NCBI GenBank assembly: GCA_018389105.1
Contig: JACATO010001163.1
Span: forward strand, 1-64,000
Source of the DNA: Nautilus pompilius
Lineage: Eukaryota > Mollusca > Cephalopoda > Nautilida > Nautilidae
Direction: 5' to 3'
Length of the DNA stretch: 64,000 nt
Part shown: one piece after another, positions 1 through 64,000 of the stretch
Layout of the letters: each line of letters opens with the position of its first letter
Position numbering within the stretch: the stretch's first letter is position 1
The notes under the pieces: model-generated
Databases searched by the model: none
What the model was told of the DNA's origin: nothing
Seen by the model: only the letters and a program-made list of their open reading frames with translations
Program-made: the position numbers and the translations under genes

Positions 1-2534
1 GATCCATCGCTGTCTGAGCAGTTAAATTATGAGATCCAGGTATGACCACTCAAGATCTCCACATCACCAGAAGGAAAAGATTCACTGTTAGATTCCATCG
101 TGTATCAAGCAAATAATCAAACTCAGTAATCACTAGGTTCACAGTGTAGGTAGCTTCACTAGTAAAATCACTTTTGCAGGAAAACAAAAAACAAATAGTG
201 ATGAAGCAATATGCAGACAAGCATCCTTTTACATGTACTATCGTTTGTGTAGATGGAAGTGATCAGTGAATAAATCAGTGCATGGCTGGTTTTAGCTGAC
301 TTAAATGTGAAGGATTAAATTATTTTATTTGCATAAAAAGTGAGTAAAATTCTGTTTTAAAGAGAGCAGTGATAGAATTAACAAGTGAAACTTACTTTCT
401 ATGTTGCTACAACTGAGCGCTGGACAACACACTGCTGCCCAGATATATCCAGAAATTGCAGCCACATCTGACCTTTCACCTCTCTCAGATTGGCCACCTA
501 TGAAATCTAATACCAGAAAGCATAAACTGACATAGTTACATCCCTAACTGATTCATTTTTTCCCCTGCACGAGTAGAATTGGGTAGCGAGCATCAAGCAA
601 AACATAAAATTAACAAAAAGGAACAGTTAGTAAATCAAACAGATGTACCAGTTTATGAGTTTCTAAGCCAACCACCTTATATCAGAGTATATGATTAATT
701 ATTATTTCATTTTATATACCTGAAGATTAAATATTAATTTTCATTATATATAAGACACATCTATTTCTTTTTGTTTTTGGAAGTGGTTTAAGATTAAACA
801 TGTAGAAACATTTTGGTCTCTGTCTGTCTGTTCAAATTCAGTTTTTCATTGAGGAAACAAATAAAGGGAACGTGAATGCATTTCTCTCATTGGACATCAT
901 TTCCCCTCGAGTGAATACTAGTGTTTCTCAGTGGTTTTAGCTATATTTATTTCCTGGTGATCTCAAGTCTGTTTTCCTTATGTTGGGATTGTGAGTGAAG
1001 CTGCTCCCTGTTTTGCTTCCAGAAGGAAGATCACCTGTAGTCTAGCACTTCAGACACTCTATAATGGTCTTTAAAAAAAAAAGAATTAAAAAATAATTAT
1101 GAAAATGGCAAACCTTTCTGACAACATTATTACCATGAGAAACCTCCTAAAAAAAAAATGACAAATTCTTCCAATCTTTGGAAATAAGCACAGATTTGTA
1201 CCTAAAACAATCATACAAGAAACAAACAAAAAGAAACAGGATGCCAAGTTGGAACAATCCAAACAGAGTTCAAAATTCTTGAAATGTGTACAAGAGACAT
1301 TTCACATTATCATCATTATGGCGTAACCATGATAATTCAGGTGACTGCCCAAACCAACTGTCAAGCAAGAGACGTCAAATATACCAGTTCTTTATACCCT
1401 TCATTTTCAGTCAGCAATTACTAAAAAAAAAATAAATACATTCATGACATCTTAACTGATTTATCTAAATTGCCATGTGAACTGGTCCTTGCAAAGACTG
1501 CTTGAGGTTTGTAAGTGCATATGTTGGGTGAATGCCACAGTCCCATATTTACTATTATTTAACTTCATCTTAATACATTTTTTAGTAAACTTTAGAAGTT
1601 ATATAAGCTACATCATGGACTACAGTAGACGCAAGGCTTTGTGAAAACCTCTGCATATGAAAGCCAATGTAAAGCACAGGTTTGCATGGTCCAAAAACTG
1701 ATACATGAACTTATGGAATTTTGGATGTCTATTCTGTTCTCTGATGAGACTGCTTCATCATTCATATCAAATCAAACGGATAAATATACATTTCAAGCCC
1801 CATGAAGCATTTCAGGAGGCCTCCTTGCCCACAGTTCAACACAGTGGGTTGTGACCAGAGATATGAGATGTTGGAAACACTGACTTGGCATTTCATGAGG
1901 GAAATCTGAATTCTGTTGCATATACATCCATTTTCAATAATTATCTTCGGCCACTTTTCAACAAGGGATTTTGATTCTGAAGACAATTTCTGCAAGAAAT
2001 TTGTGCCACTTGCTGTACACACAAAAACCACCACCCTATGGAAGAAACAAAAGGTTGAGTACCTAGGGGACCTGACACGAATCTGATAAAGGAAGTACCT
2101 TGATCTCCAACTAAAAAACGATATATTTCTGTGGCAAATCTTAAAAAATTAACTGAACTTAAAAATTTAGACCATGTTATCACAAACTCTCATCACATAC
2201 ATGCCACATGAACTAGTCCTCCACCAGATACTAGATATTAATTTCATGTTTTCTACTATTTTGCACGACTCATAAGTGTACATCTGTACCACAACAACAA
2301 TTACTTATGCTACATTCTCATTTTCTTCTATAGATGAGATCTGTACCAATTTGTAAAAGACTTTCAATTATTGCTCCAACTTAATATGTCAAAATTTCTG
2401 CAAAATATTTCAGAATTCAACAATATCACAGAATTTTTTAAAAAATTTTGTCTATGGTTAGGATGGAGTCAAATATGAAATAATATCAACTTGTAAATAT
2501 TGGAAGTTTTTACTTTTAACTTATTCATTTGCAG
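1..2534. other. AT-rich non-coding stretch
   Basis: No convincing gene. The sequence is AT-rich with several short A-runs and looks like intron or intergenic DNA. One stretch on the minus strand (506 down to 396) is open for 36 codons. It is bordered by an acceptor-like TTAG and a donor-like GTAAGT, so it could be a 111-bp internal exon, but the peptide is not recognised. Other short ORFs near 1762-2183 have no family features and are probably chance. Confidence 0.5.
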
Positions 2535-3253
2535 GTTGTTTGCGAATTATTGATGAAAAGACAGCAGTAAAGTTAAATTTAAAGCCGGGACAAAAGCTTT
2601 GCTCTAACTGTGAGGGAAAAAAGACTGATGAAGAAGAAATAGAACAAGTTGAGCTTCATGTTGCTGGTGAATATGAACCTCTTGAAAGTGTGAAAGATCT
2701 CGATACAAGTTTACATCCCTTGGTTGCTCTCCCATCAAACCTGTGAGCAGCTCAAATAAGTGTGGATATGCAAAAAGAAAACTCAAACAGATCACAGACA
2801 TAACTCAAGAAAAGATATCAAAAATACTGGGAGTGAATGAAGCTGCGCTGACTTCACAGACAGCATTTTGTAACAAATGCTCTGATCTGGATGAGTTCAT
2901 ACATGACCTGAAAATAAAAGTTAATAGAAGTACAACAAATGAAAAAAATTACAATTTTAACCCTTCTTCCCTCTCAATATTTTCAGAAATCTCTGACTGC
3001 AGATGAAGACAACGACCAAGATAATTATTTTCCAGGAAAATATGTTGCATGCATATATGATGACTGGGTTGTGGGTAACATAGTGGAGAAATCAGATGAT
3101 AACCATGATGTGTTGGTCAATTTTATGAAGAATCATCCTTTAAATGGCCAGCAAGACAGGATTTATGTTGGGTGCCATTCAACCATGTGCTGTGTGCTGT
3201 ATGGATGCACCTCAGGCTACTGGACATGGAGGGTGACAATACATACTTGCTGA
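2535..3253 (+). pseudogene. Broken copy of an uncharacterised invertebrate gene family
   Basis: The first part (from 2535, just after an acceptor-like TTTGCAG) reads CLRIIDEKTAVKLNLKPGQK and continues with a Cys pair (CSNC). Near 2740 the frame must shift to continue as SSSNKCGYAKRKLKQITD. A second shift near 2945 gives ITILTLLPSQ. After that the text jumps to NYFPGKYVACIYDDWVVG. The order resembles uncharacterised proteins seen repeatedly in arthropod and cnidarian genomes (a Cys-rich start, a charged middle, a late domain with YDD-W-VG), with the central part missing here. Family recognition is from memory and the function is unknown. Two frameshifts plus an internal deletion make this a dead copy. 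It may be transposon-associated or a host pseudogene. Confidence 0.5.
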
Positions 3254-3854
3254 TCATGACTCTGCTTTCCTTGAGAAAATGAAAAGTTAATGCATAAATA
3301 GTTTCATATTAGTGTAAATATACAACTGCTACATATTTCTTGAAAGGGATATTGTGAAGTACACAGTTTGCACTCGATGCAGAAAATGGGCACACTTTGA
3401 AAATCCTTTTAGGTATGAAGCAGTAGAGTAACACCTTTTGAACTTCTGTTTAATAAGTTTGTATAAACCTACATATGTGCAAAGAATGATAATTTTTACT
3501 CATTCTCTACATTGTGTTTCACTGCTATAAAGTTGGTTCATTTTTCACATTTTTTTCGTTGGTGCTATTGCAGGGCCCAGGAATGTGATAAACAAGGAGA
3601 TCTAGGTCTATCTTCTTTCATCTCCTAAATAGCTGGTATGACAACAGGACAAAAATATATCTGTTTAGCCTTTACATAATGTTCTCCATTAGCTGTGGCA
3701 TTCTAAAATTGCCAAAAAATCACTGCAGAAGTTTTTTATCTCATTTTTCTTTTATCCAAGGAGAGTACTCAAAGGAAGAAATTCACAATATAAATGCATT
3801 TTACTATTACCCAACCCTTGCTGCACAGGCCTGGCAAGTTTCATAGCACTAGGC
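3254..3854. other. Non-coding stretch
   Basis: About 600 bp of AT-rich DNA between the broken gene copy and the hAT relic. I see no reading frame, RNA gene or clear repeat in it. Confidence 0.5.
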
Positions 3855-4830
3855 CAGAGGTGGGCAAACTTTTCTCCCTAAGGGCCACATGGAACATCCA
3901 TAAGGTCTCTAGCAGGTCACATTCGACAAAAAATTAAATTTAATAAAAGTTATTTTCACACAAAAATACAATTATCAGGACAGGTTTACACAATTTCCTG
4001 GTGAATAATGCAACGGAATGATAACAGTGTGAAGTGGATGCTCACCTTTCACTTTGTCATTAAGCAGCTTTATGAGGCCAACATGTTTTCCTGTTAATGC
4101 AGGTGCACCATCTGTTGTAATGATTGCCAACTTGTTCCAAGGTAAACCAGATCCATACAAATCTTGGCCAGTTGTGGCGTCCTTCAAAGGTTCAACTGAC
4201 AGCAACTCTTTAGTAATTGCAAAATTATCATCAATTCCTCTAATAAACACAAGCAGTTGTGCTGTGTCTTGTATGTCAGTGCTCTCATCTAGTGCCAGTG
4301 AGTACCACTCGAATGACTTGTCAGCCTCAAGTAGTTGTTCTAACAGATTCTACAAAATGGCATCATTACAACGAACTACAGTTCTCCTTGACAAAGATAT
4401 AGCTTCAATTTTTGTTCTGACTTCTGGGCATGCAATATCAACAGCATCAAGCATACAATCCTTTAAAAATTCTGCTTCAGAAAATGCTTTGTTATGTTTG
4501 GCAATTTTATAAGCAAGGACAAAACTGGCCTTTGTGGCAGCCTCTTGTATGGTTGGTTTGTTTTACAAAAAAGTTTGTTGTTGTTTTAAACCTCTCAACA
4601 CGTCATCGGCTATTCACTGTAGTTCACTTTCTGATAAATTACTTCAAAGTTTCTGTGCTTAGTCCGAAAATGTCTCTTCAAATTATACTCCTTAAAAACA
4701 GCAACACTTTATGCCATATTAGACACACTGCTTCACTTCTAATATTTGTAAATATTTGTACATCCATTCCTTGTTAAACGTACGGTATTCATCTTCATTT
4801 TTCCGGGGTTTTTGTAGCATTCATTGTTGG
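3855..4830 (-). pseudogene. hAT (Charlie-like, GTF2IRD2/ZBED-related) transposase relic
   Basis: On the minus strand the translated pieces run in hAT order. A BED-finger remnant (KEYNLKRHFRTKH, near 4690) comes first, then AYKIAKHNKAFSEAEFLKD, then ALDESTDIQDTAQLLVFIRG, then LPWNKLAIITTDGAPALTGK. The last two carry the two Asp-containing motifs of the RNase H-like core. This text is typical of the Charlie-type hAT transposases that gave rise to vertebrate GTF2IRD2 and ZBED genes. The lower-coordinate edge (3855) begins CAGAGGTGGGCAAACTTT, which looks like a hAT terminal inverted repeat. The matching other end was not found. At least one in-frame stop (near 4350) and missing N- and C-terminal parts show it is inactive. 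Confidence 0.75.
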
Positions 4831-6485
4831 GATAACAAAATTTGAAATATATGCTAATATATATATTAAAAGACTTTAACATAATAGTACGTCCATCGCT
4901 ATCATCTCTTTCTGTTTAAACATGGCTGCGAAATCTCATTGTAGTCTCGTTAAGTGTGTTATTCTGTGCGAGAATGTCTGGAACTGCACAAATAGACTCT
5001 GATTACACGCATTATGTATTCATACATTCACACACAAAAGCATTCAAAATTGAGGCAACCATATAAAAAGCTGCTCTCAGCCTTTCCAACACCTTAAAAA
5101 GTATTATTCCAGCAACTACACAAAAATTAAACAAAGTGCCAGAACTTAAACTAATAATTGGGATACTGTCACAACTTCAGATCTTTTTTATCAGAATAAC
5201 CACCTTTCGTATGAATATCTTTTTGGCACCCTGTTCAGTAAATTTTTTAAAATATTGCCTTGTTAGTAACTCTCATTCCTCTTGCTAGTAGTTCCATAGT
5301 TGACTGACATTTCACAAAAGTCCAAAGGAGAGTAGAGTCCAACTGTGTTTTTCAGAAATCTCTCTGATTTTTCCTAGTAAATTATTGTGTATTAAGCTTA
5401 GCAGAATGCTTCAGATCATTATCCAATTTGCCATCCATATCAACCTCATTTGCAATTCATTGTCTCCTTGCACAGCATAAAACTCATGCAATTTTTCACA
5501 ATCATGCCTCACCATATGACAAAATGCTGCTTGTATTTAAGAAATTATAAGTAGATTGATCAAAAAATGCATGTGCTGTTAGTTTACCTTTTTTTCGATA
5601 TATTTCATGTCCCCTTCCTAAATTATAAATATGCATCTATTTTTCCAGTCAAGAAATTTACTGTTGTGCTATTTACCATTTGAAAATTACCAAGAGAAAC
5701 AAAGAACAAAACATGAAAAACATAGATAATGGCTTTGCTAGGAAGCTAAAGGGAATGAAGTAGTAAAAGTAGTTCATTGCCAACTATGCATTACTGATGG
5801 AGATTAAATACTTTCACAATGTTGGTAAACTTGCACTAATGGGTCATTAACAGCCACTGAACTTTACTTTAAGACTCCACTGGGCTATGATGTCAATCAT
5901 CTTAGTACAGAATAAACTAGAATTGGTCATCTTTTTTAAATTTGTCATGAATATTCATAGATTGTCAGATGTTTTCAATAAATGACTGACTTTATTGTTT
6001 CTGTCTTTAATCAAATTGTGTTGATAATTGTCAGTTTACTATTATTATCATTCTTTATGGTTCATGTGACACATCATTGTAAAAACGCTACACAATTTTT
6101 TCCAATCAATATGCAACATTCTTACAACTATATATTTCCTAAAATCCATTGTGACCTTTTCTCTTCTGTGAGAATGTTATTAGGTTTCATCAACTACACT
6201 GCCAAATAACCCCTCCATACTTCCACATTTCTACCACTCTGCTTCATCTGACAGCACTGTGGAAAATATTTGGAATTTCCAACAAAAGTGTTCACTACAC
6301 AGTGCAGCAGACATCAAGCCTCCGAGAGAGCAGTACAGATAGAAAACACAGGGAAAAGAGGGGACAAATATATTATTATGTTGAGCAAACTAAATTGACA
6401 ATTTATAGCATAGCTGAATAGTATAAAAAACCTAGTCACCCTGACAACAGTAAAAATGGGTCTTAGAGCTGCTGGTTTACATAGT
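4831..6485. other. Non-coding stretch
   Basis: AT-rich DNA with no recognisable gene. A 75-codon open frame at 5982-6209 is hydrophobic and has no family features, so I treat it as chance. Confidence 0.45.
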
Positions 6486-6489
6486 TGTG

Positions 6490-7160
6490 TGGATATTTAA
6501 AAAAAACATGCTATGCATTCTAACAGACCAAGAAAGGAAAAAGGCTGGACTGCACAAATACTGAACAGTAGAAGACTGGAACAATGTTATGGATTGATGA
6601 GTCAAAGTTTCAGGTGTTCTGGTCCAAACATAGACTGTTTTGCAGACAAGTTAGAGAACATTTGGCAGAATAGAGTTGTTCCTACAGTTAAACAAAAAGG
6701 CAACACGAAGGCTTGAGGGTGTTTTGGATATAATGCAGCTGATCTTTGTACAATTAATGGAACATTGCGTTGATAAAAGAGTGTTATCAGTCTTCTGAAA
6801 AGACATGCAATTTCTTCTGGCAGTTGATTAATGTGCAGCATTTATTTGCAACAAGATAATAACCGTAAGCACATTTCTTAATTATGCAGACAATGTGTGC
6901 ATATAACAGGATCCCCCCCCCCCAGAACATAGTTTGGCCACTAAATCATCTAATTTATCACCCATAAAATTTTTTAGGTGATGAACGACAAAAACGTCAG
7001 GAAAATGATGCCACATAACACAAAACGGCATAAACTCAACATCATCATCATAATAATATTTGCCAAAGTTACTTCATGGACTCCCAAAAATTTGCAAAGT
7101 TGTTATTCGGGCAAAAGGCAGAGGGAGTTACTTTGATGAAGCAAAGTTTAAGTCACAAGT
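6490..7160 (+). pseudogene. Tc1-like transposase relic
   Basis: Translating across stops and shifts gives the Tc1/mariner order. VVPTVKQKG is followed by GCFGYNAADLCTINGTL, then LLKRHAISSG, then YLQQDNNRKHIS (the conserved QQDN block with the second catalytic Asp), then a PPQ block. The usual C-terminal GSYFDEAKF-type ending lies near 7130. Several stops and frameshifts break it, so it encodes nothing. Terminal inverted repeats were not located. An intact Tc1 protein is about 340 aa; here roughly the last two thirds can be followed. Confidence 0.7.
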
Positions 7161-7490
7161 TTATTATTTTATTTCTTTTGCATCCATCTACTGAATCTTA
7201 CATTCACTATTATGGTGAGAAATGAATAAAATGGTGATATTCTTCTGTAGATAATTGTTCCCACATTTGTGTTTGCTTCAAACCTTTTTGCCAGTAGTTC
7301 ACATATAACTATATATGAGGATACAAACAATACACCCTGATGTATTCATGAATTATAAAATATATATATAAAATATTAATGGTGATTTCAGGTCTGAAAA
7401 TTATGGTTCTGTTAAACTGTTAAAAGTAGGGTTTAGTTTGTTAGAATTTAATTATTAATTAAAAAAACAACAAACGATGTTCTATGCAGA

Positions 7491-7563
7491 CAGAGTAGGT
7501 AGGTAGGTGGGTAGGTAGGTAGGTAGGTGGGTAGGCAGATAGGTAGGTGGGCAGGTAGGTAGG
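7491..7563. repeat. (TAGG)n tetranucleotide microsatellite
   Basis: About 18 imperfect copies of TAGG with GTGGG and GCAGA interruptions. A simple-sequence repeat with no visible function. Confidence 0.9.
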
Positions 7564-7639
7564 AGGCCTTAAGGCTGAAGGCAGAAGTAATTTTTATCCT
7601 GATCCATTAAGACATTTTTTCCATTTGCCAGATGTAATC

Positions 7640-8625
7640 TGATAATTACAGTACACGGTAATACACGGGCTCATTAGGCCATAGTCAGTACAGTATTCTC
7701 ACCTCACCACCACCCACAAACAGTCGGTGTATCACCTACAACAACAGAACTCCACCATCTTCTAAAAGTATTGTATTTCTCAACTCCGAGTCCAACCGGC
7801 TCTCGGCGGTTTCCTGTTTTACCGTCGTAAAGTAATAAATATTCTTTAAATATAACAAACAACTCACTGTATGTAGAAGTGAAATATCCCATCGCCGACG
7901 AATACCGACGATACACCGCATAAAATCGCCAGTCAAACGACGTACAAAAACGCGCATCAACATTACTTCACACACAGGAATTCATTCTCGATGGCCGTCG
8001 TCCTCTGGATTCCGTAATAATCCCCGTCCTCCAAGCCAAGATATCGCTGCATTACCATCAGCACCCGTATCTATAACCAATCAGTCTGTGTAATCGGTAA
8101 TCTCCATCAGTAATCTGTCGGTTATTAAGCAAAGTACGGAACAATCTGCTGCTGGAGCTCGTGGACGACCACGAGGCGTTTGAGATAAAATAGGAAACCG
8201 AGTTTTAAGTGAAATTTAAACAAGTATTTTATTTTACGACGGTAAAAAGGAAACCGCCCCACACTTTACAGTGATATCATCATCATCATCACTGGTGATG
8301 AGAGACTAACATCGACAACGAAACCAAACCGGTCAGGGACCCAGTCCGCCCGCCATTGTAGCCGCCGTCGTCTGCCCGGCCGGCCGGCACCTTCACCACC
8401 CACCACCTACATCACATCACCGTCGGCTAACTCCTCCATCAATTACTCCTCCGGTTAATTTCACAAGCCAGCGAGATAATGTACTCGTAAGGAGAGACAA
8501 ACCTGAGAGTTTAGAAGGAGACTCGCAGTCCGTCTCCAGTTCTTCTGCCATCCAACTACACGACCTTTAACCTAAACATGGCGCCATTTTCCGCGGGGAG
8601 ACATCACTGCAAAATCTATACTCTG
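7640..8625. promoter_or_regulatory. CpG-rich block, possible promoter or gene end
   Basis: This kilobase is visibly richer in G+C and CpG than the flanking AT-rich DNA (for example TCGCCGACGAATACCGACG near 7893 and the GGCCGGCCGG run near 8379). It ends in AACATGGCGCCATTTTCCGC, which contains a YY1-like AANATGGCG core. No long reading frame crosses it. It could be an unmethylated promoter island or a transposon fragment. The orientation of any transcript is unknown. Confidence 0.3.
7805..8258. repeat. Long inverted repeat pair, ~50-bp arms 345 bp apart
   Basis: The left arm (about 7805-7860) starts GGCGGTTTCC and contains TTTTACCGTCGTAAA. The right arm (about 8205-8258) ends GGAAACCGCC and contains TTTACGACGGTAAAA. 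The arms match over about 37 bp with few differences, then weakly further in. This is the structure of a small non-autonomous DNA transposon, or of a cruciform-forming element. No target-site duplication was seen at the arm ends. Confidence 0.6.
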
Positions 8626-9004
8626 AATAATATTTGTCTTGTTTTTAAGTTAGAATTTTATTAATAATGTTTAAAATATACGTATAAAATTTAAAAATTT
8701 AGTAATTCAATGTCAGCCTTAAATTTAATGTTCAATCCATATTTCGTTCCAAAGTAGTTTTGGCTAAAACCCTGTAGTTCTAACATACACAGGGACCGTT
8801 CATGTTACAGAAAACTAGGCGATGTGAAGTAAAATATCTTAATGCATTAACAGAATCTTTCTTTGTCTGTAAACATTCAAAATTAGTCTTCAGTATCATT
8901 GTAGTAGGAATAGTGGAGGTATCTAAAATAATATTTGTTAGATGTGTTGTAGATGTTTTTATGCTACTACTACCTTCTGATTCTGAAGGGGGAGAATAAA
9001 TCAG
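8626..9004. other. Non-coding stretch
   Basis: AT-rich. Overlapping 65- and 77-codon frames on opposite strands (8780-9013) show no family features. Confidence 0.4.
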
Positions 9005-9475
9005 TTTAATCATTGAAAAAAGAAAGAATGTATCAGATTAGTAACAGAAGAGTTAGAAATTAGGATATATACATGTAATGAAGCAGAAATCAGACTAGTC
9101 GGAGAAGAAATAAGGCTAATCATAGAAAGGAAAGAAATCAAGCTGGTCAGGGAAAATGGAATAGAGATAAGAAATGAGGAAGACAGAATATATCAATCAA
9201 TGCAGAGAAAAGTGAGGAAAAATCAGACTTGTTGCAGAAAAGATAGAGAGGATATCAAACTATTTGCATTAAAGATAAAGATATCAGGTTGTTAATCATA
9301 GAAAAAAAGTAGGCTAATCATATAAAAGAGATAGAAAAATCAGGTTTTTCATAGAAAAGAGAGAAGATTTCAGTTTTTTCAGAGAAGAAATAATTATAGT
9401 AGTCACAAATAAAGTTTGTGAAGAAATCAGCCTAGTCACAGAAAAGATAAAGATGATTTGGATTGTCACATAAAT
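9005..9475. repeat. Degenerate ~30-bp repeat field
   Basis: Roughly a dozen diverged copies of a unit like CATAGAAAAGA..GAAATCAGGCTAGT follow one another, with the words AATCAGACTAGTC, AATCAAGCTGGTCA, AATCAGACTTGTTG and AATCAGCCTAGTCA recurring. The period drifts between about 28 and 40 bp. It reads as an old, decayed minisatellite. No long open frame spans it. Confidence 0.6.
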
Positions 9476-11331
9476 TCCTTAATAACTTTATCACAATTAC
9501 CAAATAAGCAGCAAATATCATGTATTTCATGATGTTAGAATAGAAATTGGGTAAGCATCTAGTACATATTAATTTCAGAAATTTAGTAGACAAGTAGCAG
9601 CGATGTAATAAATAATACCTTAACTCTGAATACCTACGTGCTACCGTAAAACAAAATTAGCAATCCTCATTTTTACAGTGATAAAAGAGAAAATAAAGTG
9701 TAATCTTTTTTAAGTTACCATTAAAGTGGAAATAATTTAGGTGCATATTAATTCCAGTCTTTAAACAAGATTCAGCATTGTCTAAGTGCTTCAGTCACAA
9801 AATTAGCATCTATTATGCATTTAAAGATGCTGAACACAAAAATGTAATCTTTATTAAGTTTCCATATAAGTGGTAAAAGTTGCTGATAGATATTAGTGTC
9901 AGTGTCTGTATATTATAAGCAGCTTTGTAATAATAATAACTATGACTTATTGAAAGGTATAGATAGCATTTTTATTTTACTTATTGAATTTCATCTAAAC
10001 TTGAACGTATCAGATGTGTAAATTAAGATTTTTAAAAAAATTCGCTAATATATTAATCAATGTGATACATAAGAGGTAAGAATTTAATTTTATATTTTAC
10101 CATATAATGCAGTTAAATGTTTCATAATACGTTAGGTATGGGAGTACTTTTAACTTCTAATCAAGGATTCTACTGCTAAGAGAAAATGATAATGCATTCC
10201 TTCTATTGTTATTGTTAGGCACGTTTCATGGCCACCTAGAAGTTTGTTTTTCTTTATTTAATCAAGCTGCAGGTAAAAATTACTATATTTGGGAATAGTG
10301 GTAACAGTTAAAAGTTATGCAATGTGAAGGGTGATTAACATTACTATTTGCTGAAAATTAAGCAAAAGCTCCCACAATGCAACATAACAGGAAGAGTTTG
10401 CATATAGATTTTTTTAAATGTGAGAAACACATTCATTGATAGAAATTGAACAGATTGTTTTTCCAGCTGAAATTTTGTAGCTGTGGTTTTTATGCCTTCC
10501 TTTCTCATTTCATATCATTTAAAAAAAAAAAAAAAACTATATTTTTTGAATAGAGACATTTGAATGAAAGTGGTCAACTGCACACAAAGTTGTAATCATC
10601 AGCTGGGAGATTAATGCAATTTTAATAGCAGTATTTAACCCTTATGATGCTGAAAGCAGATATATCCACTTTGACATTTATAGCCATTTGATGCTGGAAG
10701 CAGATTTACCCCACAGCTTCAAGAAAACTTTTCCTTCTATTGTGATAAGCAGGAATACCCTCAGATCTTTTAAAGCCCCACAACTATTCAGATGAAATTT
10801 CTAATTTCATTTATTGGTGGATAATCGAAACATTCCAGCCCAACATTGAATTAAACACTGAAATGATTAAATATCACCTAATATGTGTGTAGTAGTTTTT
10901 CTTTCTTAATACATTTGAGCAATTCTTTCCTTTTTCCATTTACCTCTGCATAGTAGACCACCATGAACTTGCTGAGGGAGGGAATTGGATTAAAGTAATA
11001 TATATATATATATTATTTAGAGTTTTCTGTGGATGGAGTGAATAAGTTTATTTTATTAGAATGCATTGTATTTTAAAAGTAGAAAATAATAAATTTGTCC
11101 ATAATGAAATTTGTGTCATAATGCATGAGATAATGTAATTAACAATGTAAAAACCAGAATTATAGGTGGATTTTGACATAATGTGCATGTAGCCAAATAT
11201 TTTAGAACTCATTACTACAGTTTTCTTATTTAAAAAAAGAAATTATTAGTTTATTCATTTTCTTAGTAGAATTCTAAAAAGATAAAAATTGCATCTTAAT
11301 GAGTGGGTGAATAACAATATTAATAAGAATA
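9476..11331. other. Non-coding stretch
   Basis: AT-rich with a (TA)n run near 11000. A TTAA followed by CCCTTATGATGCTGAAAGC at 10635 is reminiscent of a piggyBac-type end, but no partner end was found. No genes were recognised. Confidence 0.45.
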
Positions 11332-11706
11332 TCCGACACCATTTGTTTCTTCCCACACCAGACTCAAGCTTCGCTATCAACTCAAGTTTTGCAAAACACT
11401 TAAATTCACTCTCTTTCTTTTCCCACCGCCATCTTTAGAGGCCATGGTTGATAACCTCTGTTCACTTTAGATGCTAATAAAGCATAAACAGAAGCTGAAT
11501 TGAAAGCCAAACTTGTGAGGTAAAGATGATGTACCATCACAGAATGCAAGATAGCTGCCAACAGATGCCCACGCTGCATGTTAATGCATGTGCATAAAGC
11601 GCCCAAACAAAATATTTTTTGCACAGCTCAACATGGACCTTTGTTGGGAGACCAGACAGCGTCTGCTGCTTCTGAAATCTGTTTCCGTTAAATAAAGGTT
11701 TTACTG
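11332..11706 (-). pseudogene. pogo/Tigger-type transposon 5' fragment
   Basis: Read on the minus strand, the element begins at 11706 with CAGTAAAACCTTTATTTAAC, preceded by TA. This is the terminal inverted repeat and TA target typical of the pogo/Tigger group. About 260 nt further in, an ATG (11445) opens MASKDGGGKRKRVNLSVLQ. After a one-base frame change it continues KLELIAKLESGVG. That is the start of the Tigger transposase helix-turn-helix (psq) domain. The rest of the transposase and the second inverted repeat are absent, so this is a truncated, frameshifted relic. Confidence 0.7.
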
Positions 11707-12342
11707 TATGTGGTATGCATTCATAACTCCAAAACTTTTGAGCTAAATTAATTCCAAAGACATATGCAGTCTAATGAAAATAAATTTTAGAATTTAAAAG
11801 GTTTTAGTTCTTTTGATAATTTGAGTGCATGCCTCTGTTATTTCGTATAGTTTCTCTCTCTATATTTTTACGTATCTAATTAAAATGAGTACAGCAATAG
11901 AGTTGATGCTACATTTTATGCATCAGATATCATTTTTGCAACCAGCATCTTTACAATTGAATTATAATCTTTGAAGTAATGACATCACCGGTATTTACCT
12001 TTTTATAAAGGTTAAATGTTTCAGGTGATTGAAATTCTACTCTGATTGATTGATTGTACTGGAATAGAAAGACTAAAAGACTACAGCTGTAGTCTTGTGG
12101 AAAGATGAATAAAAAAGTGCACATGCTCTAAGAGAATAATAAATAGATTCAACTTTAACTTAAATACGAGTACATTACAACGTAATTTAAATATTCTTCA
12201 GTAACTTCTTTTTTGTAGGTACAATAATAAAGCAGTTAAGGCATCTGTTCTCTATAGAAGCTGTAGAACTAAGACAGATAAAAAATTTCCATATTAACAA
12301 ATTTGCTATGTAACGTGGTAGTCTTACACCATATTTTTCAGA
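11707..12342. other. Non-coding stretch
   Basis: AT-rich sequence between the Tigger fragment and the first LINE fragment. No gene, RNA or repeat was recognised. Confidence 0.5.
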
Positions 12343-13113
12343 CTACAGGCCAGTGGGAGGATAGGGTGTCGGCGTCGGTGTTGGTTCTGGCGCAGGGGTG
12401 ATGGAGGCATCAGAACAGGTCGCCTCCGTGTGCCCTATCTCCCGACACCGTGTGCAGAAGGGGGGGGCACGAGGCTGATCCCGATAGACTACCTGGAAGG
12501 TGTAAAACCTGCCGTCAACTTCTTCTCTATCCTTCGAGGTATAGGCTCTGAGCATCATTTTCAAGCTGCGCTGACCGGACAAGAATGGTAGGCCCGGCAG
12601 GCAGTCATATTTGGGTCGGACGCAGAATCTTCCCAAATCTAGATAGAATGCCCTCTGGTATGGCGTTTGGTGTAGCCAGAGGGAGGCCGCGGACCTTAAT
12701 CCATGCAACCGGACTGGAGCCTCTAAGGGGGTAACCCACCCCCTTAACCACCAGGTTACGGGTAGATAAGAGCTCCGCGTCCTGAGGGGAACTGCAGAGG
12801 ATCTCTGTAGCCCCCCAGAGCCGGAGAGCACCGCCCGAACCCTGGCCCCTAATCCGGCCTCATGAATAGCCAGCCCAACGTCCACATTGTTGATGACTCC
12901 ATCTCCGTAAAGAAACAGGGAGGAGTTCCTGGAGAAGCTGATCGGGCGTTTATTCTCCTGGTCATCCTCCAGGCCTTGGAGGAAGGCTCTGAAGGAAGGC
13001 TGCTCTGGAAGGTCTACAGGTGTTGCCAAAGGCGGAGGTGGTGAAGGCCGGGCTACGTCAGCAAAGGACGTCGTCGCCGCAGAGGTAGTTGGCGGTAGAT
13101 CCATTTTAGACAA
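12343..13113 (-). pseudogene. LINE E1: inverted ORF1 fragment with hidden double frameshift
   Basis: The 256-codon open frame is the ORF1 of the U2-associated LINE family in the opposite orientation to all other copies. The family start is probably the internal MDLPPTTS at 13104, matching MEPQPSTS elsewhere. Conserved text includes SFRAFLQGLE, SSLFLYGD, YDCLPGLPFLSGQRS, FQVVYRDQP and the zinc knuckle CTRCREIGHTEATC. The segment between VRAVL and YDCLP is out of frame. The +1 frame there reads ATEILCSSPQDAELLSTRN and SPVAWIKVRGLPLATP, as in the other copies, so two compensating frameshifts keep the ORF open while scrambling about 60 residues. The copy stops near 12343 and ORF2 is missing. Confidence 0.85.
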
Positions 13114-13127
13114 AGTAGAACAAAAAC

Positions 13128-13247
13128 CTGTAATAAAGGAAACAACAAAAGTTAACTTACTTAGATGCAGGCACCTGTCAGGCTACTGCCCCAATGAGGC
13201 CTCGCCCAAATCGTTACTCGGGATTCTCAGACTGCAATCACGAGATC
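13128..13247 (-). other. LINE E1 head with remnant leader intron
   Basis: On the minus strand the head starts with GATC at 13247, right after an A-rich run (T-run 13248-13263 on plus). It ends in TCTAAGTAAGT, a donor-like site at 13160. A TTTATTACAG acceptor follows only 33 nt later. Other copies have 650-920 nt between the corresponding sites, so most of the putative leader intron is deleted here. Confidence 0.5.
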
Positions 13248-13279
13248 TTTTTTCTTTTTTTTTGGAACTTATATTATCG

Positions 13280-13290
13280 TCTATTTTTAC
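13280..13290 (-). terminator. snRNA 3' box downstream of U2
   Basis: On the minus strand, about 10 nt past the U2 3' end, the sequence reads GTAAAAATAGA. This fits the AAARNNAGA core of the snRNA 3' box that directs Integrator-dependent 3' end formation. A real 3' flank means the adjacent U2 copy came from a gene, not from a reverse-transcribed snRNA. Confidence 0.55.
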
Positions 13291-13298
13291 ATTTGTTA

Positions 13299-13467
13299 AG
13301 AAGGAGCCGAATCCCGTCGGTACTGCAAGAACGGGCCGACTCGTGGCGAGCTGGGAGCAAGCTCCTTGCGACTCGCCGCCTTCCAAAAATCAGTTTAATA
13401 TCGATGTCCCCCAAGTAGGGAACGTATCAGATATTAAGCTGATAAGAACAGATACTACACTTTGATC
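13299..13467 (-). ncRNA. U2: U2 snRNA gene copy, interrupted: lacks first ~27 nt
   Basis: U2 is the spliceosomal RNA that pairs with the intron branch site. On the minus strand the copy starts at GATCAAAGTGTAGTATCTG (13467) and includes the branch-site pairing GTAGTA. Next come stem-loop II (TCAGCTTAATATCTGATA), the Sm site (GATTTTTGG), stem-loop III with GGAGCTTGCTCC closed by GGCGAG/CTCGCC, and stem-loop IV with loop TTGCAGTACC closed by CCCG/CGGG. A 3' box follows. The 5' stem-loop I is absent. In its place is a 17-nt A-run (13484-13468, minus) such as ends a LINE. This is the junction expected when a LINE inserts into U2 in front of GATC. The beginning of the gene is not adjacent; a plus-strand U2 5' end occurs at 26235. 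Confidence 0.9.
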
Positions 13468-13484
13468 TTTTTTTTTTTTTTTTT

Positions 13485-14224
13485 CGTCCTTTGTCTTCTT
13501 TCTTTCGCTCTTTCGTTTTCAGGAAAGAAGATTTTAACTTTAGGATGTCCTCATTTCCGTTTTATCATCTAGCACTGCACTATTCCTTTCAAATTCTCTT
13601 TTCTACATCACCACTCTTTATTTTCTTGTAACTTCTTTCCCCTGTTATATTCCCCTACGGATTTTCCTCTTTTTTCCCTCTCATAACCGTACTACTTCAG
13701 TCTTCGTCGTGGAACTGGGCTCTGGCCGGGGACATGGGTTTTTTTTACCACCTCTCCGGTCGCGCTACTTCCCGTCATCATCTCGCTGACGGGGTCTTCT
13801 AGCCCCCCAACGCGGGACATCAACATTGAGATGTGTCGGATCTGATTCGCGGGATGATCACTCTCAACCCGTCCATTGGACCGCGACATACTTTTCTCTG
13901 TTCTCCACTATCAGATGTCTCTTCTACTTTTTGAGGGAAAAACGTTGTTTCCCCTCCTACTTTTGGCATTTCTGCCACAATTAAAAAATTAAAGAGCCTC
14001 TCCCCATCCAGTTGGATTTTGTGTTTAAAATAAACAGTGGTCCCCCCACCCCAGCACACACCTTTAGGGACAGGCGGAGAGTCAACTCCGTTTCGAGAGT
14101 CCAGCCTCGGAAAAATCGTACCTCTCCTGCCGTCTCACGGAGGAGATCAGGTAGCCCGCTGCTCTCACTTAGCCTCCTCCCTCCTCAGAATAGCACCACA
14201 CGGACACGAAAAAAAAAGAAAAAA
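13485..14224 (+). mobile_element. LINE E2: 3' UTR tail only, ending in poly(A)
   Basis: The text TCGTTTTCAGGAAAGAAGAT near 13517 matches the 3' UTR of E3 near 15975. Further on, GGAGAGTCAACTCC, the CCTCTCCTGCCGT hairpin (14118-14154) and the GTAGCCCGCTGCTCTC box are the conserved tail of this family. It ends in an A-rich run (14209-14224) followed by GATC. No ORF remains, so it is a severely 5'-truncated insertion. At 13484/13485 it directly abuts the poly(T) of the minus-strand U2 junction, which implies an inversion or a rearranged insertion. Confidence 0.8.
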
Positions 14225-16530
14225 GATCAGATAGATTTTGTGCTTAGGAAGACGAGATCGTCCCGCTCGAAGAGGCGCTGCCCAAGTAGAGTCGCTTTTG
14301 TGGAGCCATCCAACCTCTGGTCGCCGAAAGGTCAGTTTGGATTTTTCATCCCAGCCCGTAGTTTTTTTTTGCTAAATTTTCAGTAATTATTAATTCCCTC
14401 GAGGAAAGTTCCCCGCTCGCATATCGTCAGTCAGATTACCTAGGTTCTTTTTCAGGTTTAGATGCAGGTGGATCTTGATAGCACAGGTTAGTTCCGTCCT
14501 CTCTTCTCTTTTTCTGATTCTGCGCGTAGTCTAGACACCACCTGCTGCTGCGTAATTGGTAAGCCTATTTCGGTACTTGTAGGGTTAACGATCCCCCACC
14601 GTTTTTGCCGAATCTCCACCTAGAGTCTATTTATAGGTTATGTATCTATTTTCACTTTCCCTCTTAGCTTAGAAGTGCGTGACGTAAATTGTAGGTCCCC
14701 CTCCCATTGTTAGCTTAGCGTAGGTCGGCCATCTTGGCTTAGCTCCTTCCACGCACGTGGTAACTTTTAGCGCCGCGTCCGTCTTTCCCATCATTGTTCT
14801 CTTCCAGTGTCCGCCGCCGCCGCCCAGTGGGCCGTGTTTTTAATAAAGGAGCCTACTGGGTTCTAACCCCGGCAGCTCGCCTCCATTTTCAGCCTTTGCG
14901 AGTGTTTACACAGCCCTTGTTCTCCCGGCTACACGCCGGATCCAGGTCACCGCCACGTGCCGGCAGCCATTTGTCTATTGTCCGTCTCCGTGTGCGTTTC
15001 GCCGTCTCCCCCAGCATCCTTAAGCTCTCTTCCTCTTTCTATCTTCCTCTATCCACTCGGTTGGTTCCTCGGTCCATCCCCCCGATTTTCGCTATCTAGA
15101 CTCTTTCCATCCACCTCCATCCCGCTATCCTAGCAGCCATCCTTCCTTCCTTCGCCCCTTAACCTCTCCCTCGAGACCTACTCCTCTCCAGTAGGCCCCT
15201 ATTTCCGTCGGTAAGAACACCGATGGCATCGATGGAGCCCCAGCCGTCGACTTCAACCAACGTTGATTACGCGAAGGCCGCCTTCGCAAGCTCCCAGCGG
15301 ACCATCCGATAGACCTGGGGCCGATAACGGGATAAAACCTTATGGCCAATTCCTGGAGGAGCTCGCCATCAACCCCGGCCACCCCAAGAAACTTACGTTC
15401 GAAAACAAGAGCTCGAAATGCCTCGCTTGTCCCGAGCAGGACGACACGGCCATCCACTGTCTATTCTCCTGCCCCGGCAACATAGAACTGTGGAGCCCAG
15501 TCCGAGATTTGGTCCTTCGCATTCAGAGTCCCCAGGACAAACTCACTTTGTACTGGCGCATCTTTGGGTTCCCCCTTCGAGTAAAAAGAACCGTCTTTCG
15601 ACCTTCCTGGTCTTCTCCGCCCAGCGGATCCCTTGGGGCAGTCGGAAGGCTCTAGAGGGCGGTCAGCCCACCTCAACCAAAACTACGTGACGATTTACTG
15701 ACGGCAAAAATATACGGTCATGCAGTCCAGCATCACTGACAGGGCGACATACTCGTCCATCTGGCTCATCAACGGCGAATTTCCGCAGGTAACCGTCTAC
15801 TACTCAACACAGAATGAACCAACAACCTACAGCCTCATCACCAGGCCAACCCCCGGAGTTCACCTCCGTCGGCGGGCTACAGTGCTTTCGACCTACGAAG
15901 TTTCGTCCACTTTCGCCAAAAGAACAAAGATTTTAACCCTTTCCTCTTCCTTTTTGTCTTCTTTCCTTCGCCTTTCGTTTTCAGGAAGAAGATTTTAACT
16001 TACGGAAGAATTTTATCATCACCTTTACCTTTCCTTCATTTCCACCCCCCACCCGCCAGCCACCATCTATTTATAACTTTCCCCCCCTCCTTACCCCCCC
16101 CCGACCATCCTCGTTCTTCCCTCCTATCAACGTGTTTCACTTCCTTCAGTTGCGGAATTGGACGCTGACCGGGTCGATGGTCTTTCCACCGTCTCGGCCG
16201 CGCTACTTACTTCCCCCTCAAAACTGCTGCAGGGGTCTTCTAGTCCTACGCGGGAGCTGCACCCTTCAGGGAACGGGGCACCGCTCAGCGCGATGACCTT
16301 TCACCTCGCTGTCCGGGCTACTTCCGTCCTTTTCGCAAGGCGAGGGGAGAACGTTGTCTCCTCTCATCGGCAAATCGAGGCCAATACAGATCCCCTCCCC
16401 CTCCGGTCGGATGTCTCAGTGGCCCCTGCACACACCTCTAGGGGCGGGCGGAGAGCGAACTCCGTACCTCTCCTGCCGTCTCACGGAGGAGGTCGGGTAG
16501 CCAGCCCCCTGCTCTCCCCTCACAGCACTC
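14225..16530 (+). mobile_element. LINE E3: internally deleted derivative with complete head and tail
   Basis: The head begins GATCAGATAGATTTT after the E2 poly(A), and at 14331 has the donor-like GAAAG|GTCAGT. The 5' UTR closely follows that of element C (for example CCACGCACGTGGTAACTTTTAG at 14748 and again at 43645). ORF1 starts at 15232 and is joined near 15415 to the end of ORF2, removing about 4.3 kb. A 3' UTR with the conserved hairpin (16464-16500) follows, but there is no poly(A) before the next head. The element is about 2.3 kb. Keeping both ends while losing the coding interior is what a non-autonomous passenger would look like. Confidence 0.8.
15232..15870 (+). pseudogene. ORF1-ORF2 fusion remnant of LINE E3
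   Basis: It starts MEPQPSTSTN like ORF1, is disrupted near residue 25, and recovers as KPYGQFLEELAINPGHPKKL (ORF1, compare element C). Near 15415 it passes into CLACPEQDDTAIHCLFSC, which is the C-terminal C-x2-C-x8-H-x4-C knuckle of ORF2. IELWSPVRDLVLRI and SITDRATYSSIWLING follow from the ORF2 end. The junction lies in AAGAGCTCGAAATGCC, where ORF1 (AAGAGCTC) and ORF2 (TCAAAATGCC) share a short homology. Frameshifts after 15580 prevent a full product. The fused frame at 15263-15655 (130 codons) is nevertheless open. Confidence 0.8.
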
Positions 16531-17985
16531 AGCAGATTTCCGGTGTAGAAGACGAGACCGACCAACTCGAGGACACATCGCGGCCGGTAAAGTTCTTTTG
16601 GAAGACCATTTCTCGCCGAAAGGTAAGGGGCCGTTTCTCTGCTATTTCCAGTAATCTCCAGCTCCCGTAATTATTAATTCCCTCGAGGAAATAACATCAC
16701 CTCCACATCATCAGTCAGCTTAGGGATTCCTTTTCCAGGATTGGCCCCGGTAGACAGCTTGTTTATAGTGTAAGCCGCCCTTTTAGGGCTCGTCCAAACC
16801 CCCTCCGTGATAGTCTCGGTTCCCCCTCTGTCTCCAGGTGGATTCCACCCCAGCGCCTCTTCATAGTCAGTTTTCCTGTTTCTTTTCCTTTTCCAGCTCA
16901 GAAGCGCGCGATTAACTGTCAGCTTGGTGTAGGTCGGCCATCTTGGCTCAGCTCCTCTTCACACCACGTGGTACATGTCAGGCCCGCGCCCGTTCTCTGC
17001 TTCACACCCTGGTCCCCGCGCCTGCTACCCCCCAGGGAGGCCGGGTATCACCAATAGAAAAGCCTACTAGGTTTTCCTTTTGCAGCAGCGGACCTCATCA
17101 GTGCGGTTTTACGGCGTAGAACTTCGGCCATTTACGGCACCGGCCGAGCGCCGTGACTAGGTCAGCGCCACGTGCCGGCCTCCCTCTGTCTCCTCCTGTC
17201 CGTCTCCCTGCGCCAATCTCCTCGATGTCTGTCTATCCACTCGTTAGGCTCCTCGACCCGTCCCCCCCCCGGTATTTTCGCATCACTGACAGGGCGACAA
17301 ATGCATCCATCTGGCTCATCAACGCCGACCATCAACTCCGCCCTCGCCTCATCTAGCCAGCCACCACCTCACCTCAACTCCAGGCCGACCCCTCGAGTCC
17401 CATCACCACCCCTACGTCCGTCCGCCGGCTGTTCACCTTTCTGATGATGCCTACGTTTCGTCTGGGGACTAAGATTTTAAAACTCCTTTTCCTCCTCTTT
17501 ATCCCTTCTCCCCCTTTTCGTTTTAGAGAGATTATAATTTTCGGAAGATCTCATCTCATCGGCATCCCTCTCCGTCTCCCAGCCTCCATCTATCACTTCT
17601 TCCCTCTTTTGGACTAACCTCGCTTCTCCCTCTCTCCTGCAGCTTCATCACCTCTGCTCCAGCTTCTGCCTTCACGATGTGGAATTGGGCGTCGGTCAGC
17701 ATGATGACTGTCACCGGGCAACCTCCCGCCTACACCTCGACCTGACGTCATCTCCGACCACCACGTGACGAGGGGAGAACCTGTCTCCATCCATTTTCTC
17801 CTCACACGGCACTTTAAGCCTCATCTCAGACTCTCGCCTCCCTCATCCGGTCACCCCAGCATACACCTAGGGACAGGCGGAGAGTGAACTCTGTATCCGG
17901 GAGTCTCAGCCACGACAAAACCGTACCTCTCCTGCCGTCTCACGGAGGAGTTTGGGCTGCCCCCTGCTCTCACCAGCCTCCCCTT
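16531..17985 (+). mobile_element. LINE E4: minimal derivative, leader joined to ORF2 end
   Basis: The head (about 16531-16622) ends CGCCGAAAG|GTAAGG and matches the E3 head. The 5' UTR runs to about 17275. There it jumps to CATCACTGACAGGGCGACA, which in E3 (15728) encodes the last ORF2 residues SITDRAT..SIWLIN. ORF1 and nearly all of ORF2 are absent. The 3' UTR follows with the conserved hairpin (17923-17959). At about 1.45 kb it is the shortest copy with both ends, and it lies directly after E3 without a poly(A) between them. Confidence 0.75.
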
Positions 17986-18051
17986 CAAACCTCGGACGAC
18001 CCCGAATTCCGACAGCAGAGCCGTTTTATTCGAAGATACAGCATCTTCAAG

Positions 18052-18710
18052 GTAAGACACTTTTTTATGCAAATTTATTCAAATTTCCGTGCGTTTTGCG
18101 TTTTTCTCGAGTTCCTCGTGCTGTGAATTTCTCAGCCTAGCGACCTATTGTTAGTTAGTTTTTCTCCATCCTGTGTTCACTCTTCGATTTTGGTGCCAGA
18201 TTAGTTTAGAATGGACTTTGTTAGTCAGAGAGGGTCTTTGGTGATTAACACTGTGTCAGGTTCTCATGCATATTCATTAGGTGGGCGGATCACTTTCCTG
18301 CTATTTATCTCTTTGTTAGCTCGTGCTGAGCCCTCAGGTTATTGTCTGTAGGTTATCGCGTAGAGCTCGGGTTATTGTCTGTAGGTTATCGCGTAGAGCT
18401 CCGGTTATTGTCTGTAGATTATCGCGTAGAACTCGGGTTATTGTCTGTAGATTATCGCGTAGAGCTCGGGTTATTGTCTGTAGATTATCGCGTAGAGCTC
18501 GGGTTATTGTCTGTGTTTAATACTTAGAATAATTTTAGGACATAAATTATTTTCCTGAATTAGATTAATTACTGTGACAGGATCCCTCTCTCCTTTGTTC
18601 CCCTCCACCTGACTCGTGCTCTGTTTACTTCACTGCTTCACCCTTTGACCACCGACTGTTTTCTGTCGCCTTTACTAATCATCTCTCTCTCTCTCTCTCT
18701 GTGTTTATAG
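18052..18710 (+). other. Putative leader intron of LINE E5
   Basis: The 5' end is TTCAAG|GTAAGA and the 3' end is a run of CT dinucleotides followed by GTGTTTATAG|TA. Both fit major-class splice-site consensus and they flank the non-coding leader exactly. ORF1 ATG lies 6 nt downstream. Splicing is inferred, not shown. Confidence 0.45.
18338..18515. repeat. 33-bp tandem repeat, five units plus a partial
   Basis: The unit begins GTTATTGTCTGTAGGTTATC and ends GCGTAGAGCTCGG. Copies start near 18338, 18371, 18404, 18437 and 18470, with a partial at 18503, and differ by only one to three bases. Because 33 is divisible by three, all frames stay open and spurious repeat proteins appear. It lies in the E5 leader and is not seen in the other copies. 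There are no spacers, so it is not a CRISPR. Confidence 0.9.
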
Positions 18711-18716
18711 TAACTG

Positions 18717-19836
18717 ATGGAGCCCCAGCCATCAACCGGTGATGCGGAATCGTCGCCGAGGCTGTTAAAAGCCCTGACGTAGGGATTAATCCAACTCCCG
18801 CGAAGGACGACGGGGCCACCGGGATTCCGTCCTCCATGGAATTCCTGCAAGAGCTGGATATGGAGCCAGGCAACCGGAAGAACCTAAGATTGGAAAAGAA
18901 GAGGTGTCTCTTCATAGACTGGAACAACAGCATGGCCACCTCAGAAGTCGGACGGCCTGAACGAACGAGTGAGGGCGGTGCTCAGTAGCTATGGGGGGGC
19001 GGGGCTACTGAGATAATTGGCAGTTCCTCGGCTAATGCCGAACTCCTCTGTACAAAGTCAAAACGTAAAAGGGACCAGCCACGTGACGAGGGGATCCATC
19101 CCAGTTGTGTGGGTAAAGAGCCGTGGACTCCCCCCTCACCACTGGCTGTGCGATTCCCCAACAAATTTTGGGGAAGTACGGAAAGGTGTTAATTCCCTTG
19201 AAATACGACTGTTTGCCTGGTTTGCCCTTCCTGTCAGGACGGAAGTGGCAAAATGATCCTGAGGGAAGCAATTCCCAGAAGAATCAAGGAGACGGTCGAT
19301 GGAAGGACACATCCCTTCCAAGTCTTTTACAGAGACCAACCAAGTGCTGCCAAAACTACAAAACGGTCGGACACCAAGAACAGGTGCCCATCCGTGGTAA
19401 CCACGGGCGAAGGAATCGGGGTGGAAACCACGGAGGATAAAACAAAAGACCAGCAGAAGGTAAGTGAAACTACTGCTACCTTAGAATTACCGAAGCCTTT
19501 GGAAAAGAAGAAAACAATCTGAAGAGAAATCGCCAGCCAAGGACCAAAATCGTAAAGATCCTGGCAAAACCAGTACTCCAACACCACCTGAGGATGAGGA
19601 CGTGATCCTCCTCTCCATACGCAAAACAATGCGCCCGAGAGGTGCCAAACGCACAATACGAGACTCCATCCCTCCTAAGGGGAAGATGGTGGAACCTCGC
19701 AGGGCTCGTTGTTTGGAGCCGCAACTTTCAATGGATACTCAATCAGTATCCACAACTCCTCAGGAACCTGAATCGCTCCCTCCCTCCCCCTGTTAAACAG
19801 ACTCAGGGGCACGGCCCCATGGAAGTGCTCACCTAA
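18717..19836 (+). pseudogene. ORF1 of LINE E5, heavily broken
   Basis: It starts MEPQPSTGDAESS and can be followed through several frames as VRAVLSSYGG, MILREAIPRRIKETVDG, FQVFYRDQPS, and a Lys/Arg-rich tail, ending GHGPMEVLT at 19836. The zinc-knuckle region is altered (KTTKRSDTKNRC), so the CCHC motif is lost. At least five stops or shifts lie before 19250. An intact copy (element C) has 405 residues. Confidence 0.8.
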
Positions 19837-19893
19837 ATATGTGTCGCCTTCTTTGGGCGGATTTTTCGGGTTAACTTTGAGCTGATTAAGCGA

Positions 19894-20332
19894 TTGTCCA
19901 GACGTTTGGAATTTTTATCCCTGAATTTAAGAGGGATAAAATTTAACAAACACTGGAATGACTTTCTAGATCGTCTAGAACATTCTGCAAATGATAGCAT
20001 AATATGCATGCAAGAGCTACATCTACAAAACAAACAGGAAATAGATAGATACTTCACCAACTGGCATGGAACAATACACAAGTTTAGACCCTATAGGTAG
20101 GAAGAAAGGTGTCTGCATTCTTCTCCACCATAGTCTAAATATAGAAATAGAACTCACCTTCAGTGATAATGGAGGTAGAATAGTGATAGCTTGCTTTAAA
20201 AATCAGCTCCAAAGTGATCGTGTCGGTGTACGCCCCTACAGTGGAGAGGGAGCGGACGTCGTTCCTTCAGAACTTCAATGATATCTTAGAGCAGGAACTC
20301 AGGTCCTACCCTGTCGAAGATATTTACATCCT
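19894..20332 (+). pseudogene. 5' fragment of ORF2 (endonuclease) of LINE E5
   Basis: It begins at the family start position, but the ATG is now TTG (19894), then reads SRRLEFLSLNLRGIKFNKHW and ICMQELHLQNKQEID with the catalytic-Glu QEL motif of the EEP endonuclease. A frameshift after WHGT (20070) and another near 20215 are seen. The copy ends at DIYIL, just before the GDFN motif. It lacks the rest of the endonuclease and the whole RT. Confidence 0.8.
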
Positions 20333-20850
20333 AGTTAACACTTACAAGCACACACAATATTTCCTTAGCCTTCCTTACACAGACAGATGACAACTCAGAT
20401 ATACTTATCAGAATATTTCAAACTCAGCCAGAATTCCTTTTTAATTAAAAAAAATGCAAACTAGGGCACAAAAATAAAATGCTGTAAAATATGGAGAAAG
20501 TGCCTCGTATTTACAGCTGATTTAAATGTTTGTGGGGCTTTAGAAAACTTCAGTAGGTTAGCTTTTTATTTATATTTTCCTATTTACATTTCAATATAGC
20601 AAATCTAAATATGTATAGTATGTATTTCAAAGCAATGCCTTGTGTTGCTTTTGGCTGGCATACGTGTGAACAATGTCCATATAGACAAGACTACAAAGTA
20701 TATCCCATTCAGCGTCAATATGGCAAGATTTGTGAGACTACTTTGAGTCGTAGTAGTTTGTTGCAAGCTTTTGATCAGCTTTAATTTTGAAAAGGATCAG
20801 TTACCAGAACAGTTAGTGACCATGTGTGAGATAGATCTTCAAAGCAATTT
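20333..20850. other. Non-coding stretch
   Basis: AT-rich DNA immediately after the broken end of LINE E5. No feature was recognised. Confidence 0.45.
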
Positions 20851-22060
20851 CTATGCTAGGAAAAGTAACTTGAACATCATTGTGAAGTATGATATTATAC
20901 ATAAATGTTTCCAAGATGCAGTCTTCCTTTTTCTGATCCAAAAAGACAGAGGAATAACTGGAACACCAAGGCTGATATCCAGATCTTGCTTGTAGAAGTC
21001 CAACAACTTACTTGCATCAATTGTAATAGAATCAGGGTTCACATCTAAGAAGATTACATAAGTTGCTGTAGGTTAAGTGAAATTTCAGGCATACCAAAAG
21101 CCTGTTGATACATTGTTGACAGACCTTATTATGAAAAGCTTCCTTTAGCATCAGCTTTTGGCTGCTGATGCACAATATGATGATGAGCTCAACACCTTTT
21201 TCCTGAAAGAATCTTGCCAGCTTCTTCAAAATTATCATGACTAAATCTTTGAGTGACTTCAAAACACCAGCCACAGAATTCAAATTGAGTTACACTGCTT
21301 CCAAAGTTTTGCTGATGTTGTTGAAGTGCTTGCAAGATAAAATTCCTGTCTTAAGTTTACTCATTTGATCATATGGTCCTCATGCTTTACTACTGCAATA
21401 TAAGCCACAGAATTCCCCTATGTTAATCCTAGCACCTTGAATAAATATTAGAAATGTTCTGTCATTTCTTTTCTATTATGGCCTGTTGACTTAAGAAAGG
21501 TTACAAAGCACTACACAGGCTGATTTAGTTTGAAATATTGCAAAATGACAGTAAGTTGGTGAATGAGAGCATTGTCTTCACATGAATCCAAAGATATTGA
21601 ATTATATTTTTTTCTGTTTAACTCGATCAATCAGGAATCTAAAACACTTTTGCCATGACCTAAGTCAGTTCCTTGCACACACTTGCTGATAAATAATTGA
21701 TGCCTCTCTTGCCTTTGTTAGCTTTAGTCTGACTGTGCTATGCCAAGAATGTGTTACACTTTGCAATCAATTCCAACAGACCAAAGTAGTCACCATTGCA
21801 TGCAGACCTAATTGTTTGATCATTACCTCTCATAGCAAACCCTTACTCTGCAAGAAGTGCTACCAACATCCATTACTAATCCTGGCTACTTCACTTTGAT
21901 GTTCACCTGGTATAAGAATAGCTTTGTCCATCAGTAGGTCCAGATGCATCACGTTGTAAGAAGATACACTTATAGGTGCTTAGCAATTCTTTACTCCAGC
22001 TCCTGCTGCTTCTCTCAAATACTTCTTCATCACTGTGACTTGTTAATTGTTTCTCCACAG
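20851..22060 (-). pseudogene. hAT transposase relic of the DUF4371 (ZMYM/TTF-type) group
   Basis: Translated on the minus strand in order: FERSSRSWSKELLSTYKCI, FAMRGNDQTIRSACNGDYF, GLLELIAKCNTFLA, then HSQTKANKGKRGINYLSAS and VCKELT. Last comes a decayed stretch resembling DSTPD..H.DQL. The order RGNDQ - NGDYFGLLELIA - FLA.H - INYLS - VCKEL is characteristic of DUF4371-containing hAT-like transposases. Many stops and shifts lie in the second half. The C-terminal dimerisation region is uncertain. Terminal repeats were not identified. Confidence 0.6.
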
Positions 22061-23702
22061 CCTTTTTTCTTTATTTTCCATAATATATGTCTTTAAAAAT
22101 TCTCACTGATGAAGTCTCAAGAATAATGTGAGAGCTGACGACTTCCCCTTTTCAGAACTGTTTGGGTAAACAACCTGTTATCTGATCCTAATGGGCTCTA
22201 GAGATGGTTGGATACCTAAACCAGTGTTGTTGCTTATCCAACAACTTTCTATAGTTTTGTTCAGTAGTAAAGACTGGCTGAACTATTTTAAATATTAGGT
22301 AGATAACATGCTGCAACCTACCGTCAAGCAAGAAGTGTAAAGGATGCTAACTATTTCACAAAGGTTGGATATTTAATGAATTTACTTGGCTTATATTGGA
22401 AAAGTCAGATATCAAAGACCAGTTGGATAACTGGAAGTCAAATGACAGGTGGTTGGCTGATTTGATTTTCTTCTATTAAAGCATTTTATAATCTGATACA
22501 ATACAAATTTTAAAAAGATGATAACATTTCCTTTAAAGTTTGTTTGCAGTGTAAAATTTTATGTTTGTGTTTTTGTTGTTTTTATAGTTTGTGTTATCAT
22601 GGAGTGGATCCAGAATATTTGAGAAAGTTGGGGTGATCAATAGAAATGGCAGTGGTAATATGGCACATCTCGGAAACTGGTTGGGTGGGGGAAAGACAAA
22701 TGCAAAACCAACTTCCTCAATACTAATCCTGGCCTACAAGAATTAATGAAACAAACCACCTGTCATCTAGAGATCTCAGTTGTTTGACCCTTTCCATGTT
22801 AGTTTGGATAAATAGTCTGAATCAGTGTTGATTATAGTTGACAGTTGGGTGAAATGTGGAGATGGATGTTGGCACTGTTTCTCTCAATTATTAGCCAGGC
22901 AGCTTTCCAGAGCTTATGGGGCAAGAGAGTAACCCCATTTTTGCTTGACCAATATACCGGCAAAATACAGCCACAAAGATCTTATCTCATCATTGTAACA
23001 TAATAAAATTAATACATAATCCACCAGTAAAAAATGAAGGAATACTTCAAATGTCTACCATTCAGCCTTTATTCCATGTTCTTCTTGCATCCACAATAAA
23101 AATGAACCAAAATTGGCAAATATGGACATTTCTGATGGCATTAATGCTATGTATTATTTGTAGACTAATGGAATTACATATCACCTTGCTTTTCATAATC
23201 TGAAAATTGCAATATCGGCATTTAAAGTTCATATTATTCTTTTGTTACTTTTATAATAATAAAGATAATATATTTACATATCATTGCTTTTGCTGACTTG
23301 TCAATGATACCTTTATAGCTAGAAAAATGAATTATAGACTAAAATATCAATAACTAATCAGACATTTAATGTTTTTAATTAAATCTTTTATTTAAAACAT
23401 TTTCAAGTCAACCATAAGGAAAACAGACCAAAACTAAAGACAAACATTTTTTAAAAAGTGCACAAAACAAAATAATAAATTCCTTAAATAAAGTCATGGC
23501 ATGGACATCTTTCTAAAAAGTCTTCAAAAACAATACATATACCACCTTAAAATTTATACATTAGAAACCAAACTACAACAATTTCACAGGTAAACATGAG
23601 ACCAAAGCCTCTTTTTAAAATTTCCTGATGAAGTAGCTTCGGTTCTCTAAAACAGAACAGAGAATCCAATTTTCTGTTTCTAAAATATTAATTTATATTT
23701 TT
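22061..23702. other. Non-coding stretch
   Basis: AT-rich; no gene recognised. It contains scattered A/T runs only. Confidence 0.45.
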
Positions 23703-24080
23703 TCAAGGTGGCTTGAGACAGTGCACTTCTGCTGCTGGTAAATAAGGTTTTGAATTCTGTAAGTAAAAATCAGTTATGGTTGTTGTACCCAGCCTATCTA
23801 TGGAGTGAAGCCGAGCGGTGTGCGTCCATCGCTGTCTCCGCAAGTTCTCGTGTGGCGGGTCCAATGTTCTTTCTGGCAGAAAGCCCCAGCGGCAACAGTT
23901 CCACTGCCAGCCCCCGTCCGCAACAGTGGCCTGAGGCAAGCCTGAGTCACTGCTGCAGCTGGCAAGCTAGCGGGGTGATAGGGAGCCATATGGTTGTTAA
24001 TGTAAATAGTTGTGGACTGCTGCCTAAACAGAATTGCCATCAGCAAATGTACCCCTCTGATGACCACCTTCATGGATCAG
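23703..24080 (-). other. GC-rich island with a partial MYND-like zinc-finger motif
   Basis: An abrupt GC-rich block in AT-rich surroundings, open on both strands (minus 91 codons, plus 154 codons). On the minus strand one frame reads AAGAFCQKEHWTRHTRTCG. The spacing C-Q-x2-H-W-x2-H-x3-C is the second half of a MYND zinc finger, as in DEAF1 and MTG/nervy proteins. The first Cys pairs expected upstream are missing from this frame. It may be a host exon seen in part, a decayed exon, or chance. Confidence 0.3.
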
Positions 24081-24619
24081 AAAAGATGAAAGTCAGACTT
24101 ACTATAATCAGGTGGATGTTGTTCTGTAATGATGCAGAACAATGCTGCCATACTCAACTACCCAGTACCACAGTTATCTCAAAAATCCAGCACAGTAAAT
24201 TTGACAGATTTTGAAAAAGCCAGGCTCTTTTCAGGCATATATATCCACACAACCATACATAGTTCATTTACTCTATATTTTGAATTACCAATTTCATGGT
24301 AGCTGAGGATAATATTCGCTTTTCAAGCATCAAATATTTGTCAACTCATGCAATCAGAGAGTCAAAGGTACACCAGTTTACAATCATTTAGACATACGAT
24401 AGATAGGTCCATTGGCTATGGTGCTTCCAATGAACTGACTTTAGTAAAATACAGACACAGAGATAAGACAGATTAAAGCTTATCTACAATTCAGTGGTAG
24501 AGATACAGTATTCACCATCTTCAAATGTACAATAATTTTTGTTATCATTTAATACTACACTTCTATTTTGCCCTAAACATTTGTTAAAACTAATAATAAA
24601 TACATTAACAATTTTTGAT
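24081..24619. other. Non-coding stretch
   Basis: AT-rich DNA up to the next LINE fragment. No gene recognised. Confidence 0.45.
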
Positions 24620-25060
24620 CTCTGTTAGAAAAATCTGTTGAGAACACAGCAAAGTCTCCTGTAACACCACATCCCATGGAAGTTAAGGATCCAGAGGACA
24701 TCACAACCTCTGAAGCAATAGCTCCAGAGGAAGGTGTCCAGGCCCCTGGAACAGACAAAGGCGTGAACTTCTCACCCCCCAAATAGCCAAAAATCAAGGA
24801 GACGAGGCCCCAAGCGGACCAGCCCCGAACGTAACCCACCCACACCACCAAAAAGGAAAATAACAGAAGACAGCCGGGCCCGCTCGCTGGAGGCCCCTCC
24901 AGACACTTTTTAGAATCAGTCACAGCCCCCCCCCTCTATCTGTCACAATGACTCAGGGGGTTGATGGAATGGAAGTACCCACCCGAAAAGGTGCCACTTT
25001 CATTTTGGACAGATCTTTAGGATACAACTCTGTGATGCCTCCAGGACGATGAGCCAGGTT
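24620..25060 (+). pseudogene. LINE E6: ORF1 C-terminal fragment
   Basis: It begins inside the Pro/Glu-rich tail of ORF1 (EDITTSEAIAPEEGVQAPGT), followed in other frames by a basic Lys/Arg stretch. It ends with the family signature TQGVDGMEVPT near 24982, then the conserved intercistronic text TTTTGGACAGATCTT. The fragment fades near where the ORF2 start would be. The 5' and 3' parts are missing. Confidence 0.7.
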
Positions 25061-26234
25061 TAGCGATCATATGAACACTTAGCTTATTTTACCCCTTTTC
25101 TCAGTGAGCTTTAGTTTACCTGCCAACTGTAAGTTATTTAAATACTTCTGTCCTTATTCTGTTTGTTCCTATCTCCACTTAGTTTCCTTTACAGTTGTTT
25201 GTATTTTTTCGAACTTAATATTTAAAAAAAAACGATGGAGCCTCAGCTATCAACCTCCTCAGCAGGTTCCAGCTGTGCCAGAACGGCTAGACAAAGGAAG
25301 GTAGGGGCTAGCAATAATAATCTGAAGGACTATGAGGACAACGGAGGAACACAGACGGTCGGTCCTTCAGAGATTTCCTGGGGGAGTCGGACACGGATCC
25401 GTCCACCCCTCGGAATCTAAATTCCGAGAAGAGCAGCTCTCTCTTCCTCCAGGCCAACAAAGCGGTAAGTTGCCTGGAAGTCGGGAAAGCGTCGCTCGAT
25501 GCCAGACTCAGCGAGAAAGTCTGTGCAGTCATTTGCAGCTATGGAGGGGCCATCGAGATGCTGGATTAATCTCGACCAAAAGCCTCTCCATTAACGGAAT
25601 AAACTATACTGTAAGAGGGGCCAGTCCCGTGGTCCGGGTAAAGGTCCGCGGACTGCCCCTGGCCAAGTGTGGAAAGGTAATCGTACCCTTGAAGTACGAT
25701 GATTTCCTGAGTATTCCTCTCAGGACAGAGGAGCGATAAAATGATTCTCCGGGAGCCTATCCCTAGAAGAACCAGAGAAATGTCGGACATATTCCTTCTC
25801 GGTGGTCTACAAAGACCAGCCTACAGAACCACCGTTTTGTAAGATCTGCAAAGAAACGGGGCAGGTGCACCGAGGAGAGTTGCCAGAGCTCTGAAACCCC
25901 TAAAGATAAGGATCCTCCGAAGGAGTCCTTGGAGGAGAAAACACTACAGACGAATCAACCTGTAGAAAATTTGGCTCCAACAGATAAACAACCCGCGGAG
26001 GACGCCATAACCCCTCCAACTTCAGCTCCAGAGGAAGATAACCTGACCTGTGGAAACAGTAAAAACGTTGAGGAGACATCAGTCCGCCCTGAAGCTGCTC
26101 ACCCAAAGAGCAGCAAATCCAAGACTAAGACATCCAAACGCCACCCGTAAGGAAGGCGAGGAAAGTGGGGTTTTGGATGCGTTTGCCGAAGACGTTGCGC
26201 CATTAATTCGCAAAACCGGGCCAGGATCTGGTTG
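25061..26234 (+). pseudogene. LINE E7: leader end and degenerate ORF1
   Basis: An acceptor-like AGTTTCCTTTACAG (25180-25193) is followed by ORF1 from 25234, MEPQLSTSSAGSS. It can be tracked through many shifts: NLKDYEDNGG, NSEKSSSLFL, VCAVICSYGGAIEM, GINYTVRGASPVVRVKVRG, MILREPIPRR, VVYKDQPTEPPFCKICKETG. The zinc knuckle then degenerates. Pro/Lys-rich text ends around 26190. The ~45 bp before the U2 fragment are unassigned. ORF2 is absent. Closest in wording to element A. Confidence 0.7.
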
Positions 26235-26266
26235 ATGGCTTCTCGGCCTTCTCTGGCAAAGATCAG
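26235..26266 (+). ncRNA. U2: U2 snRNA 5' end fragment upstream of LINE A
   Basis: ATGGCTTCTCGGCCTTCTC followed by TGGCAAAGATCAG closely matches the first ~32 nt of U2 (stem-loop I and the lead-in to the branch-site region). LINE A starts immediately after GATCA. It is the left junction expected for an insertion into U2 at GATC, in the same orientation as the LINE. A few changes from the consensus (CTTCTCTGG for CTTTTGG) suggest it is old or derived. Confidence 0.75.
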
Positions 26267-27134
26267 TTGGATTTACCCTTTTTGCCTTGCGCAATTGGAT
26301 TTTACAATTGGAAACAGGATTCCTGGAGTACTTTTGAGATCTTGCTGTTTCGTCGACAGGTAAGTCGTGTTTTCCTTTTGGATAAATTTGCATAATTTAT
26401 TCAATTTCTTGGTAATTGCCAATTTTGGGTACTTTGTGTCGATTTTTTTCGATTTTATAGCTTAGACTCCCCTGTTAGTTAGCCTCGCGAACGCTTTGTT
26501 CTTGAAATTTCTAGAATAAGTTTGTGTTTATTTTCGGGTTTCCACGTATTAGGTTCCTCGGAACACCCCGCCGTTAGATAGGAGTTACGTTATTCTAGAT
26601 AGATTATTTTTCTGTTAGATAGAATAAATTTTCAAGTTAGGACTTAGATTATTTTACTGAAAATACTTAGTTTTTTCAGATACAATTTTTGGAAAAAACT
26701 TAGTTTTTCTCCATAGATTTGATAAACACTTAGTTTATTTTTCAACTAAAACTTTAATTTAACCTAGAATTTCTACAGGACTTAGGTTATTTTCTGGAAA
26801 AACTTAGTTTTTTTCAGAACTAAAGACTTAGTTTTTCTCTCACAGTATTTAGTTTACCCAAACCCTTAGCATAATTATTTAACTGGTAAAAACTTAGAGT
26901 TTCTTCTTCCTCTCACATACTTATTCTTGTAAAAACTTAAGTTAATTTTAATAAGAAATCATCCCTTTTCTGAATAATTTTTATTTCATACCTAATACTT
27001 AGTTGCTTTTTAAGTTAGACTTAACTTTGTATTACATCTATTAGGTACATAGTTGTTTTTCCGCTAAAAATCTTAGCCAGGTTTTTGCGGTACCTACATA
27101 TATAATACCCAAAATATACAGTGCCAAAAAAAAG

Positions 27135-28155
27135 ATGGAACCTCAGCCATCTACATCCTCGTACGCAGAATCGGCAAAAAAAGCAACCAATGCCGAAAAA
27201 CTAAACCTAAAGGATTATGAGGGCGAAGAAGGAGAACAATCCTTTAGGGAGTTTCTGCAGGAAATGGAGCTAGATCCCAACAACAAACGTAAGTTGAATT
27301 CGAAGGGAAAAGTTCTTTATTCCTCCACCACAACAGGGAGGTCACGTGTGCAGAAGTCGGGAAGGCACTGCTTGACGCAGGTCTTAACGAGAGAGTACGC
27401 GCCGTCATTAATAGCTATGGCGGCGCAATTGAAATAATCTGCAGCACAGCCAAAAACACCGAGTACCTGTCAACTAAACAGTTGACAGTGAAAGGTATCA
27501 ATTATACTTTAAGAGGAGCCAGCCCGGTGGCGTGGATAAAGGTGAGGGGTTGCCACTAACCACCGGATGTGATATCCCGGACGGGATACTCCAGAAATAC
27601 GGTAAAACAATCGTACCTTTTAAGTACGATTGCCTGCCAGGTCTTCCGTTTCTATCAGGACAAAGAAGCGGGAAGATGATTCTTCGCGAACCAATTCCGC
27701 GAAGAATCAATGAAACTATCGATGGCAAAACCTACAAGTTTACGGTGGTCTACAAAGACCAACCAACGGAACCACCATATTGTAGATTCTGCACTGAGTT
27801 CGGACACACCGAACGAAGCTGCACCGGCAAGAAAACACAAAAGGAACCGGAAAAGGAAGAGACAACAACGCCAACACAAGAAGAGACCAACACTCAAGAG
27901 ATCATTAATATAGAGGACGATGCAGCTCCCAAAGAACCCGGAACAAGAGCCAAGCTCAGAAAAAGGGTAAAGCTGCAAAGAGGATGGTCAGGGAGTCGAC
28001 TCCCCCAACACCACCCAAAAAGAAGGAGAGAAAGCCCAACGAGGAGCCTGAGGAAAAGAACCCCTTGAGGGCTCCAATTCTCCTTTTAAAAAGCTTACAT
28101 CCTCCACTACAACACCGACTCAGGGGTTGCAGAAACGGAGGTGTCTACCTAAGTT
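27135..28155 (+). pseudogene. ORF1 of LINE A, frameshifted
   Basis: It starts MEPQPSTSSYAESAKKATN. The frame shifts near 27315 (continuing as SSLFL..VTCAEVGKALLDAG), again near 27545 (RG | LPLTTGCDIPDG), and again near 27965 (RMVRESTPPTPPKKKERKP). Conserved parts present are SYGGAIEIICSTAK, RGASPVAWIKVRG, KYDCLPGLPFLSGQRSGKM, the knuckle CRFCTEFGHTERSC (C-x2-C-x4-H-x4-C) and a Pro/Lys-rich tail. ORF1 proteins of this group bind the element RNA. At least three single-base lesions separate it from a working frame. Confidence 0.85.
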
Positions 28156-28230
28156 TAGACACTTTTGGCAGGATTTTTTGGTCACAACACAGGTAACGCC
28201 CAAGGGACGAATGCACTAGATTTAGTGATT

Positions 28231-31200
28231 ATGTCAAGACGCATGGAATTATTATCCCTGAATTTAAGAGGGATAAAATTCAAGAAAAACTGGAATGATT
28301 ATCTAGATCATCTGGAACATTCCTCAACAAACACAATAATCTGCATGCAAGAATTACACCTGCAAAATAACACAGAGATAGATAGGTATTTTTCCCGCTG
28401 GTCAGGCCCCAAACTTGCGAGTCTAGACCCTTTAGGTAGGAAAAAAGGCGTAGCTATTCTAATACACCATAGTTTAAATGCAAACATAGAACACTCTTAC
28501 AGTGATAAAAACGGAAGAATCATCATAGCTAGTTTCAAAAATGAGCTCCAAAGAAAAGTGATGATTGCATCGGTGTACGCTCCTACCATTGCGAAGGAAC
28601 GGACAACTTTCTTTCAAAACTTCAATGACATACTAGACCAGGAACTTAGGTCTTACCCTGCAGATGATATTTACATCCTAGGCGATTTTAACTGCGTCCC
28701 CTCCCACGACCTAGATAGGCAGGGACCGGACATTAAAAGCAGGACGCATCTGATCGGAAAAGTGCAGCTGCAAACCATGTGTTCGCGGTTTGGCTTGATC
28801 GATGCCTTTAGATTTAAACACCCGGATAGTAAATCATACACTCATTACAGTAAAAAATACGAAGTAGCCACTAGAATAGACAGAGTGTATGCTTCTAAAC
28901 ATGCTGCTAGATCACTCCTAGACGTTAAGCACGACGTTTTCGCGTGGAGTGACCACTGTCAGGTTAAGGCCAGCTTTCTTGTCCAAGAGAACACCAGAGG
29001 CCCTGGGCTTTGGAAACTCAATAACACTGTTCTGACCGAGTCAGAATACGTTGAGAGCGTACAGAGTTTCTGGGAGCAATGGTCACTTCGACGGGATGAG
29101 TTTGATGACCCCCTGGAGTGGTGGGACCTAGGTAAGGTTAAGCTTAGGGACCTTAGCATAAGATATTGTCAGGCAAGAAACGCTTATAGAGAATACTTAG
29201 AAAATAAACTGAAGATAGAACTAAAACTAGAACTAAACAAGGCCGCTTCAGGTATAGATAGAACAAACAAAATCCAAGCCATCAAAACCCAAATTGGAAA
29301 GTTACAATTAAACAAAACAGAGGGCGCTAGAATTAGGGCCCGAGTACCGGCCATGAATGGCGAAGGTAATAGAATGTCCTTCTGTGGTTTAGAGAAATCT
29401 AGGGCAGAAAGGAAAACCATAAATAGACTAAAAACAAAAGAAGGCCGCGTCTTAACTGACATAGGAGATATCATTCAGGAAGAGGCTCGGTATTATAGCA
29501 ACTTATACAATAGTGAAGACACCTGTCCCATTGCTCAGGACGAGATCTTGGCGTGTCTAGAAGATAAACTAGACCCCCTAGATGCCGAGCTTTGTGAAGG
29601 CCCCCTAACCATTCAAGAAATAAAACAAGCTATTAGAGCTTCAAATAAAGAAAAATCACCAGGAAATGATGGCCTTACGCCAGAATTCTATAAGAGATTT
29701 GAATATCTCCTAGCAGGAGACCTGACAATGATTGCGAATAGCGCATATTGTAGGGGGGTCCTCTCGGAAAGCCAACGTACGGCCACTGTCGTCCTGCTGC
29801 CGAAGGGGGGCGATGGGGAGTACTTGGAAAACTGGAGGCCCATCAGTCTCTTAAACAGTGATTATAAAATCATAGCTAAGGCACTAGCAACCAGGCTAGC
29901 CAAAGTTATGCATAAAGTTACAAGTGCTGATCAGACCTGTTCAGTTCCAGGAAGAAGTATTACAAATACACTTCAACTGTTCAGAGAAATAACAAGTAGG
30001 CTAGACACAGAAAATTCCATAGGAATCATGCTAGCCGTAGATCAGAAAAAAGCTTTTGATAGGGTTAACTGGAATTTTCTCATAGAAACACTTAAAACCC
30101 TTGGTTTCGGGGAGTATTTCATTAACTTTGTTAGGCTATTCCAAACAAATTTAGTAACAAATATATATCAGAACGGATTCCTCTCATCATCCATCCACCC
30201 AACAAGAGGCATCAGGCAGGGGTGTCCCCTCAGCGCCATGCTGTATGTTCTGACAGCGGAACCGCTGGCCGCCATGATTCGCCAGAACAAAGAAATAAGA
30301 GGGATAAATGGTGTCAAGATCCAGCAATATGCTGATGACACCACCCTCCTATTAAAAGATGCGTCCAGCCTGGACGCAGCGTTCAAAATCCTGGAGGTCT
30401 ACGAAAAGGCCTCCGGGGCAAAAATAAACAGAAGGAAGACCACCGCAGCATGGCTGGGGGGCAGTAATAAACCCCTGCGCCAATACAACATCAACTGGGT
30501 GGAAGACAAAATTAAGTTACTGGGAATTTACTTCCCAGTAAAACACAGTACTAATACGCAGCATGAAAACTGGCAACCTGTGATTAATAAAGTCAACGCT
30601 TTACTAACCGCATGGTCCTCGCTAAACCTTTCTTTCTTTACTAAAACTGAATTAGTCAATACGTATCTAGCTCCTAAAATCTATTATAAATCTAAAATAG
30701 TAGGGATGCCAGGCTGGGCGCGTACCGCCATAGACGCCGAGTTAACTCGGTTCCTTTGGCAAGGGCGCAAACACCTGGCAAACAAACAAATAATTAGACT
30801 CCCTCGGAACCAAGGAGGATTAAATCTGATCAATCTAGAGAGCAAAATAGGTGCTCAACAGATACTTAACATAATAGATATCATAAGGAACGTAAATGAC
30901 AGACCAAGATGGCAAAATCTCTTCATCTCCCGGTTAGCGAAAGCATTCGACACCCTCGACGGGGTCGATGTTCTCACTAATAAACTAAAACTATATAGAG
31001 CACAAAGAAACTTACTAACAGACTACACATAACCGCACTCCAGCAATGGATCAACAGCAACATCTCTATAGGAACAGATAACATCGTAAGCCTAGGAGAT
31101 ACTAAAATAAACTAGACAAATTATCCCAGCGAGACATCTACCTCTTCCTGTCGTCACGACCTATAGAGGAACCGAATTACAGGAAGGGGTGGGAAGACAC

Positions 31201-31819
31201 CCTAAACTCAGGAACACTTCCGTGGGACAGAATATGGGCTAGTTCCATTAATCGTCTCGTGGACTGACAAACATCTGACATACACTGGAAATTAATAAGG
31301 AACGTACTCCCCACAAGGGAGAAGAAACACAAATGGAAACTAATAAATTCACCCAAATGCCTCGCCTGTCACGAGGTGGACGAAACCGCAATCCATTGTC
31401 TATTTTCCTGTCCGCAGAACATAGAACTATGGTGCCTAGTCCGAGATTTGATTTTCAAAATTAAGAGTCCCCAGAACAAACTTACGTCGTTCTGGCGCAT
31501 CTTTGGATTCAACAATAGAACTAAAAAGGACTGCCTTTCGAACTTTTTGGTCTTTACCGCCCAGCGGATTGCTTGGGGTAGCCGAAAGGCTTTAGAAGGC
31601 GGCCAGCCTACCTCAGCAAAATTACTATTCCAAAATTATGTAACTGATTGGTTACACCAAAAATATGCAGTCATGAAATCCAGCATAAATGACAGACAAA
31701 TTTTCTCATCCACCTGGCTAATTAATGACGCATTAGGACAGATCGACAACAATAAAATTTTACACATACACCTTGACAACCCTCCAACTTCAACACCTAG
31801 TTTAGATCAACCACCCTGA
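28231..31819 (+). pseudogene. ORF2 of LINE A: endonuclease-reverse transcriptase, late lesions
   Basis: By homology the start is MSRRMELLSLNLRG (28231), inside an open frame from 28165. EEP endonuclease residues ~1-245 include QEL (catalytic Glu ~41), GDFNC (Asp ~152) and SDH (241-242), all intact. RT follows at ~490-760 with LLPKGGDGE, WRPISLLNSDYKI, DQKKAFDRVNW, GIRQGCPLSAMLY and QYADD (YADD ~700-703). The frame runs open for about 934 codons to 31032. A single missing base after LLTDY then ends it early. A second shift near 31110 and a TGA near 31266 follow. The C-terminal knuckle CLACHEVDETAIHCLFSC and the end SLDQPP (31819) are still readable. Confidence 0.9.
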
Positions 31820-32381
31820 GTCACCTCCCTTCCAACCCTATGTATAATTGAATATATCTTTCTTTTAAGTTCAATATAGGATGCTGAAAAAGAAGACTCT
31901 CTAAAATTCTTTTTTCTCTTCTCTTTTCTTATTACTCTTTCTACTTCGTGATCTTGTGCATACATTGTGATTACCATAATGCATTAACTTGAACACTCAT
32001 TGTGTTTAATAAGTTTTATTAAGAAATAATCAATTAACGTTTCTTCTTAAATGATCTCTGATCATTTTAAAACAATAACTAAAAAACTAAGTGGAACTTT
32101 TTATCTTTAAACTAAGTGGAAATTTATTATCTTCAACCAAACTCCCACCCCCTCCCCTTATTTCAGTGTAAGCCTCTATTTATTTATAAAGTTACCCCAC
32201 CCCTATATCATCACATGGACTAACCATGAGTCTTTCTTCATTGCAAAAATAAAACACACACAGTCCCAAAGAAGAAGACCAAGACACAAGTAACAGCTAT
32301 GTGACGTGGAATGGGGCAGAGGATGTTGTGATGACAATCAACACAACAGACTCTACTACTTCCCAGAATAGTCACCTACAT

Positions 32382-32473
32382 GGGAACCTCTGGTTCTCCC
32401 ACGTTGGAATAAAGAAAATAGCAAAAGTCATAAAGACTTTAAAGCTATAACATCAAGAGAATCTCCGATTCTC
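32382..32473 (+). other. Pair of short hairpins in the 3' UTR of LINE A
   Basis: GGGAACCTCTGGTTCTCCC (32382-32400) and GAGAATCTCCGATTCTC (32457-32473) are consecutive stem-loops with a TCT/TCC loop, each followed by CCCAYG. Element D has GGGAGCCTTCGGTCCC (55820) and GGGAATCTCTGATTCCC (55881) at the same place, so the stems are kept while the bases differ. Confidence 0.6.
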
Positions 32474-32628
32474 CCATGAGGGAGGACTGAAAAGGAAGAA
32501 GCAAACGGAGGGAGAACATGTCTCCATCCATCACCCCGCAAAAATAAAAATAGAACTCTCTCCATCCTTCCATTTTTGGAAACTGAAAAATAAACAGTGG
32601 CCCAAACTTCCCTTTCAGTACAAGGACA

Positions 32629-32710
32629 TACAGAGAGAAAACTCTGTTTCTAGAGAGTTCAGCCAGGACAAACCTACCCCTCCTGCGTGCAATACGAAGG
32701 AGTTGGGTAG
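32629..32710 (+). other. Conserved 3'-terminal stem-loops of LINE A
   Basis: A first hairpin CAGAG-AGAAAA-CTCTG (about 32631-32646) is followed by a second, CTACCCCTCCT...AGGAGTTGGGTAG (32674-32710), then GCCCGCTGCTCTC. The same order recurs in E2, E3, E4, B, C and D near the tail. It is a candidate recognition structure for the element's reverse transcriptase. Confidence 0.6.
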
Positions 32711-32893
32711 CCCGCTGCTCTCGCTAGGCTGAGGAACACTTTTAAACAAAACAAAGGTCGAAATAAGGCCTCACTTATAAACAGCTGAGACGGCCGGTCG
32801 TGGAACCGATCCAGCTACACCCACATACAAACGCAACCTAACAAACACTCCCCTAAACACCGCACAACACCAAAAAAAAAAAAAAAAAAAAAA

Positions 32894-32920
32894 GATCAAA
32901 GTGTAGTACTTGTTCTTATC
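32894..32920 (+). other. U2-derived spacer between LINE A and LINE B
   Basis: The sequence from GATCAAAGTGTAGTACTTG to CTTATC equals nucleotides ~28-54 of U2, with TATC changed to TACT. It matches the minus-strand U2 copy at 13467-13441 otherwise base for base. It follows the poly(A) of A and precedes the head of B directly. It therefore represents the target copy left by insertion A and used by B. Confidence 0.85.
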
Positions 32921-32997
32921 ACCGGATTTTACCTTGTGACGTCTCGGAACCCGCATTGCGGCAGTACCAGACCATCTCTCGGACAGCACGTCGATCG

Positions 32998-33800
32998 GTA
33001 AGTACCTTTTCTATTGCTGTAATTTTTCGCGTGTGCATTTCTGAATTTTCCTTACTGTGCTTCCTCTGTAATTTACTAGACTCCCCTGTTAGCCTGAAGC
33101 ACGATCTGTCTGCTGTGTATATTACTAGGCTAGTTAGGGCTCTGAAATTGTTTAGGCAAGCCGCGGCCGGACACTGGGTCACCGCGGGGTAAGTCCGACA
33201 GGACACGACTTATAGATCCTTTAAGGTGTTGACACCAAGTATTACCACCCACCCGTAGACGCGTATATATAGAATAAGTTAAACTAGCTACCTTAAGAGT
33301 CACAGGACTCAGAAAATTTTAGATACGTAAAAATCTTAACATAGGAGTCTTTGCACTCCGTACACATAATTTGTACAAGCCCAGAGCTTCGGAGGCCAGG
33401 CCCCCTATATATATAGCATAGGAATACCAGGTTGCGGACATAGAATTATTTTTGCCAGACCAGATAAATTGTAAGAGTCTATAGAGACTTAAATCCTCTC
33501 CCTCATCCACGTCCGTTAAAAAACCTCTCACCCTTAAGGTAAGTAAAAACATCCGCGTTCTCAGCCCTATCTGTCACTTCAACTGTTTAGAATAGCTAGG
33601 AATAACTCTTGGGCATCTTACTACTTAGGCATAATAGCATAGCTAGAATAGTAATACAACGATAACAAGTCCCAAGAAAAGGATAGGGTTAATTCTCACA
33701 CAGTAGACAAATCGCCACCACACCAGTTCGAATCCCCAGCACCGACCCACCTACCACCTCAGCCCCCTCCAGCCCCCCCACCTCTTCTCTTTTTCTATAG
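32998..33800 (+). other. Putative leader intron of LINE B
   Basis: Donor ATCG|GTAAGTACC at 32998. Acceptor with the pyrimidine tract CCACCTCTTCTCTTTTTCTATAG ends at 33800, about 115 nt before the ORF1 ATG. Both sites fit the U2-type intron consensus. The intron would remove almost the entire non-coding leader. Confidence 0.45.
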
Positions 33801-33915
33801 CACCAAGCCGCTCCTTGTAACCAGAGACTAAGCCGCTTAGCGACTGCCCGCAGTCTCGCCAGCAGAACAAAGGAGCACAGCCGGGGCAATTAGCGGACCA
33901 AGCACACAAAAGGAG

Positions 33916-35064
33916 ATGGAGCCCCAGCCATCTACAAGCTACAAAACAGCCGCCGAAACAACAAAGGCGACGACTAATCCCTCAAAGGACAATGGGGACC
34001 AGGTAGGAATGCCGTCCTTTGAGGAATTCCTCAGAGAGCTTGAGCTGGACGCTAAGGACGCGTCCAGCCTGAAATTTGAGAGGCGTAGCTCTCTCTTCAT
34101 TACGCCGGCCACTGACGTTTACTGTGAGGACGTCGGGAGGGCACTAAGCCAGGCAGGACTGCTCCCAAAGGTCAGAGCAGTCATTCCAAGTTACGGGGGG
34201 GCGATAGAAGTTATCTGCCGCACTACCCGCGACGCGGAAGAGCTCTGCACCAGGGCACTGACAGTCAAGGGTATTCACCACGTCATGAGGGGGGCATCGC
34301 CCCTAGCGTGGGTAAAGATAAGGGGTTAACCCCTGACGACGGGCTGCAGGGTACCGCAGCAAATACTTGAGAGGTATGGGCAGACGCTAATTCCGCTCAA
34401 GTATGACTGCATACCCGGGCTTCCGCTCCTCTCAGGGCAGAGGAGCGGAAAGATGCTCCTACGGGAACCTATTCCTAGGAGAATAAGAGAAACAGTAGAC
34501 GGTAGAACGTACAGCTTTTCAGTTTTCTACCGAGATCAGCCGGCACCCCCGCCATACTGCCGAATCTGCCGGACAACAGGGCACACGAGATTCAGCTGCC
34601 CAACGGGGGCTGAGAAGGAACAAGAGGTAAGTAGACCTAGGCCCCAAAAGCAAGACACGGTGAGGCAGGCCACAACCTCCCAACCAAACCAGCCGTCCAA
34701 CAAAGAACCGGACAGCCCGGCGGAAACACCGCCTAACGTCAAACAGGAGGACCCGGGGGAGGGACGCAAGGAACCCCCCGATGAACCCCAAACGCCAACA
34801 CCATCGGAAGGGGAAGACGACCTAGTCGTCGTATCCGTTAGAAAACCCCATAGGGGCAAAGGCCCCAAAAGATCCGTCAGAGATGCCAACCCACCAACCC
34901 CGCCCAAGAAGAAGGAGAGGAAGGTGGAAAGGCCCCAGAAGGAACAGGGGGAAAAGCCCCAAGAGGTGGCCACGGAAAAGCCCAACATGGCGCCCACCGT
35001 GGTCCTACAAAAACTGACACCCCACATGCCTCAAGGGGCTGAAGGCATGGAAGTGCCCACCTGA
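33916..35064 (+). pseudogene. ORF1 of LINE B, one in-frame stop
   Basis: 382 codons from MEPQPSTSYKTAAE to GAEGMEVPT. The only defect is a TAA at 34327 in the conserved RGLPLTTGC segment (a single change from a Leu codon). Domains: low-complexity start (1-30), MPSFEEFLRELELD, a folded core with SYGGAIEVIC and SPLAWVKIRG (RRM-like in look), YDCIPGLPLLSGQRSGKM, the zinc knuckle CRICRTTGHTRFSC (C-x2-C-x4-H-x4-C), then a Pro/Lys-rich tail with a nuclear-signal-like PPKKKERK. Expected role: nucleic-acid binding of the element RNP. ORF2 starts 78 nt after the stop. Confidence 0.9.
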
Positions 35065-36101
35065 GGGGTGTCTTCCTTTTGGACGGATCTTTCGGAATCG
35101 AATAGGGAACTGAACACGGATTGTGATTTTTGAAATCTGAATATGTCTAGACGCCTGGAAATCTTATCCCTGAATTTAAGAGGGATAAAATTTAATAAAC
35201 ATTGGAATACCTACCTAGATCAACTGACACACACCACACACGATAGAATAATATGCATGCAGGAGCTGCACTTGCAGTCTAACCAGGAGGTAGATAAGTA
35301 TTTCACCAAATGGCATGGACTAGCGGTAACCAGCCTAGACCCCATAGGTAGAAAGAAAGGTGTAGCGATCCTCTTCCACCCGAACATGCATCCAAAAATA
35401 GAACACACCTACAAAGACGACGGACGGACGGATCGTCATAGCCAGCTACCAAAACCAGCTCCAAAGAAAAGTAATGATCGTATCGGTGTACGCCCCTACC
35501 GTTGCGAAGGAGCGGACAGCGTTCTTTCTGCGCTTCAATGATATCTTAGAGCAGGAACTTAGGTCATACCCTGCAGATGACATACATTGCAGGTGACTTC
35601 AACTGCGTCCCCTCCCATGAGCTAGACAGGCAGGGGGCAGACATTAAAAGTAGGACGCATCTGATGGGAGCGCCACAACTGCAGACCATGTGTTCGCGGT
35701 TTGGCCTGGTCGATGCGTATAGATATAAACACCCAAACGCGCTGTCGTACACTCACTATAGTAAAAAGTATAGTGTAGCAACTAGACTGGATAGAGTGTA
35801 CGCATCTAAACACATGGCTAGGCAACTCCAGGACGTGGTGCACGACGTTATCGCGTGGAGTGACCACTCACAGGTTACGGCCGGCTTCTTGATTCAAGCG
35901 AATACCAGAGGACCCGGATTATGGAAGCTCAACAACGCTATTCTGACCGAGTCGGAGTACGTCGAGAGCATCCAGAACATCTGGAGAGACTGGTCCCTGC
36001 GCAAAGACGAGTTCGCCGACCCCCTGGAGTGGTGGGACACAGGTAAGGACAGAATAAGGAACTTTAGCATAAGGTACAGTCAGGCACCTAGTGCATATAA
36101 G

Positions 36102-36109
36102 GTCTACAT
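36102..36109 (+). repeat. Left target-site duplication of the hAT-like element
   Basis: GTCTACAT here and at 39009-39016. It fits the 8-bp nTnnnnAn preference of hAT transposases. Element D, without insertion, reads AAGGTCTACGTAGAATC at the same place (53176). Confidence 0.9.
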
Positions 36110-36235
36110 TAGGGTGGTCCATAAAATCGAACATCTGAATTTCTTTGCTCCCTGGCCTGATTCTGTTTCCATTTAGGTAAAAAACATTGTATGCAAAATT
36201 TGAAACCAATCAAATAATATTTAGAGGTGGCTCAA
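36110..36235 (+). repeat. Left terminal inverted repeat of the hAT-like element
   Basis: 126 bp ending GAGGTGGCTCA. It is inverted relative to 38871-39008, identical over the outer 11 bp and over AAATAATATTTAGAGGTGG inside, with small indels between. Confidence 0.85.
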
Positions 36236-36242
36236 CAGTCTA

Positions 36243-36500
36243 CAAGTTTTGAGATTTTCCTTCATAGCGCATATTGCATCATCTTCTGATGCGCCAGCAT
36301 GTAAGTGTTGCATCATCTTTTATCAGCCATTCAGTTCATCACTAGACTCGTCTGTGAGAGGTTGCTAAGGTGTTTCCCTTGTGTATTTCTCAACAAGTTC
36401 TGAGATTTTCCTTCATAACGCATATTGCATCATCTTTTATCAGCCATTCAGTTCATCACTAGATTCGTCTGTGAGAGGTTGGAAAGGTGTTTCACTTGTG
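36243..36500 (+). repeat. Subterminal direct repeat in the hAT-like element
   Basis: Two copies (about 36243-36390 and 36391-36500) share GAGATTTTCCTTCATA.CGCAT, TTATCAGCCATTCAGTTCAT and CGTCTGTGAGAGGTTG. The first copy has about 40 extra bases. Subterminal repeats often bind transposase in this class. Confidence 0.7.
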
Positions 36501-36526
36501 TCTTTCTTCCCATATATTCCTTCAAG

Positions 36527-38773
36527 ATGTCGAAAACACGTGGTTTTTACCTAATTGAAGAAACATCTAATGAAATTCTTGGTGCTAAACTCCCCAGCAA
36601 GGAACAAGTGCTAAGTGTTTTTTTGCATCATCACCATATTACAAAAAACAAAGTGTTAGTGAAAGTGCAGACATAGTAACTGGGGAAGTAGAAGCTTACT
36701 GGAAAAAGTCTAGGCTTCCTCTTCAAAGGAAAGACAAAATTATAGAAAAAGTAAAGAAATTATTCAATCAGTGGAAACTTTTGAAGAAAAATAAAGGGAG
36801 AGGAGGAAACAAGAGGCAAATGAAAAAGAATTCAAAATCGCAATGAAAAACTTATTTGATGTGGCACATGCTAATGCGATGTCCTTAATTAGCATTCAAG
36901 AAGACAAAGACTTCTTAAAAGCACAACGAGAACCCGGCCGCCGAGGCTCAATGAGCGGAAAAGACACAAAACTGGCAGCATCTGAAGCAAGATCACAACA
37001 GCGAGAACAAGAGCTAAAGAGACGCAGACAAAAACACACTGCTGAAGCCGAGGCATCTACAAGTCAGGTTATACTAGAAGAATCTTCTTCATCAACAGAG
37101 GTAGAGGTAGATGAATCTTCAGAGTCATCTTCCTTCAGAATCATACAACAGACAGAGACAGAAGGAAGAAACTCCACAAAGAAAGAGGTTTCGACAAATG
37201 AATGTATGGACCCCAGATCTTACAGCAGCTCTGGATAGGACAGGAACAACTGATCGGAATGCTCTGTTTGTTGTAGCTGAAACGGCCAAAAGTTTAGGAC
37301 ATGATCCCAGCAAGATTAACATCAGCCGTTCTAGTGTCAAGCGCTATAGAGAAAAGCATCGTCAGAAAATGTGGACGGATTTACACAATGCATTCAAAGC
37401 TGAAGGGAAAACCTGCATTGTTCATTGGGATGGCAAGTTATTACCCTCTCTCCTCTGTTCAACTACATCCGTTGACCGCCTGCCAGTTTTGATTACAGAT
37501 GTCTCTACTGGAGAAACACAGCTTCTTGGTGTTCCAAAACTGAGTTCAGGAACTGGCGAGAATCAAGCTAAAGCAGTTTATGAATTGTTATATGAATGGT
37601 GTTTGGAAGGAAAGGTTGCAGGCTTCTGCTTTGATACAACTGCATCAAATACAGGACGTCGAGCTGGAGCATGCATCCTTCTGGAACAGAGACTTGGACA
37701 CACAGTCCTTAATTTAGCATGCCGCCATCACATTAATGAAATACTTCTTGCTGCAGTATTCTCTACATGCTCCGGAGATTCCTCGGGTCCCGATGTCCAA
37801 CTTTTTCGTCGGTTTCAAAAGAAATGGAGCTCCCTTGACCAGTCTAATTACCGAACTGGAAAGGACTTGAAGGTGATGCAGCCTGACAGGGAGCGTATCC
37901 TTAAATTTTCAGAATCCAAGTTAGCACAGGGTAATCACAGAGACGATTACAAGGAATTCCTTGAGTTAGCTATTGTTTTCCTGGGAGGGAACCTTCCTGG
38001 TTTCAATTTCAAGAAACCTGGTGCTTTTCATCATGCCAGATGGATGGCAAAAGTGTTGTATTGTCTCAAGATTTGGATGTTCCGTGGCCAACTTAAACAC
38101 CTTACTAAACGGGAGGGGTCTTGCGTTTGTGATGTGAGTATTTTCTCCATCCTTATTTATGTGGAAGCATGGTTTTCTGCCCCTGATGCTGCAGCTGCTC
38201 CTCGAAAAGATTTGGAGATGCTAAGGAAACTACAGTCTTTCCATAATGACCGTGTCGGAAGAGCAGCTAGAGAAAAAATGCAAAACCATCTGTGGTATGT
38301 ATCAGAGGAGCTTGTGGCATTGTCTCTGTTTGATGAAGCGGTTTCAGTACCGACAAAGCGGGCTATAGTGTCAGCCATGATCCCTGAAGAATCAGATAAG
38401 AGTGATGGGTCTGCTGATGAAGATCCCCCTAAACGTGTCACATTACAAGGTCCCATGATTCCACCACTCGAGTCTTTTGCAACTCGCAAGTCAGTACGTT
38501 TGCTGGAATACCTGGAAATCAACAGTGACTTCCTTAATGAAGACCCAGACATCTGGAAAGATAATATTTCATTCAAAGAAGGTCTGAAAAAAGTTAAAAA
38601 ATCTTCCAGTAATCAATGACGTGGCTGAGCGAGGGGTCAAACTCATCGAGGATTTCAATGCCCGACATACAACAAAAGAAGACCAACTACAGTTCCTTCT
38701 GGCTGTTGTATCACAGCACCGACAGATGTTTCCCACATCTTCAAAGTCCCTACTAGCATCTGGACCACATTGA
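36527..38773 (+). pseudogene. Transposase-like protein of the nested element, frameshifted
   Basis: The N-terminus MSKTRGFYLIEETSNEI (36527) shifts frame near 36655 and again near 36800 (to RKQEANEKEFKIAMKNLFDV), then near 37120-37200 into the main 502-codon frame ending at 38619. Landmarks are WTPDLTAALDRTGTTDRNA, ISRSSVKRYREK, VHWDGKLLPSL (Asp), GFCFDTTASNTGRRAG (Asp) and LNLACRHHINEI (a C-x2-H as in hAT proteins). Then come GAFHHARWMAKVLYCLKI and LWYVSEELVAL. One extra A in the A-run near 38598 ends the main frame early; the next frame reads VINDVAERGVKLIEDFN to the stop at 38773. This protein family is common and uncharacterised in arthropods and Hydra. The hAT label rests on the duplication, end sequence and CxxH motif. 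Confidence 0.75.
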
Positions 38774-38870
38774 GTGATTGGCAACCATGATACCCCCGTC
38801 TATGAGCGGATAATACCCAGTTGTCTGACGAAAACTGGGGGGGATCCAGGAGCCTGCAAGATAGGGACTT

Positions 38871-39008
38871 TGAGCCACCTCTAAATATTATTTGATTGGC
38901 TTCAAATTTTGCACACATTGTTTTCTACCTAATTGGAAACAGAAACAGACCGGGGAGCAAAAAAAATCATACTTTTAATTTTCACCCCTATGGACATGGA
39001 CCACCCTA
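38871..39008 (-). repeat. Right terminal inverted repeat of the hAT-like element
   Basis: 138 bp, inverted copy of the left end, ending GGACCACCCTA. The second target-site copy GTCTACAT follows at 39009-39016. Confidence 0.85.
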
Positions 39009-41505
39009 GTCTACATAGAATCTAGACTTAAAGAGGAACTAAAGCTAGAGCTTAAACAGGCCGCTTTAGGGCTAGACAACAAGGAAAAGATACAAGCCAT
39101 CCAAACCCAGATCAATCGCATCCAGGTAGACAAGACAGAAGGAGCGAGGATTAGGGCCCGAGTACCGGCCATGAACGGTGAAGGCTGTAGGAGGTCCTTC
39201 TGTGGATTAGAAAAAGCAAACGGTGATAGGAAAACAATAAATAAACTAATAAGCAAAGACGGCCAGACCCTCACTAATCTGGAGGACATTTTAGATGAAG
39301 AGTCTCGGTTTTATAGTGAACTATACACTAGAGAAGACACTTGTCCTTCAGCTCAGGACGAAATCTTGGCGTGTCTGGAAAATAAACTAGACCCCCTAGA
39401 TGCCGAACTCTGCGAAGGCCCCATAAACGTTAACGAGATAAAACAGGCCATTAGGGCCTCAAATAAAGACAAGACTCCCGGAAAGGACGGCCTTACGCTA
39501 GACTTTTATAAGAGATTTGAATATCTCCTAGCAGACGACCTGACTTTCGTTGCGAACAGCGCACACAGTAGGGGGGTTCTCTCAGAATCCCAGCGTGCCG
39601 CCACCATCGTCCTGCTGCCGAAGGGGGGCGACGGGGCGCACCTGGAGAACTGGAGGCCCGTAAGTCTCTTAAATAGTGATTATAAGATTATTACTAAGGT
39701 GCTAGCAAATCGGCTAGGCAAAGTAATCGGTAAAGTTACAAGTGCAGATCAGACCTGTGCAGTCCTGGCAGGAGTATCACGAATACCCTCCAGCTGTTCA
39801 GAGAAATCACAAGTAGGCTAGACACGGAAAATTCCCTTGGAATAATGCTAGCCGTCGATCAAAAGAAAGCTTTGACAGGGTAGACTGGAATTTTCTGATA
39901 AAAACACTTAAAGCCCTCGGCTTTGGGGAGTACTTCGTTATAAGTTTCATCCGCCTTCTCTACAGAGACATCACCACACGGATACAACAAAACGGTTTCC
40001 TCTCTTCGCCTATCCACCCAACTAGAGGCATACGCCAGGGATGCCCCCTGAGCGCCATGCTCTACGTCCTTACTGCTGAGACGATGGCGGCCTACATCCG
40101 CTCTAATGGAAACATTAGGGGCATAGGTGGCGTCAAAGTCCAGCAGTACGCCGATGATACGACGCTGTTCCTGCAGGACATGGGTAGCCTGCAGGAGGCG
40201 CTCGGAGCTCTCGGGGTCTATGAAAGAGCCTCGGGGGCAAAGATTAACAAGAAGAAAACGACGGCGGCATGGCTGGGAGGCTCCCAGAAGCCGCCTACCA
40301 GTCACAGCGTGACATGGGTGGAAGGCCAAATAAAACTCCTAGGCATCTTTTTCCCCACTAACGCACACACTAACACGCAAAAAGATAACTGGACCGCGAT
40401 AATCAACAAGATCAAGGCTTTACTAACAGCATGGTCTTCTTCAAACCTCTCCTATCTCACAAAATCACAACTCATACACACATACGCCGCACCCAAAATA
40501 TATTACAAGGCAAAAATTATAGGAATGCCAGCGTGGGCACGTACCGCCATAGACGCCGAAATCGATCGGTTCCTATGGCAAGGGCGCAAGCACCTGGCGA
40601 ATAAACAGGTAACCAGACTCCCCAGATGCCGCGGAGGGCTAAACATCATAAACCTAGAGAGCAAAACAGGTGCTCAACAAATCGTAAATATACTAAACGT
40701 CATTAGAAACACTGAGGATAGACCAAGATGGCATCAGTTATTCTTAGACCGGTTAGCTAAGGCATACCGCGCCCCTAGTGGGATGCATGTCTTGACTAAC
40801 AAGCTAAAATTATACAGAGCACAGAAAAATATACTAACAGACTACCATGTTAGTGCCCTCACTAACTGGATTAAGTCTAACATAGACATACACGCAAACA
40901 ACACTGTAAGCATAGGTACAGAAATACACGATCTAGACAAGATATCCCAACGTGAGATATACTTCTCCCTCGCGTCACGCCCTGTACAGGAACCGAACTA
41001 CAGGGAGAAGTGGGAAAACACGCTGAGCTCAGGACCACTTCCATGGGATAGGATCTGGCGCAGCACAGAAAACAGACTGGTGGACGGATTTACATCTGAC
41101 ATCCACTGGAAAATCCTCCGTAACGTCCTCCCCACAAGGGAGAAGAAATTTAAATGGAATTTAATTAGCTCACCGAAATGTCTCAAATGCACGGAGACGG
41201 ACGAGACGACACTACACTGTATATTTTCATGTCCTACGAACATAGAACTGTGGTGTCTAGTCCGAGATTTGGTCATGAGAATTAAAAGTCCCCAGGACAA
41301 GCTTATCGCGTTCTGGCGCATCTTTGGGTTCCCTGGTAGGACTAAAAAGGACTGCCTTTCCAACTTTCTAGTATTTACGGCACAACGAATAGCTTGGGGT
41401 AGCCGGAAGGCTTTAGAGAGTGGGCAGCTCACCTCAACCAAAACACTCTTCCAAAATTACATAACCCAGTGGTTACAAAGGAAATACGCAGTCATGAGAT
41501 CCAGT

Positions 41506-41692
41506 AAAAATGACAGACTTACATTTTCGTCCATCTGGCTAATAAACAACGCCCTCGGGCAAATCAACACACCCAACAACCTCACACCACACAACGATAT
41601 ACAACCACTAAAAATGACAGACTTACATTTTCGTCCATCTGGCTAATAAACACACCCAACAACCTCACACCACACAACGATATACAACCACC
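41506..41692. repeat. Tandem duplication at the ORF2 end of LINE B
   Basis: A ~104-bp unit starting AAAAATGACAGACTTACATT is repeated at about 41609, where 19 bp (AACGCCCTCGGGCAAATCA) are missing. It adds a premature end (RPSG at 41646) before the family stop at 41723. Confidence 0.85.
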
Positions 41693-41723
41693 AACACTAC
41701 TGACACTAGACCAGCCCCCTTGA

Positions 41724-43109
41724 GGCTACCCACCCCTTCTTACATCCTTTTTAACGGTGTTGTATTCGTTTTCTTCCTTTCCTCTCTCCCTCCTTCCCTT
41801 AGGAGGACCCTTCCTTCAGTAGGGCTACTTGTAGCACTACGACCCCTTTAAGAACATAACAACTTTCTTTTTACTAGTAATATCTTTACTCTCACTATAT
41901 TAACACTATCATTAGCATTATTCGTATTAAGTATTACTATTGATAGCATTAGGACTACTACGGAAGGTAAAGTGAAAGAATACGAGTGAACCTCGACGGG
42001 GAATAAGGGGAGGGATAAAACCCTCGCCCCCCCCCCACCACCACTGATCCGACCACAGTCAGGAGGCAGTAACGCGACACCGGGGTCTTCCCCCGAGTGC
42101 CTGCGCCAGCTGCCGCACCAGAACAAGAACAAAGAAAGGCAGCGCGAGCCCTCAGCCGAGGGCCGCACCTTAGGGATTAAGTGGCACGCGCGGCCACTTG
42201 AAGAACAAAAGGCCGGCCACTTCAGCCGGCGAGCGACTAATCCCCCACACAAAAGCCCAATTAGCTCCCGCATTCCACCTCCTTACCCGACTCCCGTCCA
42301 GCCCTTTCAGCTTTTCTTTTTCCCTAATGGCCCAGCAAGCCTCTATTTATTTATAATAGCCCCCCCCCCAGGCGAGCCCCTTTAAGTGGACTACAACACG
42401 CTTCTGTCTCCGTTGATGACGCAATAGGCGCCGCTACCTAAACAAGCCTCAAGAAGACCGGCTTCTAGCCCCCCACAGACCACCACGGCAGGAGAAAGGA
42501 GAGGAGCACCGGTCGGGGCGATGACCAGTCAACGTCCCGAGAGGGCAACCGCCTTTCGAACCGCCAAGGAGGGGCCGCGTCCGGCGCGATGACCATCACC
42601 GCACCGGCCGCAATAGCTCCCCAACAACACCACGACGGGAACCTCCGGCTCCCCCACGAGGGAGAGGCGAAGCGAGCAGCCCTCAACAACACCCACCGAC
42701 ATCCTACGAAGGGAGAACGTGCCTCCATCCACGCGCATACATAATAAAAACTGTAACAAAAACAAATTTAGAACCCCCCCATCCCTCATAGTCCGAGTTG
42801 GACGTGTCAAAAATAAACTGCGGCCCAATGCTACCCAAACTAGTGTCTTAAGGAACATATAGAGAGAAAACTCTGTCCCGAGGGTTCAGCCTGGAAAAAT
42901 CCTACCTCTCCTGCCGTAAATAGTACGAAGGAGTTGGGTAGCCCGCTGCTCTCATTAGGATGAGGTACACCAAAATACAAGCCACAGGTCGAAATAAGGC
43001 CTCAGACAAACAGCTGCGGCGGCCGGTCGTGGACCCGACCCAGCTCCCAACACACATACGCAACTTAACAGACATACCCAAAAACACCTCGCAACACCCC
43101 CACCCCCCC
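41724..43109 (+). other. 3' UTR of LINE B
   Basis: No coding content; minus-strand frames here are chance. It holds the GGGAACCTCCGGCTCCC hairpin (42637), the CAGAG/CTCTG-like stem (42857) and the tail hairpin CTACCTCTCCTGCCGT...AAGGAGTTGGGTAG (42902-42941), followed by GCCCGCTGCTCTC. Confidence 0.7.
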
Positions 43110-43220
43110 AAAAAAAAGATCAAATAGATTTTTCCTAGAAAAGACGAGGACGTCCCACTCGAAGCGGCATCGCCACGGTAGAGTTGGTTTTTGGAGTGCT
43201 CTCCACTTTTTCACCGAAAG

Positions 43221-44144
43221 GTAAGTGCGGTTACACTAACCCAATCCGTAGCTCATCATTGATACGTAAATAGTAATTCCCCCGAGGAACAAATAAAGCT
43301 CGCATATTGTTAGTTAGATATCCTAGGCTTGTTTTCAGGTTTAGATACAGGTGGCATTTGCATAGGTAGGCTAGATCTGTCCCCTTTTTTCCTTTTTCAA
43401 CTCATCGCGTAGTATAGACACCACCTGCCATATTGTAATTTGTAAGCCTATATAGGCATATCGGAGACTGGTCTTTATAGAGTTAACGTCCCCCCACCAT
43501 TTCCACCAAATCTCCGCTTAGCATCTATTTATAGTTAGGTTTATTTTTATCTCTCTCCTAGTTTAGAAGTGCGTGATTTAATTGTAGGTCCCCCCTCCCC
43601 TCCTCCTAGCTTAGCGTAGTCAGCCATTTTGTTTTTAGTTCATCCACGCACGTGGTAACTTTTAGCTCCGCGCCCGTCTGTCTGTCCTTGCTGCTCTCTT
43701 CTCGTGCTTGCCGCCGCCTAGGAGGCCGTGTTACCAATAAAATAGTCAAATAGGCATTAATCCCGGCAGCATAATTTTAATTTCAGATAGCGCGCTATAA
43801 ACATTCAGTTAGCTCGGCATCGCCGATACATCCACCGCCACGTGCTCGCGTGCACTGGCACCCATCTGTCTTAACCGTTAGTCTTTGTGTTGTTTTGTAG
43901 CTGTATCATAACTCTTTTCTGACTCTTACTTACCCTTCCCACCTTGTCTATACCCTCTGTAGCGCCCCACCTCACCCCCCCCCGTTTCGCTGTCCCGATC
44001 TCCTCCTTCTTTCTATCCGTTCCTTCCATTTCCTAATCCACCGCCATCCCACCTCTCTAGCCACCATCCGTCCTTCCTTCATCTCCTAATCTCTTTCTAT
44101 CGTCCTACTCGACTCTAGTAGGTGCTTATTTCGGGTTTCTCTAG
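43221..44144 (+). other. Putative leader intron of LINE C
   Basis: Donor CGAAAG|GTAAGTGCG at 43221. Acceptor either TCGGGTTTCTCTAG at 44144 or GACTCTAG at 44118, the latter aligned with CTCTCCAG in E3. ORF1 ATG is 12 nt after the nearer acceptor. Confidence 0.45.
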
Positions 44145-44155
44145 CCCACAAAGCG

Positions 44156-45373
44156 ATGGAGCCCCAACCATCGACTTCTACACCCATGAGCTACGCTCGA
44201 GCCGCCGCGCCGGCCAACCAAGCTCCCCGCGAGCTGCCGGAGGGAACAGGGGCCAAGAAAGGAATTAAGCCCTTCGGCCAATTTTTGGAAGAGCTAGCTC
44301 TCAACCCCGGCCACCCTACAAACCTCCTCTTTGAAGATAAGAGCTCCCTGTTCGTGGAGCCGAGCAAAAACCGCTATGCGGATGACGTCGCCCATGCGCT
44401 ACATCGGGCGGGACTATCCAACAACGTACGTGCCGTCATACCTGGGTACGGCGGAGCAACCGAAATAATCTGCATTAGCAATGCAGCGGCCGAATACCTA
44501 AGCACGAAATGCCTCACAGTCAAAGGCGAGGCATGCGCCATGCGGGGGGCCAGCCCGGTCTCCTGGATCAAAATCCGAGGACTGCCACTCACCACGGGCT
44601 GTGCAGTACCCCAGCAACTGCTGGAAAAATATGGCACCGTCCTAGTGCCATTCAAATATGACACCATCCCCGGCCTCCCCTTCCTGTCCGGCCAGAGAAG
44701 CGGGAAAATGCTCCTGCGGGAGCCAATTCCCCGCCGAATCAGGGAAACAGTAGACGGGAAGGTTTATTCCTTCTCCGTCTACTACAGGGAACAACCACAA
44801 CAACCGCCCTACTGCCGCGTGTGCAGAGTCACGGGCCACACAGCCCATAGCTGCCCAGCAGGGCAGCAACAACCAACCAATGAGGCGTCGCCCCAACAAC
44901 CCCAACCAACCGAAACCAACAACATCGCTGAAACCAACGAACCTGCTGCCCCTACAGCAAGGAAAACTAACGAGAAAACACCTCCCACACCAACAGAAAC
45001 CGAAAGCGAACCAGCACCCCCCACCATCCCTAAGGTGGAACCGGTAGAACCCCTACCCACTCTCCTAAACGAACCAGAAATGGTCGTACTCAGTGACGGG
45101 GACGAAAACTTCACCCCAGTACGACCACGAAAGAGGAGGGCAGGGAAAAGGACCGTACGCGAATCCCTCCCCGCCACCCCACCACGAGAAAAAGAAAGGA
45201 GAATGACCGAGGCCCGCCGAGCCCGATCCCTAGATGCCCCGCTCCGACACCTCCTGGAGGTCTGCAGCGAGGCTCCCAAGCTGGAACTCCCAGCAATATC
45301 AACAACAACAAAAACCGCCCCCAGTCCCACTGATTCGGCTCAGGGAGCCGATCACATGGAAGCGTCCGCCTAG
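44156..45373 (+). CDS. ORF1 protein of LINE C (intact, 405 aa)
   Basis: Nucleic-acid-binding protein expected to coat the element RNA before target-primed reverse transcription. It starts MEPQPSTSTPMSYARAA, the family start, with ATG 12 nt after an acceptor-like site. Low-complexity start (1-35), KPFGQFLEELALNPGHP (38-54), folded core with GYGGATEIIC and SWIKIRGLPLTTG (~136-148, RRM-like in look), then LPFLSGQRSGKMLLREPIPRR. The zinc knuckle CRVCRVTGHTAHSC (220-233, C-x2-C-x4-H-x4-C) follows, then a Gln/Pro/Thr/Glu-rich linker and a basic segment RPRKRRAGKR, a likely nuclear signal. It ends GADHMEASA. No stop or shift: the only undamaged ORF1 here. ORF2 begins 85 nt downstream in the same strand, so both would be read from one transcript. 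Confidence 0.88.
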   Translation: MEPQPSTSTPMSYARAAAPANQAPRELPEGTGAKKGIKPFGQFLEELALNPGHPTNLLFEDKSSLFVEPSKNRYADDVAHALHRAGLSNNVRAVIPGYGGATEIICISNAAAEYLSTKCLTVKGEACAMRGASPVSWIKIRGLPLTTGCAVPQQLLEKYGTVLVPFKYDTIPGLPFLSGQRSGKMLLREPIPRRIRETVDGKVYSFSVYYREQPQQPPYCRVCRVTGHTAHSCPAGQQQPTNEASPQQPQPTETNNIAETNEPAAPTARKTNEKTPPTPTETESEPAPPTIPKVEPVEPLPTLLNEPEMVVLSDGDENFTPVRPRKRRAGKRTVRESLPATPPREKERRMTEARRARSLDAPLRHLLEVCSEAPKLELPAISTTTKTAPSPTDSAQGADHMEASA

Positions 45374-45458
45374 GCGGTGTCGCTTCGTTTTGGACGGGCA
45401 CAAAACCCCCGATTTCGAAGTAGGATAACGTGAACTGAGATGTGATCGATTTAAGACC

Positions 45459-48400
45459 ATGCGTAGATTGGAATTTGTCTCCCTCAATTTACGAGGGATC
45501 AAATTCAATCGCCACTGGAACTCTTTTCTCGATCAACTTGAAAACTCCACACAGCCCCTCATAGCATGCCTCCAGGAACTACATCTAAACTCACAACATG
45601 AGGTAGACAGGCACTTCGCTAACTGGACAGGGTGCATGCTCACCAGCCTCGACTCCACAGGTAGGAAAAAAGGTGTAGCTATCCTTTTCCACCATAGTTT
45701 AAACGTAAGATTAGAACACTCTTACAGTGATAACGACGGTAGGATCGCGATCGCTAGTTACCAAAACGAGCTCCAACGACAAGTGATGACAGTTCGATAT
45801 ACGCTCCCAACGTTGCGAAGGAGCGGGCGGCGTTCTTTCAGAGCTTCAACGACAGGCTAGAAACTGAACTTAGGTCATACCCCGCCGACGATATTTATAT
45901 TCTAGGCGACTTCAACTGCGTACCCTCCCACGAACTAGACAGGCAGGGTCCCGACATTAAAAGTAGGACTCATCTGGTCGGCGAACCGCATCTGCGAACC
46001 ATGTGTTCCAGGTTCGACCTCGCCGATGCCTTCAGATTTAAACACCCGGACGCGAAAGCGTACACATTACAGCAAGAAATACCAGGTAGCCACTAGAATA
46101 GACGGGCTGTACGCTTCTAAACTCGCCCTTAGACAGCTCCAGAGCGTCTCGCACAACGCCATCCCGTGGAGTGACCACTGCCAGGTCCAGGCGAATACCA
46201 GAGGTCCCGGTGTATGGAAGCTCAACAACGCTGTTCTGACCGAGTCGGAATACGTCGAGAGCATCCAATGCATCTGGGGACTGGTCCCTTCGCAGGGCCG
46301 AGTTCGACGACCCCCTGGAGTGGTGGGACGCAGGTAAGGCTAGACTAAGGCAATTCAGTAAAAAATACTGTCAGGCGCGCAGCGCATACCAGCAATATGT
46401 AGAAGCTAGCCTAAAAGCAGACTTAAAAACAGAACTAAACCAGGCCGCAATAGGATTAGATAGGACCGGTTCTATTAAAGCCATTCAAACCGAGTTAGAC
46501 AACCTGCAATTAAACAAAACGGAAGGCGCTAGAATTAGAGCCCGAGTACCGGCTATGAACGGAGAAGGGAATAGTCGGTCCTTCCGTGGTTTAGAAAAAT
46601 CCAAGTCAGATAAGCGATCTATAAATAAACTGATAAACCAAGACGGCCTCATCATCTCCGACATGGAGCAAATACTTAGGGAAGAGTCTCGGTACTATAA
46701 AGAACTTTATAGTAAATCGGACACATGTCCGGTAGCTCAGGACGAACTCTTGGCGTGTCTAGAAAATAAACTAGACCCCCTAGACGCCGAACTCTGCGAA
46801 GGACCCCTAACCATCCAAGAAATAAAACAGGCCATTAGGGCCTCAAATAACGAAAAAACCCCAGGAAACGACGGCCTTACGCTGGAATTCTATAAAAGAT
46901 TCGAATATCTTCTAGCTAAGGACCTGACAGACACTGCGAATAGCGCACACAGTAAGGGGGCTCTCTCGGAATCCAGCGTGTCGCCACGATCACTTTGCTC
47001 CCGAAGGGAGGTGACGCGGCGCGCCTGGACAACTGGAGGCCCATAAGTCTCCTAAATAGCGACTATAAAATAATAGCTAAGGCGTTAGCCAACAGGCTAG
47101 CAAAAGTCTTAGATAAAATCATAGGTGCCGAACAAACCTGTTCAGTCCCCGGCAGGAGTATCACCGATACCCTCCAACTGTTCAGAGAAATCACCAGTAG
47201 ATTAGACACGGAAAGTTCCATAGGTATCATGTTAGCCGTAGACCAAAAGAAAGCCTTTGATAGGGTAGACTGGAACTTTCTCTTTAAGACACTTAAAACC
47301 CTCGGCTTCGGGGAGTACTTTATCCGCTTCATCCGACTCCTTTACACTCTTCCTTCCACTCAGATCCTCCAGAACGGTTTCACGTCACCGTCGTTCCACC
47401 CAACCAGGGGCATCCGTCAAGGGTGTCCCCTCAGTGCCATGCTATACATCCTGGCTGCGGAACCGCTGGCGGCGTACATCAGGAAGACCACCACCATCAC
47501 AGGCATCGAGGGAATAAAACTCCAACAATATGCAGATGATCTGACACTGCTACTCCGAGACGAAGATAGCCTCCGCGGAGCCCTCGATGCCTTGGAGCTT
47601 TACGAGCGAGCCACCGGAGCCAGCATCAACAAAAAGAAGACACAGGCAGCATGGCTAGGGGGCACCGGCGGTCCCCGAGAAAAACATGGTCTAACGTGGG
47701 TGGACGACCAGATCAAACTTCTGGGGATCTACTTTCCGACTAAACACACCGCAGACACCCGCATGAACAACTGGAACTCCACTGTTAACCAAATCACCGC
47801 CCAACTAACTGCATGGTCCTCACTCAACCTCTCCTTCTTCACCAAAACCCAACTCATTCAGACCTTTTCTATCCCCAAAATCCTTTACAAATCCAAGATT
47901 ATCGCGATGCCAGGCTGGGCGCGCACCTCCATAGACGCCGAGTTTGATCGGTTTCTGTGGCAGGGGCGCAAACACCTGGCCAACAAACAAATAACTAGAC
48001 TACCCCGAAGCCAAGGAGGGCTAAACCTTCCAAACATAGAGAGCATAAACGGTGCCCAGCAAATAATAAATATAGTTAATATCATAAGGAACATAGGCGT
48101 TAGACCAAAATGGCAAACACTTTTTCTTGATAGGTTAGCCAGGGCATACAGGATCCCGCATGGACTGCATGCCTTAACCGCGAAACTAAAACTATATAGA
48201 ATACAGAAAAATATACTCACCGACTATCACGTAACTGCTATGACTAACTGGGTGAAATCAGACATCAACATCACAGGTAATGAGGTAAGCTTAGGTTCAC
48301 ACAAAGTTGACCTTGCAAAATTGTCCCAGCGGGATGTCTACTTCTCCCTGGCGTCACGACCTATTCAGGAACCGGACTACAGGGGGAAGTGGCAGAACGC

Positions 48401-49019
48401 ACTCAGCTCAGGCCCGCTTCCATGGGATCGGATATGGAGTTCTTCCATCAACCGCCTCGTGGACGGGTACACGGCCGACGTCCACTGGAAGACCCTCAGA
48501 CACGTTCTCCCCACTCGGGAGAACAAATTCAAATGGAAATTAATTAACTCATCAAAATGCCTCCACTGCAAGGAGGACGACGACACGGTACTACACTGTA
48601 TGTTCTCATGTCCGAGACACATAGAGCTGTGGTGCCTAGTCCGCGATTTGATCTTCACCATTAAAAGTCACCGGGACAAACTTACTTTGTTCTGGCGCAT
48701 CTTCGGCTTCAACCATAGAACTAAAAAGGACTGCCTTTCGAACTTTCTGGTCTTCACCGCCCAGCGGATTATTTGGGGTAGCCAGAAGGCTTTAGAGGGC
48801 AACCAACCCACCTCAACCAAAACTCTATTTCAAAACCACGTAGCGCATCGACTACGACAAGAGTGCGCAGTCATGTGCTCCAGTGCAAACGACCGGCTGA
48901 TGTACGCGGCCACGTGGTTAATCAACGACGCCTTGGGCAAGTTGGATGCCGCCGGCCGTCTTCAAATCAGCCCGCTCCTGCTACATCAACCAACGACCAT
49001 AGTAGACCTCCCTCCCTGA
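45459..49019 (+). pseudogene. ORF2 of LINE C, few frameshifts, long intact C-terminal half
   Basis: Starts MRRLEFVSLNLRGIKFNRHW; the EEP motif is CLQELHL (catalytic Glu). Frameshifts lie near 45793 (after QVMTV), near 46064 (before YSKKYQVATR) and near 46287. GDFNCVPSHELD and WSDHCQV are present. The segment from 46555 reads open through RASNNEKTPGNDGL. A one-base loss near 46977 (SES|VSPR) shifts it. From 46995 a 674-codon frame is open to the natural stop, with LLPKGGDAARLDNWRPIS..-type start, DQKKAFDRVDW, GIRQGCPLSAMLY, QYADDLTLL, and C-terminal knuckle CLHCKEDDDTVLHCMFSC (C-x2-C-x8-H-x4-C). It ends DLPP at 49019. About four single-base lesions in all. Confidence 0.9.
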
Positions 49020-49985
49020 GCTGTCCGGCGACCACCCATAGGGCGACGCCTCGTCACCCCACGGCACAACCACATCTCGCCGCACCTACTGACGCCAACG
49101 TCAACACGGTGACAGGCAGACACTAGGGAACCACGGAGCTACAAGCCATTCATCAAAACCGATTCGCCTGTCAATCAAAAGAGGATAATAGAGCCGCCAA
49201 CCGACTGGCCGTTAGCCAATCAAAGGTCACCGCTCTACACCTTCAATGAATGACGAACACCCACAAGATACACTCCCAAAATTACAATACTCCCCACGCC
49301 ACACTTTATTTATAACTTGGCCCCCCCTTTCTTTCTATCTATATCCCCACAATGCCGGTGGATTAACCGTTTTCTCTCTCTGTTGCTGTTCAGTGACGCT
49401 GCGCGACAGCGCCAACAGCGTCGACAAAATGACATCAACAACATACTATGAACAGAACGGGGTTGAGGAACGGGGTTCCTGTCTGAGCGATGGAATACCA
49501 ACGCACCGACAGGAACTACTTCCCAATAATTTTCTGGCTCCCCAACGCGGGACGCGCTGAAAAACATCAGCCAAAAAACACACATCACCAAGAAGTCCTG
49601 CGCAGTAGACGGAGGGAGAAGCGTCTCCATCCACTGCTGCATCCAACAAAGAAAATAAATTAAAAACAGATCCCCCCACCCCGCCTCCGGTTGGACAACC
49701 AAAAAATAAATTGTGGCCCTTTCACCTCCACCCCCAATTAGAAATAAGGACACACGGGGAGACAACTCTGTTCTAGGGAGTGCAGCCTGGAGAAACCTAC
49801 CCCTCCTGCGTGCAATACGAAGGAGTTTGGGTAGCCCGCTGCTCCCACTAGGCTGAGGTACATGAAAACAAAACGATCGTAAATAAGATCTCACCTAAAC
49901 AGCTGGGCGGCCGGACGTGGATCCGACCCAGCTCGCACCACACAAACACTAAAGACAAACACTCCCCCAAACACCGCACACACAC
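49020..49985 (+). other. 3' UTR of LINE C
   Basis: Non-coding; a 194-codon minus-strand frame here is not real. It contains a perfect short hairpin GGAACGGGGTTCC (49467-49479), then GGGGAGACAACTCTG, then the tail hairpin CTACCCCTCCT..AAGGAGTTTGGGTAG (49797-49834) and GCCCGCTGCTCCC. Confidence 0.7.
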
Positions 49986-49999
49986 AAAAAAAAAAAAAA

Positions 50000-50020
50000 G
50001 ATCAAAGTGTAGTATCTGTT
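50000..50020 (+). other. U2-derived spacer between LINE C and LINE D
   Basis: GATCAAAGTGTAGTATCTG and the next two bases match U2 exactly, immediately after the poly(A) of C. The following GTACCACTTGGATTTTACC belongs to the head of D. Confidence 0.85.
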
Positions 50021-51007
50021 GTACCACTTGGATTTTACCGTGCGACGTCGTGGAAACTGCATTGCGGGATTACTCGGCATCTATTTTCGAACAGCGCAAC
50101 GAAAGGTAAGTATACTGACTTTCTTGCTGTGAATTTTTCTGTGCAATTTTTGGAATTTCTTGTGCTTCTCAATCTCTAGATCAGACTCCCGTGTTAGTTA
50201 GGAAGCACGATTTGTCCGCTGTGTCTTTTCGTTAGAATAAATAGGGCTCTGAAATTGTTTAGGTCGGCAGTGGACGGACGCTAGGTCACCACTGAGTAAG
50301 TCCTGTGGGGCGGTACTTCTAGCCCCCCGTAAAGTCTTTGACTCCCGCATCACCACCCCCCTTAGCGCCGCGAACATAGTGTAACCCAGATAGTTTCATT
50401 ACCTATAAGAGTCAGGTGACTCAGCTTTCTTAAGTTGTAAAAGTCCAGAACTTTGGAGTGCGTACTCCTACCCCTGATAGACACCCCATAGATTTTAGGA
50501 CTTAGATTTTCTTTCCACTCCCCGCACAGAATAACTGGTAAAAGTCAACAAAGACTTAGATACTTCGCATCTTCCGTCTTCCAGTAAAGAAAAGCTTATA
50601 CTTCTTAACCTTGTCTTTAACTTTTCTCTCTTTCTCTCCCCTAAAAATCTTAGAATAAAAACCACGCGTAGTCAGTCTTAGTTGTAAAAACCCCTGGTAT
50701 ACACATAATAGCTCCATAGCGTTACACAGAAACATTAGAACCAGGGTAAAATACAACATAAATAAACGTACATAGCCACACAGCGGGCAAATCGCCACCC
50801 TCACCCTAGATAGTTCGACTCCCGCAGCGTCCCACCCTCCCCCGTGCAATAAACTTCCCCTCCGACCCCCCCCCCCCTCTTACTATCAACAACTCTGCCA
50901 CTCCTTGGAATTTGACACCTCGGAGGATTAGCCAGGCCAGCCAGCGGCAGACGAGAGGACAAAGGGAGCCAGCCGGAATTTCAACAAGCCGCACCCACTT
51001 CAAAGCG

Positions 51008-52139
51008 ATGGAACCCCAGCCATCGACCAGCACCTACGCCGCCGCCGCCGTAAACAATACGGCCACAGTGACACCTGCCACGAAGGACAATGGGGCAAGG
51101 AATGACATACCGTCCTTCGGGGAATTTCTGAAAAAACTTGAGATGGACCCCCAAGATGCGTCCAGCCTCAAATTCGAGAGCAAGAGCTCCTTATTTATTA
51201 CGCCGGCCTCCGGCGTCTTCTGTGACGACGTCGGCAGGGCCCTGAGCCAGGCCGGCCTTCTGCCACGCGTCAGAGCGGTAATCCCCAGCTACGGCGGGGC
51301 AATAGAGGTCATCTGCCGCACAACAAAAGACGCTGAGGAGCTTTGCACCAAGGCCCTCAACATAAAGGGAACCAGTCACGTCATGCGAGGGGCCTCCCCC
51401 CTCGCATGGGTAAAGATAAGGGGTCTCCCCCTAACAACAGGTTGCAGGGTACCCCAACAAATTTTGGAGGAGTATGGGCAAGTCCTCATACCCTTCAAAT
51501 ATGACTGTATCCCGAGGCTTCCGCTTCTCTCAGGACAGAGGAGCGGAAAAATGCTGTTAAGAAAACCCATACCCCGTAGAATAAGGGAAGTAATAGACGG
51601 CAGAACGTATAGCTTCTCCGTGTTTTACCGGGATCAGCCCGCCCCGCCACCATTCTGCCGCATGTAGGACAACGGGACATACCCGCTTCAGCTGTCCGAC
51701 AGGAGCGGAACGGGAACAGGTAAGCGACCCGCACCCCCAGACCACCACGGAGGGCACAAGAGCGCCCGAACCCAAGGGCGGGCAACAGAAAAAACAGACA
51801 ACACCTACACATAACATCAAGGAAGAAGCGCCTGAAGAGGTGGGGAAAGACCCGCCTGAGCCCCTCACAACGCCACCTGGCTCTGACAAAGAGGACGACC
51901 TGGTGGTCGTCTCTGTCAAGAGACCGTCCCGGTCCAAAGGACCGAAAAGGACAGTACGGGACTCCAACCCGCAGACTCCACCGAAGAAGAAAGAGAGGAA
52001 GGTGGAGAACACCCCCACGGCGCCCAAACAGCCGAAGGACGTCACCACGGAGAAGACCCACATGGAGCCCACCGTGGTGATCCAGAAAATAGCCCCTCCC
52101 AAGACTCAAGGGGCTGAAGGCATGGAAGTGCCCACCTGA
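51008..52139 (+). pseudogene. ORF1 of LINE D, frameshifted in the zinc knuckle
   Basis: MEPQPSTSTYAAAAVNN to the knuckle is a clean frame of 220 codons, with the core SYGGAIEVICRTTKDAEEL and RGLPLTTGCRVPQQ. At 51660 two bases are missing after CRM, so the second knuckle Cys is lost and a TAG follows. The other frame continues TTGHTRFSCPTGAER and carries the tail to GAEGMEVPT (52139), including the basic PPKKKERK, with no further obvious stop. Very close to ORF1 of B. Confidence 0.88.
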
Positions 52140-52219
52140 GAGGTGTCACTTCCATTTGGACGGACCTTTCGGCATCGATTAGGAAAACGACCCTGGATTA
52201 TGATTCTTGATTAATGATT

Positions 52220-55200
52220 ATGTCTAGTCGCTTGGAAATCTTATCCCTGAATTTAAGAGGGATAAAATTCAACAAACATTGGAATACCTACCTAGATCAA
52301 CTGACACACACCACACACGACAGAATAATCTGCATGCAGGAACTGCATCTGCAGTCTAACCAGGAGGTAGATAAGTATCTTACCAACTGGCATGGACTAG
52401 CGGTAACCAGCCTAGACCCCATAGGTAGAAAGAAAGGTGTTGCGATCCTCTTCCACCCGAACATACAACCAAAAATAGAACACACCTACAAAGACGACGA
52501 CGGACGGATCGTCATAGCCAGCTACCAAAACCAGCTCCAAAGAAAAGTAATGATCGTATCGGTGTACGCCCCTACCGTTGCGAAGGAGCGGACAGCGTTC
52601 TTTCTGCGCTTCAATGATATTCTAGAACAGGAACTTAGGTCATACCCTGCAGATGACATTTACATTGCAGGCGACTTCAACTGTGTCCCTTCCCATGAGC
52701 TAGACAAGCAGGGGGCAGACATTAAAAGTAGGACGCATCTGATGGGAGCGCCACAACTGCAGACCATGTGTTCGCGGTTTGGCCTGGTCGATGCGTATAG
52801 ATATAAACACCCGAACGCGCTGTCGTACACACATTATAGTAAAAAGTATAGTGTAGCCACTAGACTAGACAGAGTGTACGCATCTAAACACATGGCTAGG
52901 CAACCCCAGGACGTGGCGCACGACGTTATCGCATGGAGTGACCATTCCCAGGTCACGGCCGGCTTCTTGATTCAAGCGAATACCAGAGGACCCGGATTAT
53001 GGAAGCTCAACAACGCTATTCTGACTGAGTCGGAGTACGTCGAGAGCGTCCAGAACATCTGGAGAGACTGGTCCCTGCGTAAGGACGAGTTCGCCGACCC
53101 CCCTGGAATGGTGGGACACAGGTAAGGACAGAATAAGGAAGTTTAGCATAAGGTACAGTCAGGCACGGAGTGCATATAAGGTCTACGTAGAATCTAGACT
53201 TAAAGAGGAACTAAAGCTAGAGCTTAAACAGGCCGCTTTAGGGCTAGACAACAAAGATAAAATACAAGCCATCCAAACCAAGATCAACCACATTCAGGTA
53301 GACAAGACAGAAGGAGCGAGGATTAGGGCCCGAGTACCGGCCATGAACGGTGAAGGTTGTAGGAGGTCCTTCTGTGGCTTAGAAAAAGCAAACGGGGATA
53401 GGAAAACAATAAATAAACTAATAAACAAAGACGGTCAGACCCTCACAAACTTGGAGGATATCCTAGATGAAGAGTCTCGGTTTTATAGTGAACTATACAC
53501 TAGAGAAGACACTTGTCCTTCAGCTCAGGACGAAATCTTGGCGTGTCTGGAAAATAAACTAGACCCCCTAGATGCCGAACTCTGCGAAGGCCCCGAAAAC
53601 GTAAATGAGGTAAAACAGGCTATTAGGGCCTCAAATAAAGACAAGACTCCCGGAAAGGACGGCCTTACGCTAGACTTTTATAAGAGATTTGAATATCTCC
53701 TAGCAGACGACCTGACTTTCGTTGCGAATAGCGCATACAGTAGGGGGGTTCTCTCAGAATCCCAGCGTGCCGCCACCATCGTCCTGCTACCGAAGGGGGG
53801 CGACGGGGCGTACCTGGAGAACTGGAGGCCCGTAAGTCTCCTAAATTGTGACTATAAAATTATTACCAAGGTGCTAGCAAACCGGCTAGGCAAAGTAATC
53901 GGTAAAGTTACGAGTGCACACCAGACCTGTACAGTTCCTGGCAGGAGTATCACGAATACCCTCCAGCTGTTCAGAGAAATTACAAGTAGGCTAGACACGG
54001 AAAATTCCCTTGGAATTATGCTAGCCGTTGATCAAAAGACAGCATTTGACAGGGTAGATTGGAATTTTCTGATAAAAACACTTAAAGCCCTCGGCTTTGG
54101 GGAGTACTTCGTTAATTTCATCCGCCTTCTCTACAGAGACATCACCACACAGATACAGCAAAACGGTTTCCTCTCTTCGCCTATCCACCCAACTAGAGGC
54201 ATACGGCAGGGATGCCCCCTGAGCGCCATGCTCTATGTCCTCACTGCTGAGACGATGGCGGCCTACATCCGCTCTAATGGCAACATTAGGGGTATAGGTG
54301 GCGTCAAAGTCCAGCAGTACGCAGACGACACGACGCTATTCCTGCAGGACATGGATAGCCAGCGTGGGCGCGTACCGCCATAGACGCCGAGATCGATCGG
54401 TTCCTATGGCAAGGGCGCAAACACCTGGCGAATAAACAGGTAATTAGACTCCCCAGATGCCGTGGAGGGCTAAACATAATAAACCTAGAGAGCAAAACAG
54501 GTGCTCAACAAATTATAAATATACTAGAAATCTTAAGTACCACTGAGAATAGACCAAGATGTCACCAGCTACTCCTAGACCGCTTAGTTAAGGCATACAA
54601 CACCCCCGATGGGTCGCATGTCTTAACTAACAAACTCAAACTATACAGAGCACAGAAAAACATGCTAACAGACTACCAGGTTAGCGCCCTCACTAACTGG
54701 ATCAAGTCCAACACAGACATAACACACAGCATGATCTAGAACAATTATCCCAACGTGATATATACTTCTTCCTGTCATCACGCCCGATCACAGAACCGGA
54801 CTACAGGGGGAAGTGGTAAAACACCCTAAATTCAGGCCCACTTCCATGGGATAGAATTTGGAATAGCAGTATAAACCGCCTCGTGGATGGATACACGTCT
54901 GACATACACTGGAAAATTCTAAGAAACGTACTCCCCACCAGGAGAACAAACACAAATGGAAGCTTATTAACTCACCGAAATGTCTCAGATGTAATGAGGA
55001 GGACGAGACGGCACTACATTGTATATTCTCATGTCCTCTGAATATAGAACTGTGGTGCCTAGTCCGCGACCTGGTATTCAACATTAAAAGTTCCCTGGAC
55101 AAACTTAGTTCATTCTGTCGCATCGTTGGCTTCTCACCTAGAACTAAAAAGGACTGCCTTTCAATCTTCCTGGTTTTCACGATAGCTTGGGGTAGCCGAA

Positions 55201-55472
55201 AGGCTTTAGAGGGCGGTCATCTCACTTCAGCCAAAAGATTATTTAAAAATCACATAACACTTTCGTTACGACAAAAATACGCAGTCATGAAGTCCAGTAT
55301 AAATGATAGAGTAATCTATTCATCCATCTGGCTCATCAACAGCACCGTTTACAACTACACCCTGACGTCACACCATCCTCAAAACATCACCTTAGACCAA
55401 CCCCACCCTACCCTTGTCTTTCGTCACTCCCTTTCTTTTGTTTCAGATGAAACTAATCTAGAAGACTCTTAG
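52220..55472 (+). pseudogene. ORF2 of LINE D with RT deletion
   Basis: Family start MSSRLEILSLNLRG (52220). The endonuclease domain is complete and open to about 53095: MQELHLQ, VYAPTVAKERT, GDFNCVPSHELD, WSDHSQV. An extra C (GACCCCCCCTGG) then shifts the frame. RT is open 53343-54357 with GIRQGCPLSAMLY and QYADDTTLF. At 54358 the text jumps from LQDMDS to AWARTAIDAEIDRFL, losing about 337 bp relative to B, with a GCC microhomology at the joint. Many shifts follow. The C-terminal knuckle CLRCNEEDETALHCIFSC remains. The stop after LDQP is lost and the frame runs to 55472. Confidence 0.88.
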
Positions 55473-56302
55473 GAACAGAAGACTTCTCTCTACTTTTCTT
55501 GCTTTTTCAGCAATTTTGTAATTTCAGAATCTTTAAGACGACCTGTGGAGATCTTTTGAAATCCTAAATCTTGCTATAATTTCAATTCCACCCCCCCAAC
55601 CAACTTAACCCCCTCCCCTCTATCAGTGCAAGCCTCTATTTATTTGTAAAGTACTCCTCCCCAAACATCAACCCCGTAAATGGACTAACCAAGTTTCTGT
55701 CTTCGTTCCTACTATCCACCCTTTACAGTCCAAACTAACATCAAAGGATTTTCAAAAGAAGACGGTGGTGTGGAATGGGGCGCTGGCCGCTAGGCTACTT
55801 CCCGGCATTTCCACCAGCCAGGGAGCCTTCGGTCCCCCTACGTGGGATGATCACATGATCACCTCTAAATATTACCATCTGGGAATCTCTGATTCCCCAA
55901 CGTGGGAGGACTGACCACCACAAATTAGGAAACGGAGGGAGAACGTGACTCCATCCATTTTTCACCAAAAAAAAATAAAAAATAGAACCCACCCCACCTC
56001 CATACTCCTGTTGGATTTAATAAAAACAAAAGTGGCCCAAACTCTCCCCTCTCAGCTTCTAAGGACACACAGAGAGAAAACTCTGTTCCGAGGGTTCAGC
56101 CTGGAAAAATCCTACCTCTCCTGCCGTATTTACGGAGGAGTTGGGTAGCCCGCTGCTCTCACTAGCAATAGGTACACATACACAAAACACGGGTCGAAAT
56201 AAGGCCTCACTCATAAACAGCTGTGACGGCCGAACGTGGAACCGACCCAGCTCCCAACACACAAACACAACCTTACACACACCCACCACCTCAAAAAAAA
56301 AA

Positions 56303-59300
56303 GTGTACAGACTCACGAAACTAAAACAAACATTTTACCTTTTAAAATCTAAAGTAGATATTCTCTTTGAAAGTGTGAAAAGGAAAAAAAACAAGCCATC
56401 TGTTCCCAAACTTCATGACTGCAGTCTCTCGGCCAGTGAGAATTTTCGTGCTATTGCAGTAATTCTGAAAAATATAACCACATTTGAATTTGCGTTGCAT
56501 AAAGACGTCAATATTACAATGACTATGATTATGTAAATTAAGAATACAGATTTATACCAATGAATCATCAGTTAATTTTTTTAAGTTTGCAGACAGCTTA
56601 GATAACTAGTTTTGTGTGTGTTTTATTACTTTCATCACAATTATCAGAATGTGTTTCAGGAGTGCGAGAGAGACAGCATCTTCAACTTTTACTCTGATCC
56701 ACTGATGTTTTTTTTGATAGGTGATGTCACATTATTTCTACAATTCCTGATTATGCAGCTGTAAGAGAATTACCATAGGTTTAATATTTGAAAGAGTTCA
56801 AGTAGGGGGCTCATCTATACATTTAATTAGGAATTAGTGGTACTGTAGGCAGGAAACCATCATAGCTGATGCAGGCAGCCCAGGGAAGAGGAATGGTCAA
56901 TCAATAGAATCCATACATTTATTTATATTAGTATGTATTGTCAAGAAACGTTAAGTAAAACAGATGGCAGTACATTTTGTATTTTTATGCTGAAAAGATC
57001 TTTGGCGAACAGTTGATAAGTGAAGTGATGATACTGGCAATGATTTCTCTCCTAGTAAATACCTATTAGTGCATTCTTAGATACATATTGAAATGGACTG
57101 CAGAAGTCTGTTAATAAAGACACGTTAAAGAAAACATTCTCTGAAAGCAAACCCATTAATTTCAAAACAATTTAGCAAGAATAAACTTGTAATATCTTTC
57201 AAACAGCTATGTGCAATGCCATAACTTTCTGCCAAAGAAACTAAAACATTTCATGTGGCATGGATGCATAGAATATATGGGTTCCAATGTCTAAAGCAAA
57301 AGTAGTTTTATTTAAAGTCACATAAATTTAAATATTTGTTATTTCAAGAAATTCAATAAAATCATTCAATCGAGTACATAATAGGAGTTGGTAACTTGAA
57401 CAACATCAGTGAACCATAAATTAGGTATTATACAAACAAATACCTTATTTAGTGAAAGAAAAAGTTAACTTCTTACAATTTGTTTTAACTGGTTCCTATA
57501 AGAAAAACTGGACAGCCACGATAAGATGCAGCTGTTGTTTTTTCACTGGTGACATCCAGTTTACTAATAACTTCTCCACAAATTGGAGCCTTCAATGTCA
57601 GAACATTTTGAAAAAGTAGTTTCTAAGCCTGAAGTCAGGAAATTTGTACTCTGGGCAAGCTGATTAAAACAGGTTACCAACAAGCTATGAGAGATGGAGT
57701 TTTGATTCTTTCCACAGCCAGTGTTTCGGTTTTTTAAATTTTGGTTTTACTTGGTCACCAAAGCTAAAACTACACACGTAACTCCTCCTGCTTACTGCTG
57801 TGAAATTTTCTAATTTTCTTAGTTCATGCAAAGTTGGGACAGTGGTTAAAACTATATCTTCAACTGTACAGGCAACAATACTTACACTACACTATATTTT
57901 TGTTGTTTTCTTAACATTTTTATAATTTTAGAAATATTAATGTAGAGAAAAAATTCAACCAAAACAGATAAAATCTCTATATATATATATATAATATCAG
58001 TTAAATCTGATATAAAGTAATAACATTTGTTTAAATATTCTTCAGGTAATGTTTACATTTCCCAACAGTAGATTTGTATTATCAACCAAGCGCTGTGTTG
58101 GGACACTGCACCAATGTGAAAATTCTGAAGATCATTTAAGAGAGAACCATATATGATAGCTTCCTTCCACACACACTGGAAATTTCAAAGAAAAATTTTA
58201 AATTATAAAATATTTTATAATGAATTCCTCATTTAATCCAAGTTCATCAGGGATGTTGCAGTAGGTTAGTGGGACAAATGTGCGGAATATGTTACATTCT
58301 GAAAACTCTTACAAGATACTTCACTAATAATAATAATAATAATAATAATAATGGGATATGATACAAATGATAGAGATGTTCTGTACAAGAGATTAATTTT
58401 GTCAACAGTGTATGCATTTTGTTTTAAATAGTTAAAAGTTTTGTAGCAATTAAGAAACTAACTTATTTGCATAGTTTATTTCCAAAAGCTCACTAATCAG
58501 GTACAGCATCTCCTTTCTCATTTTGCTTGATAAATACTGAAATACGCTTTAATAAATTTACAAGAACTGGTTTGTACCATCTGAAGATTAACAACTAAAA
58601 TAAAACTCTCTACTGAGTTGAAAAATTTTATCATTAAAGTGATCAGTCTCGACTGTGTTCTACTGCGCATAAATTCTTCACAATTGTGTTAAAACAGCAA
58701 CGTCTGTTCAAAGAAATTGATGGGAATTAATTATTTGTATTAGAATTTACTGAATTTTTTGAAAATATATATATCTGTTAGAATCTTTGCATTTTCAAAA
58801 CAGTAAAAACTGGTATTTATTCAAGTCTTTATCAGCCTGGTTTAACTTGCTTCCATCCAATCACAACCTTTTCTTGAACTACAAATGAAAATTTAAAAAA
58901 TCTACAAAAATGAGAATAACTTGGCATTTGTTTGGTTTTCTACCCTTTCTTCTAGCCTTGACTGCACAAAATGCACCCACTTAATTAAAAAGTTTATGGA
59001 ATGACCGAAAAAGCACAAATGACTTTGCATAAAGTTCAGTATTCAAAACATAATTTAAGTAGAAAGGAAAAAATGCAATCTATAGCGCAGAAAGTTAAAA
59101 AAAATAGTAGTCAGTCACTATACCTTATCCATCAGCGAGGTTAATGAAACACGGCAACCAAGAAGTGTTAATTTTTGGCCCAGAATAAAATTGGGAAATT
59201 TTGCAAACAAAGATTTCATAATCATTTTCACCATCACAGTCCATTACATAACTTTTCCAAATATCTTCAAACATTTGATTGTTCTGACAACATTGAAATA

Positions 59301-59429
59301 CCATAGAAAACACACAAACATATTAATACATTACTCAACCAGGAAAAATGCAGCTAAAAAGTACATCCGAAAGCATGTATTATTACAGAAATATTAGTCT
59401 ACACTTGATGCATTCAAGATTTTTCTCTT
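56303..59429. other. AT-rich non-coding stretch right of the LINE array
   Basis: No recognised genes. It holds a short (TA)n run near 57980 and an (AAT)n run (58325-58352). A 131-codon frame (56141-56536) straddles the LINE tail and flanking DNA and is not a gene. Confidence 0.45.
58325..58352. repeat. (AAT)n microsatellite
   Basis: About nine perfect AAT units. Confidence 0.9.
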
Positions 59430-59960
59430 TAAAATGGCAATGTACCTGACAGAATTGAGACATCCTTTGGGAACAAATTGTTTCTCACCATGCCAAATGC
59501 AGCCCATAACATGACACTTCATCCTCCTTACTTGACCTGTGGTTTACGCACATTAGGCTTGGAGGCTTTTGTTGGACTTCTCCAAAACCCAGGTGATGAT
59601 GCTATATATCTTCCCTGACCATAATCTGGAAGAAGAATCAGGGCATTCGAGTTATTTTCCTGACACAAATTCAACAGAACACTTGGATCATCAACTGAAA
59701 GCAACACACCCAAATCATAACAATATGATAAATTAAAGCAAGTTCTCACATGCATATGGAAAACCTGGACTTGGGTGTTATCTTGTTGGAAGAAGAATTC
59801 CCGCCCAATAGGGTGTCTTCTAGAGGAAATGGAATTATGGATGAAAACCTGCATGTATCTGCTGTATATCTTCAATATTCTAATTTCTGGCACCTTTGCC
59901 AGACACGCAGCCATACACTTGTAATGGTCCACTGCAATGCTTCACTTTAGCTGTTCTACA
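59430..59960 (-). pseudogene. Tc1/mariner-like transposase fragments
   Basis: The minus-strand frame at 59932-59528 contains YMQVFIHNSISSRRHPIG followed by REFFFQQDNTQ, matching the Tc1 block with the second catalytic Asp. Further along (59600-59480) comes KASKPNVRKPQVK and, past stops, SVMLWAAFGM, matching the preceding Tc1 block (TVKHGGGSVMVWG). The two blocks are in the wrong order, so these are two fragments or a rearranged copy. Stops and loss of PKH after QQDN show decay. Confidence 0.5.
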
Positions 59961-62900
59961 CTCACTGATCTGCCTGTGAACAAACAGCTGTTAATTGTTG
60001 GTAAAAAGTTAATAAATTCATTTCTGCTGCCCATTTCAGACTTATGGGGTTGCCTATTCTCAGGAATGGTTTTTAGCCAGATGCATATCTGTTGACACCA
60101 CTTTGCCTTTAAAGTCTCTTGCAGTTTTCTTCAAAAAAAATCATCATCATATTTGCAGCCAGGCCATTTCCAATTCTCCAACTAGCTGATCGTTTGTCAT
60201 GTAAAAGCATACCAGAGATACTTTAAGCAGTTTGGGATTTCTTCCTCAAACACTTCCATTATCAACAATGCCAGTTTTATGTATTTCCTCAGTCATGCAA
60301 TGTCATTCAAACTCTCTCACCTCTAAAATGAAGTTGGGCTGCAATCTGTCACATGAAGTAGCCTTCACTAGCTAAGACTTTGGGTTTTATATGTTTATCA
60401 TGTGTTATTTCCTTCCCAGGAATCAGTATACACAAAACATTCACAACACAATGAAGAATTACTAAATCTAAAAATAATTTCTTTGAGATTATAAAGACAG
60501 AATAGGTAACATACCATTCTATTCAATTTAACTCGCTTCCAAATTTTTTCTAAAACTGCATTCATTAATTTATCCAGAAAATTATACCTGTGATGAACAG
60601 TAAGCAGACTCGTGTTTTCTAAACGCTATTACTAATGAAGAGACGACAAAAAATCTAGTCTCCTGTTAAATACCCTGATCTCTATTCATCTGACTAATTT
60701 CTAGTTTCTGTGTTGCTCACTATGGTTTTAGTACCTTCTTATGTCAACTGACAAGAGATGCAAACATTGTGGAAATCTTCTAAAGTACCAGCCACACTTT
60801 TGTTGGAAATGCAATTCCTCTTATCTATTTATAAAGTTTGTTCTATCTGTAATTAAAATCATGCATTTACACCATCTATTCAGGTGAGGTAGCCAGCCCA
60901 TTAATTGCTTGCTTGCTTTCTTTCTCTACAATGACGGGATTATTAATAGCTGGCTCACACCACCAAAAATTCAAAATTTTTTACAAAACAGTTCTACATT
61001 ATTCAGAAGCATTAATAGAGAGATTTATGGTTAATTTTCTTCAGAGACTCATTTCACAAGTTAAGTTACGCTCCTGTGAAACCTAATAATAATTTGAAAA
61101 TTCAAGTTAATGATTAAAAATTTTTTTATCACTTCACAAAGAAATTAATGACAAACTACCGCTATCTTTACATAATCACTATTTTCAAGACTATTGAGTG
61201 AGAAAGCAGCTTTTTTATAGGCATCACCATGATTAACCAATGTAACTATGGCATAATAATTTAGTACCAAGCTAGCTTTACAAATATAAATAAAATTACT
61301 ACTACTGTAGAAACATGTCTAGAATGGTTCTTTAATTTCTTGATGCAATCACATTATACTGCTTTTCCATTACACAAGTTAAACAAACTGTACTAGATTA
61401 GTAACTTCACAGCTCTATTCTTTAGTGGTGATATCAAAATGGCTAAAGTCTTTTTCACCAAAAGTCAACACAAACTCCTCCACAAAAATTACCTCCATTT
61501 GTCTGTAGCTGCAATTTACTTTTAACAAACAAAGAAATAGAAGTTTAATAAAAATTAGCTTTTCAAACTTAAACCTTTCAGTGCTGGTGGTCAACATTTT
61601 AATTTCCACCTTCTCACAACCATTTGTTGACTGAATGACTGAAGTGGCCAGAGCTGTAATTTCTCTGAATTTTGACGGAGGTCTTGTTCTTCTACTCGCT
61701 GTTTTCTCAGTGGTAGTCTTCTGTGCCAGAATGCTGACATCTTCCAGCTGTACAACTATTTTCATTTAATGTACTAGTTCATTGTCTGTTGATGTTGAAC
61801 GATTTATAAATTATATATTTTAGGATCTTCCTTAGCTTTCACTGAAATAGCCAGGCTTAGTAATCTGTTTAAAGTTTAAGCAGTAACCAAACTCATTTCT
61901 AAAGATTCTTCACAATGATAGCCACATCGCTGCAAAATACATGATCCGCAGTCCTATCACTTCCTCTAACCAGAACTGATTATAGACAGCGCAGCTAATA
62001 TTTAATTAAATAAAAAAACCCTTAAAAGTAGATAAGTATTGCATACCCTGAAATAGATTTTAAAAGAAAATTTAAAGAACCTTGCTTTTATTTCAAAGAT
62101 CAATGAGAGCATATTACAAATATAGAAAACTTAACTAAATAATTCTTCATTAAGTTCAATGAACTTGGAAAATGAAAAAAAAGCATTGAATAAATATAAA
62201 TTCCATTTTGCTGCATATTTATTCAAGTGTAATCTGTTGATACAAGCAGCCAGTTCTATTTTAGCCCTCTACAAACAATCAGTCCAAAAGGATTTGCACA
62301 CCTGCATATTTACTATAGAGTTCTCAAAAATATTTCATATGAAAAATATGTGAAGTGAAAAAAGAAAACTAAACAATTTTGATATTATTTTGTTTTAATA
62401 CCCTAACCCTAATATTAAGTTTACTAATTTCCTTTTTGTCAGTACTAACTGAGCTGAGCTGAGCTCACAGAAGTCTGAAGTTCTTTCTAAAAGCAGATGT
62501 AAAACAACAGAAAATTATTTCCTGTTCTGTTACTGTTAATAAAGTAACCAATAAATGGATTTACATTTTGCACCATCATCAGGATTTAGTCCTGAGGACA
62601 ATGACGATCAAAGCTGACCAGTCAGGAACTACCAAACCAATGTTGAAGAATCTTTTAACCAAAGTGAAACAAATTTAATTTTTTTTTAAAATTCAAAATG
62701 AGTTTCTCATACTTGAGATGACAATTTAACCCACCTACCACAAATTGGGAAGAGTTATCAGCCATGCCTCTGAAAATATTCATGTATTTTCCAAAGAGAA
62801 AACTTAAAATTCTTTAGTTAATAATAAAATATTTTTGTTACAAAAATCCAGTTAGTTCAATGCTTAGCTGGGATACAAACCACAGAAAAGTGTGGGGAGA

Positions 62901-64000
62901 CCAATGAGATAGTGCAATAAAACACATTTTAGTAAGAATGAAATTGTAAAACATGTTATCTAATTTGTTGATAATAAACTTGCAAACCACACGTGTGTTC
63001 GTGAATACAACAAAAGTCAGCCATCTTTTTCAGTTCACCATATCACATTTAGTCGTACCGATGTTTTAATTTTGTCCTAAATTGCTCAAACTACAAATTG
63101 GATTTTTTACTCCACAGTTTCCAATTAATCCACATCAAATAAGGCAGTTATTTATATGGCAGCTGCCAATTCAAAGAACATATTCATAAAGGGCCACTCT
63201 TCAGCAGAGATATGAAAAACAATTCAGTGTTTAGGTAAAATTTCTAGCTAGATCAGTCAAAATGGCAATCACCGCAAGCTTAAGCTAATTTTCCAGTCGT
63301 TGTGTCTCACCAACCCTGTTTATTTCAATGTTGTAAATCCAATAGAAACCTTTGTTCTACCTAGTGTTTTTTCAGGATTTATTTGTACATACAAATCTCA
63401 TATGGAGATGGAAAAAACTATTTCAAAGGACAGTGAAAACGTTGTTACATGTATGTTTTTGACATTCTAAACTGTAAAAAAATGTTTAGGGTGTGCAGTG
63501 TTTTTCAATTAATCGATATTTCACTGCGAGTATTCATTCATTTCTTGTTGTTTTATGTTCAATATTATATGTCATAAAACTTGAGACAAAATAGTAATCG
63601 TATCTGTTTTATACTTCATTGTTACCATTATATTATTAATTTGTTTGGCAGATACCCTTGGCAAATTTTATTATACAAATGTATACATGTCGACTGTAAA
63701 TGCTAAGATGCTAAGTAGATGCCATGGATAACTAATTTTTTTAGTACTTCTCTGTATTAAAATGATACTCAAATGTAGACTAGGGATGTGTTATGAATAT
63801 GGTATCACAATGCATATATTTTCCAGGTTTCCAAAATGGAAAAATGCAATGCGACTATGCTAACTGCAGATATGGTGGTAGAATTAGCAACTGAAGAGAT
63901 TATGGATGTAGACATGGAGTCATAATATAATGAAACATTGATGAACCACACTATGAACCTGAAGAGGACGTTGAACATTGGAGGACACAAGATTCACCAA
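59961..64000. other. AT-rich non-coding stretch to window end
   Basis: No recognisable gene. A 116-codon minus-strand frame (61765-61415) has ordinary composition but no family features. Near 63825 an acceptor-like ATATTTTCCAG precedes an open stretch MEKCNATMLTADMVVELA ending at 63925, a possible small exon. Two CCCTAA units at 62400 are too few to be telomeric. Confidence 0.4.

Follow-up and report, generated by a model that had tools for sequence, protein, structure and literature searches.

Head-to-tail stacks of APE-type LINEs on the surviving 5' stub of a variant U2 snRNA gene in Nautilus pompilius

At the telomeres of Drosophila, HeT-A and TART form head-to-tail stacks of LINEs in which the newest copy lies at one defined end. 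R5 elements reportedly reside in infrequently transcribed 28S genes of planaria, and SINEs with snRNA-derived heads are said to have been described by Kojima in 2015 as SINEU. Two LINE groups have been described in the U2 snRNA genes. Keno (Kojima and Fujiwara 2004, as cited in PMC4640811) is an APE LINE inserted in the U2 snRNA sequence, and Utopia, which carries a restriction-like endonuclease (RLE), has a 3' flank starting at U2 nt 39, that of Keno being said to be identical (PMC4640811). That paper describes several coexisting Utopia lineages in the U2 genes, more broken than intact U2 genes, U2 arrays with different families and, in one wasp family, occasional tandem insertion; in Phytophthora no U2 5' stub was found with Utopia.

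The locus presented here lies in a window of 64,000 nt (the whole stretch analysed, positions 1 to 64,000 of contig JACATO010001163.1 of the Nautilus pompilius assembly GCA_018389105.1). Like Keno, it holds APE-type LINEs in U2 snRNA sequence, but their 3' flank begins about 15 nt further upstream and they form multi-copy stacks on a re-used stub. The coexisting lineages and the excess of broken genes recall Utopia, from which the locus differs in that the U2 5' stub persists and that the target is an amplified variant, with canonical U2 intact. The head-to-tail order, with the newest copy probably at one end, resembles HeT-A and TART, although these lie at the chromosome end and the stacks described here at an snRNA gene stub. 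The parasite of a gene-family variant has its parallel in R5, which belongs to rRNA genes and to another type of element. SINEU, likened by description only, shares the snRNA-derived SINE head; here, that head bears the landing site and SINEs follow one another at GATC joints. The literature searched, part of it accessible only as excerpts and Keno represented by citation instead of its original description, mentioned neither this U2 point nor, apart from tandem Utopia insertions in occasional cases, stacks of this kind.

Four LINE copies in a single orientation were proposed in the preliminary description for positions 26235-56302, and closer analysis bore them out. The U2 5' end placed ahead of copy 1 is real: ATGGCTTCTCGGCCTTCTCTGGCAAAGATCA occupies 26235-26265, and the first 26 nt of the U2 gene before copy 1 read ATGGCTTCTCGGCCTTCTCTGGCAAA. 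This stretch, nt 1-26 of the host variant gene (U2v; 26235-26260, +), is the stub, and the genome counts of its core and the locus comparison given below identify it as the re-used landing site. A 61-nt block (26176-26236, +) common to the flank of the intact U2v gene takes an snRNA-promoter-like position and may be PSE-like. Copy 1 (26261-32893, +) ends in a 22-nt poly(A); its ORF1 (27135-28130) is frameshifted, and its ORF2 is open over 28231-31032 and then runs in another frame (31112-31816). Copy 2 (32894-43117, +; 8-nt poly(A)) is split by a 2.9 kb DNA transposon (36110-39008, +) with terminal repeats TAGGGTGGTCCAT..., an 8-bp duplication GTCTACAT and a 502-aa ORF without a Pfam match, and the array, formerly called uninterrupted, has to be corrected in this respect. 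Copy 3 (43118-49999, +) begins GATCAAATAG, has an uninterrupted ORF1 (44156-45370, 405 aa) and a frameshifted ORF2 (45462-49019), and ends in a 14-nt poly(A). Copy 4 (50000-56302, +) is the distal one, its tail being common to 20 other distal ends read. No clear age trend was seen along the window stack, judged through broken frames only.

The poly(A) of 22 A at 32894 and that of 14 A at 50000 meet GATCAAAGTGTAG, so both U2 joints proposed earlier stand. The exact match to the host U2v from nt 27 extends over 15 nt in the joint of copies 1 and 2 (32894-32923, +; diverged beyond), 7 nt at 43118 and 21 nt in the joint of copies 3 and 4 (50000-50029, +). A poly(A) followed by GATC, previously ascribed to each copy, is present at three of the four tails (32894, 43118, 50000), whereas the fourth (56302) meets (A)AGTGTACAG / (A)AGTGTACAGACTCACG. 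A loose 13-mer search (up to 3 mismatches) showed no enrichment in the window, with 17 matches against a shuffle mean of 20.3, and the case therefore rests on the three exact matches after poly(A) together with the genome counts. The insertion point was placed at nt 26/27 of the host U2v, GGCTAA/GATCAAAGTGTAG, with the 3' flank starting at nt 27. If the two A before GATC were part of the target, the nick would lie at nt 24/25 and the flank would start from nt 25, a distinction masked by the poly(A).

The ORF2 frames together encode an APE endonuclease, a reverse transcriptase (RT) and a zf-RVT domain (Pfam Exo_endo_phos, RVT_1, zf-RVT), and ORF1 carries a C-x2-C-x4-H-x4-C (CCHC) motif recognized by eye. 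In a copy on another contig (L051 on C437) both frames are open (ORF1 377 aa, ORF2 1193 aa), and among solved structures (PDB) the nearest to its ORF2 was the human L1 ORF2p (5.5e-76), R2 scoring 1.1e-21. No Pfam family of restriction-like endonucleases exceeded the cut-off in ORF2. An EcoRV match inside the RT region of copy 4 had an E value of 0.044 and 13.7 bits against the 25-bit cut-off. With an APE domain and an RT nearest to L1 ORF2p, the predicted proteins are consistent with APE-type LINEs of the L1/Tx1 group taken as a whole, and they speak against elements of the RLE type.

The pattern extends beyond the range first noted. On the minus strand, a U2v 3' part (nt 27 to the end; 13297-13467, Rfam RF00004, 122.5 bits, match 13297-13473) lies directly behind poly(A), and a LINE head with an ORF1 frame at 12343-13182 (12343-13247, -) stands behind poly(A)-GATC (13247). 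The sequence ahead of the poly(A) at 13467 (-) resembles a LINE 3'UTR in the opposite orientation, perhaps a 5' inversion. Six further loci in the genome share with the window the order in which the 3' half of U2v is followed by 33 nt of its native flank, poly(A/G), GATC and a head. For these seven places a 3' transduction of U2v together with the 33 nt was considered, but duplication of one such unit accounts for them equally well. On the plus strand, a LINE 3' tail with an A-rich end (14047-14224) reaches a further GATC joint at 14225, behind which lie a LINE head, beginning GATCAGATAG, and internally deleted LINE relics (14225-17980). These are followed by a relic with ORF1 and the start of ORF2 (18700-20333, +, ending at 20333) and, upstream of the U2v promoter block, by ORF1-like relics (24640-26150, +) that belong to a repeated U2v macro-unit.

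The whole assembly (727.6 Mb, 2558 contigs) was searched for both types of junction. The joint A7-GATCAAAGTGTAG occurred at 57 places, the backwards control at none. Among the first 30 listed, which were fetched and are not a random draw, 17 led into LINE heads, 16 of which (all but L004) had ORF1 within reach, seven into SINE heads and five into U2v 3' sequence; one (L001) was unclear. The 20-nt 5' core of U2v gave 75 exact and 24 one-mismatch places against one for the backwards control. Twenty of the 30 places fetched (the first listed of 99, again not a random draw) showed the promoter block and the stub and, no more than 1.5 kb away, ORF1 of a LINE; of the other ten, eight were SINE-like and dispersed, and two formed a tandem pair of 1285 bp on C30. 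The C30 pair carries a promoter-like block.

These 20 stub loci, picked for sharing the unit, were compared together with the window. Over 500 bp upstream, the 21 units fell into one cluster, while the heads right after the stub formed five clusters (seven at a stricter length). The letters after the stub were GATC in 16/21 units, GATT or GACC in 4/21 and neither in one. The best explanation for unlike heads starting at an identical position downstream of one shared sequence is that they were inserted there independently, and thus different LINE lineages appear to have inserted repeatedly at the U2v stub. Both proposals of the preliminary description, that the LINEs are aimed at U2 sequence and that later copies land on the target remnant of earlier ones, gained support.

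The stub belongs to a macro-unit which is itself repeated. Its spacer (20400-24500, +) had at least 43 matches in the genome, 29 of them near full length at 94% identity or more; 38 of 205 candidates were scored, and the matches include the window, three copies broken into pieces, and two matches of 28 bp. The distal flank of the stack (56303-59300, +), queried as 56310-59300, had at least 40 matches including the window, the others being 94-98% identical (40 of 260 candidates scored, a lower bound). Sixteen stacks could be delimited by coordinates from stub core (three with one mismatch) to distal flank, and they measured 8.0-42.4 kb with a median of 24.5 kb. The interior was read through in the window's stack; inside the 16 stacks, 12/12 exact joints lay in the stack orientation. 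At all 21 distal ends read (20 and the window) the same LINE tail met the same flank, which indicates that the distal LINE end predates the amplification of the unit. The distal ends of L101 and L103 show small changes. Turnover is seen next to the stub. From the shared distal tail and the varied stub heads, the newest copy probably lies at the stub, the older ones having been pushed downstream, and insertion may take place at internal joints as well. A unit that was amplified when it already held a stack would likewise account for the common distal end and spacer.

An Rfam search for U2 genes, in which 46 of 54,827 first-look candidates were scored, listed 20 matches. Two of them are canonical U2 genes, both intact, which form an inverted pair on C2023; L033 on C1704 is the one intact U2v gene; ten are U2 3' parts behind poly(A)-GATC (L034-L038, L041-L043, L045 and L048), L035 being that of the window; and the other seven are degenerate copies, retrocopies or copies with an A-rich stretch ahead of them. 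The canonical U2 5' core was present at three genome places, one of which is an unrelated sequence. Across the 61-nt block ahead of the stub, the window and the intact U2v gene share 88.5% identity, and blastn (1e-5) detected no similarity between the two loci further upstream of this block. The target is mainly the variant U2v, with its 75 exact 5' cores, and not canonical U2. The safe haven suggested in the preliminary description is an interpretation, though a strengthened one: neither of the two canonical U2 genes found is broken, and the LINEs occupy a separate, amplified variant.

Specificity for U2 is not strict. An 18-nt LINE tail motif had 547 exact occurrences in the genome, of which 64, a lower bound, were followed at the tested distance by (A)6GATC(A/T). 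None of 20 dispersed tails (on contigs >100 kb, from the first 100 listed) met the U2 sequence GATCAAAG; two met GATC and 15 met G after the A-run. Copies elsewhere lacking U2 flanks had been named beforehand as evidence against a U2-targeting family, and with 20/20 sampled dispersed tails of that kind the claim has to be narrowed in part: the wider family inserts elsewhere too, and targeting of U2 is a preference, or a property of some lineages only.

The same site as that of the LINEs is used by a U2-headed SINE. These short elements (about 300-620 bp) have U2v nt 1 to 23-39 at the 5' end, i.e., a SINEU-type head, and within 1.5 kb of the seven SINE joint loci no LINE ORF match was found (0/7). 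The eight dispersed SINE-like copies start at U2 nt 1-4 (four with ATC, one with ATT, one with TC only and two from nt 4) and none has the macro-unit upstream. In 6/8 of them TAAG, resembling the U2 insertion point TAA/GATC, occurs within 30 nt before the start. Together these features suggest, at the level of sequence, SINE RNAs that are initiated where U2 itself starts and that integrate into places resembling U2.

We propose the following course of events. APE-type LINE lineages (L1/Tx1-like) would insert by target-primed reverse transcription at U2 nt 26/27, with the poly(A) on the 3' side, and their endonucleases would confer the preference for this point. The stub of nt 1-26 would remain upstream and GATC would be regenerated, with short duplications (about 4-7 nt) before some heads and as much as about 20-29 nt of U2 sequence ahead of other heads. 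As the stub would be kept and GATC restored, the site would be usable again; a new LINE would land between the stub and the older LINE, push the latter downstream and so build a head-to-tail stack. The stacks sit in U2v copies whose stub, promoter block and spacer belong to the repeated macro-unit. We consider this model as a whole, repeated insertion of site-preferring LINEs at the surviving U2v stub within an amplified macro-unit, to be highly probable. The position of the promoter-proximal LINE suggests that it may be transcribed from the U2 promoter. More tentatively, the promoter and the 26-nt stub of a dispensable, amplified U2 variant could act as an attachment site that receives LINE after LINE, the newest lying under the U2 promoter and being transcribed from the U2 start site and the older ones being buried further down, while the SINE takes the same route and spreads portable sites and canonical U2 stays untouched; as a complete scenario this is possible, yet we would not expect all of it to hold.

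According to another reading, U2 is no longer the true target, and elements bearing U2 5' ends insert into each other's heads at the A-run/GATC. Most class-2 heads, none of which was found at a stub among the 21 units, have a U2-like stretch of 29-31 nt, a length that hardly varies, and within it each lineage has its own changes even where the preceding tails differ. The altered U2 letters shared behind different tails indicate that part of the prefix is element-borne and not a fresh duplication, and for these heads the view of the U2-like joints as wholly fresh target-site duplications was rejected in part. A site carried by the elements themselves would also suit the U2-headed SINEs dispersed on large contigs, the LINE-type tails joined to SINE GATCAAAGTGTAG in L018 and L028 and the successive copies in L024. 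It leaves aside, however, the 21 stub units with a real U2v stub and promoter block as well as the LINE tails that adjoin U2v 3' halves, and we judge it rather unlikely.

That these elements are Keno in the strict sense (Tx1 clade, U2-specific) is improbable. The U2 target, the L1-like APE-type ORF2 with zf-RVT and the CCHC motif noted by eye in ORF1 would all agree with Keno, to which the preliminary description had pointed. Against it stands the position of the insertion: the published Keno/Utopia point corresponds to nt 42 of the host U2v, about 15 nt downstream of the site used here, and A7-TCTGTTCTTATCAG, one exact pattern of the published site, had 0 matches in the whole genome. Membership in Keno is thus not supported.

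A single LINE inserted in the repeated locus might also have been multiplied into the stacks, mainly through tandem duplication and unequal exchange. Amplification of the macro-unit, the distal LINE tail common to 21/21 ends and the relationship of copies 2 and 4 point in this direction. These two copies are mosaic, 94-96% identical in mid ORF2 and 54-91% elsewhere, and exchange between copies therefore occurs too. The other five copy pairs are only 41-85% identical (400-column windows), and exchange between dissimilar heads would not explain why, across the 21 units, these heads begin at one U2 position or right beside it. Simple tandem duplication was rejected on the divergence of copies and heads, and as the main source of the stacks we hold the process to be very improbable.

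Utopia shares the U2 target and, in one family according to PMC4640811, occasional tandem arrangement, but its restriction-like endonuclease and its nt 39 site, set against the N-terminal APE and the other site found here, exclude it for practical purposes.

Altogether, the arrangement is real and widespread in this genome: APE LINEs with a preferred site lie stacked behind a U2 stub that has survived in an amplified U2 variant, at a point unlike the published one. This point is apparently the second in U2 that APE-type elements use, and it should help in understanding how LINE endonucleases gain site preference. The authors of the Utopia study were puzzled by the persistence of five LINE families alongside some ten intact U2 genes (PMC4640811). 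The stacks of N. pompilius offer a testable answer: the stub would outlast every insertion, and the LINEs occupy copies of an amplified variant and not the canonical genes, so that the target would not be exhausted. In this way, a parasite could persist even where its target is rare.

A 5' splice-site-like motif, GGTAAGT or GGTGAGT, was found 71-107 nt from the start in all 17 LINE heads examined at joints, where a poly(A) tail runs into U2-like GATC sequence (first 30 of 57 joints). Among the 20 heads scored directly behind the stub, nt 1-26 of the variant U2 gene U2v (first 30 of 99 places), 15 had GGTAAG within the first 200 nt. All four LINE copies of the window carry the motif (26359-26365, 32997-33003, 43220-43226, and 50105-50111), and an acceptor-like TTTCAG or TTACAG precedes ORF1 in some heads. 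LINEs residing in a U2 gene may possess introns in their 5' leaders.

In L051 (about 3298-3640 of the reverse complement), a copy with both ORFs open, and in L033, a locus with an intact U2v gene, the U2v 3' half plus approximately 110 nt of native flank passes directly into LINE ORF1 at a TTTCAG acceptor. This fusion may have arisen by capture of a leader or by duplication of a long stretch.

Within the window's stack, copy 2 and copy 4 are 94-96% identical in the middle of ORF2 and 54-91% elsewhere, a pattern that would reflect either exchange or template switching between stacked LINE lineages. Copy 2 also harbors a DNA transposon (36110-39008) with terminal repeats TAGGGTGGTCCAT, an 8-bp duplication GTCTACAT, and a 502-aa ORF that matched none of the Pfam families; the element appears hAT-like, judging by the duplication length only.

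SINE-like elements bearing U2 heads were found at L024, L017, L029, and L002, with three successive poly(A)-GATCAAA joints spaced by approximately 0.6 kb at L024. A 1285-bp tandem pair combining a U2v promoter-like block with SINE-like sequence (L053 and L054, C30:1396638 and 1397923), adjoining LINE ORFs of opposite orientation, is a possible master copy.

COX1-like fragments were present on many stack contigs bearing the macro-unit, the repeated genomic unit containing the LINE stack (e.g., G000:C1116:67138-67941), and the assembly held at least 117 COX1 matches among those listed. They are apparently mitochondrial DNA amplified together with the macro-unit.

At L046, a degenerate U2-like 3' part (C1817:107298-107472, 65 bits) adjoins a strongly diverged ORF2 (27-42% identity), a pairing which hints that insertion into U2 has a long history.
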